A stretch of 64,000 nt of DNA from positions 310,001-374,000 of the forward strand of contig CP143430.1 of assembly GCA_039636795.1 (NCBI GenBank), given 5' to 3'. The position numbers were made by a program, and so were the translations under genes. The stretch comes from Micrococcaceae bacterium Sec5.1. GTDB taxonomy: Bacteria; Actinomycetota; Actinomycetes; Actinomycetales; Micrococcaceae. The notes under the pieces are model-generated. The model was not told the DNA's origin. It saw only the letters and a program-made list of their open reading frames with translations, and did no database searches. This document shows positions 1 through 64,000 of the stretch, piece by piece; the first letter of the stretch is position 1; every line of letters starts with the position of its first letter.

Positions 1-1
1 G

Positions 2-370
2 GTCAAGTTCATCAACGCCGCGCTTGAGCTGGGACTCAAGGTCGCCGTCGTGTCCTCCTCACGCAACGCCCCCGCGGTACTGAAGGCAGCCGGACTTGAC
101 CACCACTTCACGGTGGTCGTCGACGGTCAGGTAGCCGCCGCCGTCGGACTTCCCGGCAAGCCGGATCCGGCCACGTTCACTTACGCGGCGTCCCTGCTGG
201 ACGTCCCCACCCAGGAATGCATCGTGGTGGAAGACGCCGTTTCCGGCGTGCAGGCCGGCAGTGCCGGCAACTTCCAGGCCGTCATCGGCGTGGACCGCGG
301 CGCTGGCCGCCAAACACTGCTCGACGCCGGCGCCACGCTGGTGGTCGACGACCTCAACGATCTTCTCTGA
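2..370 (+). CDS. pgmB: HAD-family beta-phosphoglucomutase-type phosphatase/mutase, 3' part
   Basis: The first 122 visible codons are the C-terminal part of a HAD-superfamily protein; the 5' end lies outside the window. HAD motif II (VVSSSRN), motif III with its lysine (LPGKPDP) and motif IV (VVEDAVSGVQAG) are all present in order. Family members next to GH65 phosphorylases usually convert beta-glucose 1-phosphate to glucose 6-phosphate in the cytoplasm. The GH65 gene starts 29 bp downstream, so the two are probably one operon: phosphorolysis releases beta-G1P and this enzyme feeds it into glycolysis. The N-terminal nucleophile Asp and cap domain cannot be seen, so a general sugar phosphatase is not excluded. 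Confidence 0.85.
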   Translation, partial: VKFINAALELGLKVAVVSSSRNAPAVLKAAGLDHHFTVVVDGQVAAAVGLPGKPDPATFTYAASLLDVPTQECIVVEDAVSGVQAGSAGNFQAVIGVDRGAGRQTLLDAGATLVVDDLNDLL

Positions 371-399
371 CCCTACTTTTCGAAGGACCTCTTTAGCCC

Positions 400-2763
400 A
401 TGGCACTCATCAGCTCTGATCGGCTGCGCTTTCCCTGCGAGCCTTGGAAGCTCGTGGAAAGTATCCACGTCCCCGGTGACGAGGGAACGCTGGAAACGCT
501 GTTCGCCCTCGGCAACGGCCACCTTGGCGTCCGCGGCGCCCATTCCACGCGTGGCGACGGCGAACTTCCCGGCACGTTCATCAACGGCTTCCACGAGATC
601 TGGGACATCAAGCACGCCGAGAATGCGTACGGCTTTGCGCGTACCGGCCAGCGGATTGTGTACGTCCCGGACGCCAATAACTTCACGGTATCAATCGATG
701 GCGAGGCCCTGAGCCTGGCCGAATCCACGGTGCTGGACTACCACCGGAGTGTGGACTTCTCCACAGGCGTCTACGAGGAAACCACCACATGGGCTTGCCG
801 CTCCGGCGCTACGGTCACCACTGTGGAGCGGCGGGCCGTCGGGTTCGATTCCCGCGGATGTCTTGGCCTGGAACTGTCCGTGAGCGCTGACCGCGACGTG
901 TCCGCGGACATCGTTTCTAGCGTCGTAAACCGCCAGGACCAGCCTGTGGAGGACCACTCGGTCCATGACCCCAGGCGATCCGGCCGGCACGCCGGCCGTG
1001 TGCTGCTGCCCTTGCACCTCCAGGGTGCCGATGGCTCCCTGCGCCTGGCGTGGGAGACCTCGGAATCCCGCCAGCGCATTGCGATGGCGGTGGATCACTG
1101 GATCTCCGCCGAAGGCCAACCCTTCGAGACCGTGGTGGCGGAGGACGAGTCATCCGTGCGTTATGTCCTGGCCATCAACAGTGGCGAAGCATTCCGTCTG
1201 GAGAAGACGGTCAGCTACGTCGTGGCCGGGCGCGCACTGACGGATGATGAAGACGGCGGCGAGAGCCTGGCAGCGGACGCCGAGGCCAATCTGGTGCCGT
1301 TCTCCGAAATCCTCGCGCAGAGCCAGGCCCACTACGGCCAGTACTGGACCACCGCGGATGTTGCCATCGGCGGCCAGCCCGAACTCCAGCAAGCCGTGCG
1401 GTGGGCCCTCTTCCAGCTCGCGCAGGCAACAGCCCGCGCCGGTGTCGCCGGCATTCCGGCCAAGGGGGTCAGTGGTTCCGGGTATGAGGGCCACTACTTC
1501 TGGGACCAAGAGGTCTACCTCCTCCCGTATCTGACGTACACCAATCCTGACGGTGCCCGGAAAGTGCTCGAGTCACGACACGCCATGCTTCCGGATGCGC
1601 GTGTCCGCGCCAAGGAACTCAGCGTAGACGGAGCTCTTTTCCCGTGGCGAACCATCAATGGGCTGGAAGCGAGTGCCTACTACGCGGCCGGAACAGCCCA
1701 GTTCCACATCGCAGCTGCCATCGCGTTTGCTGCCAACCGCTACGAGTGGGCCAGCGGCGACGCCAGCTTCCGTCCCGACATTGGTGCCGACCTGCTCATT
1801 GAGACGGCACGGATGTGGGTCTCCCTGGGCTTCTTCGGCAAGGACGGACTCTTCCACATCCACGGCGTTACCGGACCGGATGAATACACCGCCGTGGTCA
1901 ACGACAACCTCTACACCAACGTCATGGCCCGGTTTAACCTCCGTGCCGCGGCTGCGTTGGAACACGAAGGCATCGCTGACACCGAACGTTTGGTGTGGCG
2001 CCAAGCTGCCGAGCGCATGTCCCTGCCCTACGATCCCCACCTGGAAGTCTTCAGCCAGGACAACGACTTCATGACTTTGGAGCCCTGGGATTGGAACACG
2101 CCCAAGTCCAAGTACCCGCTGTTGCTGAACTTCCACCCCTTGGTGATCTATCGGCACCAGGTCCTTAAGCAGGCCGACACCGTGCTGGCCATGTTCCTCC
2201 AGTGGCAGGATTTCTCCGCCGAGGAAAAACAGCGGGCCTTCGACTTCTACGACCCCATCACCACCGGCGACTCCACCCTGTCCGCCTGCGTGCAGGGCAT
2301 CATGGCCGCCGAAGTTGGGTACGGCGACGTCGCGCTGAAGCATTTCACCGAAGCGTTGTTCATTGACCTGGACAACTCACACGGCAACACGATCGACGGC
2401 GTCCACATCGCCTCCACCGGCGGAATTTGGAGCTCGTTGGTGTGCGGTTTCGCAGGAATGCGTGATCAGGGCGAGGTGCTGCGCTTCGATCCGCGGCTGC
2501 CCGTGGAGTGGGAAGGCCTCTCCTTCCGGCTCAAGGTTCGTGGTCGTTTGCTGTCTGTGGAACTCGTTCAGGGATCCATCGCGCTGACGCTCGTTACAGG
2601 TTCGGGTTACAGCGATGAGCCACTGCTGATTCGGGTTCGGGATCACGACGTCACTGTCAGTGCGGACACCATCACGGTGCCGCTGGATACGGTACCCGTC
2701 CCGCCACCGTCGATCTTTCCCAGCGTCTTCCCGACGGCAGGATTGCCGATCGTTCGGGCCTAA
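400..2763 (+). CDS. Glycoside hydrolase family 65 disaccharide phosphorylase (maltose/trehalose/kojibiose type)
   Basis: At 787 residues this has the usual length for GH65. It shows the N-terminal beta-sandwich, then the (alpha/alpha)6 barrel with GHYFWDQE and the signature HGVTGPDEY around residues 488-496, where E495 is the expected general acid. A C-terminal stretch (HGNTIDGVHIASTGGIW) completes the family pattern. GH65 enzymes use phosphate to cleave alpha-linked glucose disaccharides, giving beta-glucose 1-phosphate and glucose. The beta-phosphoglucomutase just upstream fits that product. Substrate (maltose, trehalose, kojibiose or nigerose) cannot be decided from sequence by eye. An intrinsic terminator follows. 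Confidence 0.9.
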   Translation: MALISSDRLRFPCEPWKLVESIHVPGDEGTLETLFALGNGHLGVRGAHSTRGDGELPGTFINGFHEIWDIKHAENAYGFARTGQRIVYVPDANNFTVSIDGEALSLAESTVLDYHRSVDFSTGVYEETTTWACRSGATVTTVERRAVGFDSRGCLGLELSVSADRDVSADIVSSVVNRQDQPVEDHSVHDPRRSGRHAGRVLLPLHLQGADGSLRLAWETSESRQRIAMAVDHWISAEGQPFETVVAEDESSVRYVLAINSGEAFRLEKTVSYVVAGRALTDDEDGGESLAADAEANLVPFSEILAQSQAHYGQYWTTADVAIGGQPELQQAVRWALFQLAQATARAGVAGIPAKGVSGSGYEGHYFWDQEVYLLPYLTYTNPDGARKVLESRHAMLPDARVRAKELSVDGALFPWRTINGLEASAYYAAGTAQFHIAAAIAFAANRYEWASGDASFRPDIGADLLIETARMWVSLGFFGKDGLFHIHGVTGPDEYTAVVNDNLYTNVMARFNLRAAAALEHEGIADTERLVWRQAAERMSLPYDPHLEVFSQDNDFMTLEPWDWNTPKSKYPLLLNFHPLVIYRHQVLKQADTVLAMFLQWQDFSAEEKQRAFDFYDPITTGDSTLSACVQGIMAAEVGYGDVALKHFTEALFIDLDNSHGNTIDGVHIASTGGIWSSLVCGFAGMRDQGEVLRFDPRLPVEWEGLSFRLKVRGRLLSVELVQGSIALTLVTGSGYSDEPLLIRVRDHDVTVSADTITVPLDTVPVPPPSIFPSVFPTAGLPIVRA

Positions 2764-2797
2764 ACCTGGACAGCTCTTTGGGCTGCTTACAGCATTG

Positions 2798-2827
2798 GCG
2801 GTTGTTCCCGGCCGCGGGAACAACCGC
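2798..2827. terminator. Intrinsic terminator between convergent GH65 and YegP-like genes
   Basis: Perfect 13-bp inverted repeat (GCGGTTGTTCCCG and its complement) with a GCCG loop, lying between a plus-strand stop and a minus-strand stop. It is probably bidirectional; a T-run is weak on both sides, as is common in high-GC actinobacteria. Confidence 0.75.
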
Positions 2828-2852
2828 TCATGCTTTTCAGATGGGCTGCGTC

Positions 2853-3053
2853 TCAGTTAGGCGAGGGAAAAGTTGATGTGTGGTCCTCAATGAGGCCGCT
2901 CGCTGCGATTTCCCTCAGCGTATAAATAGCTTTTGCTGCTGCGCCTTTGTCCCGGTAAGTGACGGTGAGCGCGAGTTCGATCCCGTCATCATCGACGAGG
3001 CGTACCCTGCAGTCGCCGCCAGTGGCGTCAAAGACTTCGAAATGCCCCGCCAT
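2853..3053 (-). CDS. YegP/DUF1508-like small protein
   Basis: A 66-residue protein beginning MAGHFEVFDATGGDCRVRL. The pattern of a short strand-rich domain with a conserved central lysine/alanine helix (KGAAAKAIYTLREIA) fits the DUF1508 (YegP) fold. The function of that family is not established. Its start codon overlaps the stop of the upstream minus-strand gene by one base (TAATG), so the two genes are probably translationally coupled. Confidence 0.7.
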   Translation of the reverse strand: MAGHFEVFDATGGDCRVRLVDDDGIELALTVTYRDKGAAAKAIYTLREIAASGLIEDHTSTFPSPN

Positions 3054-3439
3054 TAAGCGGCGCCCCGCTGCATTGCCTGTGCCGTATCTGCACCGGCAGC
3101 CTGCGTGTCGGTCACATTCTGATGACCAGATGAACGACGCCGATCCAACTCGCTGTTGATGAGCTCCAGAAGCGCTTGGGCAGGCTCGGACAAATGATGG
3201 GTATCAGCCGAGCCCAACTGATCGCAATGGATGAGGACGTGGCGGATGCGTTCGAGTTCGCGGGAAGGAACCAAAGGCCAGCGGTGGAACAGCTGCCGTA
3301 CGGCTATCGCCCCGAGTAGGGCGTCGGGTTTGTTGGGCGCGACATGGTGACCTGCTGCTCTTCTTCGAGCGACAGCAGCCGCGGAAGACGGGGCTCCATG
3401 TGCGAGGAGGATCTCGGATTTGAGAGAATTCGGGGCCAT
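3053..3439 (-). CDS. Hypothetical protein, 128 aa, coupled to the YegP-like gene
   Basis: I do not recognise a family. The start at 3439 is chosen because GGGAGG lies 5 bp upstream; an in-frame start at 3487 lacks one. The N-terminal half is Ala/Arg rich (AAAVARRRAAGHHVAPNKP); the middle holds a predicted helical region (DALLGAIAVRQLFHRW) and the C-terminus is hydrophilic and low-complexity. There is no signal peptide or membrane segment. The stop overlaps the YegP-like start, so a two-gene operon is likely. Coding status is supported by the ribosome binding site and this overlap. Confidence 0.55.
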   Translation of the reverse strand: MAPNSLKSEILLAHGAPSSAAAVARRRAAGHHVAPNKPDALLGAIAVRQLFHRWPLVPSRELERIRHVLIHCDQLGSADTHHLSEPAQALLELINSELDRRRSSGHQNVTDTQAAGADTAQAMQRGAA

Positions 3440-3636
3440 GCGGACCTCCCGAAATAGTGCGAGGGAAGCCGGCTGCGTGACTTTCAATCAAGCTTACAGA
3501 ATGTGAGTTATGTCATGTCAATCATTACGTCATCAGCATTAGTGCCAGGCTGATCAACCAGCAGCAGCTCTGGAAGTTGGGTGTACCGGATAGCGGAACT
3601 CCAAGCCTCTCAGTGGGGATTGTTAAGCTGGGACTC

Positions 3637-3972
3637 ATGAATCGCAGCCTCGCAACGTTGTCCGTCGTCCCCCTCTTTCTCCTTCTGGCTGGCTGCGGCT
3701 CTGTGGAGGAAGCCGCGGGAAATGCTGCCAGCGAAGCGGCCTCGAAGGTGGCCACTGCTGCTGCCGAGGAAGTCAACAAACAGATTTGCGCCGTAGTCCA
3801 GGACGGATTGGTGAGCGTTGAGGACAAGCAGGTACTCAGTGGGCTGGTCACTGCTGCCCGTACCGCCGGTGTTCCCACCGAAATCACGACTCCGCTGAAC
3901 CAGATCGCTGAGGCCGGCGACGACGTCCCGGCCGAGTCGGTCCAGGCATTGAAGGAAGCTTGTTCGGCGTAG
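3637..3972 (+). CDS. Small secreted lipoprotein of unknown function
   Basis: Translation from 3637 gives a 111-residue protein with a classic lipoprotein signal: a short basic start (MNR), a hydrophobic core and the lipobox LLAGC with Cys20. The mature part begins with an Ala/Glu-rich helical stretch (EEAAGNAASEAASKVATAA), followed by a small domain with two cysteines, C52 region QICAVV and a C-terminal KEACSA, which could form a disulfide. An upstream in-frame start at 3577 would put 20 polar residues before the signal and is unlikely. It is expected to be anchored to the outer face of the membrane. Confidence 0.7.
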   Translation: MNRSLATLSVVPLFLLLAGCGSVEEAAGNAASEAASKVATAAAEEVNKQICAVVQDGLVSVEDKQVLSGLVTAARTAGVPTEITTPLNQIAEAGDDVPAESVQALKEACSA

Positions 3973-4013
3973 TCCTTGTTCTGCGCAGTCCCCCTGCCGG
4001 GATCAGGCTGGTG

Positions 4014-5696
4014 TCAGTTCCAGCTGGTGCGGTGCAGCAAGACGTTCTCCAGCAGCATCCCAGCCATGGAAAAGTGCGTAACAGTCGAATCTGGTGACCA
4101 TGACGCTGTTGCTGGCGCCTCTGGATGCAACGGTGATGACGGCTCCGGTGAAGACGCTGCCAGTGAAGAAGGTGACGGCGAAGACGGTGCCAGTGAAGAA
4201 GGTGACGGGGCAGTTGCTGGAGAGCGATCGTGGCCCGGTAGGCGTGGGGCTTTGGATTGGTATATGTGTCCGGTGGGAGTGCTGACTTCCAGTTCATGTC
4301 GCCCGCCAGGGATTGTTTTCACGTTCCAGTGGGGGTTTTCTTTGGTGTGGTTGCAGGCTTCGCAGAGCCCCGCGCCGTTGGCCAGGCTCGTGGCACCGCC
4401 GTTGTGCCAGGGGACGATGTGGTCTATGTGGCGGATGGGCGCGTCGCAGTAGGGGGTGCGGCAGGTGTCGTCGCGGGTTTCGATGAAGCGGCGCATTCCG
4501 GGTGGGAAGAGTCGGGCTTTGGAGTCCATGGCCAGCAGTTCACCGGAGGAGGGTGCGGTGTAGAGGCGGCGAAGCAAGACTTTGAACTCTGCACCGTCCT
4601 TGGATGCGTGACCCGGCTGGGCTTGTGTGGATTCCCGTTGCCCGACAACCCCGGCCTCGCCGCTGGTTCCGGTCTGACCATTGATTCGCGACTCCCCGTC
4701 CCTCCCGCCGTCCCCTAGTTCGCCGTCTGCCTGGTTGCTGCCTCCGGCGAGGAGCGTTCGGGCCCATTCGGCGGGGACAATTCCGTAGCCAGTAAGCCGT
4801 GCTGGTTCGCTGTCGCCTTGGAAAAGGGTCCGGTCGGTCATGACGAGCTGCACATCAACGCCGCTGATCCCGCCGGGGGTGCCGGTGAGGCGTTCGGTCA
4901 GGGTGTCGGCCATGACCTGGCCCCGGGTCCGGGTGTCCCCGCCCGAGCGGGCCGAGTCCGCGTGCCGGGTGAGCGCGGCGTAGGCGGCGACCCCTTGGGC
5001 GACCGGAAGCAGTGCGGTGAGGATGGTCATGGTGTCCGGGGCCGGGCGGAGGCTGACGTGGCGCTCGGACGCGGCATGGGCTGCGCGTTGGGTCACGGAA
5101 CGGGGGTCCCGCCGGTAGGCTGCGGCTTTCGCGGCGGCGATGATGGTTTTGTCTCCGGCGCCGTCGAAGGTTCCGGTGTCGGGGGCGAGTTCCTCATCCA
5201 CGGCTGCCCGGTCTTCGACGGACAGGCACGCGGTTTCCTTCACCAACAGAGTGGCTCGCCATTCGTTCAGGTGCCCGGTTTCCAGGGCGGCCATGGTGCG
5301 CGGCATCTCCGAGACCAGTGCCTTGGCCAGTCCGAGGAGCCGGGACCCTTTGTTGGGTGATTCCCGCCGGGCCAGTGCGACCTGCGCACCCACACCCTGG
5401 CCCTGCTCAGCTGAGGAGACACCGGCAGAGGCTTGTTCGCGGCGCTGCGCCAGGTCAAACGCCACCGACGCCCGCGCCTGCAAAGCCGCGATCGCGGACT
5501 TCACGTCCTCCAAACCACGAATCTGATCAATCAAAGCAGCACTGCCTGCACGGACGCGGAAGGAGCCCACCCCAGCAAGCAAATCCTCAACGTCAAAGCC
5601 ACCGGAGCCCGAGTCCCTGGAGCCAGCGGTCACAGCAACGGAACCCGGCACGGCGGAAACCGACATAGCTGCTTGGCTCTCTCGGTTCCGCTCCAT
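4014..5696 (-). CDS. DUF222 / HNH-endonuclease signature protein (13E12-type)
   Basis: A 560-residue protein with an N-terminal helical DUF222 region and, near residues 405-465, an HNH module: [23 protein letters not shown] followed in the same module by [13 protein letters not shown]. Two CxxC-like pairs bracket the HxxDH core. Such proteins are multicopy in Arthrobacter, Mycobacterium and relatives; their role is unproven and some are thought to be mobile or selfish nucleases. No flanking repeats or introns were seen here. The C-terminal tail is Ser/Pro/Ala low complexity and is encoded by a 30-bp tandem repeat. The gene stands alone on the minus strand. Confidence 0.85.
4151..4210. repeat. 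30-bp tandem repeat in the tail of the DUF222-HNH gene
   Basis: Two adjacent 30-bp units (4151-4180 and 4181-4210) differ at only two positions. Being a multiple of three, copy number can change without a frameshift; it encodes Ser-Pro-Ser-Ser-Leu-Ala type repeats. Confidence 0.8.
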
Positions 5697-5870
5697 ACCT
5701 CTACTCTTCCAGCAGCCGCAGACATTATCGGCGGGTCAATGTGCCTATGTGGAAAACCCTTGAATGTCGGGCGAGGGCGTGCAAAGCAGGCTTCCCTGCG
5801 TTCACCAACTACCGTGAATTAGGATCAGATGCTAGGGAAACAAGCTTCACGCTTATCGAAGGATCACCGA

Positions 5871-6413
5871 ATGGACGCAAATGGCCACGCCAAGGGCTAC
5901 TGGTACGGCAAGGACCCCGGGGAGATAGCCCTTGCCGTTGACGTCCTGAATGCCCTCCGGGATTATCGTGTCTCGGAACAGGCCATGCGTCGAAGGACCC
6001 GCTCTGCCATGGGTATGGGCGAAAAGGACCTCTTGGCCTTGCGGTACCTTTTCGAAGCCGAAGCGGCGGGCAAGGTGATGAAACCCAAGGATCTGGGCGA
6101 TCGCTTGGGCATAACGTCAGCGTCCATGACCACGCTGATCGATCGTTTGGTGGACTCCGGCCACATCCGGCGCGAACCGCATCCTACGGATCGTCGGGCC
6201 TTGATTCTGCGGCCGACTGCCGGTTCCGATCAGGAAGTCCGGCACACGCTTGGTGGAATGCATCGCCGCATTTTGAACGTAGCCAGCGCCCTCAGCCCAG
6301 TAGAAGCGCGGGTGGTGATGGACTTCCTCCTGAACATGCGCGAAGCCTTGGACACGATTGACGAAGACCCAACCGACGAACACTCGAGGAACCCGGGACC
6401 TACGCCCTCATGA
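5871..6413 (+). CDS. MarR-family transcriptional regulator
   Basis: A 180-residue protein with a winged-helix domain typical of MarR: an H2-H3 region with LGDRLGITSASMTTLIDRL and a wing with HPTDRRALIL, the classic DxR signature. The start at 5871 has GAAGGA 7 bp upstream; an in-frame ATG at 5829 is an alternative. The C-terminus ends in a polar tail. It converges on the isopentenyl-diphosphate isomerase gene 60 bp away. In Corynebacterium a MarR-type regulator (CrtR) controls isoprenoid/carotenoid genes, so a link to idi is possible but is only positional here. Confidence 0.85.
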   Translation: MDANGHAKGYWYGKDPGEIALAVDVLNALRDYRVSEQAMRRRTRSAMGMGEKDLLALRYLFEAEAAGKVMKPKDLGDRLGITSASMTTLIDRLVDSGHIRREPHPTDRRALILRPTAGSDQEVRHTLGGMHRRILNVASALSPVEARVVMDFLLNMREALDTIDEDPTDEHSRNPGPTPS

Positions 6414-6473
6414 CGTGGGGCTCCACTGCAGGATCAGTATCAGCGTGACCAGGAATCCAGATCCGTAGTTGAG

Positions 6474-7073
6474 TTAGATAAAACGGCGCCATTCAGTGTT
6501 GGTGCGTGCCGCCGTCGTATCCGTGAATGCTTGTGGCCCAAGCTTGAGCGCTTGAGCTTCGACGAGCCGCGGAAATTGCAGCGCCAGCCATGGGCTGAAG
6601 ACAGCAGGAGTCCTCTCCAAGGCTTCTGCGAGAAGTCCCGGAGACATCCATGCGTAGTCAGCCACTTCGAGTGGATTTGGCCTGAGCGGTCCCAGGGCCC
6701 GGGCCGTATAGACGGGGCAAAGCTCGTTCTCGACGATGCCCGAAGGGTCCACGGCGCGATAACGGAAGCTGCGGAGGACGAGCTCGAGCCGGCCCACGTC
6801 TACTCCAAGCTCGTAGTGCGCGCGACGGAGAACAGCATCCTTGGGGTCCTCGCCGGGAGCCGGATGCCCGCAGAAGCTGTTGGTCCACACACCTGGCCAT
6901 GTCTGCTTTTCGGGGGAGCGGCGTGTGAGGAGGAGCTCGCCGAGGTCATTGAGCAAGTAGCAGGAAAATGCAAGATGCAGTGGCGTTTTTTGGGTGTGGA
7001 CTGCTTCTTTTGGGGTTTCGCCGATGGGCCTGCCGGAGTCGTCGAGAAGGACGACCATTTCTGTCGCGTTCAT
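6474..7073 (-). CDS. idi: Isopentenyl-diphosphate delta-isomerase, type I
   Basis: A 199-residue Nudix-fold enzyme with the type I hallmarks: the catalytic cysteine in TNSFCGHP, the Nudix-like stretch following it (EDPKDAVLRRAHYELG) and the catalytic glutamate in ENELCPVY. It interconverts isopentenyl and dimethylallyl diphosphate in the cytoplasm, supplying quinone, polyprenol and carotenoid synthesis. GGAGA precedes the ATG at 7073. Length equals that of bacterial relatives. No other isoprenoid genes occur in the window. Confidence 0.93.
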   Translation of the reverse strand: MNATEMVVLLDDSGRPIGETPKEAVHTQKTPLHLAFSCYLLNDLGELLLTRRSPEKQTWPGVWTNSFCGHPAPGEDPKDAVLRRAHYELGVDVGRLELVLRSFRYRAVDPSGIVENELCPVYTARALGPLRPNPLEVADYAWMSPGLLAEALERTPAVFSPWLALQFPRLVEAQALKLGPQAFTDTTAARTNTEWRRFI

Positions 7074-7122
7074 TCTCCGCCTTCCTCAGACCCCTCGAAC
7101 GTTAAGATCCACTCGAGTGTTG

Positions 7123-7139
7123 CTAGATAAGCTAGCTAG
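7123..7139. promoter_or_regulatory. Palindromic AT-richer element upstream of idi
   Basis: In the 127-bp spacer upstream of idi, CTAG half-sites are arranged as an inverted repeat (CTAG-ATAAG-CTAG) followed by another CTAG. It could be a binding site for the nearby MarR regulator; this is inference from position only. Confidence 0.25.
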
Positions 7140-7200
7140 AAGGCTAACATGTATGCAGTTAGATGTAACATATGCAGAATGGGCGGGGCGGGTTAGCGCC

Positions 7201-8469
7201 TTAGGAATGCCCGCTGATAGTAAGCGTAATCAGCACTATGTTGAGCCCAACAATCAAACTTGCACTCGTCCAGCCTGCTATCTTCAATGGCTTGGAGTCC
7301 GCATGGATGCCCATGACCTCGCGCTTACCGGTGAGTCTTATGAGTGGGATCAGCGCGAAGGGAATTCCAAAGCTCAGCAGGACCTGGCTTAGGACCAGCG
7401 CCAGGGTGGGCTCAACACCCGCTCCCAGGACGATCAATGCCGGAATGAGGGTGATCACACGGCGGGTCAGCAACGGGATGCGCACCTTGAGCAGGCCGCC
7501 CATGATGGTTGCGCCGGCATAGCAGCCTACCGATGTTGACGCGAGGCCGGAGGCGAGCAAGCCAATCGCGAAGATGATGCCGATTGCGGGGCCAAGTGCC
7601 GATGTTACGGCCGCGTGGGCACCGGCAATCGTATCCGTTCCCTCAATGCCCCTGAGGCTGGAGGCAGCCAGCAGGAGCATCGAAATGTTCACGACGCCGG
7701 CAAGCAAGAGGGCGCCCACTACGTCAAAGCGGGTTGCGCGAATCAGCCGCGTCCGCACAGCCGGGTTTTCGGAGAATCCGTGCCGGTCTCTGGCCAAAGC
7801 CGAGTGCAGATAAATCGCGTGCGGCATCACGGTGGCGCCGAGCATGCTTGCTGCCAACAGGACTGTATCCGTGCCCTCAAAGCGGGGAAGCAAACCGCCC
7901 AATGCGCTTCCGGCATCCGGAGGATTGACGAACAAGCCGGAGACAAACCCGACGGCAATGATGCCCAGCAATACCAGGATCGCGTACTCGAAGGAGCGCT
8001 GGCCGCGGCGGGACTGCAGTGCCAACAGCATCATTGACGCGACGCCGACGATCAGGCCGCCGGCCAGGAGTGGCAGCCCGAACAAGAGATTGAGCGCAAC
8101 CGCACCGCCAATCACCTCGGCCATGTCCGTGGCGCCGGCAACGATCTCGGCCTGCGCCCAGTAAAGGCGCCGGCCCTTGGTTCCAAGCCGCTTGCCGAGG
8201 ATCTCGGGAAGGCTCAGGCCGGTTGCCAGACCGAGCTTCGCTGATTGGTACTGCACGAGGACTGCCATGGCGTTGGCTGCAACCAGCACCCACACCAGCA
8301 AATACCCGTAATTTGCTCCCGCCGTCAGGTTTGCGGCCACGTTGCCGGGGTCCACGTACGCGATCGCCGCCACGAATGCAGGGCCAAGCAGAAGTAGTCG
8401 CGACCATACCTTTGCGGGCGTGGGTCGTCTTTGCAGGGTGGGGGTGGCCATCGTCTTCATCCTCTTCAT
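7201..8469 (-). CDS. mntH: Nramp-family divalent metal (Mn2+/Fe2+) transporter
   Basis: A 422-residue polytopic membrane protein with the Nramp signatures: DPGN in the first transmembrane helix (AYVDPGNVAANL) and MPHAIYLHSA in helix 6, the residues that form the metal site. About eleven hydrophobic segments are visible. It imports manganese or iron by proton coupling. A second in-frame ATG at 8451 is nearly as good a start. A TTAGG-n4-CCGAA dyad 32 bp upstream suggests MntR/DtxR-type metal control. It is monocistronic. Confidence 0.92.
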   Translation of the reverse strand: MKRMKTMATPTLQRRPTPAKVWSRLLLLGPAFVAAIAYVDPGNVAANLTAGANYGYLLVWVLVAANAMAVLVQYQSAKLGLATGLSLPEILGKRLGTKGRRLYWAQAEIVAGATDMAEVIGGAVALNLLFGLPLLAGGLIVGVASMMLLALQSRRGQRSFEYAILVLLGIIAVGFVSGLFVNPPDAGSALGGLLPRFEGTDTVLLAASMLGATVMPHAIYLHSALARDRHGFSENPAVRTRLIRATRFDVVGALLLAGVVNISMLLLAASSLRGIEGTDTIAGAHAAVTSALGPAIGIIFAIGLLASGLASTSVGCYAGATIMGGLLKVRIPLLTRRVITLIPALIVLGAGVEPTLALVLSQVLLSFGIPFALIPLIRLTGKREVMGIHADSKPLKIAGWTSASLIVGLNIVLITLTISGHS

Positions 8470-8500
8470 TGCGGAATCCTGTTACGAGGATAACTGAAAG

Positions 8501-8514
8501 TTAGGCATACCGAA
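8501..8514. promoter_or_regulatory. Candidate MntR/DtxR-type operator upstream of mntH
   Basis: TTAGGCATACCGAA is an inverted repeat with one mismatch and matches the TTAGG...CCTAA half-sites known for DtxR/MntR-family metalloregulators of Gram-positive bacteria. Its place just ahead of a Nramp gene supports the call. Confidence 0.5.
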
Positions 8515-8540
8515 AAGTAGTTTTTAGGTAGTCCGTTCCA

Positions 8541-8570
8541 GCCGCTCCACGTCATGGCCCAAGGAGCGGC
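8541..8570. terminator. Possible terminator between mntH promoter and the CPBP-like gene
   Basis: Perfect 8-bp arms (GCCGCTCC and complement) with a 14-base loop, located just 3' of the minus-strand CPBP-like gene. No strong T-run follows. Confidence 0.4.
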
Positions 8571-8584
8571 CTCAGGCACATCGC

Positions 8585-9400
8585 TCAATACAGGAAGATG
8601 GGCAACCAATCACGGTTGTGCGCATGGACCAAAGCCAGGAACAGGACGAAATCGAAGAGCAGATGAACTGACACCACATATGTGAAGGACTTCGTCAGCT
8701 TGAATGTGTAGCCCTGTAGCAGTGCGAAGGGGAAGGTGAGCAGGGGACCCCAGGCCTGGTAGCCGATCTCCCAGAGAAAGGACGAGAAAACCACGGCTTG
8801 CAGGAGGTTGGCCAGCCAGTCGGGGAAGTGCTGACGCAACAGCGTGAAAGTGGTGCAGATGAAGAACAGTTCGTCCCAAATGCCCACCGAGTTCACCCCG
8901 AGGAAGAGGCGCCAGAAGATGGTGGGATCGGAGACGGCCGGCCAATTTTGGTAGACGCCTGTCCGGATCAGGTAGGCCGGCAGGATGAAGTATCCAAGCC
9001 CTACAACGCCCACCAGGTATAGCTTCGCGGCGAGCGGCCATGCACGGCCCGTGTTGACTGGAAATTTGATCGTCTTTTCGTTGTACAGGTACCGGGATAC
9101 AAGCCACGGAACCAACACGGCCAAGGCCAAGGCGCCACCCATGAGTGCCATGTGTTCGATGCTCAGATCCGCATTCAGGGGTACCAGGCTGATCGTGACC
9201 ATTCCGGCAGCTACCAACGCGAGGTGCCGCATCAAGCCGTGGTCGATAAACGCAGCGGTGACAATGCTGGCCGCAAGGAGTGCGTAACCAAGAAAATCGT
9301 TTCCCAAGGCGAAAAGCGGCACGCCGGACAGGGAGAGCATCGCTGCCGGCAAAAGCTTCCAAGTGAGCGCGGTCCGGGATTCCGTGGAAGTCGACATCAC
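8585..9400 (-). CDS. CPBP (CAAX protease/bacteriocin-processing) family membrane protein, divergent
   Basis: A 271-residue membrane protein with about seven or eight hydrophobic helices. The C-terminal third has the CPBP layout: a first motif region WDELFFICTTFTLLR, a middle helix and a last motif with SVHLLFDF (HxxxD). The normal EExxxR glutamate pair is DE here, and the histidine of the middle FxxxH motif is not evident (FLWEIG). It may therefore be a non-proteolytic or altered family member. Role unknown; some relatives cleave prenylated or bacteriocin substrates. It stands alone. Confidence 0.65.
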   Translation of the reverse strand: MMSTSTESRTALTWKLLPAAMLSLSGVPLFALGNDFLGYALLAASIVTAAFIDHGLMRHLALVAAGMVTISLVPLNADLSIEHMALMGGALALAVLVPWLVSRYLYNEKTIKFPVNTGRAWPLAAKLYLVGVVGLGYFILPAYLIRTGVYQNWPAVSDPTIFWRLFLGVNSVGIWDELFFICTTFTLLRQHFPDWLANLLQAVVFSSFLWEIGYQAWGPLLTFPFALLQGYTFKLTKSFTYVVSVHLLFDFVLFLALVHAHNRDWLPIFLY

Positions 9401-9570
9401 ACCTCAAGCATCCCAGTGCTGGCTGCCGCAGGACACGGTTTTCCCATACTGCCTCAGGCCCCTAACTGGAACGCGGAAATTCTCTGTAAGATTCGTGGCA
9501 GGGCCCATGCTTTTCCGGGTCAGGTCATGTCTGGCTTAGCCAGCGGGGGATACTCATAAAGGAATATTCA

Positions 9571-10677
9571 ATGGCTCAAGAAGCGGGCTCTTTTCCACCG
9601 GGCGGCGGTGCTGACCACCCATCAGCGGAGGACGTCAACGCGTCCACCTTTGCCCAGGGCATGACCATGCGTGAACAGGTGATGGACATCATCGATGCCA
9701 TCCTCGCTGATTCTGATACCAAGAGCGAAGGGGCCAGGAACAAACTTCGCCAGCTCATCGAGGCTCGTCCGGATGATCCTGAGGGCGCTTTGCTGGAGCA
9801 TCTGCTGGAAACCCGGAAGGCTTCGGCCGCAGAGCCGGCGGTTCCGATTCGGCAGGAAGTCTCCAGCGTCCACCTCGAGTCCTCTGACGCAGCGCGCACG
9901 GTGACTGTTCCCGTAAGCCAGGAGGTCCGGGAAGACATCCAGGCAATACTCGCGGACAAGCTGTTGTTGACGGCATTCCAGCCGGTCCACGCGCTGCCTG
10001 ACGGAAACGTGGTGGGCGTCGAAGCGTTGACGCGGTTTGTCGGTGAGGACGGCGCCGGAGCGGATGTCTGGTTCCGCGAGGCCGCGGAAGCCGGCTTGGG
10101 GACTGAATTGGAGATCGCAGCCCTTCATTGCGCGCTGACTGCTGCAAAAGACGTCCCCAACGACATGTATGTCGCCTTGAACCTTACTCCGGCGACGTCC
10201 CGTGACCCGAGAGTCCGGAACCTGCTTGCTGCAGCGTCGCTGGCCCCGGACCGGATCATCGTTGAACTAACCGGCAGCTTGGAAGCCTTGGAAGGCCAAA
10301 CGCGCGACGACGGACTTGGCCAGTTGCGCTCGCTCGGCTTGCGCGTTGCTGTCAGCGCCTCCGGAGCAGGTTTCGTTTCCATGGACCTGCTGAGCGAGCT
10401 GAGCCCCGACATCATCAAACTCGATCGCCATCTCATCGAAGGCATCGAAGGGAGCGAGGGGCAACGGATCCGGGCCAGGGCAGTGGTCGAGCTCGCCCGC
10501 GAAGTTGGAGCTGCGGTGGTCGCGGAGGGCATCGAAACTCCCGCGGAACTCAAGGAAGTCACGGCGTTAAAGGTGACTGCTGCCCAGGGATACTTGCTCG
10601 GACGCCCCTCGGTTCACCCCTTGGATTGGTCCGCCTGGAGCATTCGCGCACAAGCCGAGGCCCAGCCGACGAGCTAA
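9571..10677 (+). CDS. EAL-domain protein with degenerate catalytic loop (probable non-enzymatic c-di-GMP sensor)
   Basis: A 368-residue soluble protein. Residues 1-130 are a poorly conserved acidic helical region; residues 135-355 form an EAL domain. Most of the active site is kept: E151 (EAL), N204, E232, K283, E319 and Q339. However, the loop-6 DDFGTG motif reads SASGAG (262-267), so both metal-binding aspartates are missing. EAL proteins lacking these residues cannot be expected to hydrolyse c-di-GMP but may bind it or act through partners. No GGDEF domain, signal or membrane segment is present. Its stop overlaps the convergent SGNH-hydrolase stop by 4 bp. Confidence 0.85.
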   Translation: MAQEAGSFPPGGGADHPSAEDVNASTFAQGMTMREQVMDIIDAILADSDTKSEGARNKLRQLIEARPDDPEGALLEHLLETRKASAAEPAVPIRQEVSSVHLESSDAARTVTVPVSQEVREDIQAILADKLLLTAFQPVHALPDGNVVGVEALTRFVGEDGAGADVWFREAAEAGLGTELEIAALHCALTAAKDVPNDMYVALNLTPATSRDPRVRNLLAAASLAPDRIIVELTGSLEALEGQTRDDGLGQLRSLGLRVAVSASGAGFVSMDLLSELSPDIIKLDRHLIEGIEGSEGQRIRARAVVELAREVGAAVVAEGIETPAELKEVTALKVTAAQGYLLGRPSVHPLDWSAWSIRAQAEAQPTS

Positions 10678-11576
10678 TTGCCCAGGGGTTCTCCTTCTCT
10701 GTGCACGTTGTGCGGATCCGTTACCACGTAGGTCCCCGGCGGCATTCCGGCGCCAAAAACAGGACCGGGATCCGGCCGCTTGGGGTGCCGATTGTCGTCG
10801 GCCAGCCGTTGCGTGAGACGTTGAAGAACCCAGGGAACCAGGTGTTCCCGAGCCCAGACGATGTCGTCCGCCCTGGCCTCCCGCCACGTGCGTGGAGGCA
10901 GGGCCTTAGGAATCATCGGCTCCAAGGTGTGCGGGACATTGAGCGTCTCGAGCACCATCATGGCGATGGTGTGCTGGCCCAGCGGGGAGAAATGCAGCCG
11001 GTCCGGATCCCACATTTGCGGGTTGGTGAGCTGGCGCAGCGCCCAGAGATCGGCGATCACGGCGTCGTGGCGGGCGGCGATGATGCGCATGTTTTCGTTG
11101 AAGATGGCTACTTTGCCACGGGCATGCCCGAGCACCGGGGTTGCACCCCAGTCGGGACCCGCGAACAGCAGGATTGTTGCGCCGGTGGCCGCCAGGACCT
11201 TCACGCCGGAATCAAGTTCGAGGGCGAGTTTGTCGGGATCGCTCCTATGGAACAGCAGGTCGTTTCCACCGGCGTTGAGCGTTATGAGATCCGGTTGCAG
11301 TTCAAGGGCCGGGGCCACTTGCTCTTCCAGGATCTGGTGGAGCAGCAGTCCCCGCACTGCGAGGTTGGCATAGGCGAAGTCCTCATGTCCGACGCTTAGT
11401 TCCTCCGCAACCCTGTCAGCCCAGCCCCTTAGTCCACCGGGGCTGCCGGGCTCCGGATCGCCAACCCCTTCGGTGAAGGAATCACCCAGCGCCACGTAGC
11501 GGCTCCACGGGTGCAGGCGGGTCCCGAAGGTGACAGGGCCACCCTGCGCCGGACCATCGGCGCTGGAGGCGTTCAT
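10674..11576 (-). CDS. SGNH/GDSL-family hydrolase
   Basis: About 300 residues with the three visible SGNH blocks: the nucleophile block YVALGDSFTEG near the N-terminus, the GND block (NAGGNDLLF) and the C-terminal DRLHFSPLGQH carrying the catalytic Asp-His. These enzymes hydrolyse esters (lipids, acetylated glycans). No signal peptide is visible, so a cytoplasmic enzyme is likely. The start at 11576 (MNASSADG) is preferred because the protein is collinear with relatives from there; an upstream TTG at 11627 in the same frame adds 17 basic residues. Confidence 0.85.
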   Translation of the reverse strand: MNASSADGPAQGGPVTFGTRLHPWSRYVALGDSFTEGVGDPEPGSPGGLRGWADRVAEELSVGHEDFAYANLAVRGLLLHQILEEQVAPALELQPDLITLNAGGNDLLFHRSDPDKLALELDSGVKVLAATGATILLFAGPDWGATPVLGHARGKVAIFNENMRIIAARHDAVIADLWALRQLTNPQMWDPDRLHFSPLGQHTIAMMVLETLNVPHTLEPMIPKALPPRTWREARADDIVWAREHLVPWVLQRLTQRLADDNRHPKRPDPGPVFGAGMPPGTYVVTDPHNVHREGEPLGN

Positions 11577-11656
11577 TCCCCCATATTGCGCTCTCCCACG
11601 GCGCATTGCCATGGGTTGACGTGTCAAGTAGGGCGGAACGGCACCGGAAGTGACGT

Positions 11657-11713
11657 ACGACGGCGGTACGCACCGAACGCGCGTACCTCGCGGAAGGTGC
11701 GTACCGCCGTCGT
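11657..11713. terminator. Strong hairpin, 18-bp perfect arms
   Basis: The arms at 11657-11674 and 11696-11713 are perfectly complementary with a 21-base loop. It lies just 3' of the minus-strand HTH gene and 5' of the SGNH gene, so termination of the HTH transcript is the simplest reading. Confidence 0.65.
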
Positions 11714-11717
11714 TGTT

Positions 11718-12161
11718 TCAGAAGCGGATGTGGACTGCGAAGCTGTCCTCGGGGTGGCCGGTGTAACGTGAGGCCGAGTTGCGGGCAGCGGCCGGTATAT
11801 CGATGAAGCTTCGGGCTGTAGCGGTGAGCCCCGGGTAGTCGTCGAATGCCAGGGTCAACCGACCGTCAGCAGCGTGTTTGATGTGCACCGTGATGACTGT
11901 TTTTGGCGTCTCCGCCGGAAGGCCGGCCGTGGTGAGTGAGTAGTAAGGCGTGGTTCTCCCGCGGATATCGGCAGGAACGTTGGCCCGGATGGACCCCTCT
12001 TCCTCCAGTTCAGAGAGGCGGGCCTTGACGGTATCTTTGCAGGCCGTAACGCCGTGGGTGATGTCTGATACTTTGCTTGCGCCATTGCGAGCAAGGTAGT
12101 TGAGGATTTGGCTTCTGGTGAGTTGGGTTCGGGTGGGGGCTTTGATGGAAGTCGTTGTCAT
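11718..12161 (-). CDS. Winged-helix protein with a HicB-like C-terminal segment
   Basis: A 147-residue protein. Residues about 10-75 form a winged-helix domain (SQILNYLARNG ... CKDTVKARLSELEEEG, then GRTTPYYSLT as the wing). The C-terminal 60 residues (VITVHIKHAADGRLTLAF ... DYPGLTATARSF) resemble the small beta-alpha-beta domain of HicB-type antitoxins. No HicA-type toxin gene is adjacent. The ATG at 12161 is used; an upstream TTG at 12173 is possible. It is likely DNA binding; targets are unknown. Confidence 0.6.
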   Translation of the reverse strand: MTTTSIKAPTRTQLTRSQILNYLARNGASKVSDITHGVTACKDTVKARLSELEEEGSIRANVPADIRGRTTPYYSLTTAGLPAETPKTVITVHIKHAADGRLTLAFDDYPGLTATARSFIDIPAAARNSASRYTGHPEDSFAVHIRF

Positions 12162-12297
12162 GGCCGTGTCCAAGCGGTCGACTTTTTAGTCATCATTTCC
12201 TATGGTCAGGCACCCAGTTGGGCGCAATGAGGCGGTGCGGATTCCTCGTTGAATCCGTCCGAATGGTGTGGTGGGTTGTCTCGTTCGATCCAGGGCT

Positions 12298-13008
12298 TCA
12301 GGGCGCCGAAACCGGTAGGACAGCCCCTAGCGATCCTTCTACGCCATGAAGGTGCCGCATCATGGCGATCCCGGCATCCTCGGCCGAGCCATTTTCGATG
12401 GCTTCAAAAATGGCCGCGTGCTCAAGTCCGGATTCCTTCCTCCGGTCCACTACCTGGTTCAAGGTGCTGGACTGGTTGGCCATGGCCTCGTCGATGTCGG
12501 AAAGCATCGAAGCGAAGACGCCATTGCCACTGCTGCGGGCGATGATTGCGTGGAACTCGGAATTGAGGATGACCCACTGTTCCAGATCGTCTTCTTTATC
12601 CATTGCCAGCAGGATTTCCCGGAGGGATTCGACATCCTGCTGGCTGCGGTGTTCCGCTGCCAAACTGGCGGCCGGCACTTCAATGTGAGGCCGGGCCTGC
12701 AGGAGTTCGCGTGCCGAATACTTGCCCAGTTTCAGGTCCTGGCCAACTTTGTCGGCGATGACGAAAGTGCCCTTGCCCGTCCGGGTTACGGTCAGGCCCA
12801 AGGCATTTGAAGACTTCAGGGCCTCGCGCACCATGGTCCTGCTGACGCCGAACTGCTGCGCCAACGTGGCTTCCGAATCCAGGCGCGAACCTACTGGGAG
12901 GCTGCCGTCTTCAATGGCAGCCCTCAGGGTGGCAAGCACTGCCTCGGCGGCACCGACCCTTACGACTTTGGTTTGTCCAGCAGTCCAGCTGTCCAACAGG
13001 CTGATCAT
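12298..13008 (-). CDS. GntR-family (FadR/FCD subfamily) transcriptional regulator
   Basis: A 236-residue protein with an N-terminal winged helix (SEATLAQQFGVSRTMVREAL, followed by the wing GKGTFV) and an all-helical FCD ligand domain with metal-binding type residues (NSEFHAIIARSSGN, MMRHLHG). FCD regulators usually sense carboxylic acids or sugar acids. The neighbouring cation diffusion facilitator is divergent but has no evident functional tie. Target genes cannot be assigned. Confidence 0.88.
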   Translation of the reverse strand: MISLLDSWTAGQTKVVRVGAAEAVLATLRAAIEDGSLPVGSRLDSEATLAQQFGVSRTMVREALKSSNALGLTVTRTGKGTFVIADKVGQDLKLGKYSARELLQARPHIEVPAASLAAEHRSQQDVESLREILLAMDKEDDLEQWVILNSEFHAIIARSSGNGVFASMLSDIDEAMANQSSTLNQVVDRRKESGLEHAAIFEAIENGSAEDAGIAMMRHLHGVEGSLGAVLPVSAP

Positions 13009-13063
13009 GCAATGAATATGGCATGGCTCACAGAGTGGGGCAAGTTGTTACGCGGGGAGTTGC

Positions 13064-13112
13064 GCTGCCCGGCGGGCCCGAGGTGCTGCCCGGCGGGCCT
13101 GAAGTGCTGCCT
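13064..13112. repeat. 21-bp tandem repeat (2.3 copies) ahead of the CDF gene
   Basis: Units starting at 13064, 13085 and 13106 each begin GCTGCCCGGCGGGCC or a close variant. If translated in the CDF frame they give LPGGPEV heptads; if the start is at 13143 they lie in the leader. Confidence 0.7.
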
Positions 13113-13142
13113 GACCTGCCTCCAGTTGGGTACGGTATCTCC

Positions 13143-14096
13143 ATGGCGGCATCCGAGAAGCGCGATAAGCCCGGTTCCACACTGCTGACCGTTGCCATTG
13201 CCTTTGCGGCGAACGCCCTCGTTGCGGCGGCCAAATCGGTGGCTGCCGTCATCACCGGATCTGCTTCCATGACTGCCGAAGCCGCACATTCTTGGGCGGA
13301 CACCGGCAACCAGGTATTCCTCTTCGTGGCGGAACGGCGCTCCCGGCGCCCTCGGGACGACAGCCATCCGATGGGTTATGGCCGGGAAGCATATGTCTGG
13401 TCCATGTTTGCCGCTTTCGGGCTGTTCACCGCTGGCGCAGTGGTGTCCATAATGCACGGCATCCAGCAGATCATCACGCCGGAGCCCGCTTCGGACTTCC
13501 TGGTGGCATACGTGGTGCTGGCCGTGGCCTTTGTCCTGGAAGGAGTTTCCTTTGTCCAGGCCTTCCGCCAGACCAGGAAGATGGCCCAACAACTGGAGCG
13601 GAACACCCTGAAGCAGGTCCTTATCAGCTCTGATCCCACTTTGCGGGCCGTGTTCGCAGAGGATGCTGCTGCACTGATCGGCCTGGTGGTTGCGTTTGCC
13701 GGTGTGTTCCTGCACCAGGTCACTGGTTCGGCCGTGCTGGACGCCGTAGGCTCGATCATCGTGGGTGTTCTGCTGGCGGTTGTTGCCGTTGTGCTGATCG
13801 ATCGCAACCGACGCTTCCTGGTGGGCCAAGGTGTAACGCCGGACATTGAACGTTCCATCGCCCGCCGCGTGCTCGAACACAGGGATATTGCCCGCCTCAC
13901 CTACCTCCATGTGGAGTTCGTCGGCCCCCGCAAACTGTACGTCGTGGCCGCCGTCGACCTTCAGGGTGACCACCCGGAACACCAAGTGGCAGTTGCTTTG
14001 CGTCGAATCGAGCGTGAGCTGGAGGACCATGAAACGGTGGAGGAAGCCGTGCTGACGCTGGCTACTCCGGATGAAACCCCCTGGGCGGTGACTTAA
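13143..14096 (+). CDS. Cation diffusion facilitator (ZnT9/SLC30A9-like subfamily)
   Basis: A 317-residue protein with six hydrophobic helices and a C-terminal cytoplasmic alpha-beta domain. The helix-2 metal site reads EAAHSWADTGN (HxxxD); the helix-5 site, normally HxxxD, reads AEDAAALIG, as in the SLC30A9-like branch, so the usual tetrahedral zinc site is altered. An N-terminal extension back to 13023 would contain only Pro/Gly repeats, so 13143 is preferred although its ribosome binding site is weak. Function is probably export of a divalent cation; the metal is uncertain. Confidence 0.8.
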   Translation: MAASEKRDKPGSTLLTVAIAFAANALVAAAKSVAAVITGSASMTAEAAHSWADTGNQVFLFVAERRSRRPRDDSHPMGYGREAYVWSMFAAFGLFTAGAVVSIMHGIQQIITPEPASDFLVAYVVLAVAFVLEGVSFVQAFRQTRKMAQQLERNTLKQVLISSDPTLRAVFAEDAAALIGLVVAFAGVFLHQVTGSAVLDAVGSIIVGVLLAVVAVVLIDRNRRFLVGQGVTPDIERSIARRVLEHRDIARLTYLHVEFVGPRKLYVVAAVDLQGDHPEHQVAVALRRIERELEDHETVEEAVLTLATPDETPWAVT

Positions 14097-14114
14097 GCGG
14101 ACCAGGGGCGCTAG

Positions 14115-14948
14115 CTACAGGCCACTCACCATCAGCCGCTGCATCTGTTCGCCTGCGTCGCTCCCGGGCGCCGGTGTGTAGACCACGATGTGGAGGTCGG
14201 GCCTGTCCGACGGCGAGACCTGGTGGTGCTCCATCTGCAGTACGCCCACGGCAGGGTGATGGAAGAGCCGTTCCCGGGACTCGAAGCCCAGGATGTCGTA
14301 GCGGTCCCAGCTTTCCTGGAACTCCGGGCTGGCTTGCTTGAGCCGTTCAACTTGGAACTCAACATCGGGATCGCCCAAGCGTTGCCCCGTCTCTGCCCGG
14401 AACTCGGCAAGGAACCGCTTGCTGGTGACCTCCCAATCGGGAAGCAGATCGCGGATGTAGGGGTCGGTGAAGACAAGCCACAGCAGGTTCCTGTCGGCGG
14501 CGTCGAAGGTACCGATGTTTGGGTACAGCGCCTCATAAGCGCGATTCCAGCCGGCGATGCCCCAGTCCGGGGAAAGCGCGTAGGAAGGGTTGGGATCCAG
14601 GGCATCCAAAAGCCGCTGCACGTGAGCAGGTGCATCGGCCGCGACGGGACCGGCAGGAGGGGAGGACGAATAGCCGCCCAAGGACAGAACGTAGCTAAGC
14701 CCCGTATCGGATAAATGCAGTGTGCGGGCTACGGCCTCCAGCACCTGCCGGGAAGGGCTGATATCCCGGCCTTGCTCAAGCCAGGTGTACCAAGTGACGC
14801 TGACTCCCGACAGGAATGCGATCTCTTCCCGGCGGAGGCCGCGCTCCCGGCTCCGCCCCACCGGAGGAAGTCCGTAGTCAGAACGCAGGGCTTGGTTTCG
14901 GCGGGTCCTGAGGAAGAGTCCCAGTTCCTTGCGCCTCTCATCTTTCAC
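14115..14948 (-). CDS. XRE-type regulator with MmyB-like ligand-binding domain
   Basis: A 277-residue protein. Residues 1-75 carry an HTH with LRREEIAFLSGVSVTWYTW, very typical of the MmyB group. The rest is the PAS-like MmyB domain (NRAYEALYPN, LLWLVFTDP, LLPDWE). Such proteins often control a divergent short-chain dehydrogenase, but here the divergent gene is ilvD, 86 bp away. Whether it regulates ilvD is not known. Confidence 0.88.
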   Translation of the reverse strand: MKDERRKELGLFLRTRRNQALRSDYGLPPVGRSRERGLRREEIAFLSGVSVTWYTWLEQGRDISPSRQVLEAVARTLHLSDTGLSYVLSLGGYSSSPPAGPVAADAPAHVQRLLDALDPNPSYALSPDWGIAGWNRAYEALYPNIGTFDAADRNLLWLVFTDPYIRDLLPDWEVTSKRFLAEFRAETGQRLGDPDVEFQVERLKQASPEFQESWDRYDILGFESRERLFHHPAVGVLQMEHHQVSPSDRPDLHIVVYTPAPGSDAGEQMQRLMVSGL

Positions 14949-15034
14949 GGACTCAACACTATTACTCTGGTACTTTCACTACTAGTAGCAGCACCGTCTT
15001 CCGCCAGCCGTAGAACAACAGCAGGATGGTAACC

Positions 15035-16897
15035 ATGCCTGCACTTCGCTCCAGAACAGTTACCCACGGCCGCAACATGGCCGGCGCCCGCGCACTGCTG
15101 CGCGCCTCCGGCGTCGCCAACACGGACATCGGTAAGCCGATCATCGCCGTCGCCAACAGTTTCACCGAGTTCGTTCCCGGCCACACCCACCTTGCTCCCG
15201 TGGGCCGGATCGTCTCCGACGCGATCCTCGCCGCCGGTGCGGTGCCGCGCGAATTCAACACCATCGCCGTGGACGACGGCATCGCCATGGGCCACTCCGG
15301 CATGCTCTACTCCCTGCCTTCCCGCGACCTGATCGCGGACTCCGTTGAGTACATGGTCAACGCCCACTGCGCGGACGCCCTGGTCTGCATCTCCAACTGC
15401 GACAAGATCACCCCGGGCATGCTCATGGCCGCGCTGCGCTTGAACATCCCGGTAGTGTTCGTCTCCGGCGGTCCCATGGAGGCTGGCCGCGTGACCCTGA
15501 CCGACGGCTCCGTGCGCTCCCTGGACCTGGTTAACGCGATTGCCGACGCCGTAGACGAATCCATCTCCGATGAAGACATCAACCTCATCGAAGAGAACGC
15601 TTGCCCCACCTGTGGTTCGTGCTCTGGCATGTTTACGGCCAACTCCATGAACTGCCTTGCCGAGGCCATCGGCCTGGCACTGCCGGGCAACGGCTCCGTG
15701 CTGGCGACCCACACCGCCCGCAAGGCGCTGTACGAGAAAGCCGGCGCCACCGTCGTCGAGCTCGTGAAGCGCTATTACGACGGCGACGACGACTCCGTTC
15801 TGCCGCGCTCCATCGCCACTGCCGAGGCCTTTGACAACGCCATGGCCCTGGACATCTCCATGGGCGGCTCCACCAACACGATCCTCCACCTGCTGGCCGC
15901 AGCCCAGGAAGCGGGCGTGGACTACGGCCTGGAAGAGATGGACGCCAAGTCCCGCCAGGTTCCCTGCCTGGCCAAGGTGGCCCCGAACGTCGCCGGAGAC
16001 AAGACCTATTACATGGAAGACGTGCACCGCGCCGGCGGCATCCCCGCGCTGCTGGGTGAGCTCAACCGCGGTGGCCTCCTGCACAAGAACGTCCACTCGG
16101 TGCACTCCAACGACCTGGATGGCTGGCTGGACGACTGGGACATCCGCGGGGGCAAGGCCACGGAAGAGGCGCAGGCGTTGTGGCATGCAGCTCCCGGTGG
16201 CGTGCGTTCCTCCACCGCGTTCTCTCAGTCAAACCAGTGGACCTCCCTGGACACCGATGCCGAGGGTGGCTGCATCCGTTCGGTGGAGCACGCGTACTCC
16301 AAGGACGGCGGTCTGGCTGTACTGCGCGGCAACGTAGCAGTGGACGGCGCCGTGGTGAAGACCGCAGGCGTGGACGAGTCCATCTGGACCTTCGAAGGCC
16401 CAGCAGTTGTGTGCGAGTCACAGGACGAAGCTGTGGAAAAGATCCTGAACAAGACCATCAAGGAAGGCGACGTGGTGGTCATCCGCTACGAAGGCCCCCG
16501 AGGCGGACCGGGTATGCAGGAAATGCTGTATCCCACCTCGTTCTTGAAGGGGCGCGGCCTGGGCAAGAAGTGCGCCCTCATCACGGACGGCCGCTTCTCC
16601 GGCGGCACGTCCGGACTGTCGATCGGGCACATCTCCCCGGAGGCTGCCTCCGGCGGCGCCATCGCCCTGGTGGAGGACGGTGACATTATCAGCATCGACA
16701 TCACGCAGCGCTCCCTCCAGTTGGAGGTGTCGGAGGAGATTCTCGCCGAACGCCGGGAAAAGCTCGAAGTCAACGGCGGCTACAAGCCTAAGGATCGCGA
16801 GCGCCACGTTTCGCCGGCGCTGCGCGCCTACGCCGCCATGGCACTGTCCGCGGACAAGGGAGCCGTGCGCGACGTCTCATTGGTGGAGAACCTCTAG
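15035..16897 (+). CDS. ilvD: Dihydroxy-acid dehydratase
   Basis: A 620-residue enzyme of the IlvD/Edd family. C122 in [12 protein letters not shown] and the CPTCGSC motif at residues 190-196 supply the Fe-S cluster ligands. It dehydrates 2,3-dihydroxy-isovalerate and its methylvalerate homologue in valine and isoleucine synthesis. AGGA lies 8 bp before the ATG at 15035; the ATG at 15026 has no room for a binding site. Length and termini match bacterial IlvD. Other ilv genes are not in the window, so the gene is unlinked here. Confidence 0.95.
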
Positions 16898-16903
16898 GGT
16901 CAG

Positions 16904-17140
16904 TCAGGACTGTTCGGGCGCTTCTTCGTTGGCGATTGCTTCGATCCAATCGATGGCTTCGTCGGGCATCTGCAGTCCCGGACTTTCCTCGTCCGCGACC
17001 CACCACGAATCAGCTGATTGTGGTCCGCCGGCCCCTGCGATCTCGGCAACGATTTCCGGGGGCACGGCGGCGCCGTTGTTATTTATCAACCATTCACGGG
17101 TCATGGGACTCAACTGCGTCCACCACTGCTGCATGCTCAT
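16904..17140 (-). CDS. Small hypothetical protein, 78 aa
   Basis: No family recognised. The protein starts MSMQQWWTQLSPMTREW and is rich in Trp and acidic residues. GGAG sits 8 bp upstream of the ATG at 17140. It begins 17 bp after the stop of the pyruvate oxidase-type gene on the same strand, so it is probably cotranscribed with it. It has no signal or membrane segment. Confidence 0.6.
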   Translation of the reverse strand: MSMQQWWTQLSPMTREWLINNNGAAVPPEIVAEIAGAGGPQSADSWWVADEESPGLQMPDEAIDWIEAIANEEAPEQS

Positions 17141-17156
17141 TGAAACTGCTCCATGT

Positions 17157-18956
17157 TCATTGGGACTCCATCTCCGCATAACTGTCCAGTAACTTCCGGG
17201 CCCGCTCGCCGTCGGCGCCTTCAGCTGCCAGCGCGGACCGCATGTCTTCGAGTTTCTTTTCCCCGGCAGGGAAGGGCGGGAGCAGCGGGATGTCCGGATC
17301 TGTCAGGACCTCCAGGACTGCAGGGCGGTCCAGCGAGAACGCGTAATCCCACGCGTCGCCGAGCTTGGCCGGGTCCTCCACGCGTATTCCGGCCAAGCCC
17401 AGCAGCTCCGCATAGGCGGCATAAGGAAAGTCCGGGATCTCCTGGCTGGCATTGAAGCGCGGTTCGGCCTCGTTTTCGCGCTGCTCCCAGGAGACCTCAG
17501 CAAGGTCGCGGTTGTTGAAAACGCACACCACGAACCTGGGATCCGCCCAGCTGCGCCAACGATGCGCCACGGTGATCAGCTCGGCGATACCCAGCATCTG
17601 CATCCCGCCATCGCCGGCAAGTGCCACCAGAGGCCGGTCCGGGTAGGCAAGTTTGGCAGCCAGACCGTAGGGAATCGCGCAGCCCATGCTGGCGAGCGTG
17701 CCGCTCAGATGGGCCGGGACTCCCGCCGGGAGGGTCAGCTGGCGTGCGTACCAGTAAACGCAACTGCCGACGTCGATACTCAACTGTGCGTTGTCCGGAA
17801 GCCTGCCATTGAGTTCGCGGACCACGAGTTCCGGGTTCACGGGATTGGCGGGTATGTTTGCGCGTTCCTCTGAAAGGTGACGCCAGGCGCGGACCTGGGT
17901 TTCGACGTCGGAACGCCACTGGGCGCGTGCGCTTTCCGCCTGGTTGGGCTGCTGACCGAGCCGCTGGGTGAGCTGGTCCAGTGTCTCTGCGGCGTCGCCC
18001 ACCAACCCGACCTCCACCGGGTAGCGGTTGCCGATCTTCCGCCCATCAATGTCGATCTGGACAGCTTTGGCAGTTCCAGGTTTCGGGTAGAACTCCGTCC
18101 AGGGATCGTTCGAGCCGATAATCAGCAGGGTGTCGCAGTTGTTCAGGAGATAGGAACTCGCAGTAGTGCCGAGGTGGCCCATGGTGCCGGCAGCGAAGGG
18201 GAGCGATTCGTCGACGTACGGCTTCCCCAGCAGGCTGGTGGTGATGCCGGCCTGCAGCTTTTCGGCCAGCGCTTGGACCTCGGTCCGGGCACCGCGGGCT
18301 CCCTGGCCCACCAGGAAGGCTACCCGCTCACCTTTGGAAAGGATCTCGACGGCGGCATCCAGGTCTTCCTCCCGCGGCATCACCCGTGCGGGGTGCCATA
18401 CCGGGGCCGTGACAACGATTCCGTGCTCATGTTCAAGTTCGGGAGCCTGGGCGGATTGGATGTCGTGCGGGATGATCACGACGCACGGGGACTTGGTCTC
18501 CAGGGCTGTACGGAACGCCCGATCCAGGAGCATGGGAACCTGTTCTGGTGAGCTGGCGAGCTGTGCGAACTGCGCAGCAACGTCCTTAAAGACGGTTAGC
18601 AGGTCGATTTCCTGCATGTAGGCCGAGCCCAGGACGGTGGTGCTTTGCTGGCCAATGATGGCCACCACTGGAACGCCGTCCATCTTGGCGTCGTAGAGTC
18701 CGTTGAGCAGGTGGATAGCGCCAGGACCTTGCGTCGATGTCACCACCCCGACGCCCCCGGTGTACTTTCCGTGCCCCACGGCCATGAAGGCGGCTGCTTC
18801 TTCGTGCCTTGCCTGCACGAATTCCACGGCATCCTGTGCTCTGCGGAGCGCGCCCATGAAACCGTTGATGCCGTCGCCGCTGTAGCCGAAAACTCTGTCT
18901 ACGCCCCACGCTTGAAGGCGTTCCACGATGAGATCCGAAACTGTTCGCTCGGCCAT
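17157..18956 (-). CDS. poxB: ThDP-dependent pyruvate oxidase/dehydrogenase-type enzyme
   Basis: A 599-residue protein with the three domains of the POX family. The ThDP glutamate lies in the N-terminal domain (FVQARHEEAAAFMA), and the ThDP/Mg motif runs from GDGG near residue 445 to NN near 482. It most resembles pyruvate:quinone oxidoreductases, which decarboxylate pyruvate to acetate at the membrane. The C-terminus lacks an obvious amphipathic lipid-binding helix like that of E. coli PoxB, so acetolactate synthase-like or other activity is possible. GAGAGGAA precedes the start. It is divergent from a small CPxTG-type gene. Confidence 0.8.
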   Translation of the reverse strand: MAERTVSDLIVERLQAWGVDRVFGYSGDGINGFMGALRRAQDAVEFVQARHEEAAAFMAVGHGKYTGGVGVVTSTQGPGAIHLLNGLYDAKMDGVPVVAIIGQQSTTVLGSAYMQEIDLLTVFKDVAAQFAQLASSPEQVPMLLDRAFRTALETKSPCVVIIPHDIQSAQAPELEHEHGIVVTAPVWHPARVMPREEDLDAAVEILSKGERVAFLVGQGARGARTEVQALAEKLQAGITTSLLGKPYVDESLPFAAGTMGHLGTTASSYLLNNCDTLLIIGSNDPWTEFYPKPGTAKAVQIDIDGRKIGNRYPVEVGLVGDAAETLDQLTQRLGQQPNQAESARAQWRSDVETQVRAWRHLSEERANIPANPVNPELVVRELNGRLPDNAQLSIDVGSCVYWYARQLTLPAGVPAHLSGTLASMGCAIPYGLAAKLAYPDRPLVALAGDGGMQMLGIAELITVAHRWRSWADPRFVVCVFNNRDLAEVSWEQRENEAEPRFNASQEIPDFPYAAYAELLGLAGIRVEDPAKLGDAWDYAFSLDRPAVLEVLTDPDIPLLPPFPAGEKKLEDMRSALAAEGADGERARKLLDSYAEMESQ

Positions 18957-18980
18957 GCCAGAAATTCCTCTCGCCAGGTA

Positions 18981-19006
18981 CTATCGTCAATTGTTGACAA
19001 TTGCTA
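18981..19006 (+). promoter_or_regulatory. GntR-type operator/promoter element, copy 1
   Basis: Contains CAATTGTTGACAATTG (18988-19003), 7-bp arms around TG. The 26-bp block matches copy 2 (21614-21639) at 25 positions. It lies 66 bp before the small gene at 19073, matching the 68 bp between copy 2 and the cupin gene, and reads towards both. It is also upstream of the divergent pyruvate oxidase gene. Confidence 0.65.
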
Positions 19007-19072
19007 CGCTTGCTTCATCACCTGAAACCCGGGCCAAGCATCCGCTGAAGCCCCTTGCGTGAAGGACCCCCC

Positions 19073-19312
19073 ATGAAGAAGCGACGCCCCGCTACCCTGG
19101 CTCCAGAGCTCGTTGAAACATCGCGCACGGGGCACCATTGCCCCAAGACCGGATGGTGGTCTGTCGCGGGAGACCCGAGGGACGCCCGGCTCATTACCAA
19201 GGGCGAGGTGATGCCTGCCCTGCACGGCACGCCGGCACTCTGGATCATGCGCGAAACGGCTGCTGGGACCCAAACGGCCCGCCCTGCCGCCAACTTGATG
19301 GCAACTTCATAG
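19073..19312 (+). CDS. Small CPxTG-type protein, 79 aa
   Basis: A 79-residue protein with a central HHCPKTGWWSVAGDP followed by a basic stretch and KGEVMPALHGTPALWIM. This single Cys-Pro-x-Thr-Gly plus Trp pattern recurs in short actinobacterial and proteobacterial proteins of unknown role. GAAGGA lies 6-7 bp upstream of the ATG at 19073. A promoter-like element shared with the catabolic locus precedes it. It converges on the debranching-enzyme gene with a 4-bp gap. Confidence 0.65.
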   Translation: MKKRRPATLAPELVETSRTGHHCPKTGWWSVAGDPRDARLITKGEVMPALHGTPALWIMRETAAGTQTARPAANLMATS

Positions 19313-19316
19313 CCAA

Positions 19317-21473
19317 TCAGCCCTCCTTCCGGAGGCCGGCCTGCTGCACAAGTTCGGTCAACCAGGGTCGGTGTCCTCTATGGAAAACCATCCCTTCCGG
19401 AAGCCCCTGCACCGTGGGAACGGAATCGGCGATATCGATCGTTACCCGGCCGCCACCCATGGGCGCGTTGGTGATATGCAGGTCGCCGTAGGACGCTGGC
19501 AGTTGGGGATCCATCCAGAACCCGCCACGCGACACATGGGCGTCGTACCGCATCAGGCTGGTGATCAGTTGGATGGGTGAGGTGGCCGCCCACGCTTGCG
19601 GCGAGCATGCGGTGGGATACGGTACGGGCTCGCTGTATTGCTCCCTGCTGAAGCCACAGAACAGCTCCGGGAGGCGCCCTTCGGAGTAGTCGGCCGCTTC
19701 GAGCAAGGCCGTCGAAATTCGTTGGGCCTCCTCCACGAATCCGTAGCGCATCAGCCCTGCCGCGATAACGGCATTATCGTGCGGCCACACGGAACCGTTG
19801 TGATAGCTGGCCGGGTTGTAGGCGCCCATGTCGGTTCCGAGGGTGCGCACACCCCACCCGCTGAACATCTCCGGAGACATCAGCCGTTCGGCCACGAGTG
19901 GTGCCTTATCCTGGTCCACCAGCCCCACCCACAGGCAGTGGCCCATATTCGAGGCGCACGCGTCAACCTGCCGTTTCTTGCCGTCCAGAGCGATGGCGTA
20001 ATAGCCGCGGTCCGGCATCCAGAACTGTTCGTTGAACCGGACCTTTAACTCCGCCGCGCGGTCCGCGAGTTCTTGGGCCAAAGGTGCGTCACCGGCGTCG
20101 TAGGCTATCCACGCCCGTGCCATGTACGCGTCATAGACGTACGCCTGAACCTCGCAGAGGGCGATAGGCGGCTCAGCCAAGCGCCCGTCCGCAAAATTGA
20201 TGCCGTCCCACGAGTCCTTCCAGCCCTGGTTGATCAGCCCGCGATCATTGAGCCGCTGATATTCGACGAACCCATCACCGTCCCTGTCGCCATAGTCCCG
20301 GATCCAGTCCAGGGCCCTGTCCGCGTTGGGCAGCAAGGCCGCAATGGTGTCCTTGGCGAAACCCCACCGGCTGACGGAACCCAGCAGCACCACGAACAGC
20401 GGCGTGGCATCGATGCTGCCGTAGTAAACGGATTTGCCGCCGAGCGACAGTCCGCTGGAGACGTCCAGCCTGACTTCGTGCAGGATCTTCCCGGGCTCTT
20501 CCTCGTTGATGGGATCCACCACCTTGCCTTGCCGGTCAGCGAGAGTTTGCAGCGTGCCCAGGGCGAGTGACGGATCAACGGGCATGGCCATCTCCGAGGC
20601 CCACAGGGAGTCACGGCCAAACAGCGTCATGAACCATGGCGCTCCTGCCGCCACAACCACCCTGTCCGGGTGAGTGGGGTCTTCAATGCGGAGGGCGCCG
20701 AGATCGTCATAGCTGCGCCGCAGCGTCCTCTCGATGGAGTGGTTGCCCATGTGCAGCACGGGAATTTTGGCCACCCATTCCTGGCGGCGCTGATCGCTGC
20801 GGGACAGCTCGCCGACGGCGGGACGCACCACAGGCGCTGCAGGCGCCCCTCCCTCAGTTCCGGGAGCAATGGTGACCACGGTGCTCCAGTGCCCGCGTGG
20901 AGGGATAGTGGTCTGATATCTGAGGCCCTCGCGGGTCGCCTCGGCAACATCGGAACTTACGACGACGGACTTCCGGACATCCTGCCACCTGGAGCGGATG
21001 GTCAGTGTGTTGTGGTGGTACTCGCGGGACTCCTCCCACTGCCTCTGGACCCGCGCTTCCTTGACTTCGAAAACGTCCGCGAAGTCCGAGCCCACTGCGA
21101 ATTCGACCAAACATTCCACGGGTTCCATCGAATGGTTGCGGATAGTGACGTGCTCGACCATTCCCACGCCTACTTCCCGTAAGCGCTCCACGATCAGCGG
21201 TGTATCCGCATACCCGTCGGATCGTGTGACGCGGCCGGCGAAGGCTGCCCTGTAGGGCTCTTTTGTCTGGGCGGTCAGAGGCTCCAGCGACTGGCCGTTG
21301 ATGGTGAGGACCCAATCGGACAGGACCCGGGTGTCCTGGAAAAACATGCCGTGGGGATGATCCGGGTGAATATCGCCGTTAGGCAGGGAGATGCAGAAGG
21401 ACGTGCCTTCCACCAGGGTGACAGTCCCGGCGCCGAGGGGACCGGCTGCTGTATCCGCGTTCCATCCAGCCAC
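19317..21473 (-). CDS. Amylo-alpha-1,6-glucosidase / glycogen-debranching-type protein
   Basis: A 718-residue soluble protein. The N-terminal third is the beta-rich GDE N-terminal domain (GMFFQDTRVLSDW); the rest is an (alpha/alpha)6 barrel with FGRDSLWASEMAMP, DRDGDGFVEY, NQGWKDSWDG and SVWPHDNAVIA, typical of the GH15/GH133-related debranching family. It probably removes alpha-1,6-linked glucose or acts on related glucans. The start is GTG at 21473, with AGAGGAG 7 bp upstream. Copy 2 of the GntR element lies 140 bp upstream but points away. Confidence 0.85.
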   Translation of the reverse strand: MAGWNADTAAGPLGAGTVTLVEGTSFCISLPNGDIHPDHPHGMFFQDTRVLSDWVLTINGQSLEPLTAQTKEPYRAAFAGRVTRSDGYADTPLIVERLREVGVGMVEHVTIRNHSMEPVECLVEFAVGSDFADVFEVKEARVQRQWEESREYHHNTLTIRSRWQDVRKSVVVSSDVAEATREGLRYQTTIPPRGHWSTVVTIAPGTEGGAPAAPVVRPAVGELSRSDQRRQEWVAKIPVLHMGNHSIERTLRRSYDDLGALRIEDPTHPDRVVVAAGAPWFMTLFGRDSLWASEMAMPVDPSLALGTLQTLADRQGKVVDPINEEEPGKILHEVRLDVSSGLSLGGKSVYYGSIDATPLFVVLLGSVSRWGFAKDTIAALLPNADRALDWIRDYGDRDGDGFVEYQRLNDRGLINQGWKDSWDGINFADGRLAEPPIALCEVQAYVYDAYMARAWIAYDAGDAPLAQELADRAAELKVRFNEQFWMPDRGYYAIALDGKKRQVDACASNMGHCLWVGLVDQDKAPLVAERLMSPEMFSGWGVRTLGTDMGAYNPASYHNGSVWPHDNAVIAAGLMRYGFVEEAQRISTALLEAADYSEGRLPELFCGFSREQYSEPVPYPTACSPQAWAATSPIQLITSLMRYDAHVSRGGFWMDPQLPASYGDLHITNAPMGGGRVTIDIADSVPTVQGLPEGMVFHRGHRPWLTELVQQAGLRKEG

Positions 21474-21613
21474 TGTATGGCTCCTCTAAGAACCAAGGAC
21501 GGCCAGTCCCTGTTCCGGGCTCCCGGCTGTCCTGCTACATCGTCACCTCGACGGTACTCTTGCTGGCCTGCCGGGGCTAGCAGGGCGTCCGCTGAATATT
21601 TTCTCCTTCAAGC

Positions 21614-21639
21614 CTATCGTCGATTGTTGACAATTGCTA
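21614..21639 (+). promoter_or_regulatory. GntR-type operator/promoter element, copy 2
   Basis: Core TTGTTGACAA at 21624-21633 within a block nearly identical to copy 1. It ends 68 bp before the cupin start. TTGACA inside the core could act as a -35 box, so a bound regulator would block the promoter. Confidence 0.65.
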
Positions 21640-21707
21640 GGATGGAAACTGTGCTTTCCAAAGACGGCAGGCACGTTCAAAAGGGCCCAGCCCCAGAAGG
21701 AGAATCC

Positions 21708-22064
21708 ATGATCAAGGCCACTGTCATGAGCGACGCAACAACGCAGGACCCGGGGGAGCACATCCCTAAGGCAACCACCAGCACACCGGGCCAGACCGAG
21801 GTCTCGTTCCGTTTGTGGGCCCGCGACAACCACAAGACGGGCATCTGGGAGGTCACGCCGGGCGTGTTCAGGAGCACCCGTCCGGGTTACGACGAGATCT
21901 GCCAGATCCTCAGTGGCAAGGCGACCATCACGGAAGAAGACGGAACCAGCTTCGACATCGGTCCCGGAACGTTGTTCGTTACTCCGGCAGGATGGACGGG
22001 TACCTGGACCATCCACGAGACGCTGCGGAAGATGTGGGTTGTCACGGACGTTCCCACAAGCTAA
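21708..22064 (+). CDS. Cupin-domain protein (DUF861 / ureidoglycine aminohydrolase-like)
   Basis: A 118-residue single cupin: an N-terminal strand (TGIWEVTPGVFRSTRPGYDE), then the motif-1 and motif-2 region (EICQILSGKATITEEDGTSF, DIGPGTLFVTPAGWTGTW). This resembles the DUF861 group. Histidines of the metal site are replaced or absent except near the end (TIHET), so it may be non-metal or a binding protein. GAAGGAG sits 6 bp upstream. A terminator hairpin follows. It is probably an accessory protein of the catabolic regulon; its substrate is unknown. Confidence 0.8.
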   Translation: MIKATVMSDATTQDPGEHIPKATTSTPGQTEVSFRLWARDNHKTGIWEVTPGVFRSTRPGYDEICQILSGKATITEEDGTSFDIGPGTLFVTPAGWTGTWTIHETLRKMWVVTDVPTS

Positions 22065-22070
22065 CTCGCA

Positions 22071-22106
22071 AGGAAGGGCCCGGTTCAACTGAACCGGGCC
22101 CTTCCT
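22071..22106. terminator. Bidirectional intrinsic terminator
   Basis: Perfect 17-bp arms (22071-22087 and 22090-22106) with a 2-base loop, ending the cupin transcript (plus) and the gntR transcript (minus). Confidence 0.85.
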
Positions 22107-22120
22107 GTATGAAGACTTTC

Positions 22121-22813
22121 CTAAGCAGTAATTCCCGTTGCTTCCGGGCTGGAAGTAAGGTCCTCCACGGCCTTTTGCATATGGCGTTTGATGGCCTGCT
22201 GGAGTCCATCGCGGTCCCGGGCCTCGAGGAGGTCAAGGAGCTGCTGGTGCTCCTGCACAAGTGCATCAATGCGGGGATATGCCACCTCCAGGCTCAAAAT
22301 ACACATCCTGGATTCGGCAGCAAGAGTCTCATAAATACGTATGAGCCGCGTGTTTCCAGTGCCTGAAACAAAGGCCGTGTGGAATTGCATGTCGAGGCGG
22401 GCAATGGCCTGCCAGTCCGAGGCCGCAACCTGCTTGGCCATGTTCCGGATGATGCCCTTGAGCTCTCGGCAGGTATCCGCCACCTGCTCTGCGTCCGAGT
22501 CCAAAAGCGTGTTTGCCGCGGCCAACTCCACTGCTTCACGGACAGCGTAGATCTCTTTGACATCCTGCGTGGAAAGCTCCAGCACGAAGACACCGCGGTT
22601 GCGCTTGCTCACCAGGATGCCTTCCTGGCAAAGCCGTTGGAGAGCCTCGCGGAGCGGACCCCGCGAAGTGCTCAGCTGGCTGGCCAAGGCAGATTCATTG
22701 ACCTGCTGGCCAGGTCTGAAGGCCCCTTGGACAATGAGCTCACGTAATTGGTCAGCGATCAGCTGGGCCGTGGGCCGGCCTTCCAATACGAACATTCCCT
22801 CCGGTGCCGCCAT
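22121..22813 (-). CDS. GntR-family (FCD) regulator, probable regulator of the catabolic locus
   Basis: A 230-residue regulator. The winged helix spans residues about 15-75 (NESALASQLSTSRGPLREAL and NRGVFVLE); an FCD domain follows (ARLDMQFHTAFVSGTGN and a late IKRHMQKA, supplying the usual Asp/His metal residues). The ATG at 22813 is preferred because GAGGGG lies 6 bp upstream; an ATG 6 bp earlier overlaps it. It starts 40 bp after the dehydrogenase stop, so it is likely the last gene of the aminotransferase operon. FCD regulators bind TTGT-nn-ACAA dyads, which is what the five local elements show. Confidence 0.88.
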   Translation of the reverse strand: MAAPEGMFVLEGRPTAQLIADQLRELIVQGAFRPGQQVNESALASQLSTSRGPLREALQRLCQEGILVSKRNRGVFVLELSTQDVKEIYAVREAVELAAANTLLDSDAEQVADTCRELKGIIRNMAKQVAASDWQAIARLDMQFHTAFVSGTGNTRLIRIYETLAAESRMCILSLEVAYPRIDALVQEHQQLLDLLEARDRDGLQQAIKRHMQKAVEDLTSSPEATGITA

Positions 22814-22853
22814 TGACATCCCCTCATTTCATGCTTCGGCAATTTTGAAACTA

Positions 22854-24308
22854 TTAGACCGCTATTGCGGTGTACTTGTACTCCAGGAATTCTTCGATTC
22901 CAATTTTTCCGCCCTCGCGTCCGAGTCCGGATTGCTTGACGCCGCCGAACGGTGCCGCGGGGTTGGAAACCAGGCCGGTGTTCAGGCCGACCATTCCGAC
23001 TTCCAGTTCCGCGGAGAACCGCAGTGCCTTGTCCATGCTCTCTGTGAACACGTATCCCACCAGGCCCCACTCAGTATCGTTTGCCAGGCGGAGAACTTCG
23101 TCCTCACTGTCGAATGCGGTGATCGCTGCCACCGGACCGAAGATTTCAGTGCTCATCAGCGCGGCGTCCGTGGGGACATCCACCAGGACAGTAGGGGTGT
23201 AGAAATAGCCGGGGCCATCCGGACGGCTTCCGCCGGTCAGTACGCGTGCTCCCTTGGATACTGCATCTGCAACGAGGCTTTCGACCTTTTCCAAGCCCTT
23301 CTGTTCGATGAGGGGCCCGACGTCGGTACCAGCCTTGGCGCCGTTGCCTACCTGCAATTCTGACATCTTCTTGGAGAACTTCTCGCCAAATTCCTCTACG
23401 ACGGAGCGGTGGACGAAGAAGCGGTTTGCTGCCGTGCAAGCCTCGCCCATGTTGCGCATCTTGGCCTTCATGGCACCGTCCACGGCCTTTTCGATGTCTG
23501 CATCGGCCAGCACGATGAACGGGGCGTTGCCGCCGAGCTCCATGGAGGAGCGCATCACGTTGTCCGCCGCCTGCTTCAGCAGAACCTTGCCCACTTCCGT
23601 GGAACCAGTGAAGCTGATCTTTCGGGCGATGCCACTGTCAGTCCAGGTCCGAACCACCGAGGAGGCAGTGGAGGTTGTCACAACATTCAGCACACCGTCG
23701 GGAAGGCCGGCCTCTTTGAACAGGGCCACCAGAGCCAGCGACGTCAACGGTGTCAGCTCAGCAGGTTTGAACACCATGGTGCAGCCCGCAGCAACGGCCG
23801 GGGCGATCTTGCGGGCACCCATGGCGAGCGGGAAGTTCCACGGAGTCACCAGGACAGAGGGGCCAACTGGTTCCTTGGTAATGAGGATGCGGGTGTTTCC
23901 ATCCACGGAGCTGGCGCTGTCACCACCAATGCGGACTGCTTCTTCCGAGAACCAGCGGAGCATTTCGGCGCCATAGGCTACCTCGCCCCTAGCTTCTGGG
24001 AGTGGCTTGCCCATCTCCGCCGTCATGATCGCGGCGAGCCGGTCGGTGTTGGCGATCACCAGGTCAAAAGCGCGTCGAAGGATATCGGCACGCTGACGAG
24101 GTGTGGACTTGCTCCACTCCGCCTGTGCGCGACCCGCTGCCTGAATAGCCAAGGCAGCGTCTTCAGGGCCGCCGTCGGCAACGTGGGCAATCACTTCGTT
24201 CGTGGCAGGGTTTTCAACGGCGAAGGTGGCACCACTGGCGGCCTTCTGCCACGTTCCGTCAATGAACAGGTCCGTTGGGATGGTGGAGGGATCAAAGGAG
24301 GTAGTCAT
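22854..24308 (-). CDS. gabD: NAD(P)-dependent succinate-semialdehyde dehydrogenase
   Basis: A 484-residue aldehyde dehydrogenase with E257 (MELGGNAPF) and nucleophile C291 (GEACTAANRF), 34 residues apart as in the superfamily, plus VTPWNFPLAMGARK and the C-terminal GLGREGGKIGIEEFLEYKY that marks the GabD group. It oxidises succinate semialdehyde to succinate. It follows the aminotransferase by 26 bp and clearly shares its transcript. This pair is the standard GABA exit route into the TCA cycle; related omega-semialdehydes are possible. Confidence 0.9.
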   Translation of the reverse strand: MTTSFDPSTIPTDLFIDGTWQKAASGATFAVENPATNEVIAHVADGGPEDAALAIQAAGRAQAEWSKSTPRQRADILRRAFDLVIANTDRLAAIMTAEMGKPLPEARGEVAYGAEMLRWFSEEAVRIGGDSASSVDGNTRILITKEPVGPSVLVTPWNFPLAMGARKIAPAVAAGCTMVFKPAELTPLTSLALVALFKEAGLPDGVLNVVTTSTASSVVRTWTDSGIARKISFTGSTEVGKVLLKQAADNVMRSSMELGGNAPFIVLADADIEKAVDGAMKAKMRNMGEACTAANRFFVHRSVVEEFGEKFSKKMSELQVGNGAKAGTDVGPLIEQKGLEKVESLVADAVSKGARVLTGGSRPDGPGYFYTPTVLVDVPTDAALMSTEIFGPVAAITAFDSEDEVLRLANDTEWGLVGYVFTESMDKALRFSAELEVGMVGLNTGLVSNPAAPFGGVKQSGLGREGGKIGIEEFLEYKYTAIAV

Positions 24309-24334
24309 GGTCGCTCTTTCAGTGATCAGGGGGA

Positions 24335-25588
24335 CTAGGAGGTGGCCGTTTTGAGCACCTGCGTGAACTTGGACAGGCCCTGCTGAATTTCATCGCTGCT
24401 GACATTCAGGGCGGGGATGAGGCGAATAACGTTGCCGTGCGGACCGCAGGTGAGGAGCAGGAGTTCTTCCTTGATGGCGGCCTGTTGGACGGCGAGGGCA
24501 GTTGCTGCGTCCGGGGTGTTGTCGGCGGCGGTGAATTCGACGCCCTGCATCAGGCCGCGGCCACGCACGTTGCCGATTCCTGCGAATTCCGCTTGCAGAT
24601 TGTCCAGTCCTGCCCGCAGTTCGTCACCGCGGAGCAAGGCGTTCTCCACGAGGTTCTCGCGCCGGATCACACCCAAAGTTGCGACGCCGGCTGCTGCCGC
24701 GACTGCGTTTCCGCCATAGGTTCCGCCCTGGGAACCTGGCCAAGCCTTGCCCATCAAGTCGGCGGAGGCGGCGATTGCGGAGATGGGGAAGCCGCTGGCA
24801 AGTCCCTTGGCGGTGATCACGACGTCGGGGCTGATTCCTGCCCAGTCGTGTCCCCAGAACTTGCCGGTGCGGCCGACTCCCGCCTGGACCTCGTCCAGGA
24901 TGAGCACGATGCCGTGCTTGTCGGCGCGCTCACGCAGGCCTTGGAGGAATGCGACAGGGGTGGGGATGTACCCGCCGTCACCCAGAACCGGTTCGATGAT
25001 GAAACCGGCCGTATCGCTGGGGGCGCTGATGGTCATCAGAAGGTGGTCGAGTTCCTTCAGGGCGAATTCGACGGCGGTGGCTTCGTCCCAGCCGTACCGG
25101 TACCAGTGCGGGAACGGGGCAACGTGCACGCCACCCATGATGGGGGAGAACCCCGAGCGGAATTTGGTTCCCGCGGTAGTCAAGGAGGCGGCCGCTACTG
25201 TGCGCCCGTGGAACCCACCCTGGAAGGAGATGATGTTGGGCCGTCCGGTGGCCATGCGGGCCAGACGGATGGAGGCCTCTACTGCTTCAGAGCCGGAGGT
25301 TGCGTAGAAGACGCTGTCCAAGCCCTGTGGCAGGACGCCACCCAGCAGTTCCGTGAGTTCCAGGAGGGGCTTGTGCATCACGGTGGTGTACTGGGCATGG
25401 ACAATCTTGCCCACCTGTTCGCGGGCTGCGGCCACCACATCGGGGTGGCAGTGTCCGGTGCTGGTGACGCCGATTCCGGTGGTGAAATCCAGGTACTTCT
25501 TGCCGTCTGTGGCGTGGATCCAACTACCGGACGCGTAGTCCACGACCACTGGAGTGGCCTGCTTCAGGATGGGGCTAAGTGTTGCCAT
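24335..25588 (-). CDS. gabT: Class III aminotransferase (4-aminobutyrate aminotransferase type)
   Basis: A 417-residue PLP enzyme. The PLP lysine is K261 (ITAKGLASGF), preceded by LILDEVQAGVGRTG, the class III aspartate motif, with TGIGVTSTGHCHP near the N-terminus. It likely transfers the amino group of GABA or another omega-amino acid to an oxo acid. The reading frame continues upstream to 25939 but that part is antisense to the FAD oxidoreductase; the real start is the ATG at 25588. A GntR element lies 28 bp upstream of the start, and a terminator separates this operon from the transporter operon. Confidence 0.88.
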   Translation of the reverse strand: MATLSPILKQATPVVVDYASGSWIHATDGKKYLDFTTGIGVTSTGHCHPDVVAAAREQVGKIVHAQYTTVMHKPLLELTELLGGVLPQGLDSVFYATSGSEAVEASIRLARMATGRPNIISFQGGFHGRTVAAASLTTAGTKFRSGFSPIMGGVHVAPFPHWYRYGWDEATAVEFALKELDHLLMTISAPSDTAGFIIEPVLGDGGYIPTPVAFLQGLRERADKHGIVLILDEVQAGVGRTGKFWGHDWAGISPDVVITAKGLASGFPISAIAASADLMGKAWPGSQGGTYGGNAVAAAAGVATLGVIRRENLVENALLRGDELRAGLDNLQAEFAGIGNVRGRGLMQGVEFTAADNTPDAATALAVQQAAIKEELLLLTCGPHGNVIRLIPALNVSSDEIQQGLSKFTQVLKTATS

Positions 25589-25615
25589 GGCTTCATACTT
25601 TCTTAGTAACTGTAG

Positions 25616-25627
25616 ATTGTCAACAAT
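25616..25627 (-). promoter_or_regulatory. GntR-type operator/promoter element, copy 3
   Basis: ATTGTTGACAAT on the minus strand, reading into the aminotransferase gene, 28 bp from its start. The 18 bases beginning at TTGTTGACAA match copy 4 at 17 positions. Confidence 0.7.
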
Positions 25628-25630
25628 ACG

Positions 25631-25659
25631 CGATTCGCGGGTCATTAGCCCGCGAATCG
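25631..25659. terminator. Terminator of the ABC transporter / oxidoreductase operon
   Basis: Perfect 11-bp arms (CGATTCGCGGG and complement) with a 7-base loop, 8 bp after the minus-strand FAD oxidoreductase stop and upstream of the next promoter. Confidence 0.75.
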
Positions 25660-25667
25660 TGTGATGC

Positions 25668-26798
25668 CTAGTTCTTGAACCTCTGTGGACGGACGAAGTC
25701 CAGGCCGTCAAAGCCGCCCTTGCCCAGTGCCTCGCTGGCAGCAATCTGGCCGTAGCCGGAAGCCATCTTGAAGCCGGCTCCGGAGAAACCGGTGGCGGAG
25801 TAGATCCGGCCGGACTCAGTGAAGAAGCCCAGAAGGGGCTGCGAATCCGAGGTGAAGAGGTCCGGGAAGGCATCCGAGCGGACGATGCTGGGAACCAAGC
25901 CCGGGAAGAATTCGGTAATCGTCTCAGTGGTTTCTGCAATCTCCGCTTTGGTCAGCTCCCTGGGCACTGAGTCTGCAGCCGGGGTTGGTGCCCCGCGGCC
26001 ATCAAGCGTGGCTTTAACGGTGACGCCGTCCACCGCGGGCGCTCCATACATGGAGCGATCGCCGGAAATCCTGATGAAGATGGGGAACTTCTCCGGCGTG
26101 AACTGGGTTGCGTCGCGGGCGACGAACCAGCTCAGGAAAATCCTGCGGGTTTCCGTGTGTGCCTTCAGGTACTCGGGCATGAGCTGCTGGGACCACCCAC
26201 CGGATGCGATGATCACCCGTTCGAAGGTCCAGGACTGTTCGCCGGAGGTGACGACAACGCCGTCGTTGGTTTCGGTGATGCTGCTGACAGGAGTATTGCT
26301 GAGGACGGTTGCCCCGTTTGCCTGTGCCGCTGCAACCGCCGCGGTAACTGCCCGATCCGTGCGAAGTGCGCCGCCGAAGGGATCGTAAACGGCTACGTCA
26401 TCAGCCCGGAGGTTGTGCTGCGGGTAGCGTTCCGCCATTTCCTCACGAGTGAGGATTTGGTGCCTCGCTCCGTTGATCCGGGTAGTTTCCAGCAGCTTGG
26501 GAATGTAGGGTCCATCAACTGTGCCGATGGAGAGTCCGCCACACCGGGTGAGGATATCCTGTCCCGTTTCTGCTTCGAGCTCGGCCCAGAGATCCCGTGA
26601 GCGCTCCAGGATGGGGTAGTAGTCCGGCCTTCCCCTGTAAAGCATCCGGAACAGGCGGGTGTCACCACCTACCGCACTTCGGCCATGCCCGGGGGCGTGT
26701 GCTTCGATGCCGACCACGGAATCGGACAACCGTGAGGCCTGCCAGAGTGCCATGCTTCCGATGCTGCCCAGGCCGATGACGGCGAGTTTTCCATCCAT
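25668..26798 (-). CDS. FAD-dependent oxidoreductase, monomeric sarcosine oxidase-like (DAO fold)
   Basis: A 376-residue DAO-family enzyme. The dinucleotide motif GLGSIGSMALWQ starts at residue 9, followed by an MSOX-like region (AVGGDTRLFRMLY) and a C-terminal FAD-binding stretch (SATGFSGAGFKMASGYG). The position where MSOX carries its flavin-linking Cys reads DAFPDLFT, so FAD is probably non-covalent. Such enzymes oxidise secondary amines or N-methyl amino acids to an aldehyde, amine and H2O2. It is 3 bp downstream of the ABC ATPase stop, so it likely acts on the imported compound. Confidence 0.82.
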   Translation of the reverse strand: MDGKLAVIGLGSIGSMALWQASRLSDSVVGIEAHAPGHGRSAVGGDTRLFRMLYRGRPDYYPILERSRDLWAELEAETGQDILTRCGGLSIGTVDGPYIPKLLETTRINGARHQILTREEMAERYPQHNLRADDVAVYDPFGGALRTDRAVTAAVAAAQANGATVLSNTPVSSITETNDGVVVTSGEQSWTFERVIIASGGWSQQLMPEYLKAHTETRRIFLSWFVARDATQFTPEKFPIFIRISGDRSMYGAPAVDGVTVKATLDGRGAPTPAADSVPRELTKAEIAETTETITEFFPGLVPSIVRSDAFPDLFTSDSQPLLGFFTESGRIYSATGFSGAGFKMASGYGQIAASEALGKGGFDGLDFVRPQRFKN

Positions 26799-26801
26799 CG
26801 C

Positions 26802-27569
26802 TTAGAGCACCTGCTTCAGGAAGGCCTGGGTGCGTGCTTCTTTGGGGTTCTTCAGGATTTCCCGGGCGTCGCCGCGTTCCACCACGTAGCCCTCGTCCAT
26901 GAAGATCAGGGAATCGGCCACTTCGCGGGCAAAGCCCATCTCGTGGGTGACTACCACCATGGTCATGCCCCTTTTGGCGAGGTCCTGCATGACAGCCAGG
27001 ACTTCCCCTACCTTTTCGGGGTCAAGGGCACTGGTGGGTTCGTCGAACAGGATGATTTCCGGATCCATGGCCAAAGACCGGGCGATGGCCACGCGTTGCT
27101 GCTGCCCGCCGGAAAGTTCGGCCGGGTAGCGGTCGCCGAAAGCGCCGAGGCCCACGCTCGTCAGCAGTTCCTGGGCGCGCTTGGAGGATTCCTTCTTGTC
27201 GGCACCTTTGACGAGCACGGGGCCTGACATGACGTTCTCGCGGGCGGTCATGTTCGGGAACAGGTTGAACTGCTGGAAGACCATGCCTACCCGTGTACGT
27301 TGCTGGGCAAGCTTCTTGGGGGGCAGCGCGTGGTAAGCGTTGTCGGTCTCGTAGTAGCCGAAATCATCGCCGTTGACTTTCAGGATTCCGGAGTCCACGG
27401 TCTCCAGGCCGTTGATGCAGCGCAACAGGGTGGACTTGCCGGAACCGCTGGGTCCGATAATGCAGCAGATTTCACCGCTGGCAATATCGAGGTCGATATC
27501 GTGGAGAACGGTCTTGTGCCCAAAGGACTTACGAATTCGGCGGGCTTGGATCGTGCCGTCGTTGCTCAT
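26802..27569 (-). CDS. Polar amino acid ABC transporter, ATP-binding subunit
   Basis: A 255-residue ABC ATPase of the GlnQ/HisP family: Walker [11 protein letters not shown]-loop [10 protein letters not shown], signature LSGGQQQR, Walker [14 protein letters not shown] and H-loop VTHEMGFA. The ATG at 27569 overlaps the permease stop by 4 bp (ATGA), so expression is coupled. It energises import through the permease upstream. A longer open frame upstream is only a shadow of the permease gene. Confidence 0.93.
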
Positions 27570-28498
27570 CGTGCGATTCCTTCCGGCGCTGTCAGTTGGA
27601 CTTTCCTGGCCTTGCGGGGAACCCGGGCGGAGGTATGGGAGTATTTCTGTTCGAGCTTGGACTGCGGGTAGCTCAGCACCAACGTCATTACCAGGTACCA
27701 GAGGCTCGCGACGATCAGCAGCGGGATGGTCTCGTAGGTGCGTGCGTAGATGAGCTGGGCGCTCTGGAGAAGTTCCGCAACACCCAGGACGCTGACCAAG
27801 GATGTTTCCTTGAACATTCCGATGACCTGGTTGCCGGTAGCCGGAATGATCGAGGGCATGGCCTGGGGAATGATGATCTTGCGCATCTTCGTAGCGGCGC
27901 TCATTCCCAGGGAGTCCGCGGCTTCGATTTGTCCCTTGCCCACCGAGGAGAACCCGCCGCGGATGATTTCTGCCATGTATGCGGCTTCGTTCAACGTCAG
28001 GCCAACCAAGGCTGCGGTGATCGGGCCCATGAGTGCATTCGTGTCGATCGCGGTACCGATGTCGGTAAACGGGATCCCGATGGTCAGGTTCGGGTACAAG
28101 GCCGAAATGTTGAACCAGAAGATCAGCTGGACCAGCACCGGGGTACCGCGGAACAGGGTGATGAAAACGCCCGCTGTGGCCGCGATCGGTTTGACTTTCG
28201 AGGACCTCATGATGGCAATGACCAGGCCGAGGAGGGTGCCCAAGGCCATGCTGGCGACCGTAAGGAAGATGGTGAGCATCAGCCCGCGGAGGATCGATTC
28301 GTGGGTGAAGTACTTGGCCACGACGTCCCACTTGAAATTGGGGTTGGTGGAGACCGAGAAGAGGATGCCCGCGCCAAGCAGGATGGAAACCACCCAAGCG
28401 ACGTATTCAAAAGTACTTCTGCGACGAAGACGGGGCTTGAGTGCCGGATCGATTCCGTTCATTGTCGGTTTGCTTCCGTTACTGATGGTTTGCACCAT
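27566..28498 (-). CDS. Polar amino acid ABC transporter, permease subunit
   Basis: A 310-residue HisM/GlnP-type permease with an N-terminal cytoplasmic tail, about five to six membrane helices and the inner-loop EAA motif region ([24 protein letters not shown]). The ATG at 28498 has GGAGAGG 7 bp upstream; an in-frame start at 28540 would overlap the binding-protein gene. It follows that gene by 13 bp. As no second permease is present, it probably forms a homodimer. Confidence 0.92.
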
Positions 28499-28511
28499 GG
28501 GAGCACCTCTC

Positions 28512-29435
28512 CTAGTTGAGTTTTGCGTCCGTGATGGCACCGGACTCGAGGCCCCAGTTGGCGAGGGACTTCTTGTATTCCGGGCTGTTCAGGACCGACT
28601 GGATGGCGGCCTGGAGGGCGGGAGTCAGGGCAGATCCCTTTTTGACGCCGATAGCGGTGAGGTCGCTGGAGCCAACGTTAACCTGCGGTGTCAGGATCGT
28701 GAAGGCTTTCGGCTGCTGCTTCTCGGCCCAGGCGAGGGAGGTTGTGTCGTAGAAGATACCGTCGATGCGCTTGGACGCCAGCTGGGTCAGGGCTTCCTGG
28801 ACGTTGGGCAGCGTCACGGCGTTGATCGCTGGCTGTCCCTTGGAGGTGCAGGTCTGCTCGTTAAGGGCCGGGAGCCGCTTGAGCTGGCCGGTAGAGCCCT
28901 GGGTGACGGCGATGTTCTTACCGCACAGCGTCTCGTTGGTGAGTTTCAGCGGGTTACCCGCGGCCACGGCCACCGAGTTGCCGGCCTTGAAGTAGTCGAT
29001 CATGTCCAGGACCTTCAACCGCTCATCGGTCTTTGACATGGTCGTGGCGGTGAAGTCGTAGCGGCCACCGTCAAGACCAGGGACGATCGTGTCGAACTTC
29101 GTGTCCTGGAACTTCAGCTTCAGGCCGAGCTTCTTGGCCACCAGGCGGGCGATGTCCGGGTTCAGGCCGATCGCCGTCGAGTTGTCCTCGGCAAGGAACG
29201 TCGTCGGCGGGTAGTGCAGGTCCATCGCGACCGTCAGCTCGCCCTTGTCCTTATAAGATGCCGGCAGGAGGCTCACGGCCTTTTCGTCGGGCTGGACGCC
29301 CTCGGAGATGTCAGTGGTGTTTGAAGTCTTGCTGTCTGGCGTATCGCTGCTGTTGGCTGTTCCGCCGCAGGCGCTCAGTGCGAGTAGTACGGCAAGTCCT
29401 GCAGCTGCAGTCTGGGCCTTGGTTCGAATCTTCAT
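28512..29435 (-). CDS. ABC transporter substrate-binding lipoprotein (family 3)
   Basis: A 307-residue protein with signal peptide and lipobox LSAC (Cys23). The mature part is a family-3 solute-binding fold: GELTVAMDLHYPPTTFLAED, then GLNPDIARLVAKKLGLKL and YDFTATTMSKTDERLKVLDM. This family binds polar amino acids or related amines such as opines and quaternary amines. It is the first gene of the operon, with two GntR-type elements in its promoter region. Substrate cannot be assigned. Confidence 0.9.
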   Translation of the reverse strand: MKIRTKAQTAAAGLAVLLALSACGGTANSSDTPDSKTSNTTDISEGVQPDEKAVSLLPASYKDKGELTVAMDLHYPPTTFLAEDNSTAIGLNPDIARLVAKKLGLKLKFQDTKFDTIVPGLDGGRYDFTATTMSKTDERLKVLDMIDYFKAGNSVAVAAGNPLKLTNETLCGKNIAVTQGSTGQLKRLPALNEQTCTSKGQPAINAVTLPNVQEALTQLASKRIDGIFYDTTSLAWAEKQQPKAFTILTPQVNVGSSDLTAIGVKKGSALTPALQAAIQSVLNSPEYKKSLANWGLESGAITDAKLN

Positions 29436-29542
29436 GGTGCTTCCCTTCGAGGGAGTTGGTCACGGGGGAGGGAGAAGTTCTAGGTTGTAATGTGATCCGG
29501 ATCTCTCCGTCATCTACTGCAATGCAACCCCCTCAACAGTAG

Positions 29543-29554
29543 ATTGTCAACAAT
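29543..29554 (-). promoter_or_regulatory. GntR-type operator/promoter element, copy 4
   Basis: ATTGTTGACAAT on the minus strand, 108 bp upstream of the binding-protein gene and oriented towards it. Immediately downstream it shares CTAC-GTT with copy 3. Confidence 0.7.
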
Positions 29555-29615
29555 TGACAGAAACTTTTTTCAGTTAGGTCCTTGGTTGAGAATCGTTCTA
29601 AATACCGCCTAGAAA

Positions 29616-29625
29616 CTGTTGACAA
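29616..29625 (+). promoter_or_regulatory. GntR-type operator/promoter element, copy 5
   Basis: CTGTTGACAA, one mismatch from the consensus, oriented towards the HAD gene. TTGACA followed 18 bp later by TAGAGT makes a plausible -35/-10 pair. It sits 62 bp from copy 4 in the divergent promoter region. Confidence 0.65.
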
Positions 29626-29695
29626 TTTACAATTTGCCCCCCTAGAGTCGAATCACAAGCCTCCCCTTCCATCTCCCTAAAAGAACGGAAACCCC

Positions 29696-30370
29696 ATGGC
29701 AGAGACCAACTTCCGGCCGAAGTACATCTCCTTCGATGTCTACGGCACGCTGATCAACTTCGACATCGATCCCACAACCCGGCGGCTGCTTGATGGACGT
29801 ATCTCCGAAGAGCAGTGGCCTACGTTCAAGAAGCAGTTCCGTGGCTACCGCTTCGACGAGGTCCTGGGCGACTACAAGCCGTATGAGGCGATCCTTCAGG
29901 ATTCCTTTGACCGCGTGTGCAAGCGCTGGGGCATTGGGCCCACCGAAGGTGCCGGCGCAGCGTTCGCTGAGGCTGTCCGCGGCTGGGTTGCCCACGAGGA
30001 CGTGCCGGCCCCGCTGAAGCTCATGGGCGATAACTACCAGCTTGTGGCTCTGTCCAACGCCGACACCAGCTTCCTGGACATCAGTATTCCCAAGCTCGGT
30101 GCAGAGTGGCACGCCGTGTTCACCGCTGAGCAGGCCCAGGCCTACAAGCCGCGCTACCAGGCTTTTGAGTACATGCTCGATACCCTGAACGCCAAGCCGG
30201 AGGACTTCCTGCACGTCTCCTCGCACACCCGGTACGACATGCACCCGATGCACGACATGGGCTTCCGCAACCTCTGGATGCTGGACCGCGGCTATGACCC
30301 CATTGGCCAGGGCTACGACCTCAACACTGTTACGTCCTTGGACGAGCTCAACAAGCACCTCGGTCTCTAA
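29696..30370 (+). CDS. HAD-family type II haloacid dehalogenase-like hydrolase
   Basis: A 224-residue protein. Motif I FDVYGTLINF holds the nucleophile Asp near residue 14, motif II is LSNAD, and the lysine motif III is YKPR. The motif IV region reads VSSHTRYDM, close to HTRYD-type variants found in haloacid dehalogenase-like proteins linked to amine catabolic genes. It is the first gene of a six-gene plus-strand operon. It may remove phosphate or halide, or be a repair or house-cleaning enzyme for the pathway; nothing decides the substrate. Confidence 0.8.
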   Translation: MAETNFRPKYISFDVYGTLINFDIDPTTRRLLDGRISEEQWPTFKKQFRGYRFDEVLGDYKPYEAILQDSFDRVCKRWGIGPTEGAGAAFAEAVRGWVAHEDVPAPLKLMGDNYQLVALSNADTSFLDISIPKLGAEWHAVFTAEQAQAYKPRYQAFEYMLDTLNAKPEDFLHVSSHTRYDMHPMHDMGFRNLWMLDRGYDPIGQGYDLNTVTSLDELNKHLGL

Positions 30371-30397
30371 ACAGACTTCCAGGCGAAAGGTCATACC

Positions 30398-31675
30398 GTG
30401 AAACTTGTTCCCTACTGGCTCGATACTGCAGAGCCTTCCGGCGATTACCGTCGCACTCCGGTCCCGGAAAACGTTGATGTTGCGATTATCGGTGCCGGTT
30501 TTACCGGGCTGTCAGCAGCCCTTGAATTCGCCAAGCAGGGCGCCAGCGTGGCCGTTTTCGAACGCCACACCGTTGGCTGGGGTGCTTCGGGCCGTAACGG
30601 GGGAATGGCTACGACCGGTTTGGCCATTGGCTTCAGCACGGCAGTCAAGCGCTACGGGGCTCCGCGTGCGGTTGAGATGTTCCGCGAATACAACGACGCG
30701 ATCGAAACCATCGAGAAACTGGTGCACGACAACGGCATCGACTGCGACTTCAAGCGCTTCGGCAAGCTCTCCCTAGCGTTCCACAAGTCCCACTACGACG
30801 GCTTCCTGAAGTCCCAGGAACTGCTCGCCAACCTGGTCGACCACCACGTAAAGGTCATCCCCAAGTCCGAGATCCACAGCGAAATCGGCACGGACTTCTA
30901 CCAGGGTGCCATGATGGATCCGCTGGGTGCCGGGCTCCACGTAGGGAAGTTCGTGCACGGCCTGGCGAAGGTGGCAATCGACAACGGCGCGGCCATCTGC
31001 GAGAACGCATCCGTCACCGAACTGAACAAGGTCTCCGGGACAGTGCACGATGTGCACACCACCCGTGGAATTACCCGGGCCAAGCAGGTCCTGGTCGCCA
31101 CCAGCGGCTACACCGGCAACGTCACCCCGTGGCTGCAGCGTCGCGTGATCCCGGTGGGCAGCTTCATCATCTGCACGGAGCCTCTATCTGAAGAGGTAGT
31201 GAACCGTATCCTGCCCAACAGGCGCCAGGCCTCTGACAGCAAGATGCTGACCTACTACTTCCGGATCACGCCGGACAACAGGCTGCTGTTTGGTGGTAGG
31301 GCCCGATTCGCTTTGTCCAGCCCGGACTCGGACGTCAAGAGCGCCGAAATCCTGCACAAGGCCATGACTGAGCTCTTCCCGTACCTCTCCAAGGCCAAGG
31401 TGGACTACATCTGGGGTGGCCTGGTGGATCTCTCCATGGACCAGATGGTCCATGCCGGCCAGCATGACGGCCTCTTCTACTCCCTCTGCTACAGCGGCCA
31501 TGGTGTTCAGATGGCGGCCCACATGGGTAAGCGGATGGCCCACTACATGGCTGGCGACAAGTCGGCAAATGTGTGGGAAGACCTGAAGAACCCGCCGGTG
31601 CCCGGCCACTTCGGCCCGCCATGGTTCCTGCCGTTCATTGGCGGAGCCGCGAAGATCATCGACCGTATCAAGTAG
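30398..31675 (+). CDS. FAD-dependent oxidoreductase, gamma-glutamylputrescine oxidase-like (PuuB group)
   Basis: A 425-residue DAO-fold enzyme. The N-terminal NAD/FAD motif IIGAGFTGLSAALEFAKQG is followed by WGASGRNGGMATTGLA, characteristic of PuuB-type amine oxidases, and a C-terminal FAD segment (CYSGHGVQMAAHMGKRMA). These enzymes oxidise an amine to an aldehyde with release of ammonia and peroxide. No PuuA-type glutamyl ligase is present, so the amine may be oxidised directly. It is 27 bp downstream of the HAD gene and is followed by an aldehyde dehydrogenase, its natural partner. Confidence 0.85.
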   Translation: MKLVPYWLDTAEPSGDYRRTPVPENVDVAIIGAGFTGLSAALEFAKQGASVAVFERHTVGWGASGRNGGMATTGLAIGFSTAVKRYGAPRAVEMFREYNDAIETIEKLVHDNGIDCDFKRFGKLSLAFHKSHYDGFLKSQELLANLVDHHVKVIPKSEIHSEIGTDFYQGAMMDPLGAGLHVGKFVHGLAKVAIDNGAAICENASVTELNKVSGTVHDVHTTRGITRAKQVLVATSGYTGNVTPWLQRRVIPVGSFIICTEPLSEEVVNRILPNRRQASDSKMLTYYFRITPDNRLLFGGRARFALSSPDSDVKSAEILHKAMTELFPYLSKAKVDYIWGGLVDLSMDQMVHAGQHDGLFYSLCYSGHGVQMAAHMGKRMAHYMAGDKSANVWEDLKNPPVPGHFGPPWFLPFIGGAAKIIDRIK

Positions 31676-31708
31676 ACATTCCGCTAGCCAGGCAAGGTAA
31701 AGGTTCCC

Positions 31709-33259
31709 ATGAGTTCATCAACAACCGTCACTGGAGCGCGCCCAAAAACAGCTGAGGAAACGGCCTACAGGCGGGCAAGCGTTGCGGCGCTTCCCGGTGG
31801 TGCGTTCCTCGAAGGCCTGTGGGAGACCGCTGACAGGATCCTGGAAGTCCGGGACCCTGAAGACGGCCTGCTGCTGGGCACTGTGTGTTCTTCAACCCCG
31901 CAGGATGTCCGTCGGGCGGTTGCCCATATTCACCGCCACCTCCTGGATGATGAATGGCCTCTGCGGGAACGCCGAGAGGCCTTGGAAAGGGCCGCGGTGC
32001 TCGTGGCTGAGCAGTCGGTCCGCTTCTCGGAGATTATTGCCGCGGAGAGCAGCAAGACCATCAACGAGGCCGAGCGTGAAGTGCGCCGGTGCATCGAGAC
32101 GTTGCGGCTTTCGGCGGCAGCGTCGAGTGAACTCGTGGGGGAGACTCTCGGCTTTGAGGACAGCATGGCCGGAGCCAACAAGATCGGCTGGTACAGCCGG
32201 AAACCCGTTGGCATCATCGCCGCCATCACGCCCTTCAACGATCCGCTGAACCTCGTGGCACACAAGCTGGGCCCGGCGCTGATCGGAGGCAACGGCGTCG
32301 TGCTTAAACCCTCAGGCCGCACACCGCTGACCGGGCTGGCTTTTGTCCAGCTGTTGCTTGAGGCCGGTGTTCCGACTGGTCGCATTGCCGCGATCGTGTC
32401 CGGACCGGGGGTGTCCGAAGCGATCGTGACCGACCCCCAGGTGGACCTCATCTCCTTCACCGGCGGGCCAGCGACGGCGGACCGGATTGCTGCCGCTGCT
32501 GGCGCCAAGAAGATCCTTTCGGAGCTGGGCGGCAACAACGCTACGATCGTCTGCGCCGACGCCGAACCGGCAACCGCTGCTGAGGCGATCGTCGCCGGGG
32601 CGTTCGGTGTGGCCGGCCAGAATTGCCTGTCCGTCCAGCGCGTTTACGTCCACATTTCGCTGTTCGACGAAGTCGTTGAAAAGGTACTCACGGGGACCCG
32701 CGCGATCCGCGTCGGAGCAAAGATGGACCGCAGCACCGACGTCGGTCCGCTCATCACCGAAGCGGAGGCCCGCCGGGTGGAGGCCTGGGTGGAGGAAGCC
32801 AAAGCGGCGGGCGCCACCGTTCGTGTGGGCGGTCAGCGCCACGGCGCCTTCTACCAACCAACCGTGCTCACCGATGTGCCGGCAGACGCCCGCGTCATCG
32901 TTGAAGAAGTGTTTGGCCCCGTGGTCAGCATCATGCCCTTCATCCAGATCTCTGACGCCATCCACGCGGCGAATGCCTCCGAATACGGGCTCCAGGCCGG
33001 TGTCTTCACCGAATCCATTGACCTGGCCCTGACGATCGCGGACAAGCTGCACGTGGGGGCTGTGGTCATCAACGAGACCAGCGATGTCCGGATCGACTCC
33101 ATGCCCTTTGGCGGGTTCAAGAAGTCCGGCGTGGGCCGTGAAGGCGTCAAGCACGCCGTCCGCGAAATGACCGAGCCCAAGAGCACCATTATCAAACTGG
33201 CGGAGCCCGCCACCCGCTGGCAGCAGCTGACGGGCACCTCAGAACGGAACGCATCATGA
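31709..33259 (+). CDS. NAD(P)-dependent aldehyde dehydrogenase
   Basis: A 516-residue ALDH with E272 (SELGGNN) and nucleophile C306 (GQNCLSVQRV), 34 residues apart, and AAITPFNDPLNLVAHKLGPAL for nucleotide binding. The variation in the NAD motif (PFNDP rather than PWNFP) is that of the methylmalonate semialdehyde/lactaldehyde-like side of the family. It probably oxidises the aldehyde made by the preceding oxidase. Its stop overlaps the next gene's start by 4 bp (ATGA). Confidence 0.88.
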   Translation: MSSSTTVTGARPKTAEETAYRRASVAALPGGAFLEGLWETADRILEVRDPEDGLLLGTVCSSTPQDVRRAVAHIHRHLLDDEWPLRERREALERAAVLVAEQSVRFSEIIAAESSKTINEAEREVRRCIETLRLSAAASSELVGETLGFEDSMAGANKIGWYSRKPVGIIAAITPFNDPLNLVAHKLGPALIGGNGVVLKPSGRTPLTGLAFVQLLLEAGVPTGRIAAIVSGPGVSEAIVTDPQVDLISFTGGPATADRIAAAAGAKKILSELGGNNATIVCADAEPATAAEAIVAGAFGVAGQNCLSVQRVYVHISLFDEVVEKVLTGTRAIRVGAKMDRSTDVGPLITEAEARRVEAWVEEAKAAGATVRVGGQRHGAFYQPTVLTDVPADARVIVEEVFGPVVSIMPFIQISDAIHAANASEYGLQAGVFTESIDLALTIADKLHVGAVVINETSDVRIDSMPFGGFKKSGVGREGVKHAVREMTEPKSTIIKLAEPATRWQQLTGTSERNAS

Positions 33260-34374
33260 CTACCCACAAAATCGCGGTCATCGCCGGCGACGGTATCGGC
33301 AAGGAAGTGGTCCCCGCGGCCATCGAAACCCTGGAACGAATCGCTGAAATCCACTCCATCAACCTGAAGTTCACGCACTTCGACTGGGGATCTGACTACT
33401 ACGCCCAGCACGGACGCATGATGCCGGTGGACGGCCTGGAGCAGCTGGCGCAGCATGACGCCATTTTCCTGGGTGCCGTGGGCTCCCCGGAGGTGTCCGA
33501 TGCTGAATCGCTGTGGGGGTTGTTGATTCCCATCCGCCGCGAATTCCAGCAGTACATCAACCTGCGTCCGGTAAAAACGCTCGACGGCGTGAAGTCGCCG
33601 CTGGCGAACAAGGAACCGATCGATATCCTCATCGTGCGTGAAAACAACGAAGGGGAATACTCGGAGGTCGGCGGACGCATGTACCGCGGGCTGCCCCACG
33701 AAACCGCGGTCCAGGAAACCATCTTCACCCGCCTGGGAGTATCACGGGCCGCGCACTACGCCGCCTCGCTCGCGTCCTCCCGCAGGGGCCACCTCACCTC
33801 GGCCACCAAGAGCAACGGCATCATCCACACCATGCCTTTCTGGGACGAGGTCGTGGAAGAAACCACCCGCCTCTACCCTGACGTGACGCTCACCAGCGAA
33901 CTGGTGGACGCCTTGGCTGCGCACCTGGTCCTCAAACCCTGGACCCTGGACGTCATTGTCGCCTCGAACCTGCTGGGCGACATCCTCTCGGACCTGGGCA
34001 GCTCCGTCACCGGCTCCATCGGTGTGGCTCCCAGCGCGAACCTGAACCCCGAAGGCGATTTCCCGTCTCTCTTTGAGCCCGTGCATGGCTCTGCTCCGGA
34101 CATCGCAGGCAAGGGACTGGCCAATCCGGTGGGCCAGATGTGGTCGGGTGCGATGATGCTGCAGCACCTAGGCCACCCGGAGGCTGCTGAACACCTGCAG
34201 CTGGCCTTCGAGTCCGCACTGCGCGAGGGCCTCGGGACCCGCGACGTAGGAGGCCCTTCGTCGACGTCGGAGTTCACTGCCGCTGTTATGGCCGCGATCG
34301 ATGTCATTGATGTCGTGGGCTCAATCCTGGACGGCACGGCAGCCAAGTCTGCGGGAGCACCGGCGTCGTCATGA
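33256..34374 (+). CDS. Isocitrate/isopropylmalate dehydrogenase family enzyme, tartrate/D-malate dehydrogenase type
   Basis: A 372-residue beta-decarboxylating dehydrogenase: AVIAGDGIGKEVVPAA at the N-terminus, the substrate loop REFQQYINLRPVK, VRENNEGEYSEVGGR, and ASNLLGDILSDLGSSVTGSIG plus EPVHGSAPDIAGKG. The NNEGEYS and lack of the leucine-pathway insert fit tartrate/D-malate dehydrogenases. It likely converts a 2-hydroxy diacid to a keto acid and CO2. It is fused by 4-bp overlaps to both neighbours, so the stoichiometry is tightly coupled. Confidence 0.85.
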   Translation: MTTHKIAVIAGDGIGKEVVPAAIETLERIAEIHSINLKFTHFDWGSDYYAQHGRMMPVDGLEQLAQHDAIFLGAVGSPEVSDAESLWGLLIPIRREFQQYINLRPVKTLDGVKSPLANKEPIDILIVRENNEGEYSEVGGRMYRGLPHETAVQETIFTRLGVSRAAHYAASLASSRRGHLTSATKSNGIIHTMPFWDEVVEETTRLYPDVTLTSELVDALAAHLVLKPWTLDVIVASNLLGDILSDLGSSVTGSIGVAPSANLNPEGDFPSLFEPVHGSAPDIAGKGLANPVGQMWSGAMMLQHLGHPEAAEHLQLAFESALREGLGTRDVGGPSSTSEFTAAVMAAIDVIDVVGSILDGTAAKSAGAPASS

Positions 34375-35354
34375 CGGTTTCCGATGAACGCAAGAGGCCT
34401 GTTGTCGCGGCACTATACCGGGAGGCTTTACCGCCCCGGTTGGAGGAGATCGAAGCCCTGGCCGAGGTCCGACTGACCAAGGCCGATGGACTGGCTGAAG
34501 CGATGGACGGTGCCGATGTCCTGTACCAGTGGCATTCGTTTTCCCCTGCCTTGCGGGAGAACTGGGACGCGGCGTCGTCTCTGAAATGGGTCCATGTAAC
34601 GGCAGCGGGCGTTAGCCAGCTCCTGTTCGACCAGCTCATCCAGAGCGATGTGGTCTACACGAACTCCCGCGGAGTGCTGAGCCGTGCAATTGCCGAATTC
34701 GCGCTGGGCTTCGTCCTGGATATTGCGAAAGACTCGCAGGGCTCGTTCAAGCTTCAACAGCAGCAGCGCTGGCAGCACAGGGTCACCCGTAAGATCCAGG
34801 GCCAACGCGCTTTGGTGGTGGGCACTGGTTCCATCGGGCGGGAAATCGCGTCCCTGTTCCGTGCCGTGGGTCTGCAGGTCAGCGGTGCCGGACGAAGCAG
34901 CCGTCCAGGGGATGAATTGTTCGACCACATCCATTCTTCCCGGGACCTGGCCGGGATCGTCGGCGACGTCGACTACCTGGTGCTGGCGGCGCCACTGACC
35001 AAGGACACCAAGGGCCTTGTGGACGCTGACGTACTTTCCGCCATGAAATCCACGGCACACCTCATCAATGTGGGCCGTGGGGAGCTGGTACGGACGGACG
35101 CGCTGATGGATGCGCTGACCTCCGGATCCATTGCCGGGGCCGCACTGGACGTGGTCCATCCCGAGCCGCTGCCCGCGGGACATCCTCTGTGGAGCATGGA
35201 GAACGTCATCATCACACCCCACATGAGCGGTGACACTGAGGACTACCTCGACGATCTGGGGCAATTGTTCGTGGACAACCTGCGACGGTTCAGCCAGGGC
35301 GAACCCCTGCAGAACATCGTGGACAAAACTCTTGGGTTCGTCCCGGTCTCCTGA
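34371..35354 (+). CDS. D-2-hydroxyacid dehydrogenase (NAD-dependent)
   Basis: A 327-residue enzyme with the substrate domain first, then a Rossmann motif (LVVGTGSIGREIASLF) near residue 145, the catalytic Arg in INVGRGELV, the Glu in DVVHPEPLP and His in ITPHMSG. It interconverts a 2-oxo acid and D-2-hydroxy acid. It starts with an overlap (ATGA) and ends 33 bp before the alcohol dehydrogenase. The substrate may be a pathway intermediate such as glyoxylate or hydroxypyruvate, but this is unproven. Confidence 0.87.
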   Translation: MTVSDERKRPVVAALYREALPPRLEEIEALAEVRLTKADGLAEAMDGADVLYQWHSFSPALRENWDAASSLKWVHVTAAGVSQLLFDQLIQSDVVYTNSRGVLSRAIAEFALGFVLDIAKDSQGSFKLQQQQRWQHRVTRKIQGQRALVVGTGSIGREIASLFRAVGLQVSGAGRSSRPGDELFDHIHSSRDLAGIVGDVDYLVLAAPLTKDTKGLVDADVLSAMKSTAHLINVGRGELVRTDALMDALTSGSIAGAALDVVHPEPLPAGHPLWSMENVIITPHMSGDTEDYLDDLGQLFVDNLRRFSQGEPLQNIVDKTLGFVPVS

Positions 35355-35387
35355 TCCTGTTTCCTGTTTCCCGAAAGAAGAAATGCC

Positions 35388-36428
35388 GTGCCAAGTACCG
35401 TGAAGGCCTATGTAGCCACTTCTCCCACCTCGGACCTCGCGCCGGGCACTGTGGAACGGCGGGATCCCGGCGATTTCGATGTGCAGATTTCCATCAGGTA
35501 CACCGGAATCTGCCACTCGGACATCCATGCTGCACGTGGAGACTGGGCCAGCAACTACCCCTTGGTGGTTGGCCACGAAATCGTCGGAGTGGTGGAAGCC
35601 ATCGGTTCCAGAGTCACCCGGCACTCGGTGGGGGACCGCGTGGGAGTGGGCTGCTTCGTTGATTCCTGCAGGGAATGCGTCAATTGCCGTGCAGGCGAGG
35701 AGCAGTACTGCCTGCAAGGTGCAACCAGCACCTACAACTCGTTCGGCCGTGACGGTCTGCCCACTGCCGGTGGTTACAGCACAAGCATCGTGGTGGATGA
35801 GAACTACGTCCTCAGAATCCCCGACGGCATAGACCTCCAGGAGGCGGCCCCACTGCTGTGCGCGGGAATCACCATGTACGCACCGTTGCGTAACTGGAAA
35901 GCCGGGCCAGGCAAGCGCGTGGCCATCATCGGTATGGGCGGCCTGGGCCATATGGGCGTGAAGATCGCTGCGGCCTTGGGAGCCGAAGTCACGGTGCTCA
36001 GCCAATCGCTGAAGAAGCAGGAGGACGCCGTCCGGCTCGGCGCCCACAGCTACTACGCAACATCTGAACCGGCAACCTTCGAATATCTGAAGGGTCAGCT
36101 GGACCTGATCATCAACACTGTCTCCGCGGACGTCGATGTGGATGCGTACCTGTCCTTGCTTGCCTTGGATGGCACCATGGTCCTCGTGGGCCTGCCCTCA
36201 AAACCCCTGAGCCAGCGCGCGTGGTCGCTGGTGGAATTCCGACGCAACCTCAGTGGCTCAAGGATGGGCGGAATCCGGCAAACCCAGGAAATGCTGGACT
36301 TCTGTGCTGCCCACAGACTGGGGGCAGACGTGGAAGTCATTCAAGCAAGCCAGATCAACGAAGCATTCGAACGGGTGCTCGCCAGCGATGTCCGCTACCG
36401 CTTCGTCATCGACGCAAGTACATTCTGA
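35388..36428 (+). CDS. Zinc-dependent alcohol dehydrogenase (MDR, cinnamyl-alcohol type)
   Basis: A 346-residue MDR enzyme. Catalytic zinc ligands are in TGICHSDIH and GHEIVGVV; structural zinc cysteines are in [15 protein letters not shown]; the cofactor motif is [13 protein letters not shown]. It starts at GTG 35388 after an A/G-rich ribosome binding site. The family reduces or oxidises aldehydes, usually with NADP. It is the last gene of the operon; a short AT spacer then precedes a convergent LysR gene. Confidence 0.88.
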
Positions 36429-36445
36429 TTAAGCACACCCAACCG

Positions 36446-37297
36446 TCATCCCGAGTACAGCCTCATCAGTAACTCCACGATCCGGCCGCGCTTCTGCGGC
36501 GGATCCTTCGTGGACCACGCGAGGTACACAGATACTGGCGGGGCGTCGCGCACCGGACGGTAGATGATGCCCCGACGCCGATACTGGTGAGCCGTCGACC
36601 CGGCAGTCATGCCCCGCGCCGCCCCGCTGCCAATTGTCGTCAACCAATCATCCACATCGTTAATGGGCACGATGTCCGGCCGGCCCTCCGCCGGCCACAG
36701 CTCAAGAGTCGTGCTTCCCGTCCGCAGATCCATAGCGACCGGCCGCTCGGCCACCTGTGCCATGGTCACCGAACGTCGCGATGCCAGGGGATCGTCCGAG
36801 GACATGGCGCAGTACCGCTTCTCCTCGCCAATCCGGACATGCTCGACGCCGGGCGCATCCGGAAGGCGTCGAAGGATGGCCAAGTCGGTGGTTCCGTCGG
36901 CAAGGCCACCGGTAGGGGAGTTGGAGTGCACGAGTTGCAGCTCCACGCCCGGTATTGCGACCGCCCATCGGCGTTGGAACTCCATGGTGTGCTCGCCTAA
37001 AGCGGACCACGCGTAGCCCATCCGGATCTTTCCGGTACCGGACTGGGCCTCCCTCTCGAGGTCCCCCAGAAGTGAGAGGACGCGACGTGCCTTGGCGACG
37101 ACGCGCTCGCCGGAGGGAGTCAGGCCAACGCTGCGGGTGGTCCGTTCCAGGAGCCGTACCCCGAGAATCTGTTCCAGCCCGGCGATGTTGCGTGAAACGG
37201 CCGCTTGGGACATTCCCAGTTCAATGGCGGCATCTGTGAACGTGCCTTCCTCGACTACAGCCAGGAGGCACCGTAATTGCCTCACCTCGACGTCCAT
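36446..37297 (-). CDS. LysR-family transcriptional regulator
   Basis: A 283-residue protein with an N-terminal HTH (GTFTDAAIELGMSQAAVSRN) followed by a periplasmic-binding-like effector domain (IRMGYAWSAL onwards). ATGs at 37315 and 37306 are alternatives, but 37297 gives the standard length and leaves the tandem ATGC-n7-GCAT sites outside the gene. It is divergent from the EamA exporter, the usual arrangement for a LysR-controlled exporter. Confidence 0.85.
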   Translation of the reverse strand: MDVEVRQLRCLLAVVEEGTFTDAAIELGMSQAAVSRNIAGLEQILGVRLLERTTRSVGLTPSGERVVAKARRVLSLLGDLEREAQSGTGKIRMGYAWSALGEHTMEFQRRWAVAIPGVELQLVHSNSPTGGLADGTTDLAILRRLPDAPGVEHVRIGEEKRYCAMSSDDPLASRRSVTMAQVAERPVAMDLRTGSTTLELWPAEGRPDIVPINDVDDWLTTIGSGAARGMTAGSTAHQYRRRGIIYRPVRDAPPVSVYLAWSTKDPPQKRGRIVELLMRLYSG

Positions 37298-37313
37298 GCG
37301 GTCCATCCTATTC

Positions 37314-37357
37314 ATGCATCCACCGCATAAATAGCCTCGTCCATGCATTTAGCGGAT
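37314..37357. promoter_or_regulatory. Tandem LysR-type binding sites
   Basis: Two ATGC-n7-GCAT-like dyads, at 37314-37328 (perfect) and 37343-37357 (one mismatch), 29 bp apart between the divergent LysR and EamA genes. T-n11-A spacing is the LysR hallmark. Confidence 0.6.
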
Positions 37358-37383
37358 ACACGGCCCAGGCGCAGAATTTCAGC

Positions 37384-38355
37384 ATGATCGATACGAGGGC
37401 AGTTGGAGTAAGGCCGTCCCGGAAGGCCGGGGGCGCGGCGACCCTCCTGGCCAGCGCACTTTCCAACCAACTTGGCGCCGCCACGGCATCCTTCGCCTTT
37501 CCGGTCATGGGACCAATAGGTGTGGTGGCGGTGCGCCAGCTCGTGGCGGCGGCTGTTCTCTTGCCGATCGTCCGGCCCCGGCTGAGGGAACTGAGCTGGC
37601 GGCAATGGTGGCCTGTCCTTCTCCTCGCCGTTTCGTTCGGCACCATGAATCTCGGCCTGTATGCGTCCATCCAACGGATCGGCCTTGGGCTTGCCGTCAC
37701 CCTCGAGTTCCTTGGGCCCTTGGCCGTGGCTTTGATCAGCTCGCGACGAAAGAGCAGTGCGCTCTGCGCTGTGGTCGCTGCATTCGGCGTTCTGGCCATC
37801 ACTCGGCCTGAAGCATCCATGGATCTCGTAGGGATCGGCTTGGGGCTGATCGCCGCTTGCAGTTGGGCCGCCTATATCCTCCTGAACCGGACCGTGGGCC
37901 AAAGAGTGCAGGGTATCCAGGGCACAGCAGCCGCAACAGGAGTGTCGGCGACGCTGTTCCTGCCTGTCGCCGTCGTGGTTTTCATCAGCCAACCTGTGGA
38001 CGGCTTGGCTGTTCTCTGCGCTGTGGCGGCCGGAATCTTCGCCTCCGTGTTGCCTTACGTGGCCGATCTAATCGCGCTGCGACGGGTCCCCGCGAACATG
38101 TTCGGCGTGCTCATGAGCATCAACCCTGTGTTTGCTGCAGTCATCGGTGCCGTAATCCTGCATCAGGACCTGGCGGCGGGGCAGTGGGTGGGGATCGGAC
38201 TGATCGTCGCGGCCAATGCCGGGGTGTTGCTGCTGCGGGAGCGCGGACAGGGCGCGGCCAGTATTAGCCCTAAGCTGGAGCCTGCCCGCTCGACCCCCGG
38301 ACCTGGAGTTGGGACGGCACCAAGTGCAGCCGCGCAGGGAGATTGGGAGTTGTGA
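37384..38355 (+). CDS. EamA-family (RhtA-like) transporter
   Basis: A 323-residue protein with ten hydrophobic segments in two five-helix repeats (for example SFGTMNLGLYASIQRI and ILNRTV region). It resembles RhtA-type exporters of threonine/homoserine or other metabolites. The last 30 residues are hydrophilic and Pro/Gly rich. The 3' end overlaps the convergent LacI gene by 86 bp. The divergent LysR suggests inducible efflux. The substrate is unknown. Confidence 0.85.
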   Translation: MIDTRAVGVRPSRKAGGAATLLASALSNQLGAATASFAFPVMGPIGVVAVRQLVAAAVLLPIVRPRLRELSWRQWWPVLLLAVSFGTMNLGLYASIQRIGLGLAVTLEFLGPLAVALISSRRKSSALCAVVAAFGVLAITRPEASMDLVGIGLGLIAACSWAAYILLNRTVGQRVQGIQGTAAATGVSATLFLPVAVVVFISQPVDGLAVLCAVAAGIFASVLPYVADLIALRRVPANMFGVLMSINPVFAAVIGAVILHQDLAAGQWVGIGLIVAANAGVLLLRERGQGAASISPKLEPARSTPGPGVGTAPSAAAQGDWEL

Positions 38356-39301
38356 GCCGCTCCAGGATGAACTTGCCGGCCTCGACGCCGACGGCGAGAT
38401 TTCCGTTGTCCACGGATGTCAGCGACAAGTGCCGGATTTTGGCCAGGTAAGTGTTGTCGTAACCCACCAGTGAGAGGTCGTCGGGCACGGAAAGTCCGAG
38501 GTCGTCTGCAGCCGAAAGCGCGCCGATGCAGGCGACGTCGTTGTACGCGAAAATGGCAGTGGGCCTCGCCGGGCCGGCGAGCAACCTGCTTGCTGTGCTG
38601 TAGGCGCTCTCTTCGCTCATGCCGCCGCCCGGCACCGCAAGAGGTTCCAGCCCGGCGTCGAGCATGCTGCGTTCGAATGAGACCCGCCGCAGCTTCCCCA
38701 CTTCACCTGGCCCCTGAAGGTGCGCAATGCGCTGGTGACCCAGCGCGATGAGATGCTCGGTCGCCTGACGCGCACCGGCGTCGTCATCATTGACCACGAT
38801 GTCGACGCCGGCAAGTACCGGTTCGCGGGTCCCGGCGAGGACTACGGGGATGCTTTGGGCAGCCTTCTCGATCGCGGCAGATTCGTTGGTGGTTCCCACT
38901 ACCACTAGGCCATCCACTCGTTGCTCCAGGAGCGTCTCCACCGAACTCCGGCCCACCCGCTGGTCAGTGTATGAATCGGCGAGAACCGGTGAAACGCCCG
39001 CCGAATGCAGCGCCGCCGTGAGTCCCTCAAGAAGTTCCACGAACCACGGATTCCGGATGTCGTTGAGCATGACGCCGATGGTTCCGCTGCGCGGCCCGGA
39101 GAGTCGCTGGGCCAGTCGGTTGGGCCTGTAACCCAGGTTTTCCATGGCTTCCATGACGGCACGACGGCGGCTCTCACTGACGTTGGCAGAGCCCTGCAGG
39201 ACGAGGGAGACCAAGGACTTGGAAACACCCGCGGCGCTTGCGACATCGCGAATCGTTGGCTTGGTTCCCGGCGCGCCGGTCGGGGATGGTGCATCAGGCA
39301 T
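38270..39301 (-). CDS. LacI-family regulator 1
   Basis: A 343-residue protein with an N-terminal HTH (TIRDVASAAGVSKSLVSLVL), hinge helix (RRRAVMEAMENLGYRPN) and a periplasmic-binding-like effector domain (GTIGVMLNDIRNPWFVELLEG). The palindrome TGGACCGGTCCA lies in its promoter region, shared with the divergent dehydrogenase operon, which suggests control of that operon in response to a sugar or polyol. Confidence 0.9.
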   Translation of the reverse strand: MPDAPSPTGAPGTKPTIRDVASAAGVSKSLVSLVLQGSANVSESRRRAVMEAMENLGYRPNRLAQRLSGPRSGTIGVMLNDIRNPWFVELLEGLTAALHSAGVSPVLADSYTDQRVGRSSVETLLEQRVDGLVVVGTTNESAAIEKAAQSIPVVLAGTREPVLAGVDIVVNDDDAGARQATEHLIALGHQRIAHLQGPGEVGKLRRVSFERSMLDAGLEPLAVPGGGMSEESAYSTASRLLAGPARPTAIFAYNDVACIGALSAADDLGLSVPDDLSLVGYDNTYLAKIRHLSLTSVDNGNLAVGVEAGKFILERLTTPNLPARLHLVPSQLQVRGSSGQAPA

Positions 39302-39376
39302 GGGGGTCTCGTTCCGGTCTGTCAGGTTCGTTCCAAGCTTAGAGGGCTTGACGCCGCCCCTTCTCAGACTCCATTA

Positions 39377-39388
39377 TGGACCGGTCCA
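39377..39388. promoter_or_regulatory. LacI-type operator
   Basis: Perfect 12-bp palindrome TGGACCGGTCCA between the divergent LacI regulator and the first Gfo/Idh/MocA gene; a central CG step is typical of LacI-family operators. Confidence 0.65.
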
Positions 39389-39419
39389 AGTAAATTCCAA
39401 AACATCAAAGAGGATCTCC

Positions 39420-40640
39420 ATGAGTGCACCCAATACACGCCGTCTGATCGCCGGCATGGTCGGAGGAGGCGTTGGCGCGGACATCGGCAAGACGCACCGC
39501 TACGCCATGCGCTTGGATGACCATTTCGAGCTGCAGGCAGGAGTCTTTGGGCGGGATGCCAGCGCTTCGCGGGCGATCGCCGTCGAGCTCGGGGTTCCCG
39601 AAGACCGAAACTATGCGGACTACCCGCAAATGGCCGCGGCAGAGTCGGCGCGCGAAGACGGTGTGGACGTGGTTGTGGTGGCGACGCCCAACGACAGCCA
39701 TTTCGACATCGCCAGCACCTTTCTCGAAGCGGGCATCTCGGTGGTGTGCGAGAAGCCGCTGACCAGGGATTCAGCCACAGCCGCCGCACTGGTTCGGATC
39801 GCTGCGGAAAACGAAGCCATTCTCGCCGTTCCGCACTGCTACTCGGCCTACGCCATGGTTCGCCAAGCTGCCCGCATGGTCCGCAATGGTGAACTGGGCG
39901 CCATCCGGTTTGCCGACGTCGAGCATGCCTCCGGCTGGGCGGCCACGCCCCTGGAGGAGTCTGGCCATAAGCAGGCCCTCTGGCGTACCAATCCTGACAT
40001 CGCGGGGTTCCCGAGCGTCGTCGGAGACCTTGGCACTCATGCCTTCCACCTGCTTCGCTACATCACCGGGCTGGAAGCAGAGCGCCTCGCCGGGCGCCTG
40101 AAAACGCTGGTTCCAGGACGTCGGGTATTCGACCACGCCACGGTGGAGTTGGAGATGTCCGGGGGTGTCCCGGCGCGCGTTTGGGCCAGCATGGCTGCCA
40201 CCGGCCACAATCACGGGCTACGCATCCGTGTTTACGGCGATAAAGGCAGCCTTGAGTGGCAGCACGAGGACCCGCATCATCTCAAAGTTCAGGACCTGGC
40301 GGGGGCTACGACCATCCTCACGCAAGGCCTCAGCACCTTGCACGACGACGCGTCCCGGCTCACGCGGGTCGGTCTTGGCCACCCGGAGGGCTTCCTTGAA
40401 GCTTTCGCCAATTTCTATTCCGACCTCGCCGAGGTCCTGCGCGCCCGTCGCGACGGCTTGGCCCTTCCCGACCGTGAGTTGTCCTTCCCCACCGGCATCG
40501 ATGGTCTGATCGGCGTCCAGTTCGTGGAGGCCGTGGCCGCATCGCATCATGAGGACTCGGCTTGGAAAGTGCCGGCCTTCGCAGGGACGGCCGCCACTCT
40601 CACGGAGAAACCCGCCCTCACAGAGAAAGCAGCAGTGTGA
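39420..40640 (+). CDS. Gfo/Idh/MocA-family oxidoreductase 1
   Basis: A 406-residue enzyme with an N-terminal Rossmann domain (GMVGGGVGADIG), the EKPL substrate/cofactor motif (CEKPLTRDSATAA) and a C-terminal beta-sheet domain with SGWAATPLEESGHKQALWRTNPD. Members oxidise sugars, sugar acids or inositols. AGAGGA is 7 bp upstream of the ATG. Its stop overlaps the next gene's start (TGATG), so the two are coupled. The substrate is unknown. Confidence 0.85.
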   Translation: MSAPNTRRLIAGMVGGGVGADIGKTHRYAMRLDDHFELQAGVFGRDASASRAIAVELGVPEDRNYADYPQMAAAESAREDGVDVVVVATPNDSHFDIASTFLEAGISVVCEKPLTRDSATAAALVRIAAENEAILAVPHCYSAYAMVRQAARMVRNGELGAIRFADVEHASGWAATPLEESGHKQALWRTNPDIAGFPSVVGDLGTHAFHLLRYITGLEAERLAGRLKTLVPGRRVFDHATVELEMSGGVPARVWASMAATGHNHGLRIRVYGDKGSLEWQHEDPHHLKVQDLAGATTILTQGLSTLHDDASRLTRVGLGHPEGFLEAFANFYSDLAEVLRARRDGLALPDRELSFPTGIDGLIGVQFVEAVAASHHEDSAWKVPAFAGTAATLTEKPALTEKAAV

Positions 40641-41638
40641 TGAAGCTCCGTTTCGCGCTCATCGGGGCCGGCTTCATTGGCTCCGTCCACGCCACAAACC
40701 TCGCCGCCCATCCCGGCATCGATTTTCGCCTCGTCTACGACGTCGACCAGCAACGCGCGCAGTCCCTGGCCGCCGCGCACGGGGCTGCTGTAGCCGCGGC
40801 CTTAGACGAAGTTTTCGATGCTTCGGCGATTGACGCCGTCTTCATCGCCTCCTCCACGGACACGCACGCCGGGCACCTCCGCCGCGCTGCCGCCGCCGGC
40901 ATCGCAGTGCTCTGCGAGAAGCCGATCGACCTGGACCTCGCCCACGCCCGCGATGTCGCTTCGTTCGCGCAGGAGACTGGCGTTCCGGTGATGGTCGACT
41001 TCAATCGCCGGTTCGATCGCGATTACGCCGAGCTCAAGCGCGTGGTGGATTCAGGCCGGATCGGCAAAGTGGAGCTGATCCAGCTGACATCGCGTGGCCC
41101 CTCCATGCCTCCCTTGTCCTATATCGCCACCTCAGGCGGCCAGATGCGTGACCAGACCGTGCACTTCTTCGATCTCGCGCGCTGGCTCAGCGGTCTTGAC
41201 CCGGTAGAGGTCTTCGCCACGGGTTCGGCTTTGGCGGAGCCCGGCATCGTGAAGTACGACGACGTCGACACGTCCGCGGTCACGTTGCGGCTGCCCGGAG
41301 GTGCTTTGGTGCAGATCGATTCTGTGCGCCGGACTGGATATGGATACGACGAACGCATTGAAATCATGGGCTCAACCGGGATGGTGGAGGCCCGTCGTCA
41401 CAGGAACGGTGCAGTTTCCCGGTACAGCGGTGGCTCCGTAGTGGACGATGGGCTGCATCCCGGGTGGTTCGAACGGGTGCAACCGACGTATGCCGCGGCA
41501 CTCGCCGCTTTCGTCTCTTCCTTGCAGGGAGGATCGGATTCCATGCCGTCGCTGGAAGATGGACTCAAGGCCCAGGCCATAGCCGAAGCTGCGGTTATCT
41601 CCCTTCGCAGCGGCCGCATGGAACCGATCAAGTACTGA
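40640..41638 (+). CDS. Gfo/Idh/MocA-family oxidoreductase 2 (inositol 2-dehydrogenase-like)
   Basis: A 332-residue enzyme with ALIGAGFIGSVHATNLA, CEKPIDLDLAHA and a catalytic region FNRRFDRDYAELKRV and GGQMRDQTVHFFDLARWL, the last containing the Asp/His pair typical of myo-inositol dehydrogenases. An earlier in-frame ATG at 40562 is inside the preceding gene, so 40640 is used. Together with gene 1 it may carry out two oxidations of one polyol. Confidence 0.85.
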   Translation: MKLRFALIGAGFIGSVHATNLAAHPGIDFRLVYDVDQQRAQSLAAAHGAAVAAALDEVFDASAIDAVFIASSTDTHAGHLRRAAAAGIAVLCEKPIDLDLAHARDVASFAQETGVPVMVDFNRRFDRDYAELKRVVDSGRIGKVELIQLTSRGPSMPPLSYIATSGGQMRDQTVHFFDLARWLSGLDPVEVFATGSALAEPGIVKYDDVDTSAVTLRLPGGALVQIDSVRRTGYGYDERIEIMGSTGMVEARRHRNGAVSRYSGGSVVDDGLHPGWFERVQPTYAAALAAFVSSLQGGSDSMPSLEDGLKAQAIAEAAVISLRSGRMEPIKY

Positions 41639-41647
41639 CCCAAGTAG

Positions 41648-41695
41648 GGGACAGCACATGTCGCTATGGGCAGCCGTAGCGACGTGTGCTGTCCC
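41648..41695. terminator. Bidirectional terminator
   Basis: Arms of 19 bp (41648-41666 and 41677-41695) with one T/G pair mismatch and a 10-base loop, between convergent genes. Confidence 0.85.
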
Positions 41696-42490
41696 TCAGT
41701 TGGGTGAGAACGACGCGCGGAAGGCTGCCAACGCTGCGTCGCCCGCCTGGATGCCCTGACCACCGATTGCACTGGCCTCCATGCCAATCACTCCCGTGTA
41801 CCCGGCGTCGCGCAGTGCTTTGGCGATGGCCGGGTAGTTGATCTCGCCGGTCCCTGGTTCAAAGCGGCCCGGCACGTCGGCAATCTGGATCTCGCCCGTA
41901 TAAGGCTGGGCTGAGCGCACGAGCTCAATAAGGTTCCCCTCGCCGATCTGTGCGTGGTAGAGATCCAGCATCATCTTCACGTTGGGGTGGTTCACAGCTG
42001 TGACCAGCGCCAGTGTGTCCTTTGCGCGCGCCAAGGGAATGCCGGGGTGGTCCAGGATTGTGTTCAGATTTTCCAGCGCAAACACGATGCCGTGCTTTTG
42101 GCCCAGTTCAGCCAGCTGTTCCAAGGTTCGGAGGCCCGTCAACCACATCTCGCCGGTGGACCGGTGGAGCGGACGAACAGCCCGCCCGCCTTCACCGAGT
42201 TCGCCAGGATGAACCACCATGCGTTCGACGCCGAGCTCCAGTGCCGTGGGGATCAGCTTCTCAGCGGAGGCCAGAACTTCATGCGCAGTGCTGGGATCAA
42301 TGACGCTGCCGCAGAAGTAGCCACTCATGGAGGAGAACTTGGCGCCGGTTGCTGCGAGGGCTGCGATGTCCCGGCCGCGGGTGTCCCAGAGCTCCACTTC
42401 GAAACCTTGATCGTGAATGCGGCGCACACGATCGATCAAAGGCAAATCGCCGTAAACCATCTCCGCGCAGACGGCCAAACGGAAGCTCAT
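41696..42490 (-). CDS. Sugar-phosphate isomerase/epimerase, hydroxypyruvate isomerase-like TIM barrel
   Basis: A 264-residue AP-endonuclease-like TIM barrel: VCAEMVYGDLPLIDRV, MVVHPGELGEGG, ALENLNTILDHPG (metal Glu) and a late HAQIGEGN and GVIGMEAS with metal residues. Relatives isomerise hydroxypyruvate, tagatose-type sugars or inosose. Its start overlaps the Gfo/Idh stop by 4 bp, so it acts with that enzyme. The pair probably forms part of a sugar or inositol degradation route. Confidence 0.82.
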   Translation of the reverse strand: MSFRLAVCAEMVYGDLPLIDRVRRIHDQGFEVELWDTRGRDIAALAATGAKFSSMSGYFCGSVIDPSTAHEVLASAEKLIPTALELGVERMVVHPGELGEGGRAVRPLHRSTGEMWLTGLRTLEQLAELGQKHGIVFALENLNTILDHPGIPLARAKDTLALVTAVNHPNVKMMLDLYHAQIGEGNLIELVRSAQPYTGEIQIADVPGRFEPGTGEINYPAIAKALRDAGYTGVIGMEASAIGGQGIQAGDAALAAFRASFSPN

Positions 42491-43644
42491 GCTCCCTGCC
42501 CTGCGGCCTGAAGCTGTGCTGTTGAATGCGTTTCGGCTGGACGAAGGTCCGCGATCGAGGACACCTCGACGGGAAGCCCCGTCTGGGCTGACTTGAAAGC
42601 GGCCAAGGCAACCGCCAGGGCGTTGCGGGCGTCCACGCCACCGGGAGCAGCGACAACGGCGGCAGGGGTTCCCGCCGTCGTGCGTTGATTGACCTTGCCG
42701 CGGCGTGCGGCGACGTCGTCCGCGAAGTGGGCCAGCTCTGCCGTGTAGGCGTCATGGAAGAGGTCGATGTTCAGGCGGGCGGTGTCTGACCCGATGCCGG
42801 CGGCTGTGTAGCTCGTGGCGTTGGTGGCCTGTGGGCTACCGGCCGTGACCATGCCGGCAGAGCCGAACACTTCGCCGCGGACGTCGTAACCGTAGAGGGC
42901 GTTGAAGTTGGCTTCCGCTACAGCAATGGCGCCGTTGCTGTACGTGACAGTGACGACCGCGGTGTCCAGCAGGCCACCGGCCTTCGCATCGGGGGCAACC
43001 AAGGCATCCGCGACTGCATGGACTTTCACGGGGACCGCCCCGGGATTCAGCCAGTTCAGGGTGTCGAAATCGTGGATGAGGGTTTCCAGGAAGATGGTGC
43101 CGGGGGCGATCCTCTCCGGGTTGCTGATGCCTGCTTCCGTGCCGGGATCGCGCGTGAGGGAGCGGAGCAGCTGCGGAACTCCGACCATGCCGTCGTCGAT
43201 CAGCTTCCGGGCGGCCGAGAAATCCGTTGAGTAGCGGCGGTTGAAACCAAAACGGAGCACGACGCCGGCACTCGCCGCCGCTTCGACGGCGGAGTCGAGT
43301 TCGGCGATGCTCCGCCCGCCAGGCTTTTCGCAGAACACGTCCTTCCCGGCTTTGGCCGCAGCGGCGATCAGCTCGGAATGGAAGCGCAGGGGAGTGGCGA
43401 TAAGTACTGCGTCCACGTCCGGATCGGCAAGGACGTCGGCAACATCGGTGCTGATTTTGGTAACGCCGAGGCGGCTCGCGAGGGCTTCCACGGCAGGCAG
43501 GACTGGATCAGCGATGGCTTCCAACCGTGCGTTCGGGATCCTCAGGGCGATGGATTCGGCGTGGAATGCGCCGATCCATCCGGCGCCGATCACGGCGATG
43601 CGGACAGGCCGGTCCTCGATGACCGGGTGCTGAAGGTACGTCAT
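42487..43644 (-). CDS. Gfo/Idh/MocA-family oxidoreductase 3
   Basis: A 385-residue enzyme: AVIGAGWIGAFHAESIA, FCEKPGGRSIAELD, and a catalytic region FNRRYSTDFSAARKLI and LETLIHDFDTLNWL, which is typical of inositol dehydrogenase-type members. The ATG at 43644 is chosen over an upstream start that would run into the operator. The upstream palindromes CTAGAACGTTCTAG match the site in front of LacI regulator 2, so this operon is its likely target. Confidence 0.85.
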   Translation of the reverse strand: MTYLQHPVIEDRPVRIAVIGAGWIGAFHAESIALRIPNARLEAIADPVLPAVEALASRLGVTKISTDVADVLADPDVDAVLIATPLRFHSELIAAAAKAGKDVFCEKPGGRSIAELDSAVEAAASAGVVLRFGFNRRYSTDFSAARKLIDDGMVGVPQLLRSLTRDPGTEAGISNPERIAPGTIFLETLIHDFDTLNWLNPGAVPVKVHAVADALVAPDAKAGGLLDTAVVTVTYSNGAIAVAEANFNALYGYDVRGEVFGSAGMVTAGSPQATNATSYTAAGIGSDTARLNIDLFHDAYTAELAHFADDVAARRGKVNQRTTAGTPAAVVAAPGGVDARNALAVALAAFKSAQTGLPVEVSSIADLRPAETHSTAQLQAAGQGA

Positions 43645-43666
43645 TGTTGTTCCTCGATTCAGGCAT

Positions 43667-43680
43667 CTAGAACGTTCTAG
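43667..43680. promoter_or_regulatory. LacI-type operator, site 1 (CTAGAACGTTCTAG)
   Basis: A perfect 14-bp palindrome 23 bp upstream of the dehydrogenase start. Confidence 0.75.
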
Positions 43681-43714
43681 TTCGACCATGCTCGCATGCT
43701 TGGACGGGTGGTGT

Positions 43715-43728
43715 CTAGATCGTTCTAG
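43715..43728. promoter_or_regulatory. LacI-type operator, site 2 (CTAGATCGTTCTAG)
   Basis: One base different from site 1 and 48 bp away from it, in line with cooperative repression. TAGATCGTTCTA recurs before lacI 2 at 47386. Confidence 0.7.
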
Positions 43729-43749
43729 CTGCCTCTTGCTGTACTCCGG

Positions 43750-43965
43750 CTAAGCGGCATCGTTCCGGCCGGCACGTCCCTGAGGAAGATGACGCCCGAA
43801 CGCCAGCCTGATGAGCGGGGTCAGCAACAGGAGCAGCAGGACGCTGCCAAAGCCAACAACGCCCGCAAGGAAAACCAGGCTGGCCATGAACAGGAGGTGG
43901 ATGTCAGGCGCATCGGCAAGCGGTAGGGCGGCCGATATTGCCGATACCTGGTTGAAGGTGTTCAT
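43750..43965 (-). CDS. Small membrane protein, 71 aa
   Basis: A 71-residue protein with AGGAG 6 bp upstream of its ATG. It has one or two hydrophobic segments (LLFMASLVFLAGVVGFGSVL and LLLLLTPLIRLAFG) and a basic tail (RHLPQGRAGRND). No family recognised. It may be involved in envelope biology; nothing ties it to neighbours. Confidence 0.55.
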   Translation of the reverse strand: MNTFNQVSAISAALPLADAPDIHLLFMASLVFLAGVVGFGSVLLLLLLTPLIRLAFGRHLPQGRAGRNDAA

Positions 43966-44275
43966 ATGTGGCTCCTGCCGCGCGCATCAGTTGCTCGTTC
44001 CAACACCTGTTAAGTGCGCTGCGGAGGAAAAAGATGTCGCCGTTGCGGCAACACTTTCCGGGGCGCAGGATCACGACGCGCGCAGGGGCATATCCTGGGC
44101 CGGTTTCACCACAATCTTCTTGTCGTTGCCAGGGTCCAACGGGTCGTACCAGAGCGTAGTCCCCTGACCATCAACCACCGGCTCGGTGGCGTTGATCAAG
44201 AGGGATTCAGTGCAGGTCGCCGGGACGCCAGGTCCGAGTCGTGCTCGCCGCCTGACCCATCGACGAGACTGCCTC
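43966..44275. other. Non-coding stretch between small membrane protein and HTH-PASTA gene
   Basis: About 310 bp without a confident gene. A minus-strand frame of 94 codons (44071-44355) encodes a peptide with VVDGQGTTLWYDPLDPGND, but has no clear ribosome binding site and overlaps the promoter palindrome, so it is not called. It could be a gene remnant. Confidence 0.4.
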
Positions 44276-44291
44276 GTCAGGATATCCTGAC
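44276..44291. promoter_or_regulatory. Perfect 16-bp palindrome before the HTH-PASTA gene
   Basis: GTCAGGATATCCTGAC, centred 51 bp upstream of the ATG at 44334. The next gene has an HTH, so autoregulation is a reasonable inference. Confidence 0.6.
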
Positions 44292-44333
44292 AATATGGGT
44301 GCGCAGCGGGATCCGTGGAGTGAAGGCCTGACA

Positions 44334-44987
44334 ATGTGGGAGCGCCTGCGCTCATGGTTCGGAGATGCCCGCGATGCTCCGCCGGGCAACCCAGAAGCCT
44401 TGGGTGCGCTCAGTGATGTCCGGCAGTTGCGGTATCTGCTGGATCAAGCGGAGCTCGCGGCTGTTCATGCGGCACGTGGCCGCGGCTCGTCGTGGGCGGA
44501 AATCGCCGCCCGATTGGGGATCGCCCGGCAATCGGCGTGGGAACGCTGGCGAGATTTTGACGATGTCGTTCCAACCGGATCCGTCCTGCCTGCCTCTGCC
44601 GCGCCGGCGTCTCGCGCGGTGGAGGCCGCTGCGGCCGCCGGGTTGGTCGGCGAGGCAGCCGGACGAGGGGGAAGGCAGTCAAACGTCACGGTACCGAATG
44701 TCGTCGGTTTGTCCCTCGAATCAGCAAGGGCCATCCTGGTGGACAGTAAACTCGTTGCGGTCGGCCCCGATCCAGACGGCCTGCCTCTGGAGGGGTTCGG
44801 TTGGCCTAGCGGCGTCGTCACCGGCCAGAGTCCGGAATCGGGGGCGAAGGTGCCCATAGGATCGCGGGTGATCCTGTGGTTGGGCAGAGGCGGCTCGGCG
44901 GGTGACCGCGAGCCGCGGCGACCGTCTCCAGGGCCCCGGAGCCTGCGGGCAATGCGGGAAGAACCGGCCGACGACGCGACAAGCTGA
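44334..44987 (+). CDS. HTH plus PASTA-domain protein
   Basis: A 217-residue protein starting MWERLRSWFGDARDA. Residues about 45-75 hold an HTH (SSWAEIAARLGIARQSAWER). Residues about 118-186 form one PASTA domain: VTVPNVVGLSLESARAILVD followed by GVVTGQSPESGAKVPIGSRV. PASTA domains are normally extracellular, on PknB-type kinases or PBPs, and sense peptidoglycan or beta-lactams. There is no transmembrane segment or signal, so this PASTA should be cytoplasmic next to a DNA-binding domain. GAAGG precedes the ATG at 44334; an ATG at 44295 would be too near the palindrome. Role: unknown regulator. Confidence 0.7.
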   Translation: MWERLRSWFGDARDAPPGNPEALGALSDVRQLRYLLDQAELAAVHAARGRGSSWAEIAARLGIARQSAWERWRDFDDVVPTGSVLPASAAPASRAVEAAAAAGLVGEAAGRGGRQSNVTVPNVVGLSLESARAILVDSKLVAVGPDPDGLPLEGFGWPSGVVTGQSPESGAKVPIGSRVILWLGRGGSAGDREPRRPSPGPRSLRAMREEPADDATS

Positions 44988-45172
44988 CCATAAAAGTGCA
45001 CTACGAGCAGCAGTTGGAAGGACTTTCTACCCTTGTCGTCTCCATCCAAAGGATATAGAAGTCGGCTGGTGTTTGGTGCAAGGACCTGCCAATAGCACCG
45101 AAACACGCGTGCCAGATGTCGCACCTGACGGGCTGGAGAGGGAGCGGGTTCTTTGGGTCCCCGCCTGTGGAT

Positions 45173-45955
45173 TTACCGAGAGTTCCAGCGGAACCAGCGG
45201 ACGCCTATCGTGGCGCATACGGCGACATAACCGATGCATGCCAGGAGGGAGTTGGTGTCTTGGCCGCTCCATGAGGAAGCGTTCAATGTATCGGCGAAGA
45301 GTGTCATGAGTGCGCCGACGGGTGACCAGGCTGCGATCGATTTCATCGTGTCGCCGAGGATACCGGTTCCGCCCAGGAGGCCGAGGAGGAGCAGGAGGAT
45401 CATGAGTACGCGCGTGATCGCGTTGATGGCGCTGGTGGATTGGACCAATCCGACGACGGCTTGCCCGATGGAGAGGAACACTGCGGCGCCGAGGATGGCG
45501 ACCGCAATGACCAGAAGGTACTGCCCCGGGTTGAGTGTCAGCGCGTAGGCGATCACACCGACGATGACGACGATGACGGAGGCGAGGAGGTTGGTGGCCA
45601 CTTGGACGAGGACGCGGCTGGTCATGATCATCCAGGTTGGCGCAGGCGTGACCCGCAGCCGTTGGAGCACCCCGACATCGCGGTCATGGGCCAGCGCGAG
45701 CGTGTATCCGAACAGGCCTGAGGTGAGCAGGCCCAACGTCAGGGCCAGGCCGATGACCAGGCTGGATCCGCCGAGCCGGCTTTGGCCCTTGCCAACCGTG
45801 TTGGCAACCAGGACCACTATGGGCAGGAGGATGCTCAGGAAGAGCGATGTCTTACCGTTGAGCAGCACCAGGAAATCGGCGCGAAGCAGCGACCGGAAGG
45901 CCAGGCCAAGCGGCGGGCGCGCGGTGTTGACACCGATGTTAGTCACGGATCTCAC
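45173..45955 (-). CDS. ABC-2 type transporter permease
   Basis: A 260-residue membrane protein with about six helices, ABC-2 fold (LLPIVVLVANTVGKG, FGYTLALAHDRDVGVLQRLRVTPAP). It would export drugs, lipids or polysaccharides together with the adjacent ATPase. The ATPase frame overlaps its start by 17 bp. Because the ATPase gene is frameshifted, this permease may be unpartnered. Confidence 0.88.
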   Translation of the reverse strand: MRSVTNIGVNTARPPLGLAFRSLLRADFLVLLNGKTSLFLSILLPIVVLVANTVGKGQSRLGGSSLVIGLALTLGLLTSGLFGYTLALAHDRDVGVLQRLRVTPAPTWMIMTSRVLVQVATNLLASVIVVIVGVIAYALTLNPGQYLLVIAVAILGAAVFLSIGQAVVGLVQSTSAINAITRVLMILLLLLGLLGGTGILGDTMKSIAAWSPVGALMTLFADTLNASSWSGQDTNSLLACIGYVAVCATIGVRWFRWNSR

Positions 45956-46729
45956 TTCCTGTCAGTCCGATGAAGACGTCTTCCAGTGTCGGCGCTCCAT
46001 GCGCGACCGAAAGCACCCTGGGGTCGTCCTTATGCTTGTTGATCAGCTCCGACGGTCTTCCCTCGGTGAGCAGTTTTCCGTGGTCGATGATCGCCACCCG
46101 GTCACAGACTGCCTGGGCCTCCTCCATCGAGTGGGTAGTGAGCAGGATGCTGTTGCCTTCCGCGCGGAGCTCCTCGATGCGTCGCCATAGTCCGCGGCGT
46201 GATTGGGGTCCAACCCGGCGGTCGGTTCGTCGAGTAAGAGCAGGAGGGGGTTATGGACGGTGGCGATAAACAGTGCGAGGCGTTGCTGTTGCCCGCCCGA
46301 TAACTGTTTGAATTTTTTGCCTAGTCCGTCGGCGAGACCGACAGTGCGCAGGCTCTCGCGGACCTGCTCAGGGGAGAATTTCACACCATAGAGTCCGGCA
46401 TAGAGTTTTGTAATCTCTTGAATGTTCAGTTCGGCTTGGAAACTGGATGATTGCAGTTGCACTCCAAGGAGTGCTTTGACCGCCAGGGGCTGCTGTTGGA
46501 CATCGATACCGTCTACCAGCAGGGTGCCTGACGTTGGCGTAACCAGCCCCTCGATGGCGCTGAGGGTACTGGTTTTCCCTGCACCGTTCGGGCCAAGCAG
46601 GCCGAAGATCTCGCCGCGCTGAATCCGGAAGCTGACCTCGTCGACCACTGTCCGGCCACCGTAGGCGACTCTCAGTTGGTGGATATCCAGGACTGGTGCT
46701 GATCCCGGCTTGTTGGCTTCACTTGGCAC
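45939..46729 (-). pseudogene. ABC transporter ATP-binding protein, disrupted by a single-base frameshift
   Basis: Starting at GTG 46729 (AGGGGA 6 bp upstream), the first frame codes for Walker A (GPNGAGKTST), Q-loop (VQLQSSSFQ), signature LSGGQQQR and Walker B LLLDEPTAGLDPN. It then drifts into nonsense at DPN. Adding one G to the GGGG run at 46205-46208 restores DPQSRRGLWRRIEEL and LTTHSMEEAQAV to the stop at 45939. The second frame holds the H-loop. Either a one-base sequencing error in a homopolymer or a genuine inactivation explains it; in the latter case the pump would be inactive. Confidence 0.85.
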
Positions 46730-47385
46730 GTTCCGTCCCCTCAAAACCGGAGCAACCCGGACCGTGGGCAGTTCCTCGTGTGAGTCTAGTTCGATAAGAC
46801 CGGGAAAATGACTACGTTCCGCGGCCTCCTGCCTGTGAGTAACCCATGAATTTAATCGGTAACAGAACACGGTGCCGCCCGTTTGATGGTGGGAACGGAC
46901 GATCCTGGCGGACCAGACAGTCTTTCGCCCTGGACAGCCACAGGGGAACTGCCAAGAATAAGCGAGCAGGTGTCATTGGCGCCTCCGCCGGGTCTCCTTT
47001 AGCCCGACTGAGCTAATCACTCGAGGCGCAGCGGCTCCGCGCTCCGATGGGTACATGAAGGATTTCTTTGGTTTCGCCGGAATACAGCGAGGGAATGTTG
47101 CCCAGAGAACGCTGATCGGGGAATGCTGAAGATTATTCCAAAAGCCCGCGTCACGTTTCCGCAGGTCAACGCACATATCCAGTGCCCAAGTCGTTGTACC
47201 GCGTAGTGTGCCGTTGCCCTTTTCGGCGCATGTCCGCGGACAACGCTGAGTTGGCAGTGATGGATGTGGTGGGTTCTGGGGCCCACCCGGGGCGCCGTCA
47301 CTGCGATACCGGGCTAGTGCGGTCGGTCGTCTGAGTCGCGGCCGGCCGCACGTCTGGGCAGGACTCCTTTGAGCCGTTCGCGTCT
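46730..47385. other. Long intergenic stretch with no confident gene
   Basis: About 650 bp between the ABC ATPase and lacI 2. Minus-strand frames here (for example 46973-47176 and 47017-47301) have no ribosome binding sites or recognisable domains. A TAGCTCAGTCGG string on the minus strand near 47014 resembles a tRNA D-arm, but no T-arm follows. Confidence 0.5.
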
Positions 47386-47397
47386 TAGATCGTTCTA
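47386..47397. promoter_or_regulatory. LacI-type operator before lacI 2
   Basis: TAGATCGTTCTA, identical to the core of the site at 43715, 28 bp upstream of the lacI 2 start. It suggests autoregulation. Confidence 0.7.
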
Positions 47398-47424
47398 TAG
47401 ACTGACTGCGGGCAGAGGAGGGCC

Positions 47425-48417
47425 ATGATGGGAAAACGTCCCACGTTGATGGATGTGGCTGAAGCGGCCGGGGTTTCCCGCGCCCTCGTTTCCATCGTGA
47501 TGCGGGACGCCCCTGGAGCCTCTGAAGCCACGCGCCTCAAAGTCCAGCAAGCGGCGAACGAACTCGGCTACCGTCCCGATAGCCGTGCACGGCTTCTCCG
47601 CAGCAGCCGGACGAGGCTACTGGGCGTCAGCTTTTCCACGTCCCACCCGTTCCACGCCGAAATTGTCGATGCCGCCTACGCTGGCGCGACTTTGCGCGGC
47701 TACGATATCGCGCTGAGCGCCGTCGCCAACGGCCGCCCGGAATCGCGGGCCGTCGAATCTCTCCTGGATCTCGGCTGTGAAGCCCTGATCATGATTTCTC
47801 CAACGCTGGGGGAGGACGAGTTAGCCGGTTATGCCGCAAGGCTCCCAGTGGTCAGCCTGCTCCGCGACGACGTCGGTGAATCCCTGGACTCGGTCAGCAG
47901 CGATGACGACGCCGGTATCCGCATCGCGCTGGAATATCTCACCTCGCTGGGGCATCAGAGAATTGCCCACGTAGACGGTGGGGACGCTGTCTCGAGTCCA
48001 CAGCGGCGCGAAGCATTCCGGGCAGAGATGGCTGGCCGGGGGCTCGAATCCCGGGTGATTCCCGGCGGCGCCACAGAAGAAGACGGCCTCCGGGCTGGTG
48101 GAGAGCTTCTGGAGGACCTGCCCACGGCCGTGGTTGCCTTCAACGATCGCTGCGCACTGGGCATCTGGGAGAGCTTCCGGGCAGCTGGGCTCAGGGTCCC
48201 TGAGGATGTGTCCGTCCTGGGTTACGACGATAGCCAGTTCGCCCGCCTTAGCTACGTCCAGTTGTCCTCCGTCAGCCAGGACGCCCCGCTCCTGGCGCGG
48301 GCCGCCGTCGACCGTGCCATCGATCGTCTGGAAGGCCCGACGCCGCCCGCGCACCTTGTGCGGACACCGCATCTGGTCATCCGCAACACGACAGGACCTG
48401 TAAGTCAGGAGTTATGA
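47425..48417 (+). CDS. LacI-family regulator 2
   Basis: A 330-residue regulator: HTH (TLMDVAEAAGVSRALVSIVM), hinge (RLKVQQAANELGYRPD), and an effector domain ending with VSVLGYDDSQFARLSYVQL. GAGGAGG precedes two adjacent ATGs at 47425 and 47428. Its promoter carries an operator like those in front of the Gfo/Idh-TIM-barrel operon (42487-43644), so it probably represses itself and that operon. Its 3' end overlaps the next minus-strand gene by 6 bp. Confidence 0.9.
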   Translation: MMGKRPTLMDVAEAAGVSRALVSIVMRDAPGASEATRLKVQQAANELGYRPDSRARLLRSSRTRLLGVSFSTSHPFHAEIVDAAYAGATLRGYDIALSAVANGRPESRAVESLLDLGCEALIMISPTLGEDELAGYAARLPVVSLLRDDVGESLDSVSSDDDAGIRIALEYLTSLGHQRIAHVDGGDAVSSPQRREAFRAEMAGRGLESRVIPGGATEEDGLRAGGELLEDLPTAVVAFNDRCALGIWESFRAAGLRVPEDVSVLGYDDSQFARLSYVQLSSVSQDAPLLARAAVDRAIDRLEGPTPPAHLVRTPHLVIRNTTGPVSQEL

Positions 48418-48579
48418 AGCGCCCGACGGCGGGGCGTCGGCGTCGTCGATGTCCGGACCTTCGGCAGGATCCTGGCTGTGGATGCCGGTATCGTGCGAAA
48501 CCCAGCCTTCCGTTTCTCCCTCTGCAGGAGCGTCGGTGTGGTGCCGGATGATGTGTTCTGGCTTGTTGTTTGCGTTCAT
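48412..48579 (-). CDS. Small hydrophilic acidic protein, 55 aa
   Basis: Starts MNANNKPEHIIRHHTDAPAE with GGGAG 8 bp upstream of the ATG at 48579. It is very acidic and Asp/Pro/Ala rich (DPAEGPDIDDADAPP), without hydrophobic segments, and probably unstructured. No family recognised. It is convergent with lacI 2. Confidence 0.45.
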   Translation of the reverse strand: MNANNKPEHIIRHHTDAPAEGETEGWVSHDTGIHSQDPAEGPDIDDADAPPSGAS

Positions 48580-48721
48580 GACGGATACTCCCTGTCCTTG
48601 CTTGGACTGCTTCCGCGAGTGCACCCAAGTCTACGCCGGGTAGGGAGTATTGGGAGGTCAGTGGCATAGGCTGAACGCAGTAGTTCTCCGCGAAACGACT
48701 AGCTGCCATGCAGAGGTGAAG

Positions 48722-49543
48722 ATGCCCAAGCGACCCAACCCGGCGGTGAAAATCGCCCAAGAGACCGCCCATAACGCAGTATTCGATGCCCAAGGCAACA
48801 CCAAGCCGGGCGTTCACAATGTCTTGCTGCGCGCCGTCGAAATCCAGCGGCCACTTGTCCTGGCAAACCTGCGCAGAATGCAGCGCAGGCATCCAAAGGC
48901 AACGCCCGCGCAGCTTGCGGCGAAACTGGAGCGGGACTACCTGGCCGCCATCACCGGCGGGGGAGCCGCAGTGGGGGCAACCGCCGTCGTGCCTGGGATC
49001 GGAACCGCAGCTTCGCTGGGTCTCTCAGCCCTTGCGACCGTCGGGTTCCTGGAGACGACCGCGCTGTACGCATCGACGCTGGCCGAACTCCACGGCATCA
49101 GGCTGACCGACCCGGAACGCGCGCGGACAATGGTCATGGCCATCATGCTCGGCGAGGAAGGCACTTCTCTGCTGGGTGCCTTGAGTGGCCAGTCCCTGGG
49201 ACGAGGCAAGGGCGTGACCAATGCCTGGGGCACCACACTCACCAAGAAGATTCCCGGCAGCGGCTTTGGCGTCATTCGGGATGCCATCCAGCGCGCGTTC
49301 CTGAAGAACCTCCTGAAGCGGCAAGGTTCCGCGTTTCTCGGACGGGCCCTGCCTTTCGGAGTGGGCGCCGTGGTGGGTGGTGCCGGCAACCTGATGATGG
49401 GTCGCGCCGTAGTTGCGACTGCCAAGGAAGCCTTTGGGCCGCTGCCGGATACGATCCCCGGCGAACTGCTCGCAGGCGCGAACACCAACGAAACCAACAA
49501 CAACCTGACGCTGGAAGGCGGTAACAGTGGACCTCAACGCTGA
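48722..49543 (+). CDS. EcsC-like membrane-associated protein
   Basis: A 273-residue protein. An Ala/Gly-rich hydrophobic stretch (GGAAVGATAVVPGIGTAASL) is followed by TTALYASTLAELHGIRLTDPE and a second hydrophobic segment near residue 200. The LxxLxGxxLxDPE pattern fits the EcsC family, whose role is poorly known. AGAGG lies 5 bp upstream of ATG 48722. The last 17 bp overlap pxpA, so it is cotranscribed with the 5-oxoprolinase genes. Confidence 0.6.
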   Translation: MPKRPNPAVKIAQETAHNAVFDAQGNTKPGVHNVLLRAVEIQRPLVLANLRRMQRRHPKATPAQLAAKLERDYLAAITGGGAAVGATAVVPGIGTAASLGLSALATVGFLETTALYASTLAELHGIRLTDPERARTMVMAIMLGEEGTSLLGALSGQSLGRGKGVTNAWGTTLTKKIPGSGFGVIRDAIQRAFLKNLLKRQGSAFLGRALPFGVGAVVGGAGNLMMGRAVVATAKEAFGPLPDTIPGELLAGANTNETNNNLTLEGGNSGPQR

Positions 49544-50276
49544 TCTGGGGGAGTCGTTCGGCTCCTGGACCATGGGCGACGACGCCTCGATGTTCCGCAT
49601 CGTGAGCAGCGCCAACGTGGCCTGCGGTTTCCACGCGGGAGACCCCCTGACCATGCTGGACAGCTGCCGTGCCGCGTTCGAACTGGACGTTCGCGTCGGC
49701 GCGCATGTGGGGTACCGGGACTTGGCCGGCTTTGGACGGCGCTCGCTGGACATGACCTTCGATGAACTGTTCGGCGATGTCCTCTACCAACTCGGCGCCC
49801 TGGACGGGATGGCCCATGCAGTGGGGGCTTCCGTGGACTACGTCAAACCACACGGCGCGCTGTACAACAGGATCGTCCACGACCCCGACCAGGCCGAGGC
49901 TGTGGTTGCTGCCGTCCATGCCTACGATCCCGGACTGCCGGTGCTGGGATTGCCCGGCTCGGCGTGGCTGAAGCTGGCCGAGGAATCCGGACACCCCGTC
50001 TTCCGGGAAGCATTCGTGGACCGGGCCTACTTACCTGACGGCACACTTGTCCCGCGCTCCGAGGAAGGCGCCGTGCTGCACGATCCCGCCGCGGTAGTTG
50101 CCCAGGCTGTTCGCCTCGCGACGCGGAAAGAAGTGGTAGCCGTGGACGGAACGGTTGTCCCGGTCAGTGCCGATTCCCTGTGCATCCATGGTGATACTCC
50201 GGGCGCTGTGAACATGGCCGCGGCCGTTCGGGCAGGCTTGGAGGAGGCAGGGGTGGAGATTGAAGCGTTCGCCTAG
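49527..50276 (+). CDS. pxpA: 5-oxoprolinase subunit A (LamB/YcsF family)
   Basis: A 249-residue protein with the full LamB/YcsF pattern: MDLNADLGESFGSWTMGDD, SANVACGFHAGDP, GAHVGYRDLAGFGRR and SLCIHGDTPGAV. PxpA with PxpB and PxpC hydrolyses 5-oxoproline to glutamate using ATP. The start is GTG within the preceding gene. The 35-bp gap to pxpC suggests one operon. PxpB is not found between or near them. Confidence 0.9.
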   Translation: MDLNADLGESFGSWTMGDDASMFRIVSSANVACGFHAGDPLTMLDSCRAAFELDVRVGAHVGYRDLAGFGRRSLDMTFDELFGDVLYQLGALDGMAHAVGASVDYVKPHGALYNRIVHDPDQAEAVVAAVHAYDPGLPVLGLPGSAWLKLAEESGHPVFREAFVDRAYLPDGTLVPRSEEGAVLHDPAAVVAQAVRLATRKEVVAVDGTVVPVSADSLCIHGDTPGAVNMAAAVRAGLEEAGVEIEAFA

Positions 50277-50311
50277 TTTGGTCTGGAAAGCACGTTGAAG
50301 AGGAGCTCTTA

Positions 50312-51133
50312 ATGGGTGCCGTTGTTGTTGATCCGGGCCCCTCGACCCTGGCCCTTGCACGTGACCAGGTCTTGGACAGGGCTTCCCTGCACCTTGCCAA
50401 CGCGCTGCTGGGCAACCCTGACTCCGCGGGCGGCCTGGAGATACTTTTGGGTGGTCTCCGGCTTCGGTTCGTCACGGCCTCGGCACTCGCGATTACCGGC
50501 GCGGAAGGCGTGGTCAAGCTCAACGGCTCCGAGCTGCCTTTTAACAAGGCTGTTCGCGTCAGCCCAGGGGCGGTGTTGGAGTTTGGGCCGGCGCTGTTCG
50601 GGATCCGGTACTACCTGGCCGTTCAGGGTGGTATCGAACCCCAGGCAGAACCCCTTCGCGCTGGCGGCACCCTGACTTTCGGGCGCCCCCACGCCCACAA
50701 TATTCCTGTCGAGAACCACGCCCCGCGTCGGGCCCTGGACCCCGAACGTCCGGTGGTCGCCCGGGTGGAACGGGGTCCGCAAGCCCAAAATTACGACGCC
50801 GGTACATGGCTTCGGCTGACAAGCGAACCATGGATCCTCTCACCGGAATCGGACCGGGTGGGTGCCCGGTTGGTGGGGCGCCCACTTGAACCAGCGGGGG
50901 TGGCGCGTGCCGCTGGGCTGCCTGGTGCGACTGTGCCGGCCACGACTCCAGCACCCCAGGCACAGGCGTTGCTGTCAGGCTCGGTCCTGCTGCCGCCGTC
51001 GGGCTTTCCTGTCATTGCGCTGGCCGGGCACCCGCCGACGAGCAAGTCCCCTGTGATCGCAGTTGTTCGGGACGAAGATCTGGACCTGCTGGGCCAAGCG
51101 CGTCCGGGACAGATGGTTCATTTGCTGGGGTGA
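50312..51133 (+). CDS. pxpC: 5-oxoprolinase subunit C-like (KipA/AHS2 family), shortened
   Basis: A 273-residue AHS2-domain protein with GPSTLALARDQVLDRASLHL at the N-terminus, YYLAVQGGI near residue 100 and ALAGHPPTSKSPVIAVV near the end. The segment after GGI, which in PxpC normally holds LGSRST and a Gly-rich loop, seems absent (GGIEPQAEPLRAGGTLTFG). It has GAGGAG before ATG 50312. It may form a reduced complex with PxpA or a PxpB encoded elsewhere. Confidence 0.8.
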   Translation: MGAVVVDPGPSTLALARDQVLDRASLHLANALLGNPDSAGGLEILLGGLRLRFVTASALAITGAEGVVKLNGSELPFNKAVRVSPGAVLEFGPALFGIRYYLAVQGGIEPQAEPLRAGGTLTFGRPHAHNIPVENHAPRRALDPERPVVARVERGPQAQNYDAGTWLRLTSEPWILSPESDRVGARLVGRPLEPAGVARAAGLPGATVPATTPAPQAQALLSGSVLLPPSGFPVIALAGHPPTSKSPVIAVVRDEDLDLLGQARPGQMVHLLG

Positions 51134-51149
51134 AAAGATCACGGGCAGA

Positions 51150-51223
51150 TTTTCTCACTGATGCTCGGTAGTGAGAAATGAATGCCGCGATTTTCTCATA
51201 AATGGCGAATCGTGAGAAAATCG
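51150..51223. promoter_or_regulatory. Two inverted-repeat operators upstream of the Fic gene
   Basis: Inverted repeat A: TTTCTCACT (51151-51159) and AGTGAGAAA (51170-51178). Inverted repeat B: CGATTTTCTCA (51188-51198) and TGAGAAAATCG (51213-51223), perfect over 11 bp. All half-sites share TTTCTCA, which indicates one protein binding twice. Confidence 0.7.
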
Positions 51224-51248
51224 ACTATCGATCTTCTCAAGGAGAATC

Positions 51249-52430
51249 ATGAGTAATGTGCTTGCCTGGCCCTCAGTCAGCTACGAAGAGCATCCTTGGG
51301 CCGCAGATGCAGAACCGGGAACCTCGAGGCGTCAACGGCTCCTGGCCCGCGGCCCCTACGAGGCTGCTATCCCGGCAGAAATTGCTCGCATCAATCCTGA
51401 GGTTGATTCCCGGACCCAGTCGCTTGTTGAGGCAGCCACTGTGGAAATGGTCCGGTTCGATGCCGAGTTGGGACAGGACTCTGCACCGTTCGCGGCCCTG
51501 CTGCTCCGAAGTGAATCGGCATCGAGTTCCCAGATCGAGAACCTTACGGCCGGTGCGCGGAAGATTGTGCTGGCGCAATTGGGTGATCGCTCGAGCCCTA
51601 ACGCCGCACTGATCGCGTCCAACGTGCGTGCCATGGAGGCTGCGATTGCCTTGTCTGAAGACCTGAGCGTCGAGAATATCGGCACCATGCATCACACCCT
51701 GGCCTCCTCCGACCAAGTCATAGCTGGGGAATACCGGGACAGGCAGGTCTGGATCCGAGGCAATTCACCCCACTCAGCGGAGTTCGTGCCGCCGCATCAC
51801 GGACGCGTGATGGTAGCCATGGAAGACCTGGTCGAGTTCATGCGCCGGGACGACATCCCGGCCCTGACTCAAGCCGCCTTGGCACACGCACAGTTCGAAA
51901 GCATCCACCCCTTTGCGGACGGCAACGGCCGAACGGGAAGGGCAATCGTTAGCGCCCTGCTCCGTGCCAAGGGGGTAACTGAAAAGGTAACCATCCCTGT
52001 TTCTTCAGGGCTGCTGACCAATACCCGCCTCTACTTCGACGCCCTGGGTGACTACCGTCAGGGGAACATCCTGCCCATCATTGAGCGCTTTGCCGAGTCT
52101 GCCATGCTCGCCGTGGAAAACGGCCGGTTGCTGGTGGAGGACATCCGGGCTGCACAAAAGGAGTTCCGTGAAAAGCTCGGATCTGCTCAGGAATCCGTGC
52201 TTAAAGTCCTTGAGCTGCTGCCTCGCGAACCCGCAATCACCGCCGAGATGGCAGCCGATTACGCCAGGATCTCGCAGGCAACGGCGTACAGGGCAGTGCA
52301 ACGGCTGGAGGCGGCTGGCGTCCTTACTCCTGCCGGGAAAGTACGGGGCACCAGCGTCTGGCTCGCAAGGGACATCATCACAGCGTTGGACGACTTCGCC
52401 GCACGATCTGGCCGCCGCGTGCGCCCCTAA
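51249..52430 (+). CDS. Fic-domain AMP-transferase with N-terminal inhibitory helix and C-terminal winged helix
   Basis: A 393-residue protein. An inhibitory-helix motif S93-x3-E97-N98 (SSQIEN) precedes the Fic core, whose active site is H220-PFADGNGRTGR231. A C-terminal winged helix (ARISQATAYRAVQRLEAAGV) follows at about residues 335-375. The domain order is the Fic-DNA-binding class, in which AMPylation and autoregulation are linked. AAGGAG lies 6 bp upstream. Repeated TTTCTCA dyads immediately upstream are the probable binding sites of this winged helix. No antitoxin gene is adjacent, as expected for an in-cis inhibited Fic. Confidence 0.9.
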   Translation: MSNVLAWPSVSYEEHPWAADAEPGTSRRQRLLARGPYEAAIPAEIARINPEVDSRTQSLVEAATVEMVRFDAELGQDSAPFAALLLRSESASSSQIENLTAGARKIVLAQLGDRSSPNAALIASNVRAMEAAIALSEDLSVENIGTMHHTLASSDQVIAGEYRDRQVWIRGNSPHSAEFVPPHHGRVMVAMEDLVEFMRRDDIPALTQAALAHAQFESIHPFADGNGRTGRAIVSALLRAKGVTEKVTIPVSSGLLTNTRLYFDALGDYRQGNILPIIERFAESAMLAVENGRLLVEDIRAAQKEFREKLGSAQESVLKVLELLPREPAITAEMAADYARISQATAYRAVQRLEAAGVLTPAGKVRGTSVWLARDIITALDDFAARSGRRVRP

Positions 52431-52435
52431 CGCCC

Positions 52436-53791
52436 CTAGCCAAACAGCAGGTGCGCCACCGTGAAGATCGCGAGCCCGGCCAAGGCACCCACAACGGTTC
52501 CGTTGATGCGAATGTACTGGAGGTCCTTGCCCACTTGCAGTTCGATCTTCTGGGACGTTTCTTCAGCATCCCAACGCGCCACGGTGTCCGAGATGACGCC
52601 TGCAATGTCCGATCGGTAGGTGTTCACGAGGTAGCCCGCGGCGTCCCCGATCCACGCGTTGATCTTCCCGGCGAGTTCGTCGTCGTTGACAAGACGGGAA
52701 CCGAAATCGCGGACAGCGCTCTTGAACCGCTGGCTGAGTTCGCTGTCCGGATCGTCGACGGCGGTGAGCAGCGCGTTCTTGACCGTTCCCCAGGTTCGGG
52801 AGGCCAGTTCCCGGACCTCCGGATCGCCAAGGATCTGGGCCTTGATGGTCTCGGCGCGCTCGATCATGGCGGGATCATGCTGTAGGTCCTGCGCCAGGTC
52901 GGTCAGGTAGGTATCGATGGATTTCCGCACCTGATGGTTCTGATCATTTTGGACCGCGCGTACGAACTTCAGGAGTTCGACGTATACCTTGTCGCTCACC
53001 AGCCCGTCCACGAACGTCGGCACCCACACCGGCGACCGGTCGGAAACCAGCCGGTTCACCGTTCTATGGTTCGCGTCCACCCAATCGGCGGCACGATCAA
53101 CCAAGAGGTCCACCAACTTGTGATGATGCCCGTCCGCGAAGATCCGTTCCGCCATCCGCCCCACGGGCGGTCCCCACGGCGGGGTGAGTAGATGCTTTCT
53201 GACCAGGCCCTCGATGACTGCCTGCACGTCGTCGTCCTTCAGAACGGTGAACGCGCCGCGGATCATTGCGCCGCCTTCCTTGGCCACGCGTTCGGCCCCG
53301 CCCGGTGCGGATAGCCAACGGCCGGCCTTACGGGCAATATCAATGCTCGCCAACTTGTCCTGCACAACCTCCTGGGACAGGAAGTTGCTCTCCACGAACT
53401 CACTTAGCGATTCGCCGATTTGGTCCTTCCGGCGCGGAATGATGGCTGTGTGCGGGATCTTCAAGCCCATGGGGTACTTGAACAGTGCCGTGACCGCGAA
53501 CCAGTCGGCCAAAGCGCCAACCATGCCACCCTCGGCCGCAGCCCTCACATATTCAAGCCACGGGTACTGCTTCTGGAATGCGAACGCCACCATGAACACA
53601 ATGGCCATGCCTATCAACAGCGCCAGGGCCAGCCGTTTCATGCGGCGCAGTGCGGCTACCTTTTCCTCGTCTCCGGCAGAACGGCCGACGACGCCGGACC
53701 CGGGTTTAGTGGCTCCCGAGGCTGCCGCTTGGGCTGAGTGGGCGTGAGTGGTGACGTCTTCGGCTGGGATTTGTTCAGAGTTCACCTGCAT
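52436..53791 (-). CDS. DUF445-family membrane protein
   Basis: A 451-residue protein. One N-terminal membrane helix follows a long polar N-terminus (RMKRLALALLIGMAIVFMV), then AAAEGGMVGALADWFAVTALFKYPMG, a strongly conserved DUF445 signature, and a long helical region ending in another hydrophobic segment (VGALAGLAIFTVAHLLFG). The function is unknown. It is divergent from the glycerophosphodiesterase gene. Confidence 0.85.
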   Translation of the reverse strand: MQVNSEQIPAEDVTTHAHSAQAAASGATKPGSGVVGRSAGDEEKVAALRRMKRLALALLIGMAIVFMVAFAFQKQYPWLEYVRAAAEGGMVGALADWFAVTALFKYPMGLKIPHTAIIPRRKDQIGESLSEFVESNFLSQEVVQDKLASIDIARKAGRWLSAPGGAERVAKEGGAMIRGAFTVLKDDDVQAVIEGLVRKHLLTPPWGPPVGRMAERIFADGHHHKLVDLLVDRAADWVDANHRTVNRLVSDRSPVWVPTFVDGLVSDKVYVELLKFVRAVQNDQNHQVRKSIDTYLTDLAQDLQHDPAMIERAETIKAQILGDPEVRELASRTWGTVKNALLTAVDDPDSELSQRFKSAVRDFGSRLVNDDELAGKINAWIGDAAGYLVNTYRSDIAGVISDTVARWDAEETSQKIELQVGKDLQYIRINGTVVGALAGLAIFTVAHLLFG

Positions 53792-53840
53792 TAGCCCAGC
53801 GTAGCCCCGTGCGTGCAGCCGCGTGGGCTACCGTGGCTCC

Positions 53841-54731
53841 ATGACTAGCGACGATTTGGCCCCTCGCCGGCCCAAGGTCTACGCCCACCGCGGTGCCAGT
53901 GCCGCGTTCGCCGAGCACACCCGTGCGGCATACCTCAAGGCGATCGCGGACGGTGCCGATGGAGTTGAGTGCGATGTCCACTTGACCCGGGACCAGCACG
54001 TCGTCTTGCTGCATGATGCCAACCTGGACCGTACTTCCACCGGCACCGGACCGGTTTCGGAGAAGACGCTCGAGGAACTCCGGGCCCTGGACTTTTCCTC
54101 TTGGAAGGGCGCCCGCATACCGGATGCGTACGGCGGGATCGCTGATCAATTCCTTACGTTGCCCGAACTGCTGGACATCCTGCGTGGCGCCGGGCGCGAG
54201 ATTGGTTTGGCGATCGAACTCAAGCACCCCAGCCCCTACCAACTCAATCTCGAGAACCGGGTTCTGGAAGTGCTTCTTAGTGAGGGATGGACGCCTGGGG
54301 AGTCCCGGCTGGAGAACATTCAGGTCTCCTTCATGAGCTTCGATTCCGATTCGATCCAACACCTGCTGAAGACGGTCCCAGCCCAGCACATTTGCCAGTT
54401 GGTGGACAATTTCTCGGTGCAGGAGTTGCGGCAAGAGCTGGGACTCGGGCCGATCACGGCGGGTGCTGTGGCAAATGTCATGAAGGCAACCCAGTTGGAG
54501 GCTGAACGCATCCTGGATCACGGTGAGGTAGGAATTGCCGGACCTGGTATCGATTATGTGAGGGAACACGCACGCAACGTCCAACGGTGGTTGGAATCCG
54601 GCAGGGTGTTCAGGGTCTGGACGGTGGATTCGGAGAAGGACGTAGCCCTCTGCCAGGGGCTGGGCATCCACGAGATCACCACCAACAAACCCGCGCAGGT
54701 GTTGGCCCAGCTTCAGGTCCCAACCAGGTAG
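53841..54731 (+). CDS. glpQ: Glycerophosphodiester phosphodiesterase
   Basis: A 296-residue soluble enzyme. KVYAHRGASAAFAEHTRAAY holds the first catalytic His, GVECDVHLTRD and VVLLHDANLDRTST the metal residues and second His, and AIELKHPSPY the substrate-binding Glu-Lys. It cleaves glycerophosphodiesters to glycerol 3-phosphate and an alcohol. No signal peptide is present, so it is cytoplasmic (UgpQ-like). The gene symbol denotes function only. It is followed by a strong terminator. Confidence 0.9.
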   Translation: MTSDDLAPRRPKVYAHRGASAAFAEHTRAAYLKAIADGADGVECDVHLTRDQHVVLLHDANLDRTSTGTGPVSEKTLEELRALDFSSWKGARIPDAYGGIADQFLTLPELLDILRGAGREIGLAIELKHPSPYQLNLENRVLEVLLSEGWTPGESRLENIQVSFMSFDSDSIQHLLKTVPAQHICQLVDNFSVQELRQELGLGPITAGAVANVMKATQLEAERILDHGEVGIAGPGIDYVREHARNVQRWLESGRVFRVWTVDSEKDVALCQGLGIHEITTNKPAQVLAQLQVPTR

Positions 54732-54772
54732 CAGATGAGCGCGTTTTGGGCCCTCAAAACGCGCTCATCTGC
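54731..54772. terminator. Intrinsic terminator of the glycerophosphodiesterase gene
   Basis: Perfect 18-bp arms (54731-54748 and 54755-54772), loop GGCCCT. Confidence 0.85.
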
Positions 54773-54827
54773 GATCCAGTTGGGTGCAGTTTAGGGTGGC
54801 CCACCGGGCTTGTGATTGAGTTGTCTC

Positions 54828-55262
54828 ATGTCATTCCGCTGGTCAGCCCGTGCCACCCAAACCACCTCTGCCATCGGTCTGAGCGCACTTCTCCTGGCCA
54901 GTGCCATGAAGCATTTCCGCAGCCCGGGGTTCTACTACCCGGTTGTACCTGACTACTTGTGCCGCAGGGACGAACCCGGAAGCCAGCCGAATGGGCCACT
55001 GGCTCTTATGTCCCGTGAGGAATGGGTCGCTGCCAGCGGCCTGCTCGAGGCGACTGCCGCCGTCGGCCTTCTCATCCCAGCCACCCGCAAAGTGGCTGCG
55101 GACGCTACGACAGCCATGTTTACCGTATTCCTTGCAGGGCATATTGATGCCCTCCGCCGTGCGTATGGTCCCAACGGCACGCCCGGCCAGCGGCGCGCCC
55201 ACACCCTTAGGCTGCCTCTTCAGGTTCCCCTTGTCCTGTGGTCCTGGAGCCTGCGAAAGTGA
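54828..55262 (+). CDS. DoxX-family-like small membrane protein
   Basis: A 144-residue protein with three or four hydrophobic segments (TTSAIGLSALLLASAMKHF, EATAAVGLLIPAT, MFTVFLAGHIDALRRAYG). The layout of short helices with a His in the last resembles DoxX/DoxD-type proteins. It starts with ATG 54828 and ends overlapping the azlC start by 4 bp (GTGA). The role is unknown; its neighbours hint at membrane transport. Confidence 0.6.
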   Translation: MSFRWSARATQTTSAIGLSALLLASAMKHFRSPGFYYPVVPDYLCRRDEPGSQPNGPLALMSREEWVAASGLLEATAAVGLLIPATRKVAADATTAMFTVFLAGHIDALRRAYGPNGTPGQRRAHTLRLPLQVPLVLWSWSLRK

Positions 55263-56038
55263 GCAAAGGTCCAGCAGCTCCCTTGAAACTCAGGGAGTCG
55301 CCAGCTTTCAAGATTGCCTTGTCGCTGAGCATCGCCACAGGCCTTTACGGCGTGTCCTTTGGCGCACTTTCTGTGGCGTCGGGCTTCGATTTCTGGCAAA
55401 CAATGGTGCTGAGTCTTTTGCTGTTCAGCGGGGGCTCGCAGTTCGCTTTCATCGGAGTAGTGGCTGGTGGTGGATCTGGCGTCGCAGCCATGACGGCCAG
55501 CGCTTTGCTGGGTCTGCGCAACGGCATCTACGGCATGCAAATCAACGCCATGCTGCGTCCACGTGGATGGCGGCGCTACATCTCAGCCCATGTCACCATC
55601 GATGAGTCAACGGCGACGGCGTCCGGCCAGTCGGACCCCGATGAGCAACGCCGCGGGTTTTGGACTGCCGGGATCGGAATATTCATTCTCTGGAATATCT
55701 TCACGGCCATCGGCGCCCTGGCCGGCGATGCGATGGGCGACCCCAAGCAGTGGGGCTTGGACGGGGCTGCAGTTGCTGCGTTCCTCGCTTTGCTGTGGCC
55801 AAGGCTGAAGGGGCGCGAACCCTGGGCCATTGCGGCCGCTTGCGCCCTTGCGACCATTCTCGCCGTGCCGTTCGTTCCCTCGGGAGTCCCAATTCTGGTG
55901 GCTGCGCTGGTGGCCGGTGTGATCGGCTGGTTCAGCCATGCACGCATGGATGAAGGACTGGAGCCGGACCTGGACCCCTACGAAAAGCGCGAGCACGGGC
56001 ATGGACACCACCGCGGCGGGGAAAGGGGACCCGAGTGA
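55259..56038 (+). CDS. azlC: AzlC-family branched-chain amino acid exporter subunit
   Basis: A 259-residue membrane protein starting at GTG 55259. Typical AzlC features: GVSFGALSVASGFDFWQTM and LLFSGGSQFAFIGVVAGG near the N-terminus, five or more helices. The C-terminal tail is His/Gly rich (REHGHGHHRGGERGPE), unusual for AzlC and perhaps metal binding. Its stop overlaps azlD by 4 bp, so the two subunits are coupled. Confidence 0.9.
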   Translation: MSKGPAAPLKLRESPAFKIALSLSIATGLYGVSFGALSVASGFDFWQTMVLSLLLFSGGSQFAFIGVVAGGGSGVAAMTASALLGLRNGIYGMQINAMLRPRGWRRYISAHVTIDESTATASGQSDPDEQRRGFWTAGIGIFILWNIFTAIGALAGDAMGDPKQWGLDGAAVAAFLALLWPRLKGREPWAIAAACALATILAVPFVPSGVPILVAALVAGVIGWFSHARMDEGLEPDLDPYEKREHGHGHHRGGERGPE

Positions 56039-56346
56039 ACCTCTGGCTCTGGATCCTCATTGCCTGCGCGCTTGCGTACCTCACCAAGTTGGTTGGCTAC
56101 TTTGTCCCGGCCAAGCTGCTTCAGAGCCCCAGGATCATGCACATCGCAGGCACCATGACGATTGGTTTGCTGGCGTCCCTGACCGTGGTGAATGCCCTCG
56201 CGTCAGGACAGGGTTTGGTATTGGACGCGCGCATTGGCGCACTGGCGGCGGCCGCCGTCGCTCTTTGGCTTCGCGCGCCATTCCTGGTGGTGGTTATTTC
56301 CGGTGCTGCCGCAGCGGCGCTGCTGAGGCTGCTCGGCTGGGGCTAA
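56035..56346 (+). CDS. azlD: AzlD-family branched-chain amino acid exporter subunit
   Basis: A 103-residue membrane protein with three helices (LWLWILIACALAYLTKLVGY, GLLASLTVVNALASG, LVVVISGAAAAALLRLLG) beginning GTG at 56035 inside azlC. It pairs with AzlC for export of leucine, isoleucine and valine or analogues. Confidence 0.88.
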   Translation: MNLWLWILIACALAYLTKLVGYFVPAKLLQSPRIMHIAGTMTIGLLASLTVVNALASGQGLVLDARIGALAAAAVALWLRAPFLVVVISGAAAAALLRLLGWG

Positions 56347-56352
56347 CCGGTT

Positions 56353-56763
56353 TTAGGTGAGACTCGCTAGCAAGCCGGCGCAGGCGGCTTCGCAGCGGCG
56401 GCAGGCTTCCGCGCAGATCCGGCAATGTTCGTGCATCTGTGCGTGTTGTTCGCATTCCTCAGCGCACACTCCGCAGGCGGTTTGGCATGCCTTGAGGACT
56501 GCGCTCACCATGGCGGAGTTGGTTCCGGTTTGCCGCGTCAGAACGGTCCCGGTCGCAGCACAAATATCAGCGCAGTCCAGATCGGTCAGGATGCATGCGG
56601 TCAGCTGGGCCACCATATCCTCGCCCAGACAGGCGTCGGCACAGGCTGTACAGGTTTGGGCGCATTCAAAGCAGGCCGCAATGCATTCGGCCAGCTTCTC
56701 CTTGTCCAGCACACCGGTTCCCTTTGGATGAGCGTCGATCATCGCGCTGATGTGGTGGGTCAT
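56353..56763 (-). CDS. Cys-rich four-helix bundle protein (DUF326 / copper-storage type)
   Basis: A 136-residue protein with about fifteen Cys in CxxC spacings along helices (ECIAACFECAQTCTACADACL, CADICAATG, CQTACGVCAEECEQHA). This is the DUF326 pattern related to the copper-storage Csp proteins. It is expected to bind copper in the bundle core. No signal peptide, so cytoplasmic. It is convergent with azlD. Confidence 0.85.
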   Translation of the reverse strand: MTHHISAMIDAHPKGTGVLDKEKLAECIAACFECAQTCTACADACLGEDMVAQLTACILTDLDCADICAATGTVLTRQTGTNSAMVSAVLKACQTACGVCAEECEQHAQMHEHCRICAEACRRCEAACAGLLASLT

Positions 56764-56874
56764 GGCCGGCTCCTGTCGGGTTCGAGTTCGACGGACGACC
56801 GGCCAACCCGGCCGCCATTCCCACCCTAGACCTGGTAGTGGCAGGCCTCCAGAGGCTGGAGCAAGGGCCGTCGA

Positions 56875-57504
56875 CTAGACGTCGTCCGTGAGCGTCACAC
56901 CGGGGATGGGTGATTGTTCCGGGAGCGGGCGGGATGGACGTTCGGTCCGGATGGCGTCTTCAATGAGCGCCACAGGACGCTTCCAGGCTTCGGAGCCGGG
57001 TTCCATGGTGTCTACGGCGCCGATCAGCATGGCAAGGAGCCGGACCATGTCCTCGATGGTGATATCGCGGCGCAGCGAACCCTGACCCTGACCGCGCTCC
57101 AAGAGCGTGGCCATGGAGCCGATGAGGCCGCCGGTTATGCCCATGAGGAGTCCGCGTCGGCCTGCGACGGCGTCAAGCAGGTTGGCGTCTTCGCTCGCCA
57201 CCTGCATCACAGCGTCGATGACATTGATGAGACCCTCCGCGGCATCCATGCCTTCGAGGGATGCGTCGGCAACAGGATCCACATGCTGGCGGAGTTGGCG
57301 GGACAGGGCCGCAAGTACCAATTGTTCTTTATCGGAGAAGTTGCGGAACAGCGTTGCCGGACCCACTCCTGCCGTGGCGGCGATGGTCTGCAGGGGAACT
57401 TCGGGACCATGTTCCCGGAAGCACTGCCGGGCTGCGGTGATGATTTTGTCCACATTTCGTGCAGCGTCGGCCCTGAGGGGCTTGCGTTCAGAGGGCTGTT
57501 CCAT
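56875..57504 (-). CDS. TetR-family regulator
   Basis: A 209-residue protein starting MEQPSERKPLRADAARN. The HTH is PLQTIAATAGVGPATLFRNF, followed by an all-helical ligand domain. The ATG at 57504 is preferred to an upstream start at 57588 that extends into the divergent promoter region. Divergent from the thiamine-binding-family gene, which it may control. Confidence 0.85.
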   Translation of the reverse strand: MEQPSERKPLRADAARNVDKIITAARQCFREHGPEVPLQTIAATAGVGPATLFRNFSDKEQLVLAALSRQLRQHVDPVADASLEGMDAAEGLINVIDAVMQVASEDANLLDAVAGRRGLLMGITGGLIGSMATLLERGQGQGSLRRDITIEDMVRLLAMLIGAVDTMEPGSEAWKRPVALIEDAIRTERPSRPLPEQSPIPGVTLTDDV

Positions 57505-57518
57505 GCTTGTCAGGGTAG

Positions 57519-57542
57519 CAACGGACCGGGGTTGACCCGTTG
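57519..57542. promoter_or_regulatory. Possible TetR operator
   Basis: CAACGG at 57519-57524 and CCGTTG at 57537-57542, an inverted repeat with 12-base spacing between the divergent TetR and MTH1187-like genes. Confidence 0.4.
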
Positions 57543-57596
57543 TTACGCAGGAGTAGGCCGTTATGTGACAAACCAGTACGTGAAACACTGGATTTC

Positions 57597-57929
57597 ATGT
57601 TGCTTGCATTCTCAGTCGCCCCTTCAGGCCAGCCCGCATCCGCCACCAACGGCGGACCCACCCCCGACGCCTCCGTGCACGACGCCGTCGCGGCTGCGGT
57701 TAAGATCGTCCGGGAGTCCGGATTGCCGAACCAGACGGACTCCATGTTCACCACTATCGAAGGCGAATGGGACGAAGTCTTTGACGTCGTCAAACGGGCC
57801 ACGGAGGCTGTTGGCCGCTTCGGCAGCCGCGTGTCCTTGGTGATCAAAGCGGACATCCGGCCCGGTTACAGCGGGGAGCTGACCGGCAAGGTGGAGCGTC
57901 TGGAAGAGGCAATTTCCACCACGGACTAG
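57597..57929 (+). CDS. MTH1187-family thiamine-binding protein
   Basis: A 110-residue ferredoxin-like protein starting MLLAFSVAPSG. The visible pattern PNQTDSMFTTIEGEWDEVFDVVKRA and the later RVSLVIKADIRPGYSG match the MTH1187/YkoF-type family. Members bind thiamine or its precursors and may help in their transport or salvage. The start at 57597 matches the family. Confidence 0.8.
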   Translation: MLLAFSVAPSGQPASATNGGPTPDASVHDAVAAAVKIVRESGLPNQTDSMFTTIEGEWDEVFDVVKRATEAVGRFGSRVSLVIKADIRPGYSGELTGKVERLEEAISTTD

Positions 57930-57968
57930 CTCTTTCCACTGTCAGTGACCAGTGCAAGACTGGGGGCC

Positions 57969-58640
57969 ATGATTGAACACGTGGCTGAACCCGGTTGGAT
58001 TGACGTCGAGCATTACCTGACTGACGTCGTCGTGCGTCCTGATCCTGCCCATAAGCGCGCCCTGACATCTGCAGTCGAGGCGGGCATGCCACAGATCGAA
58101 GTGGCGCCGAACGCCGGCAAGCTACTCAAGATGCTCGTGCAGCTGTCCGGAGCAAGGCACGTCCTGGAGATTGGCACCTTGGCCGGTTTCAGCAGTATTT
58201 GGATGGCCCAGGGACTTCCCGACGACGGCAGGCTGGTGACCTGCGAGTACCTTCAAAAGCATGCTGACGTCGCGCGGGCGAATGTGGATGCGGCAGGGGT
58301 GGGGCACAAGGTGGACATCAGGGTGGGTGCCGCGTTGGACACGCTTCCCACACTGGTAGGCGAGGAATCGTTCGATTTTGTGTTCATCGACGCCGACAAG
58401 GAGAACGACCCCAACTACCTTGATTGGGCCATCCGTCTTGGCCACCCGGGCACTGTAATCGTGATCGACAACGTGATCTGGGACGGCTCCATCCTGGAGC
58501 CTGCGCGGGACGAGGTAAACGCGCCGGGCATCGTCAAAGCCTTGGAAATGCTGGGCCAGGACCCGCGACTTGATGCCACCGCAATCCAAACTGTCGGCAG
58601 CAAGGGCTGGGACGGCTTCGCTATCGCCAGAGTGCGGTAG
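57969..58640 (+). CDS. O-methyltransferase (class I SAM, COMT type)
   Basis: A 223-residue enzyme: SAM motif I VLEIGTLAGFSSIWMA near residue 70, acidic loop VTCEYLQKHADVAR, catalytic/metal motif VFIDADKENDPNYLDWA and DNVIWDG. These bacterial COMT-like enzymes methylate small phenols or catechols, or unknown substrates. It is followed by a GNAT gene 3 bp on. Confidence 0.88.
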   Translation: MIEHVAEPGWIDVEHYLTDVVVRPDPAHKRALTSAVEAGMPQIEVAPNAGKLLKMLVQLSGARHVLEIGTLAGFSSIWMAQGLPDDGRLVTCEYLQKHADVARANVDAAGVGHKVDIRVGAALDTLPTLVGEESFDFVFIDADKENDPNYLDWAIRLGHPGTVIVIDNVIWDGSILEPARDEVNAPGIVKALEMLGQDPRLDATAIQTVGSKGWDGFAIARVR

Positions 58641-58643
58641 CCG

Positions 58644-59177
58644 ATGGATTTCACGCTGCGCACGGCAACGGTTGACGACGCCGAAGCCATGACCGTCATG
58701 CATGTCCAGTCCTGGCGGGAGAGTTATGGGCATTTGCTGCCGCCGGAATTCTTCGCGAAGCAGGAAGCTGCCCTGCCGGACAGGATCGAGCGGTACAGGG
58801 CGTCGATCGCGGCAGGCCATCCGCGGATGCTGGCCCATGATCCCGACGGCGAATTGGTAGGAATTGCGGCTTCAGGACCGGGAAGGGACGAGGACAGCCC
58901 CTGCGAGGTGGAGCTGTTCATGCTGTACACCCTTCAGCGGATTCATGGCCGCGGTGTAGGTCAGGCGCTGGTGGATGCGCTCCTCGGTGACGGCCCGGCT
59001 TACCTGTGGGTCCTCGACGACAACCCGCGGGCCCAAGCCTTCTACCGCCGCAATGGTTTTGTGCCCGACGGTAAGCGACAGCTTTGCGACCCCTCGTGGT
59101 ACTCACTTCCTGAACACCGGATGGTGCGGCCCGCCGTCGGGCTTCCTAGGGCACAATTGAAGCGCGTGGAAGTTTGA
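58644..59177 (+). CDS. GNAT-family N-acetyltransferase
   Basis: A 177-residue GNAT with motif A (CEVELFMLYTLQRIHGRGVGQALVDALL) and motif B (YLWVLDDNPRAQAFYRRNGF). The substrate is unknown. It is 3 bp after the O-methyltransferase and probably cotranscribed; its 3' end overlaps the convergent sensor kinase gene by 32 bp. Confidence 0.88.
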   Translation: MDFTLRTATVDDAEAMTVMHVQSWRESYGHLLPPEFFAKQEAALPDRIERYRASIAAGHPRMLAHDPDGELVGIAASGPGRDEDSPCEVELFMLYTLQRIHGRGVGQALVDALLGDGPAYLWVLDDNPRAQAFYRRNGFVPDGKRQLCDPSWYSLPEHRMVRPAVGLPRAQLKRVEV

Positions 59178-60258
59178 CCGTGGCTTTGAGGCCACCGTCC
59201 GGTCCACCGGCCAATTCGAGTGTTCCGCCGTGCGTTTGAACTACCGCGGCGACGATGGAGAGTCCAAGCCCGACGCCGGCGCGTTCACCGCCCTTCTGCG
59301 CGGTCCGTTCGGTTCGCAGGAATGGTTCGATCAAGTTGGGCAGTACCGCCGGATCGATGTCATCACCGGGATTCTCGACCACCAAGAGACTGTGCCCAGG
59401 AGTGTCGAAAGTCCGGACCGATACACTTGTCCGGCCATGCACAATGGCGTTGTGCACGAGGTTGGCAACTACCCTCTCCAGGAGGGCCGCGTCCCCCCGG
59501 ACAGCAGTGCGCATTAAATTGGCTTCAATGGCGACCCCTGCACGTTCGGCGGCCGGAATGAGGTCCTCCAGCGCCTGTTCCGCTACCAAAGACATATCCA
59601 TGTGGCAGAGGGTGATTTGACCTGATTCCACACTGGACAGGAGCAGGAGCGACTCAACCATGTCTGAAGCCCGGGTGTTGACTTCTCCAAGCCGGCGCAG
59701 CAGTTCGGTCACGTCCGTACCCGGGTTCAGGCTACCTACCTCTGCGAGGTTGCCCATGATCGCAAGCGGGGTCCGCAGCTCGTGTGAGGCGTTGGCGGCG
59801 AAGCGGCGTTGTTGCTCGGCGTGGCGCTCTATCCGTTCCATCATTTGATCGAAAACGTCGGCAAGGCGCCGGAACTCGTCATTCCGCCCGCTCATGTGGA
59901 CGCGGGCGGACATGGACCCGTTGGAAACTTGCTGCGCTACCTCGCCGATCTGCCTGAGGGGACGAAGTACCCGCCCAGCCAGGAACCAGCCCCCCACGAG
60001 GCCCGCGATGATGATGAACACCAAGCCTGCGGACGCTGGGGGAAGGAATGCGCGGATAAGGTCACCTTGGTTTGGTGCGGTATTTCCATATTCTGTTTGC
60101 AGGTTCCCCCGAGGGACGTAGCGCAATAGGAATACGTATGTGACGCTGAGCAGGAAGATACCTGTGGCCGCGGCGATGGCGGCATATGTCAGTGTCAGCT
60201 TCCATTGGGCCGACAGCCCCGGTGGGCGCCGCTTTATGAGCCCGGGGGAAGTGCTCAC
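59146..60258 (-). CDS. Sensor histidine kinase of a VanS-like two-component system
   Basis: A 370-residue kinase starting GTG 60258, with the start overlapping the regulator stop by 4 bp (GTGA). Two membrane helices (LTYAAIAAATGIFLLSVTYVF and SAGLVFIIIAGLVGGWFLAG) flank a short extracellular loop. A HAMP domain follows, then the H-box NASHELRTPLAIMGN, the N-box NLVHNAIVHG and the G box GLGLSIVAAVV. It phosphorylates the adjacent regulator. The short loop suggests sensing of a small ligand or membrane state. Divergent cell-wall genes point to a peptidoglycan signal. Confidence 0.9.
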   Translation of the reverse strand: MSTSPGLIKRRPPGLSAQWKLTLTYAAIAAATGIFLLSVTYVFLLRYVPRGNLQTEYGNTAPNQGDLIRAFLPPASAGLVFIIIAGLVGGWFLAGRVLRPLRQIGEVAQQVSNGSMSARVHMSGRNDEFRRLADVFDQMMERIERHAEQQRRFAANASHELRTPLAIMGNLAEVGSLNPGTDVTELLRRLGEVNTRASDMVESLLLLSSVESGQITLCHMDMSLVAEQALEDLIPAAERAGVAIEANLMRTAVRGDAALLERVVANLVHNAIVHGRTSVSVRTFDTPGHSLLVVENPGDDIDPAVLPNLIEPFLRTERTAQKGGERAGVGLGLSIVAAVVQTHGGTLELAGGPDGGLKATVKLPRASIVP

Positions 60259-60917
60259 GTCCGAGCCATTCGGTACCCGACGCCAGGAACGGTTTCGATG
60301 AGCCAAGGCTCCCCGAGCCGCTTGCGCAATCCTGAAATTGTCACGCGGACAACGCTTGTGAAGGCATCGATGTTCTCGTCCCAAGCCTTTTCAAGGAGCT
60401 GCTCTGCACTGACAAAGCCGCCCTCCGCTTCCATGAGCACCTGAAGAACGGCAAACTGCTTCCTGGTCAGGGTTACCTCGGTTTGGTCCCGATGGACTTT
60501 TCGGCGGAACGGGTCCAAACGTACCCCAACGAACTCGAGAACCGGTGGTTTCGCAACGTTCGGGCGGCGGGCGATCGCGCGAAGGCGAACCACAAGTTCC
60601 CTCATCGCGAACGGTTTGGTCAGGTAATCGTCCGCGCCAAGTTCAAACCCGGAGACTTTGTCACCTATCCGGTTGGCCGCCGTGAGCATCAGAATCCGGG
60701 TGGTGCAGCCGGAGGCCATTATGGACCGGGCGATGTCGTCGCCCGAGGGGCCGGGGATGTCCCGATCCAAGACCGCGATGTCATAACGGTTGACCGCCAG
60801 GAGCTCCAGAGCCGCTGAACCGTCCAAGGCGATGTCGGCTGAGATGGCTTCCAAACGAAGGCCATCCCTTATCGACTCAGCCAGATATGGCTCATCTTCC
60901 ACAAGGAGAACACGCAT
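60255..60917 (-). CDS. OmpR/PhoB-family response regulator (VanR-like)
   Basis: A 220-residue regulator. The receiver domain has the acidic pair E7-D8, phospho-acceptor D51 (VLDRDIPGPSG), and T79/K101-type residues (MLTAANR, DDYLTKPF). A winged-helix output domain follows (VTLTRKQFAVLQVLMEAEGG, RVTISGLRKRLG). OmpR-type regulators bind direct repeats, and TTTACGC/TTAACGC repeats 11 bp apart lie upstream of the divergent carboxypeptidase gene. Confidence 0.93.
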   Translation of the reverse strand: MRVLLVEDEPYLAESIRDGLRLEAISADIALDGSAALELLAVNRYDIAVLDRDIPGPSGDDIARSIMASGCTTRILMLTAANRIGDKVSGFELGADDYLTKPFAMRELVVRLRAIARRPNVAKPPVLEFVGVRLDPFRRKVHRDQTEVTLTRKQFAVLQVLMEAEGGFVSAEQLLEKAWDENIDAFTSVVRVTISGLRKRLGEPWLIETVPGVGYRMART

Positions 60918-60953
60918 GCCTGGACTTTATCCCACCGGCAAGTGGCCTACGTC

Positions 60954-60982
60954 CAGGGCGTTTACGCTGCCTTAACGCCCTG
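60954..60982. promoter_or_regulatory. Candidate response-regulator binding site
   Basis: Direct repeats TTTACGC (60961-60967) and TTAACGC (60972-60978), 11 bp apart, as expected for OmpR-type dimers. They sit within an inverted repeat CAGGGCGTT/AACGCCCTG. The site lies between the regulator and the vanY-like gene. Confidence 0.6.
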
Positions 60983-61000
60983 CAGGCTCTCATTGTCTGT

Positions 61001-61693
61001 ATGAAGTCTTCAGTCCCTCAACGTTTCATCCGGCGCGTCCGTAGCTTCCCATGGGTTCTGTCAGTCGTGGCACTGGCTCTGTTGCTGCTCAATCTCGGCA
61101 TGTTGACGGGAGCCGCCACGATTTTCGAAAGCAGTTTTCCCCGCCAACCAATGTTGGGGCCGCAACCAACGGTAAGGCCGCAACCAACGGTGGGGCCGCC
61201 ATTTGGCACCGCACCCAAAAGACCCACAGCTATATCACCCGGGGACTCTTCATCGGTCCTGGATGAACTGCGTCTACGCGATGATCACATCGACGCGTTG
61301 GACAACAACCATCCAGCGGTGAGGAATCTGAAGCCTCAGCTGAGGACAGCGGTTCAACGGGCCGCAGAAGCAGCCAAAAGTTCAGGCCAGGAACAGTTCT
61401 GGTTAACCTCTGGATGGCGTTCGGTCAGCTATCAACAGGAATTGTTGGACGCCGCTGTCAGCACGCACGGATCGCGCGAAGAAGCAGCCAAGTGGGTGAG
61501 CGCTCCGGAGAAGTCCAAGCACGTAACCGGAGAAGCCATCGATATCGGTCCCACCAACGCAGCAGATTGGGTGAACCGCCACAGCGATGCGTTGGGCCTG
61601 TGCCAGACCTACGCAAACGAAATGTGGCACTTCGAATTCAGGCCGGAAGGTACCAGCCATTGCCCGGCACCTCTTGAAAACGCTGCCGGATAG
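61001..61693 (+). CDS. vanY: VanY-family D-Ala-D-Ala carboxypeptidase, membrane-anchored
   Basis: A 230-residue protein with an N-terminal signal-anchor (WVLSVVALALLLLNLGMLTG) and a Pro-rich linker with a QPTV repeat. The C-terminal peptidase domain has the M15 zinc ligands H174, D181 and H210, and general base E207 (SKHVTGEAIDIG, NEMWHFEF). It removes terminal D-Ala from peptidoglycan precursors outside the membrane. It is 83 bp from the response regulator and is first in the racemase/ligase gene set. Confidence 0.88.
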   Translation: MKSSVPQRFIRRVRSFPWVLSVVALALLLLNLGMLTGAATIFESSFPRQPMLGPQPTVRPQPTVGPPFGTAPKRPTAISPGDSSSVLDELRLRDDHIDALDNNHPAVRNLKPQLRTAVQRAAEAAKSSGQEQFWLTSGWRSVSYQQELLDAAVSTHGSREEAAKWVSAPEKSKHVTGEAIDIGPTNAADWVNRHSDALGLCQTYANEMWHFEFRPEGTSHCPAPLENAAG

Positions 61694-61754
61694 CCGGGTG
61701 GACGCCTCGAGCGGGACCACCGCACCCCCTTTCGACCTTGACCGAGGACTTACG

Positions 61755-62867
61755 ATGACTGACCTATTTACCCCACCAACACTCTCTACCGTCGCTGTTG
61801 GTGTTCAGGCGAACGTCGCCGCTGTCCGGAGCCGATGCCGGTCAGAGCTGATGGCAGTGGTGAAGGCCGACGGGTACGGGCTGGGCGCCGAAGATGTTGC
61901 CCGGGCGGCGTTGGGCGCCGGATGCACTTGGTTGGGAACCACTGGCGTTTCAGAAGCTGCCCAATTGAGGCGGGCTGGATTCGATACCGGGATCCTTGCT
62001 TGGCTGCATCCAGCGGGAATGGACGTTGAATCGGCGGAGGCCCACAACGTGGATATCGCCATTGGCTCGCTTGAACAACTCATGCATGCCTTTCGCTGTG
62101 CCCGCGGAAACCTGAGAATCCACTTGCATGTGGACACCGGCATGACACGGGGTGGACTGCCCGCCTATGACTGGCCTGATGCCATGCACTTGGCTGCGGC
62201 CGGCCAAGCCGACAAGCTCTTCCGTGTGGTGGGCCTCATGGGGCATCTGCCCAACGCGGACTCCGCGAAGCCTGCGGCCAACGACGCCGGGCTGCGTTCC
62301 TTTGAGTCTGCTCACAGGATGGCACGGAGGGCTGGGCTCGCCGTCGACGTCCGCCATGTGGCCACCACATCGGCAACGCTCACCGATCCGAGGACGCATT
62401 ATGACCTGGTTCGTATCGGTGCCGGGTTGGTAGGCATCGATCCGTCCGGTTCCACCACGTTGAGTCCCACAGTCAGCTTGACCTGCCCGGTAGTGCATAC
62501 CAGGGCGGTGAAGGCGGGAACGTCTGTTGGGTACGGCGGCATCGGCCTGGCCGGGGAGTCGGGGTTCGTGAGCGTCCTGGGGATCGGTTACGCGGACGGG
62601 CTTCCCCAACACCTCGACGCCGGCGCACACGTCATGATCCACGGCCGCCGCTGCCCCATCGTGGGGCCGGTGAACATGGACCAGATCGTCGTGGAAACCG
62701 GCAACTGGCCGGCCTCCCCTGGAACCGAAGCAACCATCATTGGCGTCAACCCTGGAGAGCCCACAGTGCAGCTGTGGGCCCAATGGGGAAACACCTCACC
62801 GCACAACGTCATCACCGGATTCGGACAGCGACTCCAACGCAGCCTACTGATAAAGGAAATTGTATGA
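61755..62867 (+). CDS. alr: Alanine racemase (PLP), possibly serine-acting
   Basis: A 370-residue fold type III PLP racemase: K37 in VVKADGYGLGA, the second catalytic Tyr in SVGYGG (Y260), and GPVNMDQIVV. It makes D-Ala, or with altered specificity D-Ser, from the L isomer. It lacks the membrane domain of VanT-type serine racemases. Its stop overlaps the ligase start by 4 bp (ATGA), so D-amino acid supply and ligation are coupled. Confidence 0.88.
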   Translation: MTDLFTPPTLSTVAVGVQANVAAVRSRCRSELMAVVKADGYGLGAEDVARAALGAGCTWLGTTGVSEAAQLRRAGFDTGILAWLHPAGMDVESAEAHNVDIAIGSLEQLMHAFRCARGNLRIHLHVDTGMTRGGLPAYDWPDAMHLAAAGQADKLFRVVGLMGHLPNADSAKPAANDAGLRSFESAHRMARRAGLAVDVRHVATTSATLTDPRTHYDLVRIGAGLVGIDPSGSTTLSPTVSLTCPVVHTRAVKAGTSVGYGGIGLAGESGFVSVLGIGYADGLPQHLDAGAHVMIHGRRCPIVGPVNMDQIVVETGNWPASPGTEATIIGVNPGEPTVQLWAQWGNTSPHNVITGFGQRLQRSLLIKEIV

Positions 62868-63880
62868 GCACCGTTCTTGTCATTGGCGGCGGAACAAGCC
62901 CCGAACATGCCGTGTCCTTGGCTTCAGCCGCTACCATCAGCGCTACATTGGCCGAAGCCGGGCACGAGGTCCGCCCGTGGACAATACTGCCCGACGGTTC
63001 ATGGATCAACGCCTCACCCGCCAAATCCCATCCGTCATCCCCTTTCCAGGTACTCGGCGCAGCCGAAGGGGCGGAGGCCTTCCTCGCTGATGCAGCCTCC
63101 GGATCGGTCCCTGCCGTGGTTTATCCCACCTTGCATGGGGCCCCGGGAGAGGACGGTGCGGTGGCGGGTCTCTGCGCGCTCGCAGGGCTTCGACTGGCTG
63201 CATCGCCTCTTGCTGCCTCTGCAGCGGCGATGGACAAATGGGTCACCAAGCAGGTTGCTGCGAGCGCCGACGTCGCGACAGTACCCTTCGCGCTCTTGGG
63301 ACCCGGCGCTGCAGCTTCTCCTGTAGCGCATCCTGTGGTGGTGAAACCCGCGACTGCCGGTTCGTCCCATGGAGTTGCCCTGGTTCGGGATGACCAGGAA
63401 ATGAGCCGCGCTCTGGCGGAGGCCAGGGCGCATTCCGCCCGGGTCCTAGTGGAGCCACTGGTCCGGTCGCGGGAAGTTGACATCGCTCTTTTTGACGACG
63501 GGACCGGCCACCTTGTTGTCCTGCCTCCCCTGGAGATCCACACGGCGGGGCTGTTCGACACCTCCACGAAATACGACGGAACCGCCCAGTTCACCGTTCC
63601 CGCCAAGCTGTCGCCACACATCACCGAAGAACTCTGCCGTGGGGCGGAGCGGATGTATCGGGCACTGGGGTGTTGGGGCATTGCCAGGATGGACTTCTTT
63701 GTCACGGACAATGAGGTCGTTCTAAACGAAGTGAACACGGCCCCGGGAATGTCGGACCAGTCGCAAGTGCCGCAAATGGCCGCGGCCCATGGGTGGAAAA
63801 TGACTCAACTACTTGACAACCTCGTAGCCGCAGCCCGCGTACCTGTCTGGCAGTCTCCCTTCCTGGAAGTTGGGCCATGA
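62864..63880 (+). CDS. ddl: D-Ala-D-Ala / D-Ala-D-X ligase
   Basis: A 338-residue ATP-grasp ligase: GGGTSPEHAVSLASA at the N-terminus, the ATP-grasp region VVVKPATAGSSHGVALV, omega-loop FDTSTKYDG with K236-Y237, and ARMDFFV followed by LNEVNTAPGM. The Tyr in TKY is the residue of D-Ala-D-Ala and D-Ser-type ligases rather than D-Ala-D-lactate ligases. Its product could be D-Ala-D-Ala or D-Ala-D-Ser. Start chosen by the 4-bp overlap. Confidence 0.87.
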   Translation: MSTVLVIGGGTSPEHAVSLASAATISATLAEAGHEVRPWTILPDGSWINASPAKSHPSSPFQVLGAAEGAEAFLADAASGSVPAVVYPTLHGAPGEDGAVAGLCALAGLRLAASPLAASAAAMDKWVTKQVAASADVATVPFALLGPGAAASPVAHPVVVKPATAGSSHGVALVRDDQEMSRALAEARAHSARVLVEPLVRSREVDIALFDDGTGHLVVLPPLEIHTAGLFDTSTKYDGTAQFTVPAKLSPHITEELCRGAERMYRALGCWGIARMDFFVTDNEVVLNEVNTAPGMSDQSQVPQMAAAHGWKMTQLLDNLVAAARVPVWQSPFLEVGP

Positions 63881-64000
63881 CTTGGCCAGCCACTCGGGAC
63901 CGAGTTCCAGTCCAGTGGGCCCGGAGGCAAACCGCCAACCGCGCGTGGCTTCTGGCGGCGCCACTCCTGGGCGCACTTATTGGCGCAGCCTTCGGAGTTT
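63877..64000 (+). CDS. Membrane protein gene, 5' end only
   Basis: Starts with ATG 63877 overlapping the ligase stop (ATGA). The first 41 residues are visible: a basic N-terminus followed by a hydrophobic segment (AWLLAAPLLGALIGAAFG), probably the first membrane helix. The family cannot be told from this much. The overlap shows it belongs to the same operon. Confidence 0.6.
   Translation, partial: MTWPATRDRVPVQWARRQTANRAWLLAAPLLGALIGAAFGV

Follow-up and report, generated by a model that had tools for sequence, protein, structure and literature searches.

A rare near-palindrome as the probable operator of an FCD-type GntR repressor at five promoters of a soil-actinobacterial catabolic cluster

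In Streptomyces coelicolor, the FCD GntR protein HypR represses L-hydroxyproline genes (PMC6608401). In E. coli, the GntR-type repressor CsiR (GlaR) is encoded beside gabD and gabT (PMC6265302), an arrangement resembling that of the locus considered here. Across the FadR subfamily, TKGT/ACMA boxes form the operator class; a spacing of 3 nt is typical and GT-nn-AC, with 2 nt, is the minority arrangement. Regulators with proline at HTH position 40 avoid G/C as second base of the box; asparagine at position 59 leans, not significantly, towards A/T (PMC4494728).

Our window is a contiguous stretch of 64,000 nucleotides, in which a first-pass annotation had proposed that one GntR-type element links five promoters into a catabolic regulon. 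The proposal is supported by the rarity and clustering of the element and by its retention at orthologous promoters. We assign a probability of about 0.82 to the reading, based on sequence comparison, that an autoregulated FCD/FadR-type GntR repressor (22121-22819) uses TTGTTGACAA as its operator at five core promoters. The candidate sites are as follows.

18981-19006, plus strand: 26-bp block CTATCGTCAATTGTTGACAATTGCTA, containing copy 1
18991..19000, plus strand: putative operator copy 1, TTGTTGACAA, between a poxB-like gene and the CPxTG gene
21624..21633, plus strand: putative operator copy 2, TTGTTGACAA, within a 26-bp block (21614-21639) before the cupin gene
25617..25626, minus strand: putative operator copy 3, TTGTTGACAA, 28 nt ahead of the aminotransferase ATG
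29544..29553, minus strand: putative operator copy 4, TTGTTGACAA, 108 nt ahead of the ATG of the solute-binding protein (SBP)
29616..29625, plus strand: putative operator copy 5, CTGTTGACAA, before the HAD gene, with TTGACA from 29619

All five copies named in the first-pass annotation are present, four of them exact (18991, 21624, 25617, 29544) and the one at 29616 with a single mismatch, the C at position 1; each reads with its downstream named gene, as had been claimed. The reported similarities were also reproduced: copies 1 and 2 share 25 of 26 positions, with 26-mers that end 66 and 68 bp ahead of the ATG (72 and 74 bp for the 10-mers), and copies 3 and 4 share 17 of 18. About 880 bp of the 17,448 in 18981-36428 are non-coding, and all five copies fall there given the coding-sequence starts set here, a status that depends on start choice, since the longer open reading frames 21351-22064 and 24335-25939 cross copies 2 and 3. 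With up to one mismatch allowed, the window holds seven matches, against a mean of 1.97 and a maximum of 5 in 100 shuffles. The matches beyond the five named lie at 17512 (TTGTTGAAAA, within the poxB-like gene) and 52683 (TCGTTGACAA).

The genes of the cluster and its neighbour, with profile matches in bits, are listed below.

19073..19312, plus strand: small CPxTG protein, 79 aa (start revised; the profile scan began one codon earlier, at 19070)
21708..22064, plus strand: EutQ-like cupin (PF05899 69.6, cut-off 23.5; scanned from 21714)
22121..22819, minus strand: FCD/FadR-type GntR, the proposed binder, last gene of the predicted aminotransferase operon
22854..24308, minus strand: succinate-semialdehyde dehydrogenase (SSADH)-like aldehyde dehydrogenase (PF00171; TIGR01780 577.7, below cut-off 646.35)
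24335..25588, minus strand: class-III aminotransferase, GABA-transaminase-like (PF00202; E. coli GABA aminotransferase 1sf2 at 1.8e-81; searched in the shorter form 24335-25561)
25668..26798, minus strand: FAD oxidase like sarcosine oxidase / N-methyltryptophan oxidase (PF01266; 7exs at 1.1e-45; NF008425 254.7, cut-off 257)
26802..27605, minus strand: amino-acid-type ABC transporter ATPase (PF00005; best NCBIfam models below cut-off)
27566..28540, minus strand: ABC permease (PF00528; TIGR01726 72.3, over cut-off 42.2)
28512..29435, minus strand: family-3 SBP (PF00497 94.9, cut-off 26.4)
29696..30370, plus strand: HAD type II hydrolase, haloacid dehalogenase family (TIGR01428 136.4, over cut-off 125.4)
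30398..31675, plus strand: FAD-dependent amine/amino-acid oxidase, DAO-type (NF050086 pipecolate oxidase 175.1, cut-off 600, family level only)
31709..33259, plus strand: aldehyde dehydrogenase (among 25 models listed, all below cut-off)
33256..34374, plus strand: tartrate dehydrogenase family (TIGR02089 514.9, over cut-off 470.4)
34371..35354, plus strand: D-2-hydroxyacid dehydrogenase (NF041369 235.3, cut-off 400)
35388..36428, plus strand: zinc alcohol dehydrogenase / aldehyde reductase-like (NF047908 298.8, cut-off 470)
36446-37348: LysR-type gene, neighbour of the cluster

Among the NCBIfam models listed for the cluster enzymes, only those for HAD type II, tartrate dehydrogenase and the permease domain exceed their cut-offs. 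The CPxTG protein matches no Pfam family and a single NCBIfam model, at 18 bits, below cut-off; the DAO-type oxidase has no solved-structure relative at 1e-15. The substrate is probably an amine or an amino acid, judging from the family-3 transporter, the two FAD oxidases and the enzymes resembling GABA transaminase and SSADH. An aminophosphonate pathway was rejected: TIGR03338, TIGR03329 and TIGR03250 rank high and all score far below cut-off.

That the locus encodes a GntR of the FCD type, as first annotated, is confirmed by an N-terminal winged helix-turn-helix (PF00392, 64.7 bits, cut-off 27) and a C-terminal FCD domain (PF07729, 81.9 bits, cut-off 24.3). Among 49 proteins that are 60% or more identical to it, its own sequence included, D143 is present in 48 and H147, H191 and H213 in all; by analogy with the histidines of HypR and TM0439, these four residues are putative metal ligands (PMC6608401). 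The models for CsiR (GlaR; equivalog NF008576, 55.9 bits, cut-off 218), the Burkholderia-type phosphonate regulator PhnR (TIGR03338, 136.6 bits, cut-off 271.5) and LldR (NF007741, 59 bits, cut-off 311) do not reach their thresholds on this protein. It has Pro and Asn at HTH positions 40 and 59. TTGT-nn-ACAA had been called the usual form for FCD regulators; the boxes do belong to the TKGT/ACMA operator class, but the 2-nt centre is the rarer spacing (PMC4494728).

The exact element is rare in the genome, as the first-pass proposal requires, with nine copies in 5,426,886 bp, four of them inside the window. Those four lie within 10.6 kb against five in all the remaining genome (Poisson value 2.8e-9, the interval having been chosen for the sites it contains). 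The extended word YTGTTGACAAT occurs eight times, five of them in the window, and its reversed control once; of the three copies elsewhere, the one at 3019344 shares the left flank of copy 1. Within one mismatch, the genome holds 272 sites against 185 for the control, and it shows no enrichment of the general form TTGTNNACAA (47 sites, control 46). TTGACA is the consensus -35 hexamer of sigma-70 promoters, which adds background.

A search of relatives, suggested by the first-pass annotation, finds the element kept upstream of the orthologous genes. Across 42 loci, which were fetched by the GntR protein itself, include related and thus non-independent species and would miss sites lacking the regulator, the five target genes have it within one mismatch in 81 of the 97 promoters that could be tested, against 3 of 237 upstream regions of nine other genes; the reversed motif occurs twice over the same upstream set. 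The exact element precedes all 26 testable aminotransferase orthologues, all five of CPxTG and eight of ten cupins, the two Nocardia cupins being without it. All 22 testable HAD promoters have it within one mismatch (one exact), as do 20 of the 34 SBP orthologues and paralogues (19 exact). Among the 14 SBPs without the element at that tolerance, nine show YTGTCGAYKA-like words and are mostly second transporter copies, three (both Nocardia and Sinomonas) show CTGTCGACAA, and two have no similar word upstream. Two ABC-permease upstream regions and one of gntR also match within one mismatch. Eight sites that face the gntR 3' end where no cupin is matched were inspected and show no consistent small ORF; such sites are possibly remnants of cupin loss. 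Information content is 1.93-2.00 bits per position in the element; in the promoters of the aminotransferase, SBP and HAD genes, the ten distal bases upstream have 0.16-0.18. The first ten bases downstream reach 0.91-1.82 bits, so conservation extends beyond the operator.

The poxB-like gene, whose start is 34 bp from copy 1, was set aside as the explanation of that copy: CPxTG orthologues keep the element at three loci (L017, L018, L031) with no listed poxB-like match. It may still be a target of copy 1. At a further locus (L010), poxB-like and CPxTG genes lie on either side of the element.

Candidate -10 hexamers and a possible terminator are placed around the copies as follows.

19005..19010, plus strand: candidate -10 TACGCT, directly 3' of copy 1; TANNNT there in 6/6 CPxTG promoters, own included
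21638..21643, plus strand: candidate -10 TAGGAT, after copy 2; TANNNT there in 9/9 element-bearing cupin promoters, own included
25609..25614, minus strand: candidate -10 TACAGT, after copy 3; TANNNT there in 22/27 promoters, own included
25631..25659, minus strand: terminator-like hairpin of 11 pairs, separating the transporter-oxidase operon from copy 3; the nine such sites in the scan do not exceed shuffles (14.2)
29522..29527, minus strand: candidate -10 TTGCAT, 17 nt past the TTGACA of copy 4
29643..29648, plus strand: candidate -10 TAGAGT, 18 nt past the TTGACA within copy 5

Ahead of both the cupin and the CPxTG gene, the conserved TANNNT starts at offset 5 past the element. TTGCAT at a spacing of 17 recurs in 20 of 21 element-bearing SBP promoters, own included, and HAD promoters have TANNNT at a spacing of 18 (21 of 23) or 17 (2 of 23). 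The HAD promoter with TAGAGT matches the consensus at 10 of 12 positions, in a scan that found 2 promoter-like sites in total against 3.5 in shuffles. If these hexamers act as predicted, the copies of the element seem to fall into at least two kinds of promoter layout. Such differing layouts, and the report that the position of a FadR site sets repression or activation (PMC6608401), would suit a GntR that activates, or that represses at some sites and activates at others. We regard this as unlikely, because each of the five sites either overlaps the predicted core promoter or lies immediately next to it, and none is clearly upstream of a -35 box.

The same word also occurs beside other regulators of the family. 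In 245 family genomes YTGTTGACAAT is found 440 times against 80 for reversed controls, and 36 of 237 genomes without a GntR of the window's type (E 1e-60) contain at least four copies. From such genomes 16 site clusters were chosen; 12 have an FCD-type GntR-like gene in the fetched stretch and four have no GntR there, and the wing of 11 of the 12 regulators contains [RQ]NR. The motif alone thus does not name its regulator, and the element might be read by a different one of the 34 FCD GntRs of this genome, by several of them, or by the product of a neighbouring gene, for instance the LysR-type one. Several relatives have two or three linked gntR copies, and the loci compared for conservation end ahead of the place of the LysR gene at 36446. 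A different reader is nonetheless slightly less probable than activation: among the 33 FCD GntRs that could be aligned (one of the 34 is missing), SRGP together with RNRG occurs only in the window's GntR, its closest paralogue is 32% identical, and two other FCD genes of the genome have just upstream TTGTATACAA, with a different centre. Linkage, autoregulatory position and recognition residues support the GntR at 22121-22819 as the regulator.

Least probable is that the element is merely a strong sigma-70 -35 box of well-expressed promoters without a dedicated regulator, for which speak the consensus TTGACA, the orientation that always follows the gene and the TAGAGT 18 nt on in the HAD promoter, but against which, as the whole story, stand the conservation of all ten bases, including a TTGT superfluous for a -35, and cupin and CPxTG TANNNT hexamers too near for TTGACA to serve as one, and which also sits poorly with the crowding of exact sites in the window and the FCD-type GntRs beside most chosen clusters elsewhere.

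Under the favoured reading of a single local repressor, a GntR dimer would sit on the near-palindrome TTGT-TG-ACAA within the five core promoters and exclude RNA polymerase. Before the CPxTG and cupin genes, and probably the aminotransferase gene, it would lie directly upstream of the TANNNT -10; before the HAD gene, and probably the SBP gene, it would cover the TTGACA -35. With substrate imported through the family-3 ABC transporter, a pathway carboxylate would enter the predicted metal-containing FCD domain and release the dimer. Transporter, two FAD oxidases, aminotransferase, SSADH, aldehyde dehydrogenase, dehydrogenases, cupin and CPxTG protein would then be induced together. As the last gene of the aminotransferase operon, gntR itself is probably autoregulated through copy 3.

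More tentatively, and with less than even odds, TTGTTGACAAT might be one operator word common to a set of the family's FCD GntRs (those with [RQ]NR in the wing and, in most cases, SRG- in the recognition helix), multiplied in neighbouring amine-catabolic islands without divergence of DNA specificity. Paralogous repressors with different inducers would then read each other's operators, and the islands would form one overlapping network; if so, this would bear on crosstalk between duplicated repressors and the ways in which they avoid it or exploit it.

For a soil-actinobacterial catabolic regulon, the analysis thus gives a likely regulator, a likely operator and the likely member genes, which the CPxTG protein and the cupin join by promoter evidence. 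It also offers a testable recognition rule for one group within a very large family of regulators, in which the [RQ]NR wing would read TTGT-TG-ACAA. We found no description of the regulon in open-licence PMC papers, nor, judged by title, anything on bacterial regulation among those containing the motif string. The main text of PMC4494728 contains neither 'Arthrobacter' nor 'GABA', and its parts examined do not name the orthologous group of this GntR or the TG centre.

The circuit is most likely of an ordinary type, one local repressor switching a set of catabolic genes. Like HypR, the regulator is an actinobacterial FCD GntR with several promoters, a three-histidine metal site (here by analogy) and probable autorepression, the site in HypR's own promoter covering the -10 region; unlike here, the HypR motif CTNTGC(A/C)ATGTCAC is hardly palindromic, and its pathway differs (PMC6608401). 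CsiR/GlaR is relieved by a carboxylate, glutarate, as proposed here for a pathway carboxylate, and one of its primary sites likewise begins with TTGT; its primary sites, TTGTN5TTTT and ATGTN5TTTT, differ from the present element, and it controls one operon, against five predicted units here (PMC6265302). In site architecture there is a likeness to FadR-subfamily operators with TKGT/ACMA boxes whose GT and AC are 2 nt apart, as here; the weaker half-sites that are described for that subfamily, at 7-12 nt from the centre, may be compared with the ACA box present after copies 3 and 5 (PMC4494728).

A motif search of the window confirmed the positions that the first-pass annotation had assigned to the five copies of the element, all of which read towards the downstream gene. 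The features concerned are:

18991: copy 1, before the CPxTG gene (19073-19312)
21624: copy 2, before the cupin gene
25617: copy 3, heading aminotransferase-SSADH-gntR
29544: copy 4, before the SBP gene of the transporter-oxidase operon
29616: copy 5, heading the HAD-DAO-ALDH operon
22121-22819, minus strand: the FCD/FadR-type GntR regulator, proposed binder of the element

The identity of copies 1 and 2 at 25/26 positions, their distances of 66 and 68 bp from the starts and the 17/18 identity of copies 3 and 4 were exact on recount. Four of the five copies are exact, and the copy at 29616 has C instead of T at position 1. Two more one-mismatch matches (17512 and 52683) had gone unlisted; the match at 17512 lies within the poxB-like gene and recurs within the same gene in a related stretch (L010), behaving as coding sequence would. 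The non-coding status of the copies depends on the choice of start codon, as longer ORFs span copies 2 and 3; the start codons adopted agree with homologous proteins. The CPxTG protein comprises 79 aa with the motif GHHCPKTGWW and matches no Pfam family.

Exact TTGTTGACAA occurs nine times in the genome, a single contig of 5,426,886 bp, with four copies inside 10.6 kb of the window, and the genome-wide search proposed earlier finds it scarce outside the locus (5 of 9 copies). Extrapolating the density of exact copies outside the interval predicts 0.016 of them in 17.4 kb (Poisson P(>=4) = 2.8e-9, for an interval selected on account of its own sites). YTGTTGACAAT is found eight times, five of them at the locus, and its reversed pattern once. 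With one mismatch permitted the genome holds 272 matches against 185 for the control, and the loose form TTGTNNACAA is not enriched there (47 against 46). What stands out, then, is the exact word within the locus. Outside it, YTGTTGACAAT lies at 1285489, 2394326 and 3019344. The last (G000:C1:3019336-3019354 of this genome; L105:9337 in the extracted stretch) reads ATCGTCAATTGTTGACAAT and shares its left flank with copy 1; its counterpart in Arthrobacter sp. NtRootA1, ATCGTCAATTGTTGACGAT, is partly conserved. Judged by reading translations, the nearby genes are flavin reductase-like and monooxygenase-like, and the site may be a sixth member of the regulon. Near a TetR-like gene (translation read by eye) around G000:C1:1285489 (L107), the inverted repeats CTGTTGACAATGTCAACAG and GTTGACAGTGTCAAC are densely packed; these are perhaps operators of another regulator mimicking the word.

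The element recurs upstream of the same genes in related genomes. Scanning genome contigs for the GntR protein yielded 42 loci, which belong to Arthrobacter, Paenarthrobacter, Sinomonas, Nocardia and a single Microbacterium. Genes were testable at >=50% identity, with the alignment beginning no later than residue 15 and 260 bp of upstream sequence present; a match was an element with <=1 mismatch oriented as the gene. It precedes the aminotransferase in 26/26 orthologues (all exact), HAD in 22/22 (exact in one, the C itself being conserved), SBP in 20/34 (19 exact), the cupin in 8/10 and CPxTG in 5/5. Nine other genes together yield 3/237: ABC permease 2/35, gntR 1/52, and none for ALDH (0/18), DAO (0/19), ABC ATPase (0/32), soxA (0/36), SSADH (0/29), glycogen-debranching-like (0/15) and poxB-like (0/1). 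The reversed motif precedes one HAD and one gntR gene. Nine of the 14 SBP misses carry YTGTCGAYKA-like words, most of which belong to a second copy of the transporter, both Nocardia and the Sinomonas carry CTGTCGACAA, and two have no similar word; the two Nocardia cupins both lack the element. Because these loci are related by descent and the regulator itself served to retrieve every one of them, the counts speak of conservation rather than independence. The loci extend <=10 kb per side, which leaves the LysR gene and the distal enzymes, beginning with the tartrate-type dehydrogenase, mostly outside. The extended form ATCGTCRATTGTTGACAAT (<=1 mismatch) is present in 27 of 28 genomes (our own and the 27 behind the loci), the exception being the Sinomonas genome, against 0/28 for the reversed control.

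Cupin-type operator-promoters also face the gntR 3' end where no cupin was matched (L018:10802, L020:14511, L021:13605, L023:10787, L031:10837, L032:14840 and L033:1166); by eye, those of L018, L023 and L032 lead into a hairpin. Adjacent islands with other HAD, DAO, SSADH and gntR paralogues (L040, L041, L045, L046, L049, L050) bear either TTGTTGACAA or TTGTCGACAA, which is fully symmetric, with some of the sites closely spaced.

Ungapped alignments of element-bearing promoters, our own included (aminotransferase 27, SBP 21, HAD 23, cupin 9, CPxTG 6), give the ten bases of the element an average of 1.93-2.00 bits across the five sets. The distal upstream ten bases average 0.16-0.18 bits in the aminotransferase, SBP and HAD sets and 0.78-0.80 in cupin and CPxTG; the twenty adjoining the element upstream average 0.34-0.92 and 1.17-1.33 bits, respectively, and in cupin and CPxTG they include a CTATCGT box that is conserved. 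Over the ten bases that follow the element the average is 0.91-1.82 bits, so the promoter side is conserved too. TANNNT starts at offset 5 past the element in 15/15 cupin and CPxTG promoters and at offset 3 in 22/27 aminotransferase promoters. In HAD it follows the element's TTGACA by 18 nt in 21/23 and by 17 in 2/23, with an additional TANNNT at offset 3 in 16/23; SBP has TTGCAT at spacing 17 in 20/21 and TANNNT at offset 3 in 8/21. By the spacing of these -10-like hexamers, copies 1 and 2 thus adjoin a predicted -10 on its upstream side, as copy 3 probably does, and copy 5 overlies a predicted -35, as copy 4 probably does. A sigma-70 scan reports the HAD promoter alone among the five (10/12 matches), in a total of 2 sites against 3.5 in shuffles. 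Either placement would block RNA polymerase. Between the transporter-oxidase operon and copy 3 lies a hairpin whose stem has 11 pairs (25631-25659), which makes aminotransferase-SSADH-gntR likely to be a separate, autoregulated unit. The leader from copy 5 to the HAD start (29626-29695) measures 70 nt here and 124-149 nt in 22 relatives, which keep its length and hardly its sequence; a loss of about 77 nt in the window's strain seems to account for the difference.

YTGTTGACAAT has 440 occurrences across 245 family genomes, against 80 for the reversed control. Eight genomes encode a window-type GntR (E 1e-60 or better) and carry 4 to 9 words each (mean 5.5), compared with an average of 1.67 in the other 237, of which 36 carry at least four. 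The word is not private to the window's GntR. Among the matches listed, we picked by eye 19 stretches with nearby sites, which are not all such clusters, and called FCD-type GntR-like genes by a profile from the GntRs in hand rather than Pfam. Such a gene is present in 12 of the 16 stretches from genomes lacking the window-type GntR, far above chance given about one FCD gene per 160 kb in our genome (34 in 5.43 Mb); the profile found none within L060, L069, L072 and L077. The remaining three stretches have one in L075 and L076 and, by profile, none within L074. The 12 proteins share [RQ]NR in the wing (11/12) and SRG in the helix (9/12), with helix words SRGP (5), SRGN (2), SRGH (1), SRGS (1) and SRSA (3).

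The window's GntR has GntR and FCD domains above cut-off, as well as the Asp and His residues that are conserved in the FCD domain. In HTH numbering, which we set through a FadR sequence, it presumably carries Ser 28, Pro 40 and Asn 59. In section 10 of PMC4494728, Arg at position 28 is linked to G/C at box base two, Pro at 40 avoids it and Asn at 59 leans, not significantly, to A/T; that section makes no mention of Ser at 28. The three residues would suit TTGT over TGGT. TTGT-nn-ACAA had been taken as the usual FCD form: it belongs to the TKGT/ACMA boxes that FadR-subfamily sites have in common, and its 2-nt gap between GT and AC, found in several groups, is the less common spacing, 3 nt being typical (PMC4494728, section 10). 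Among 33 of the 34 FCD proteins of the genome (the alignment did not pick up the one at 2517880), SRGP and RNRG occur together only in the window's GntR; SRGP is also seen in one paralogue, there with a different wing, and PNRG in one. TTGTATACAA, with another centre, lies directly upstream of two FCD GntR genes (G000:C1:620972 and 2138328), whose autoregulation through that centre is probable. These differences make the GntR encoded in the locus most likely the regulator that reads TTGTTGACAA in this genome, through putative binding.

By domain, family-model and structure matches, the genes of the locus encode the following:

Transport and oxidases: family-3 ABC transporter, sarcosine-oxidase-like FAD oxidase, DAO-type FAD oxidase
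Amino and aldehyde enzymes: GABA-T-like aminotransferase, SSADH-like enzyme, ALDH
Other enzymes: tartrate-type dehydrogenase, D-2-hydroxyacid dehydrogenase, aldehyde reductase-like protein
Further members: HAD type II hydrolase, EutQ-like cupin

The substrate is likely an amine or amino acid. The first-pass annotation appears to have correctly inferred, from sequence alone, a well-conserved regulon of known kind, with binding and repression putative. The curated CsiR model rules out that the window's GntR is CsiR itself. The proposed regulator would work like CsiR, a GntR-type repressor adjoining gabD and gabT and relieved by glutarate (PMC6265302), and like the actinobacterial HypR, an FCD repressor that controls an amino-acid pathway and is itself autoregulated (PMC6608401).
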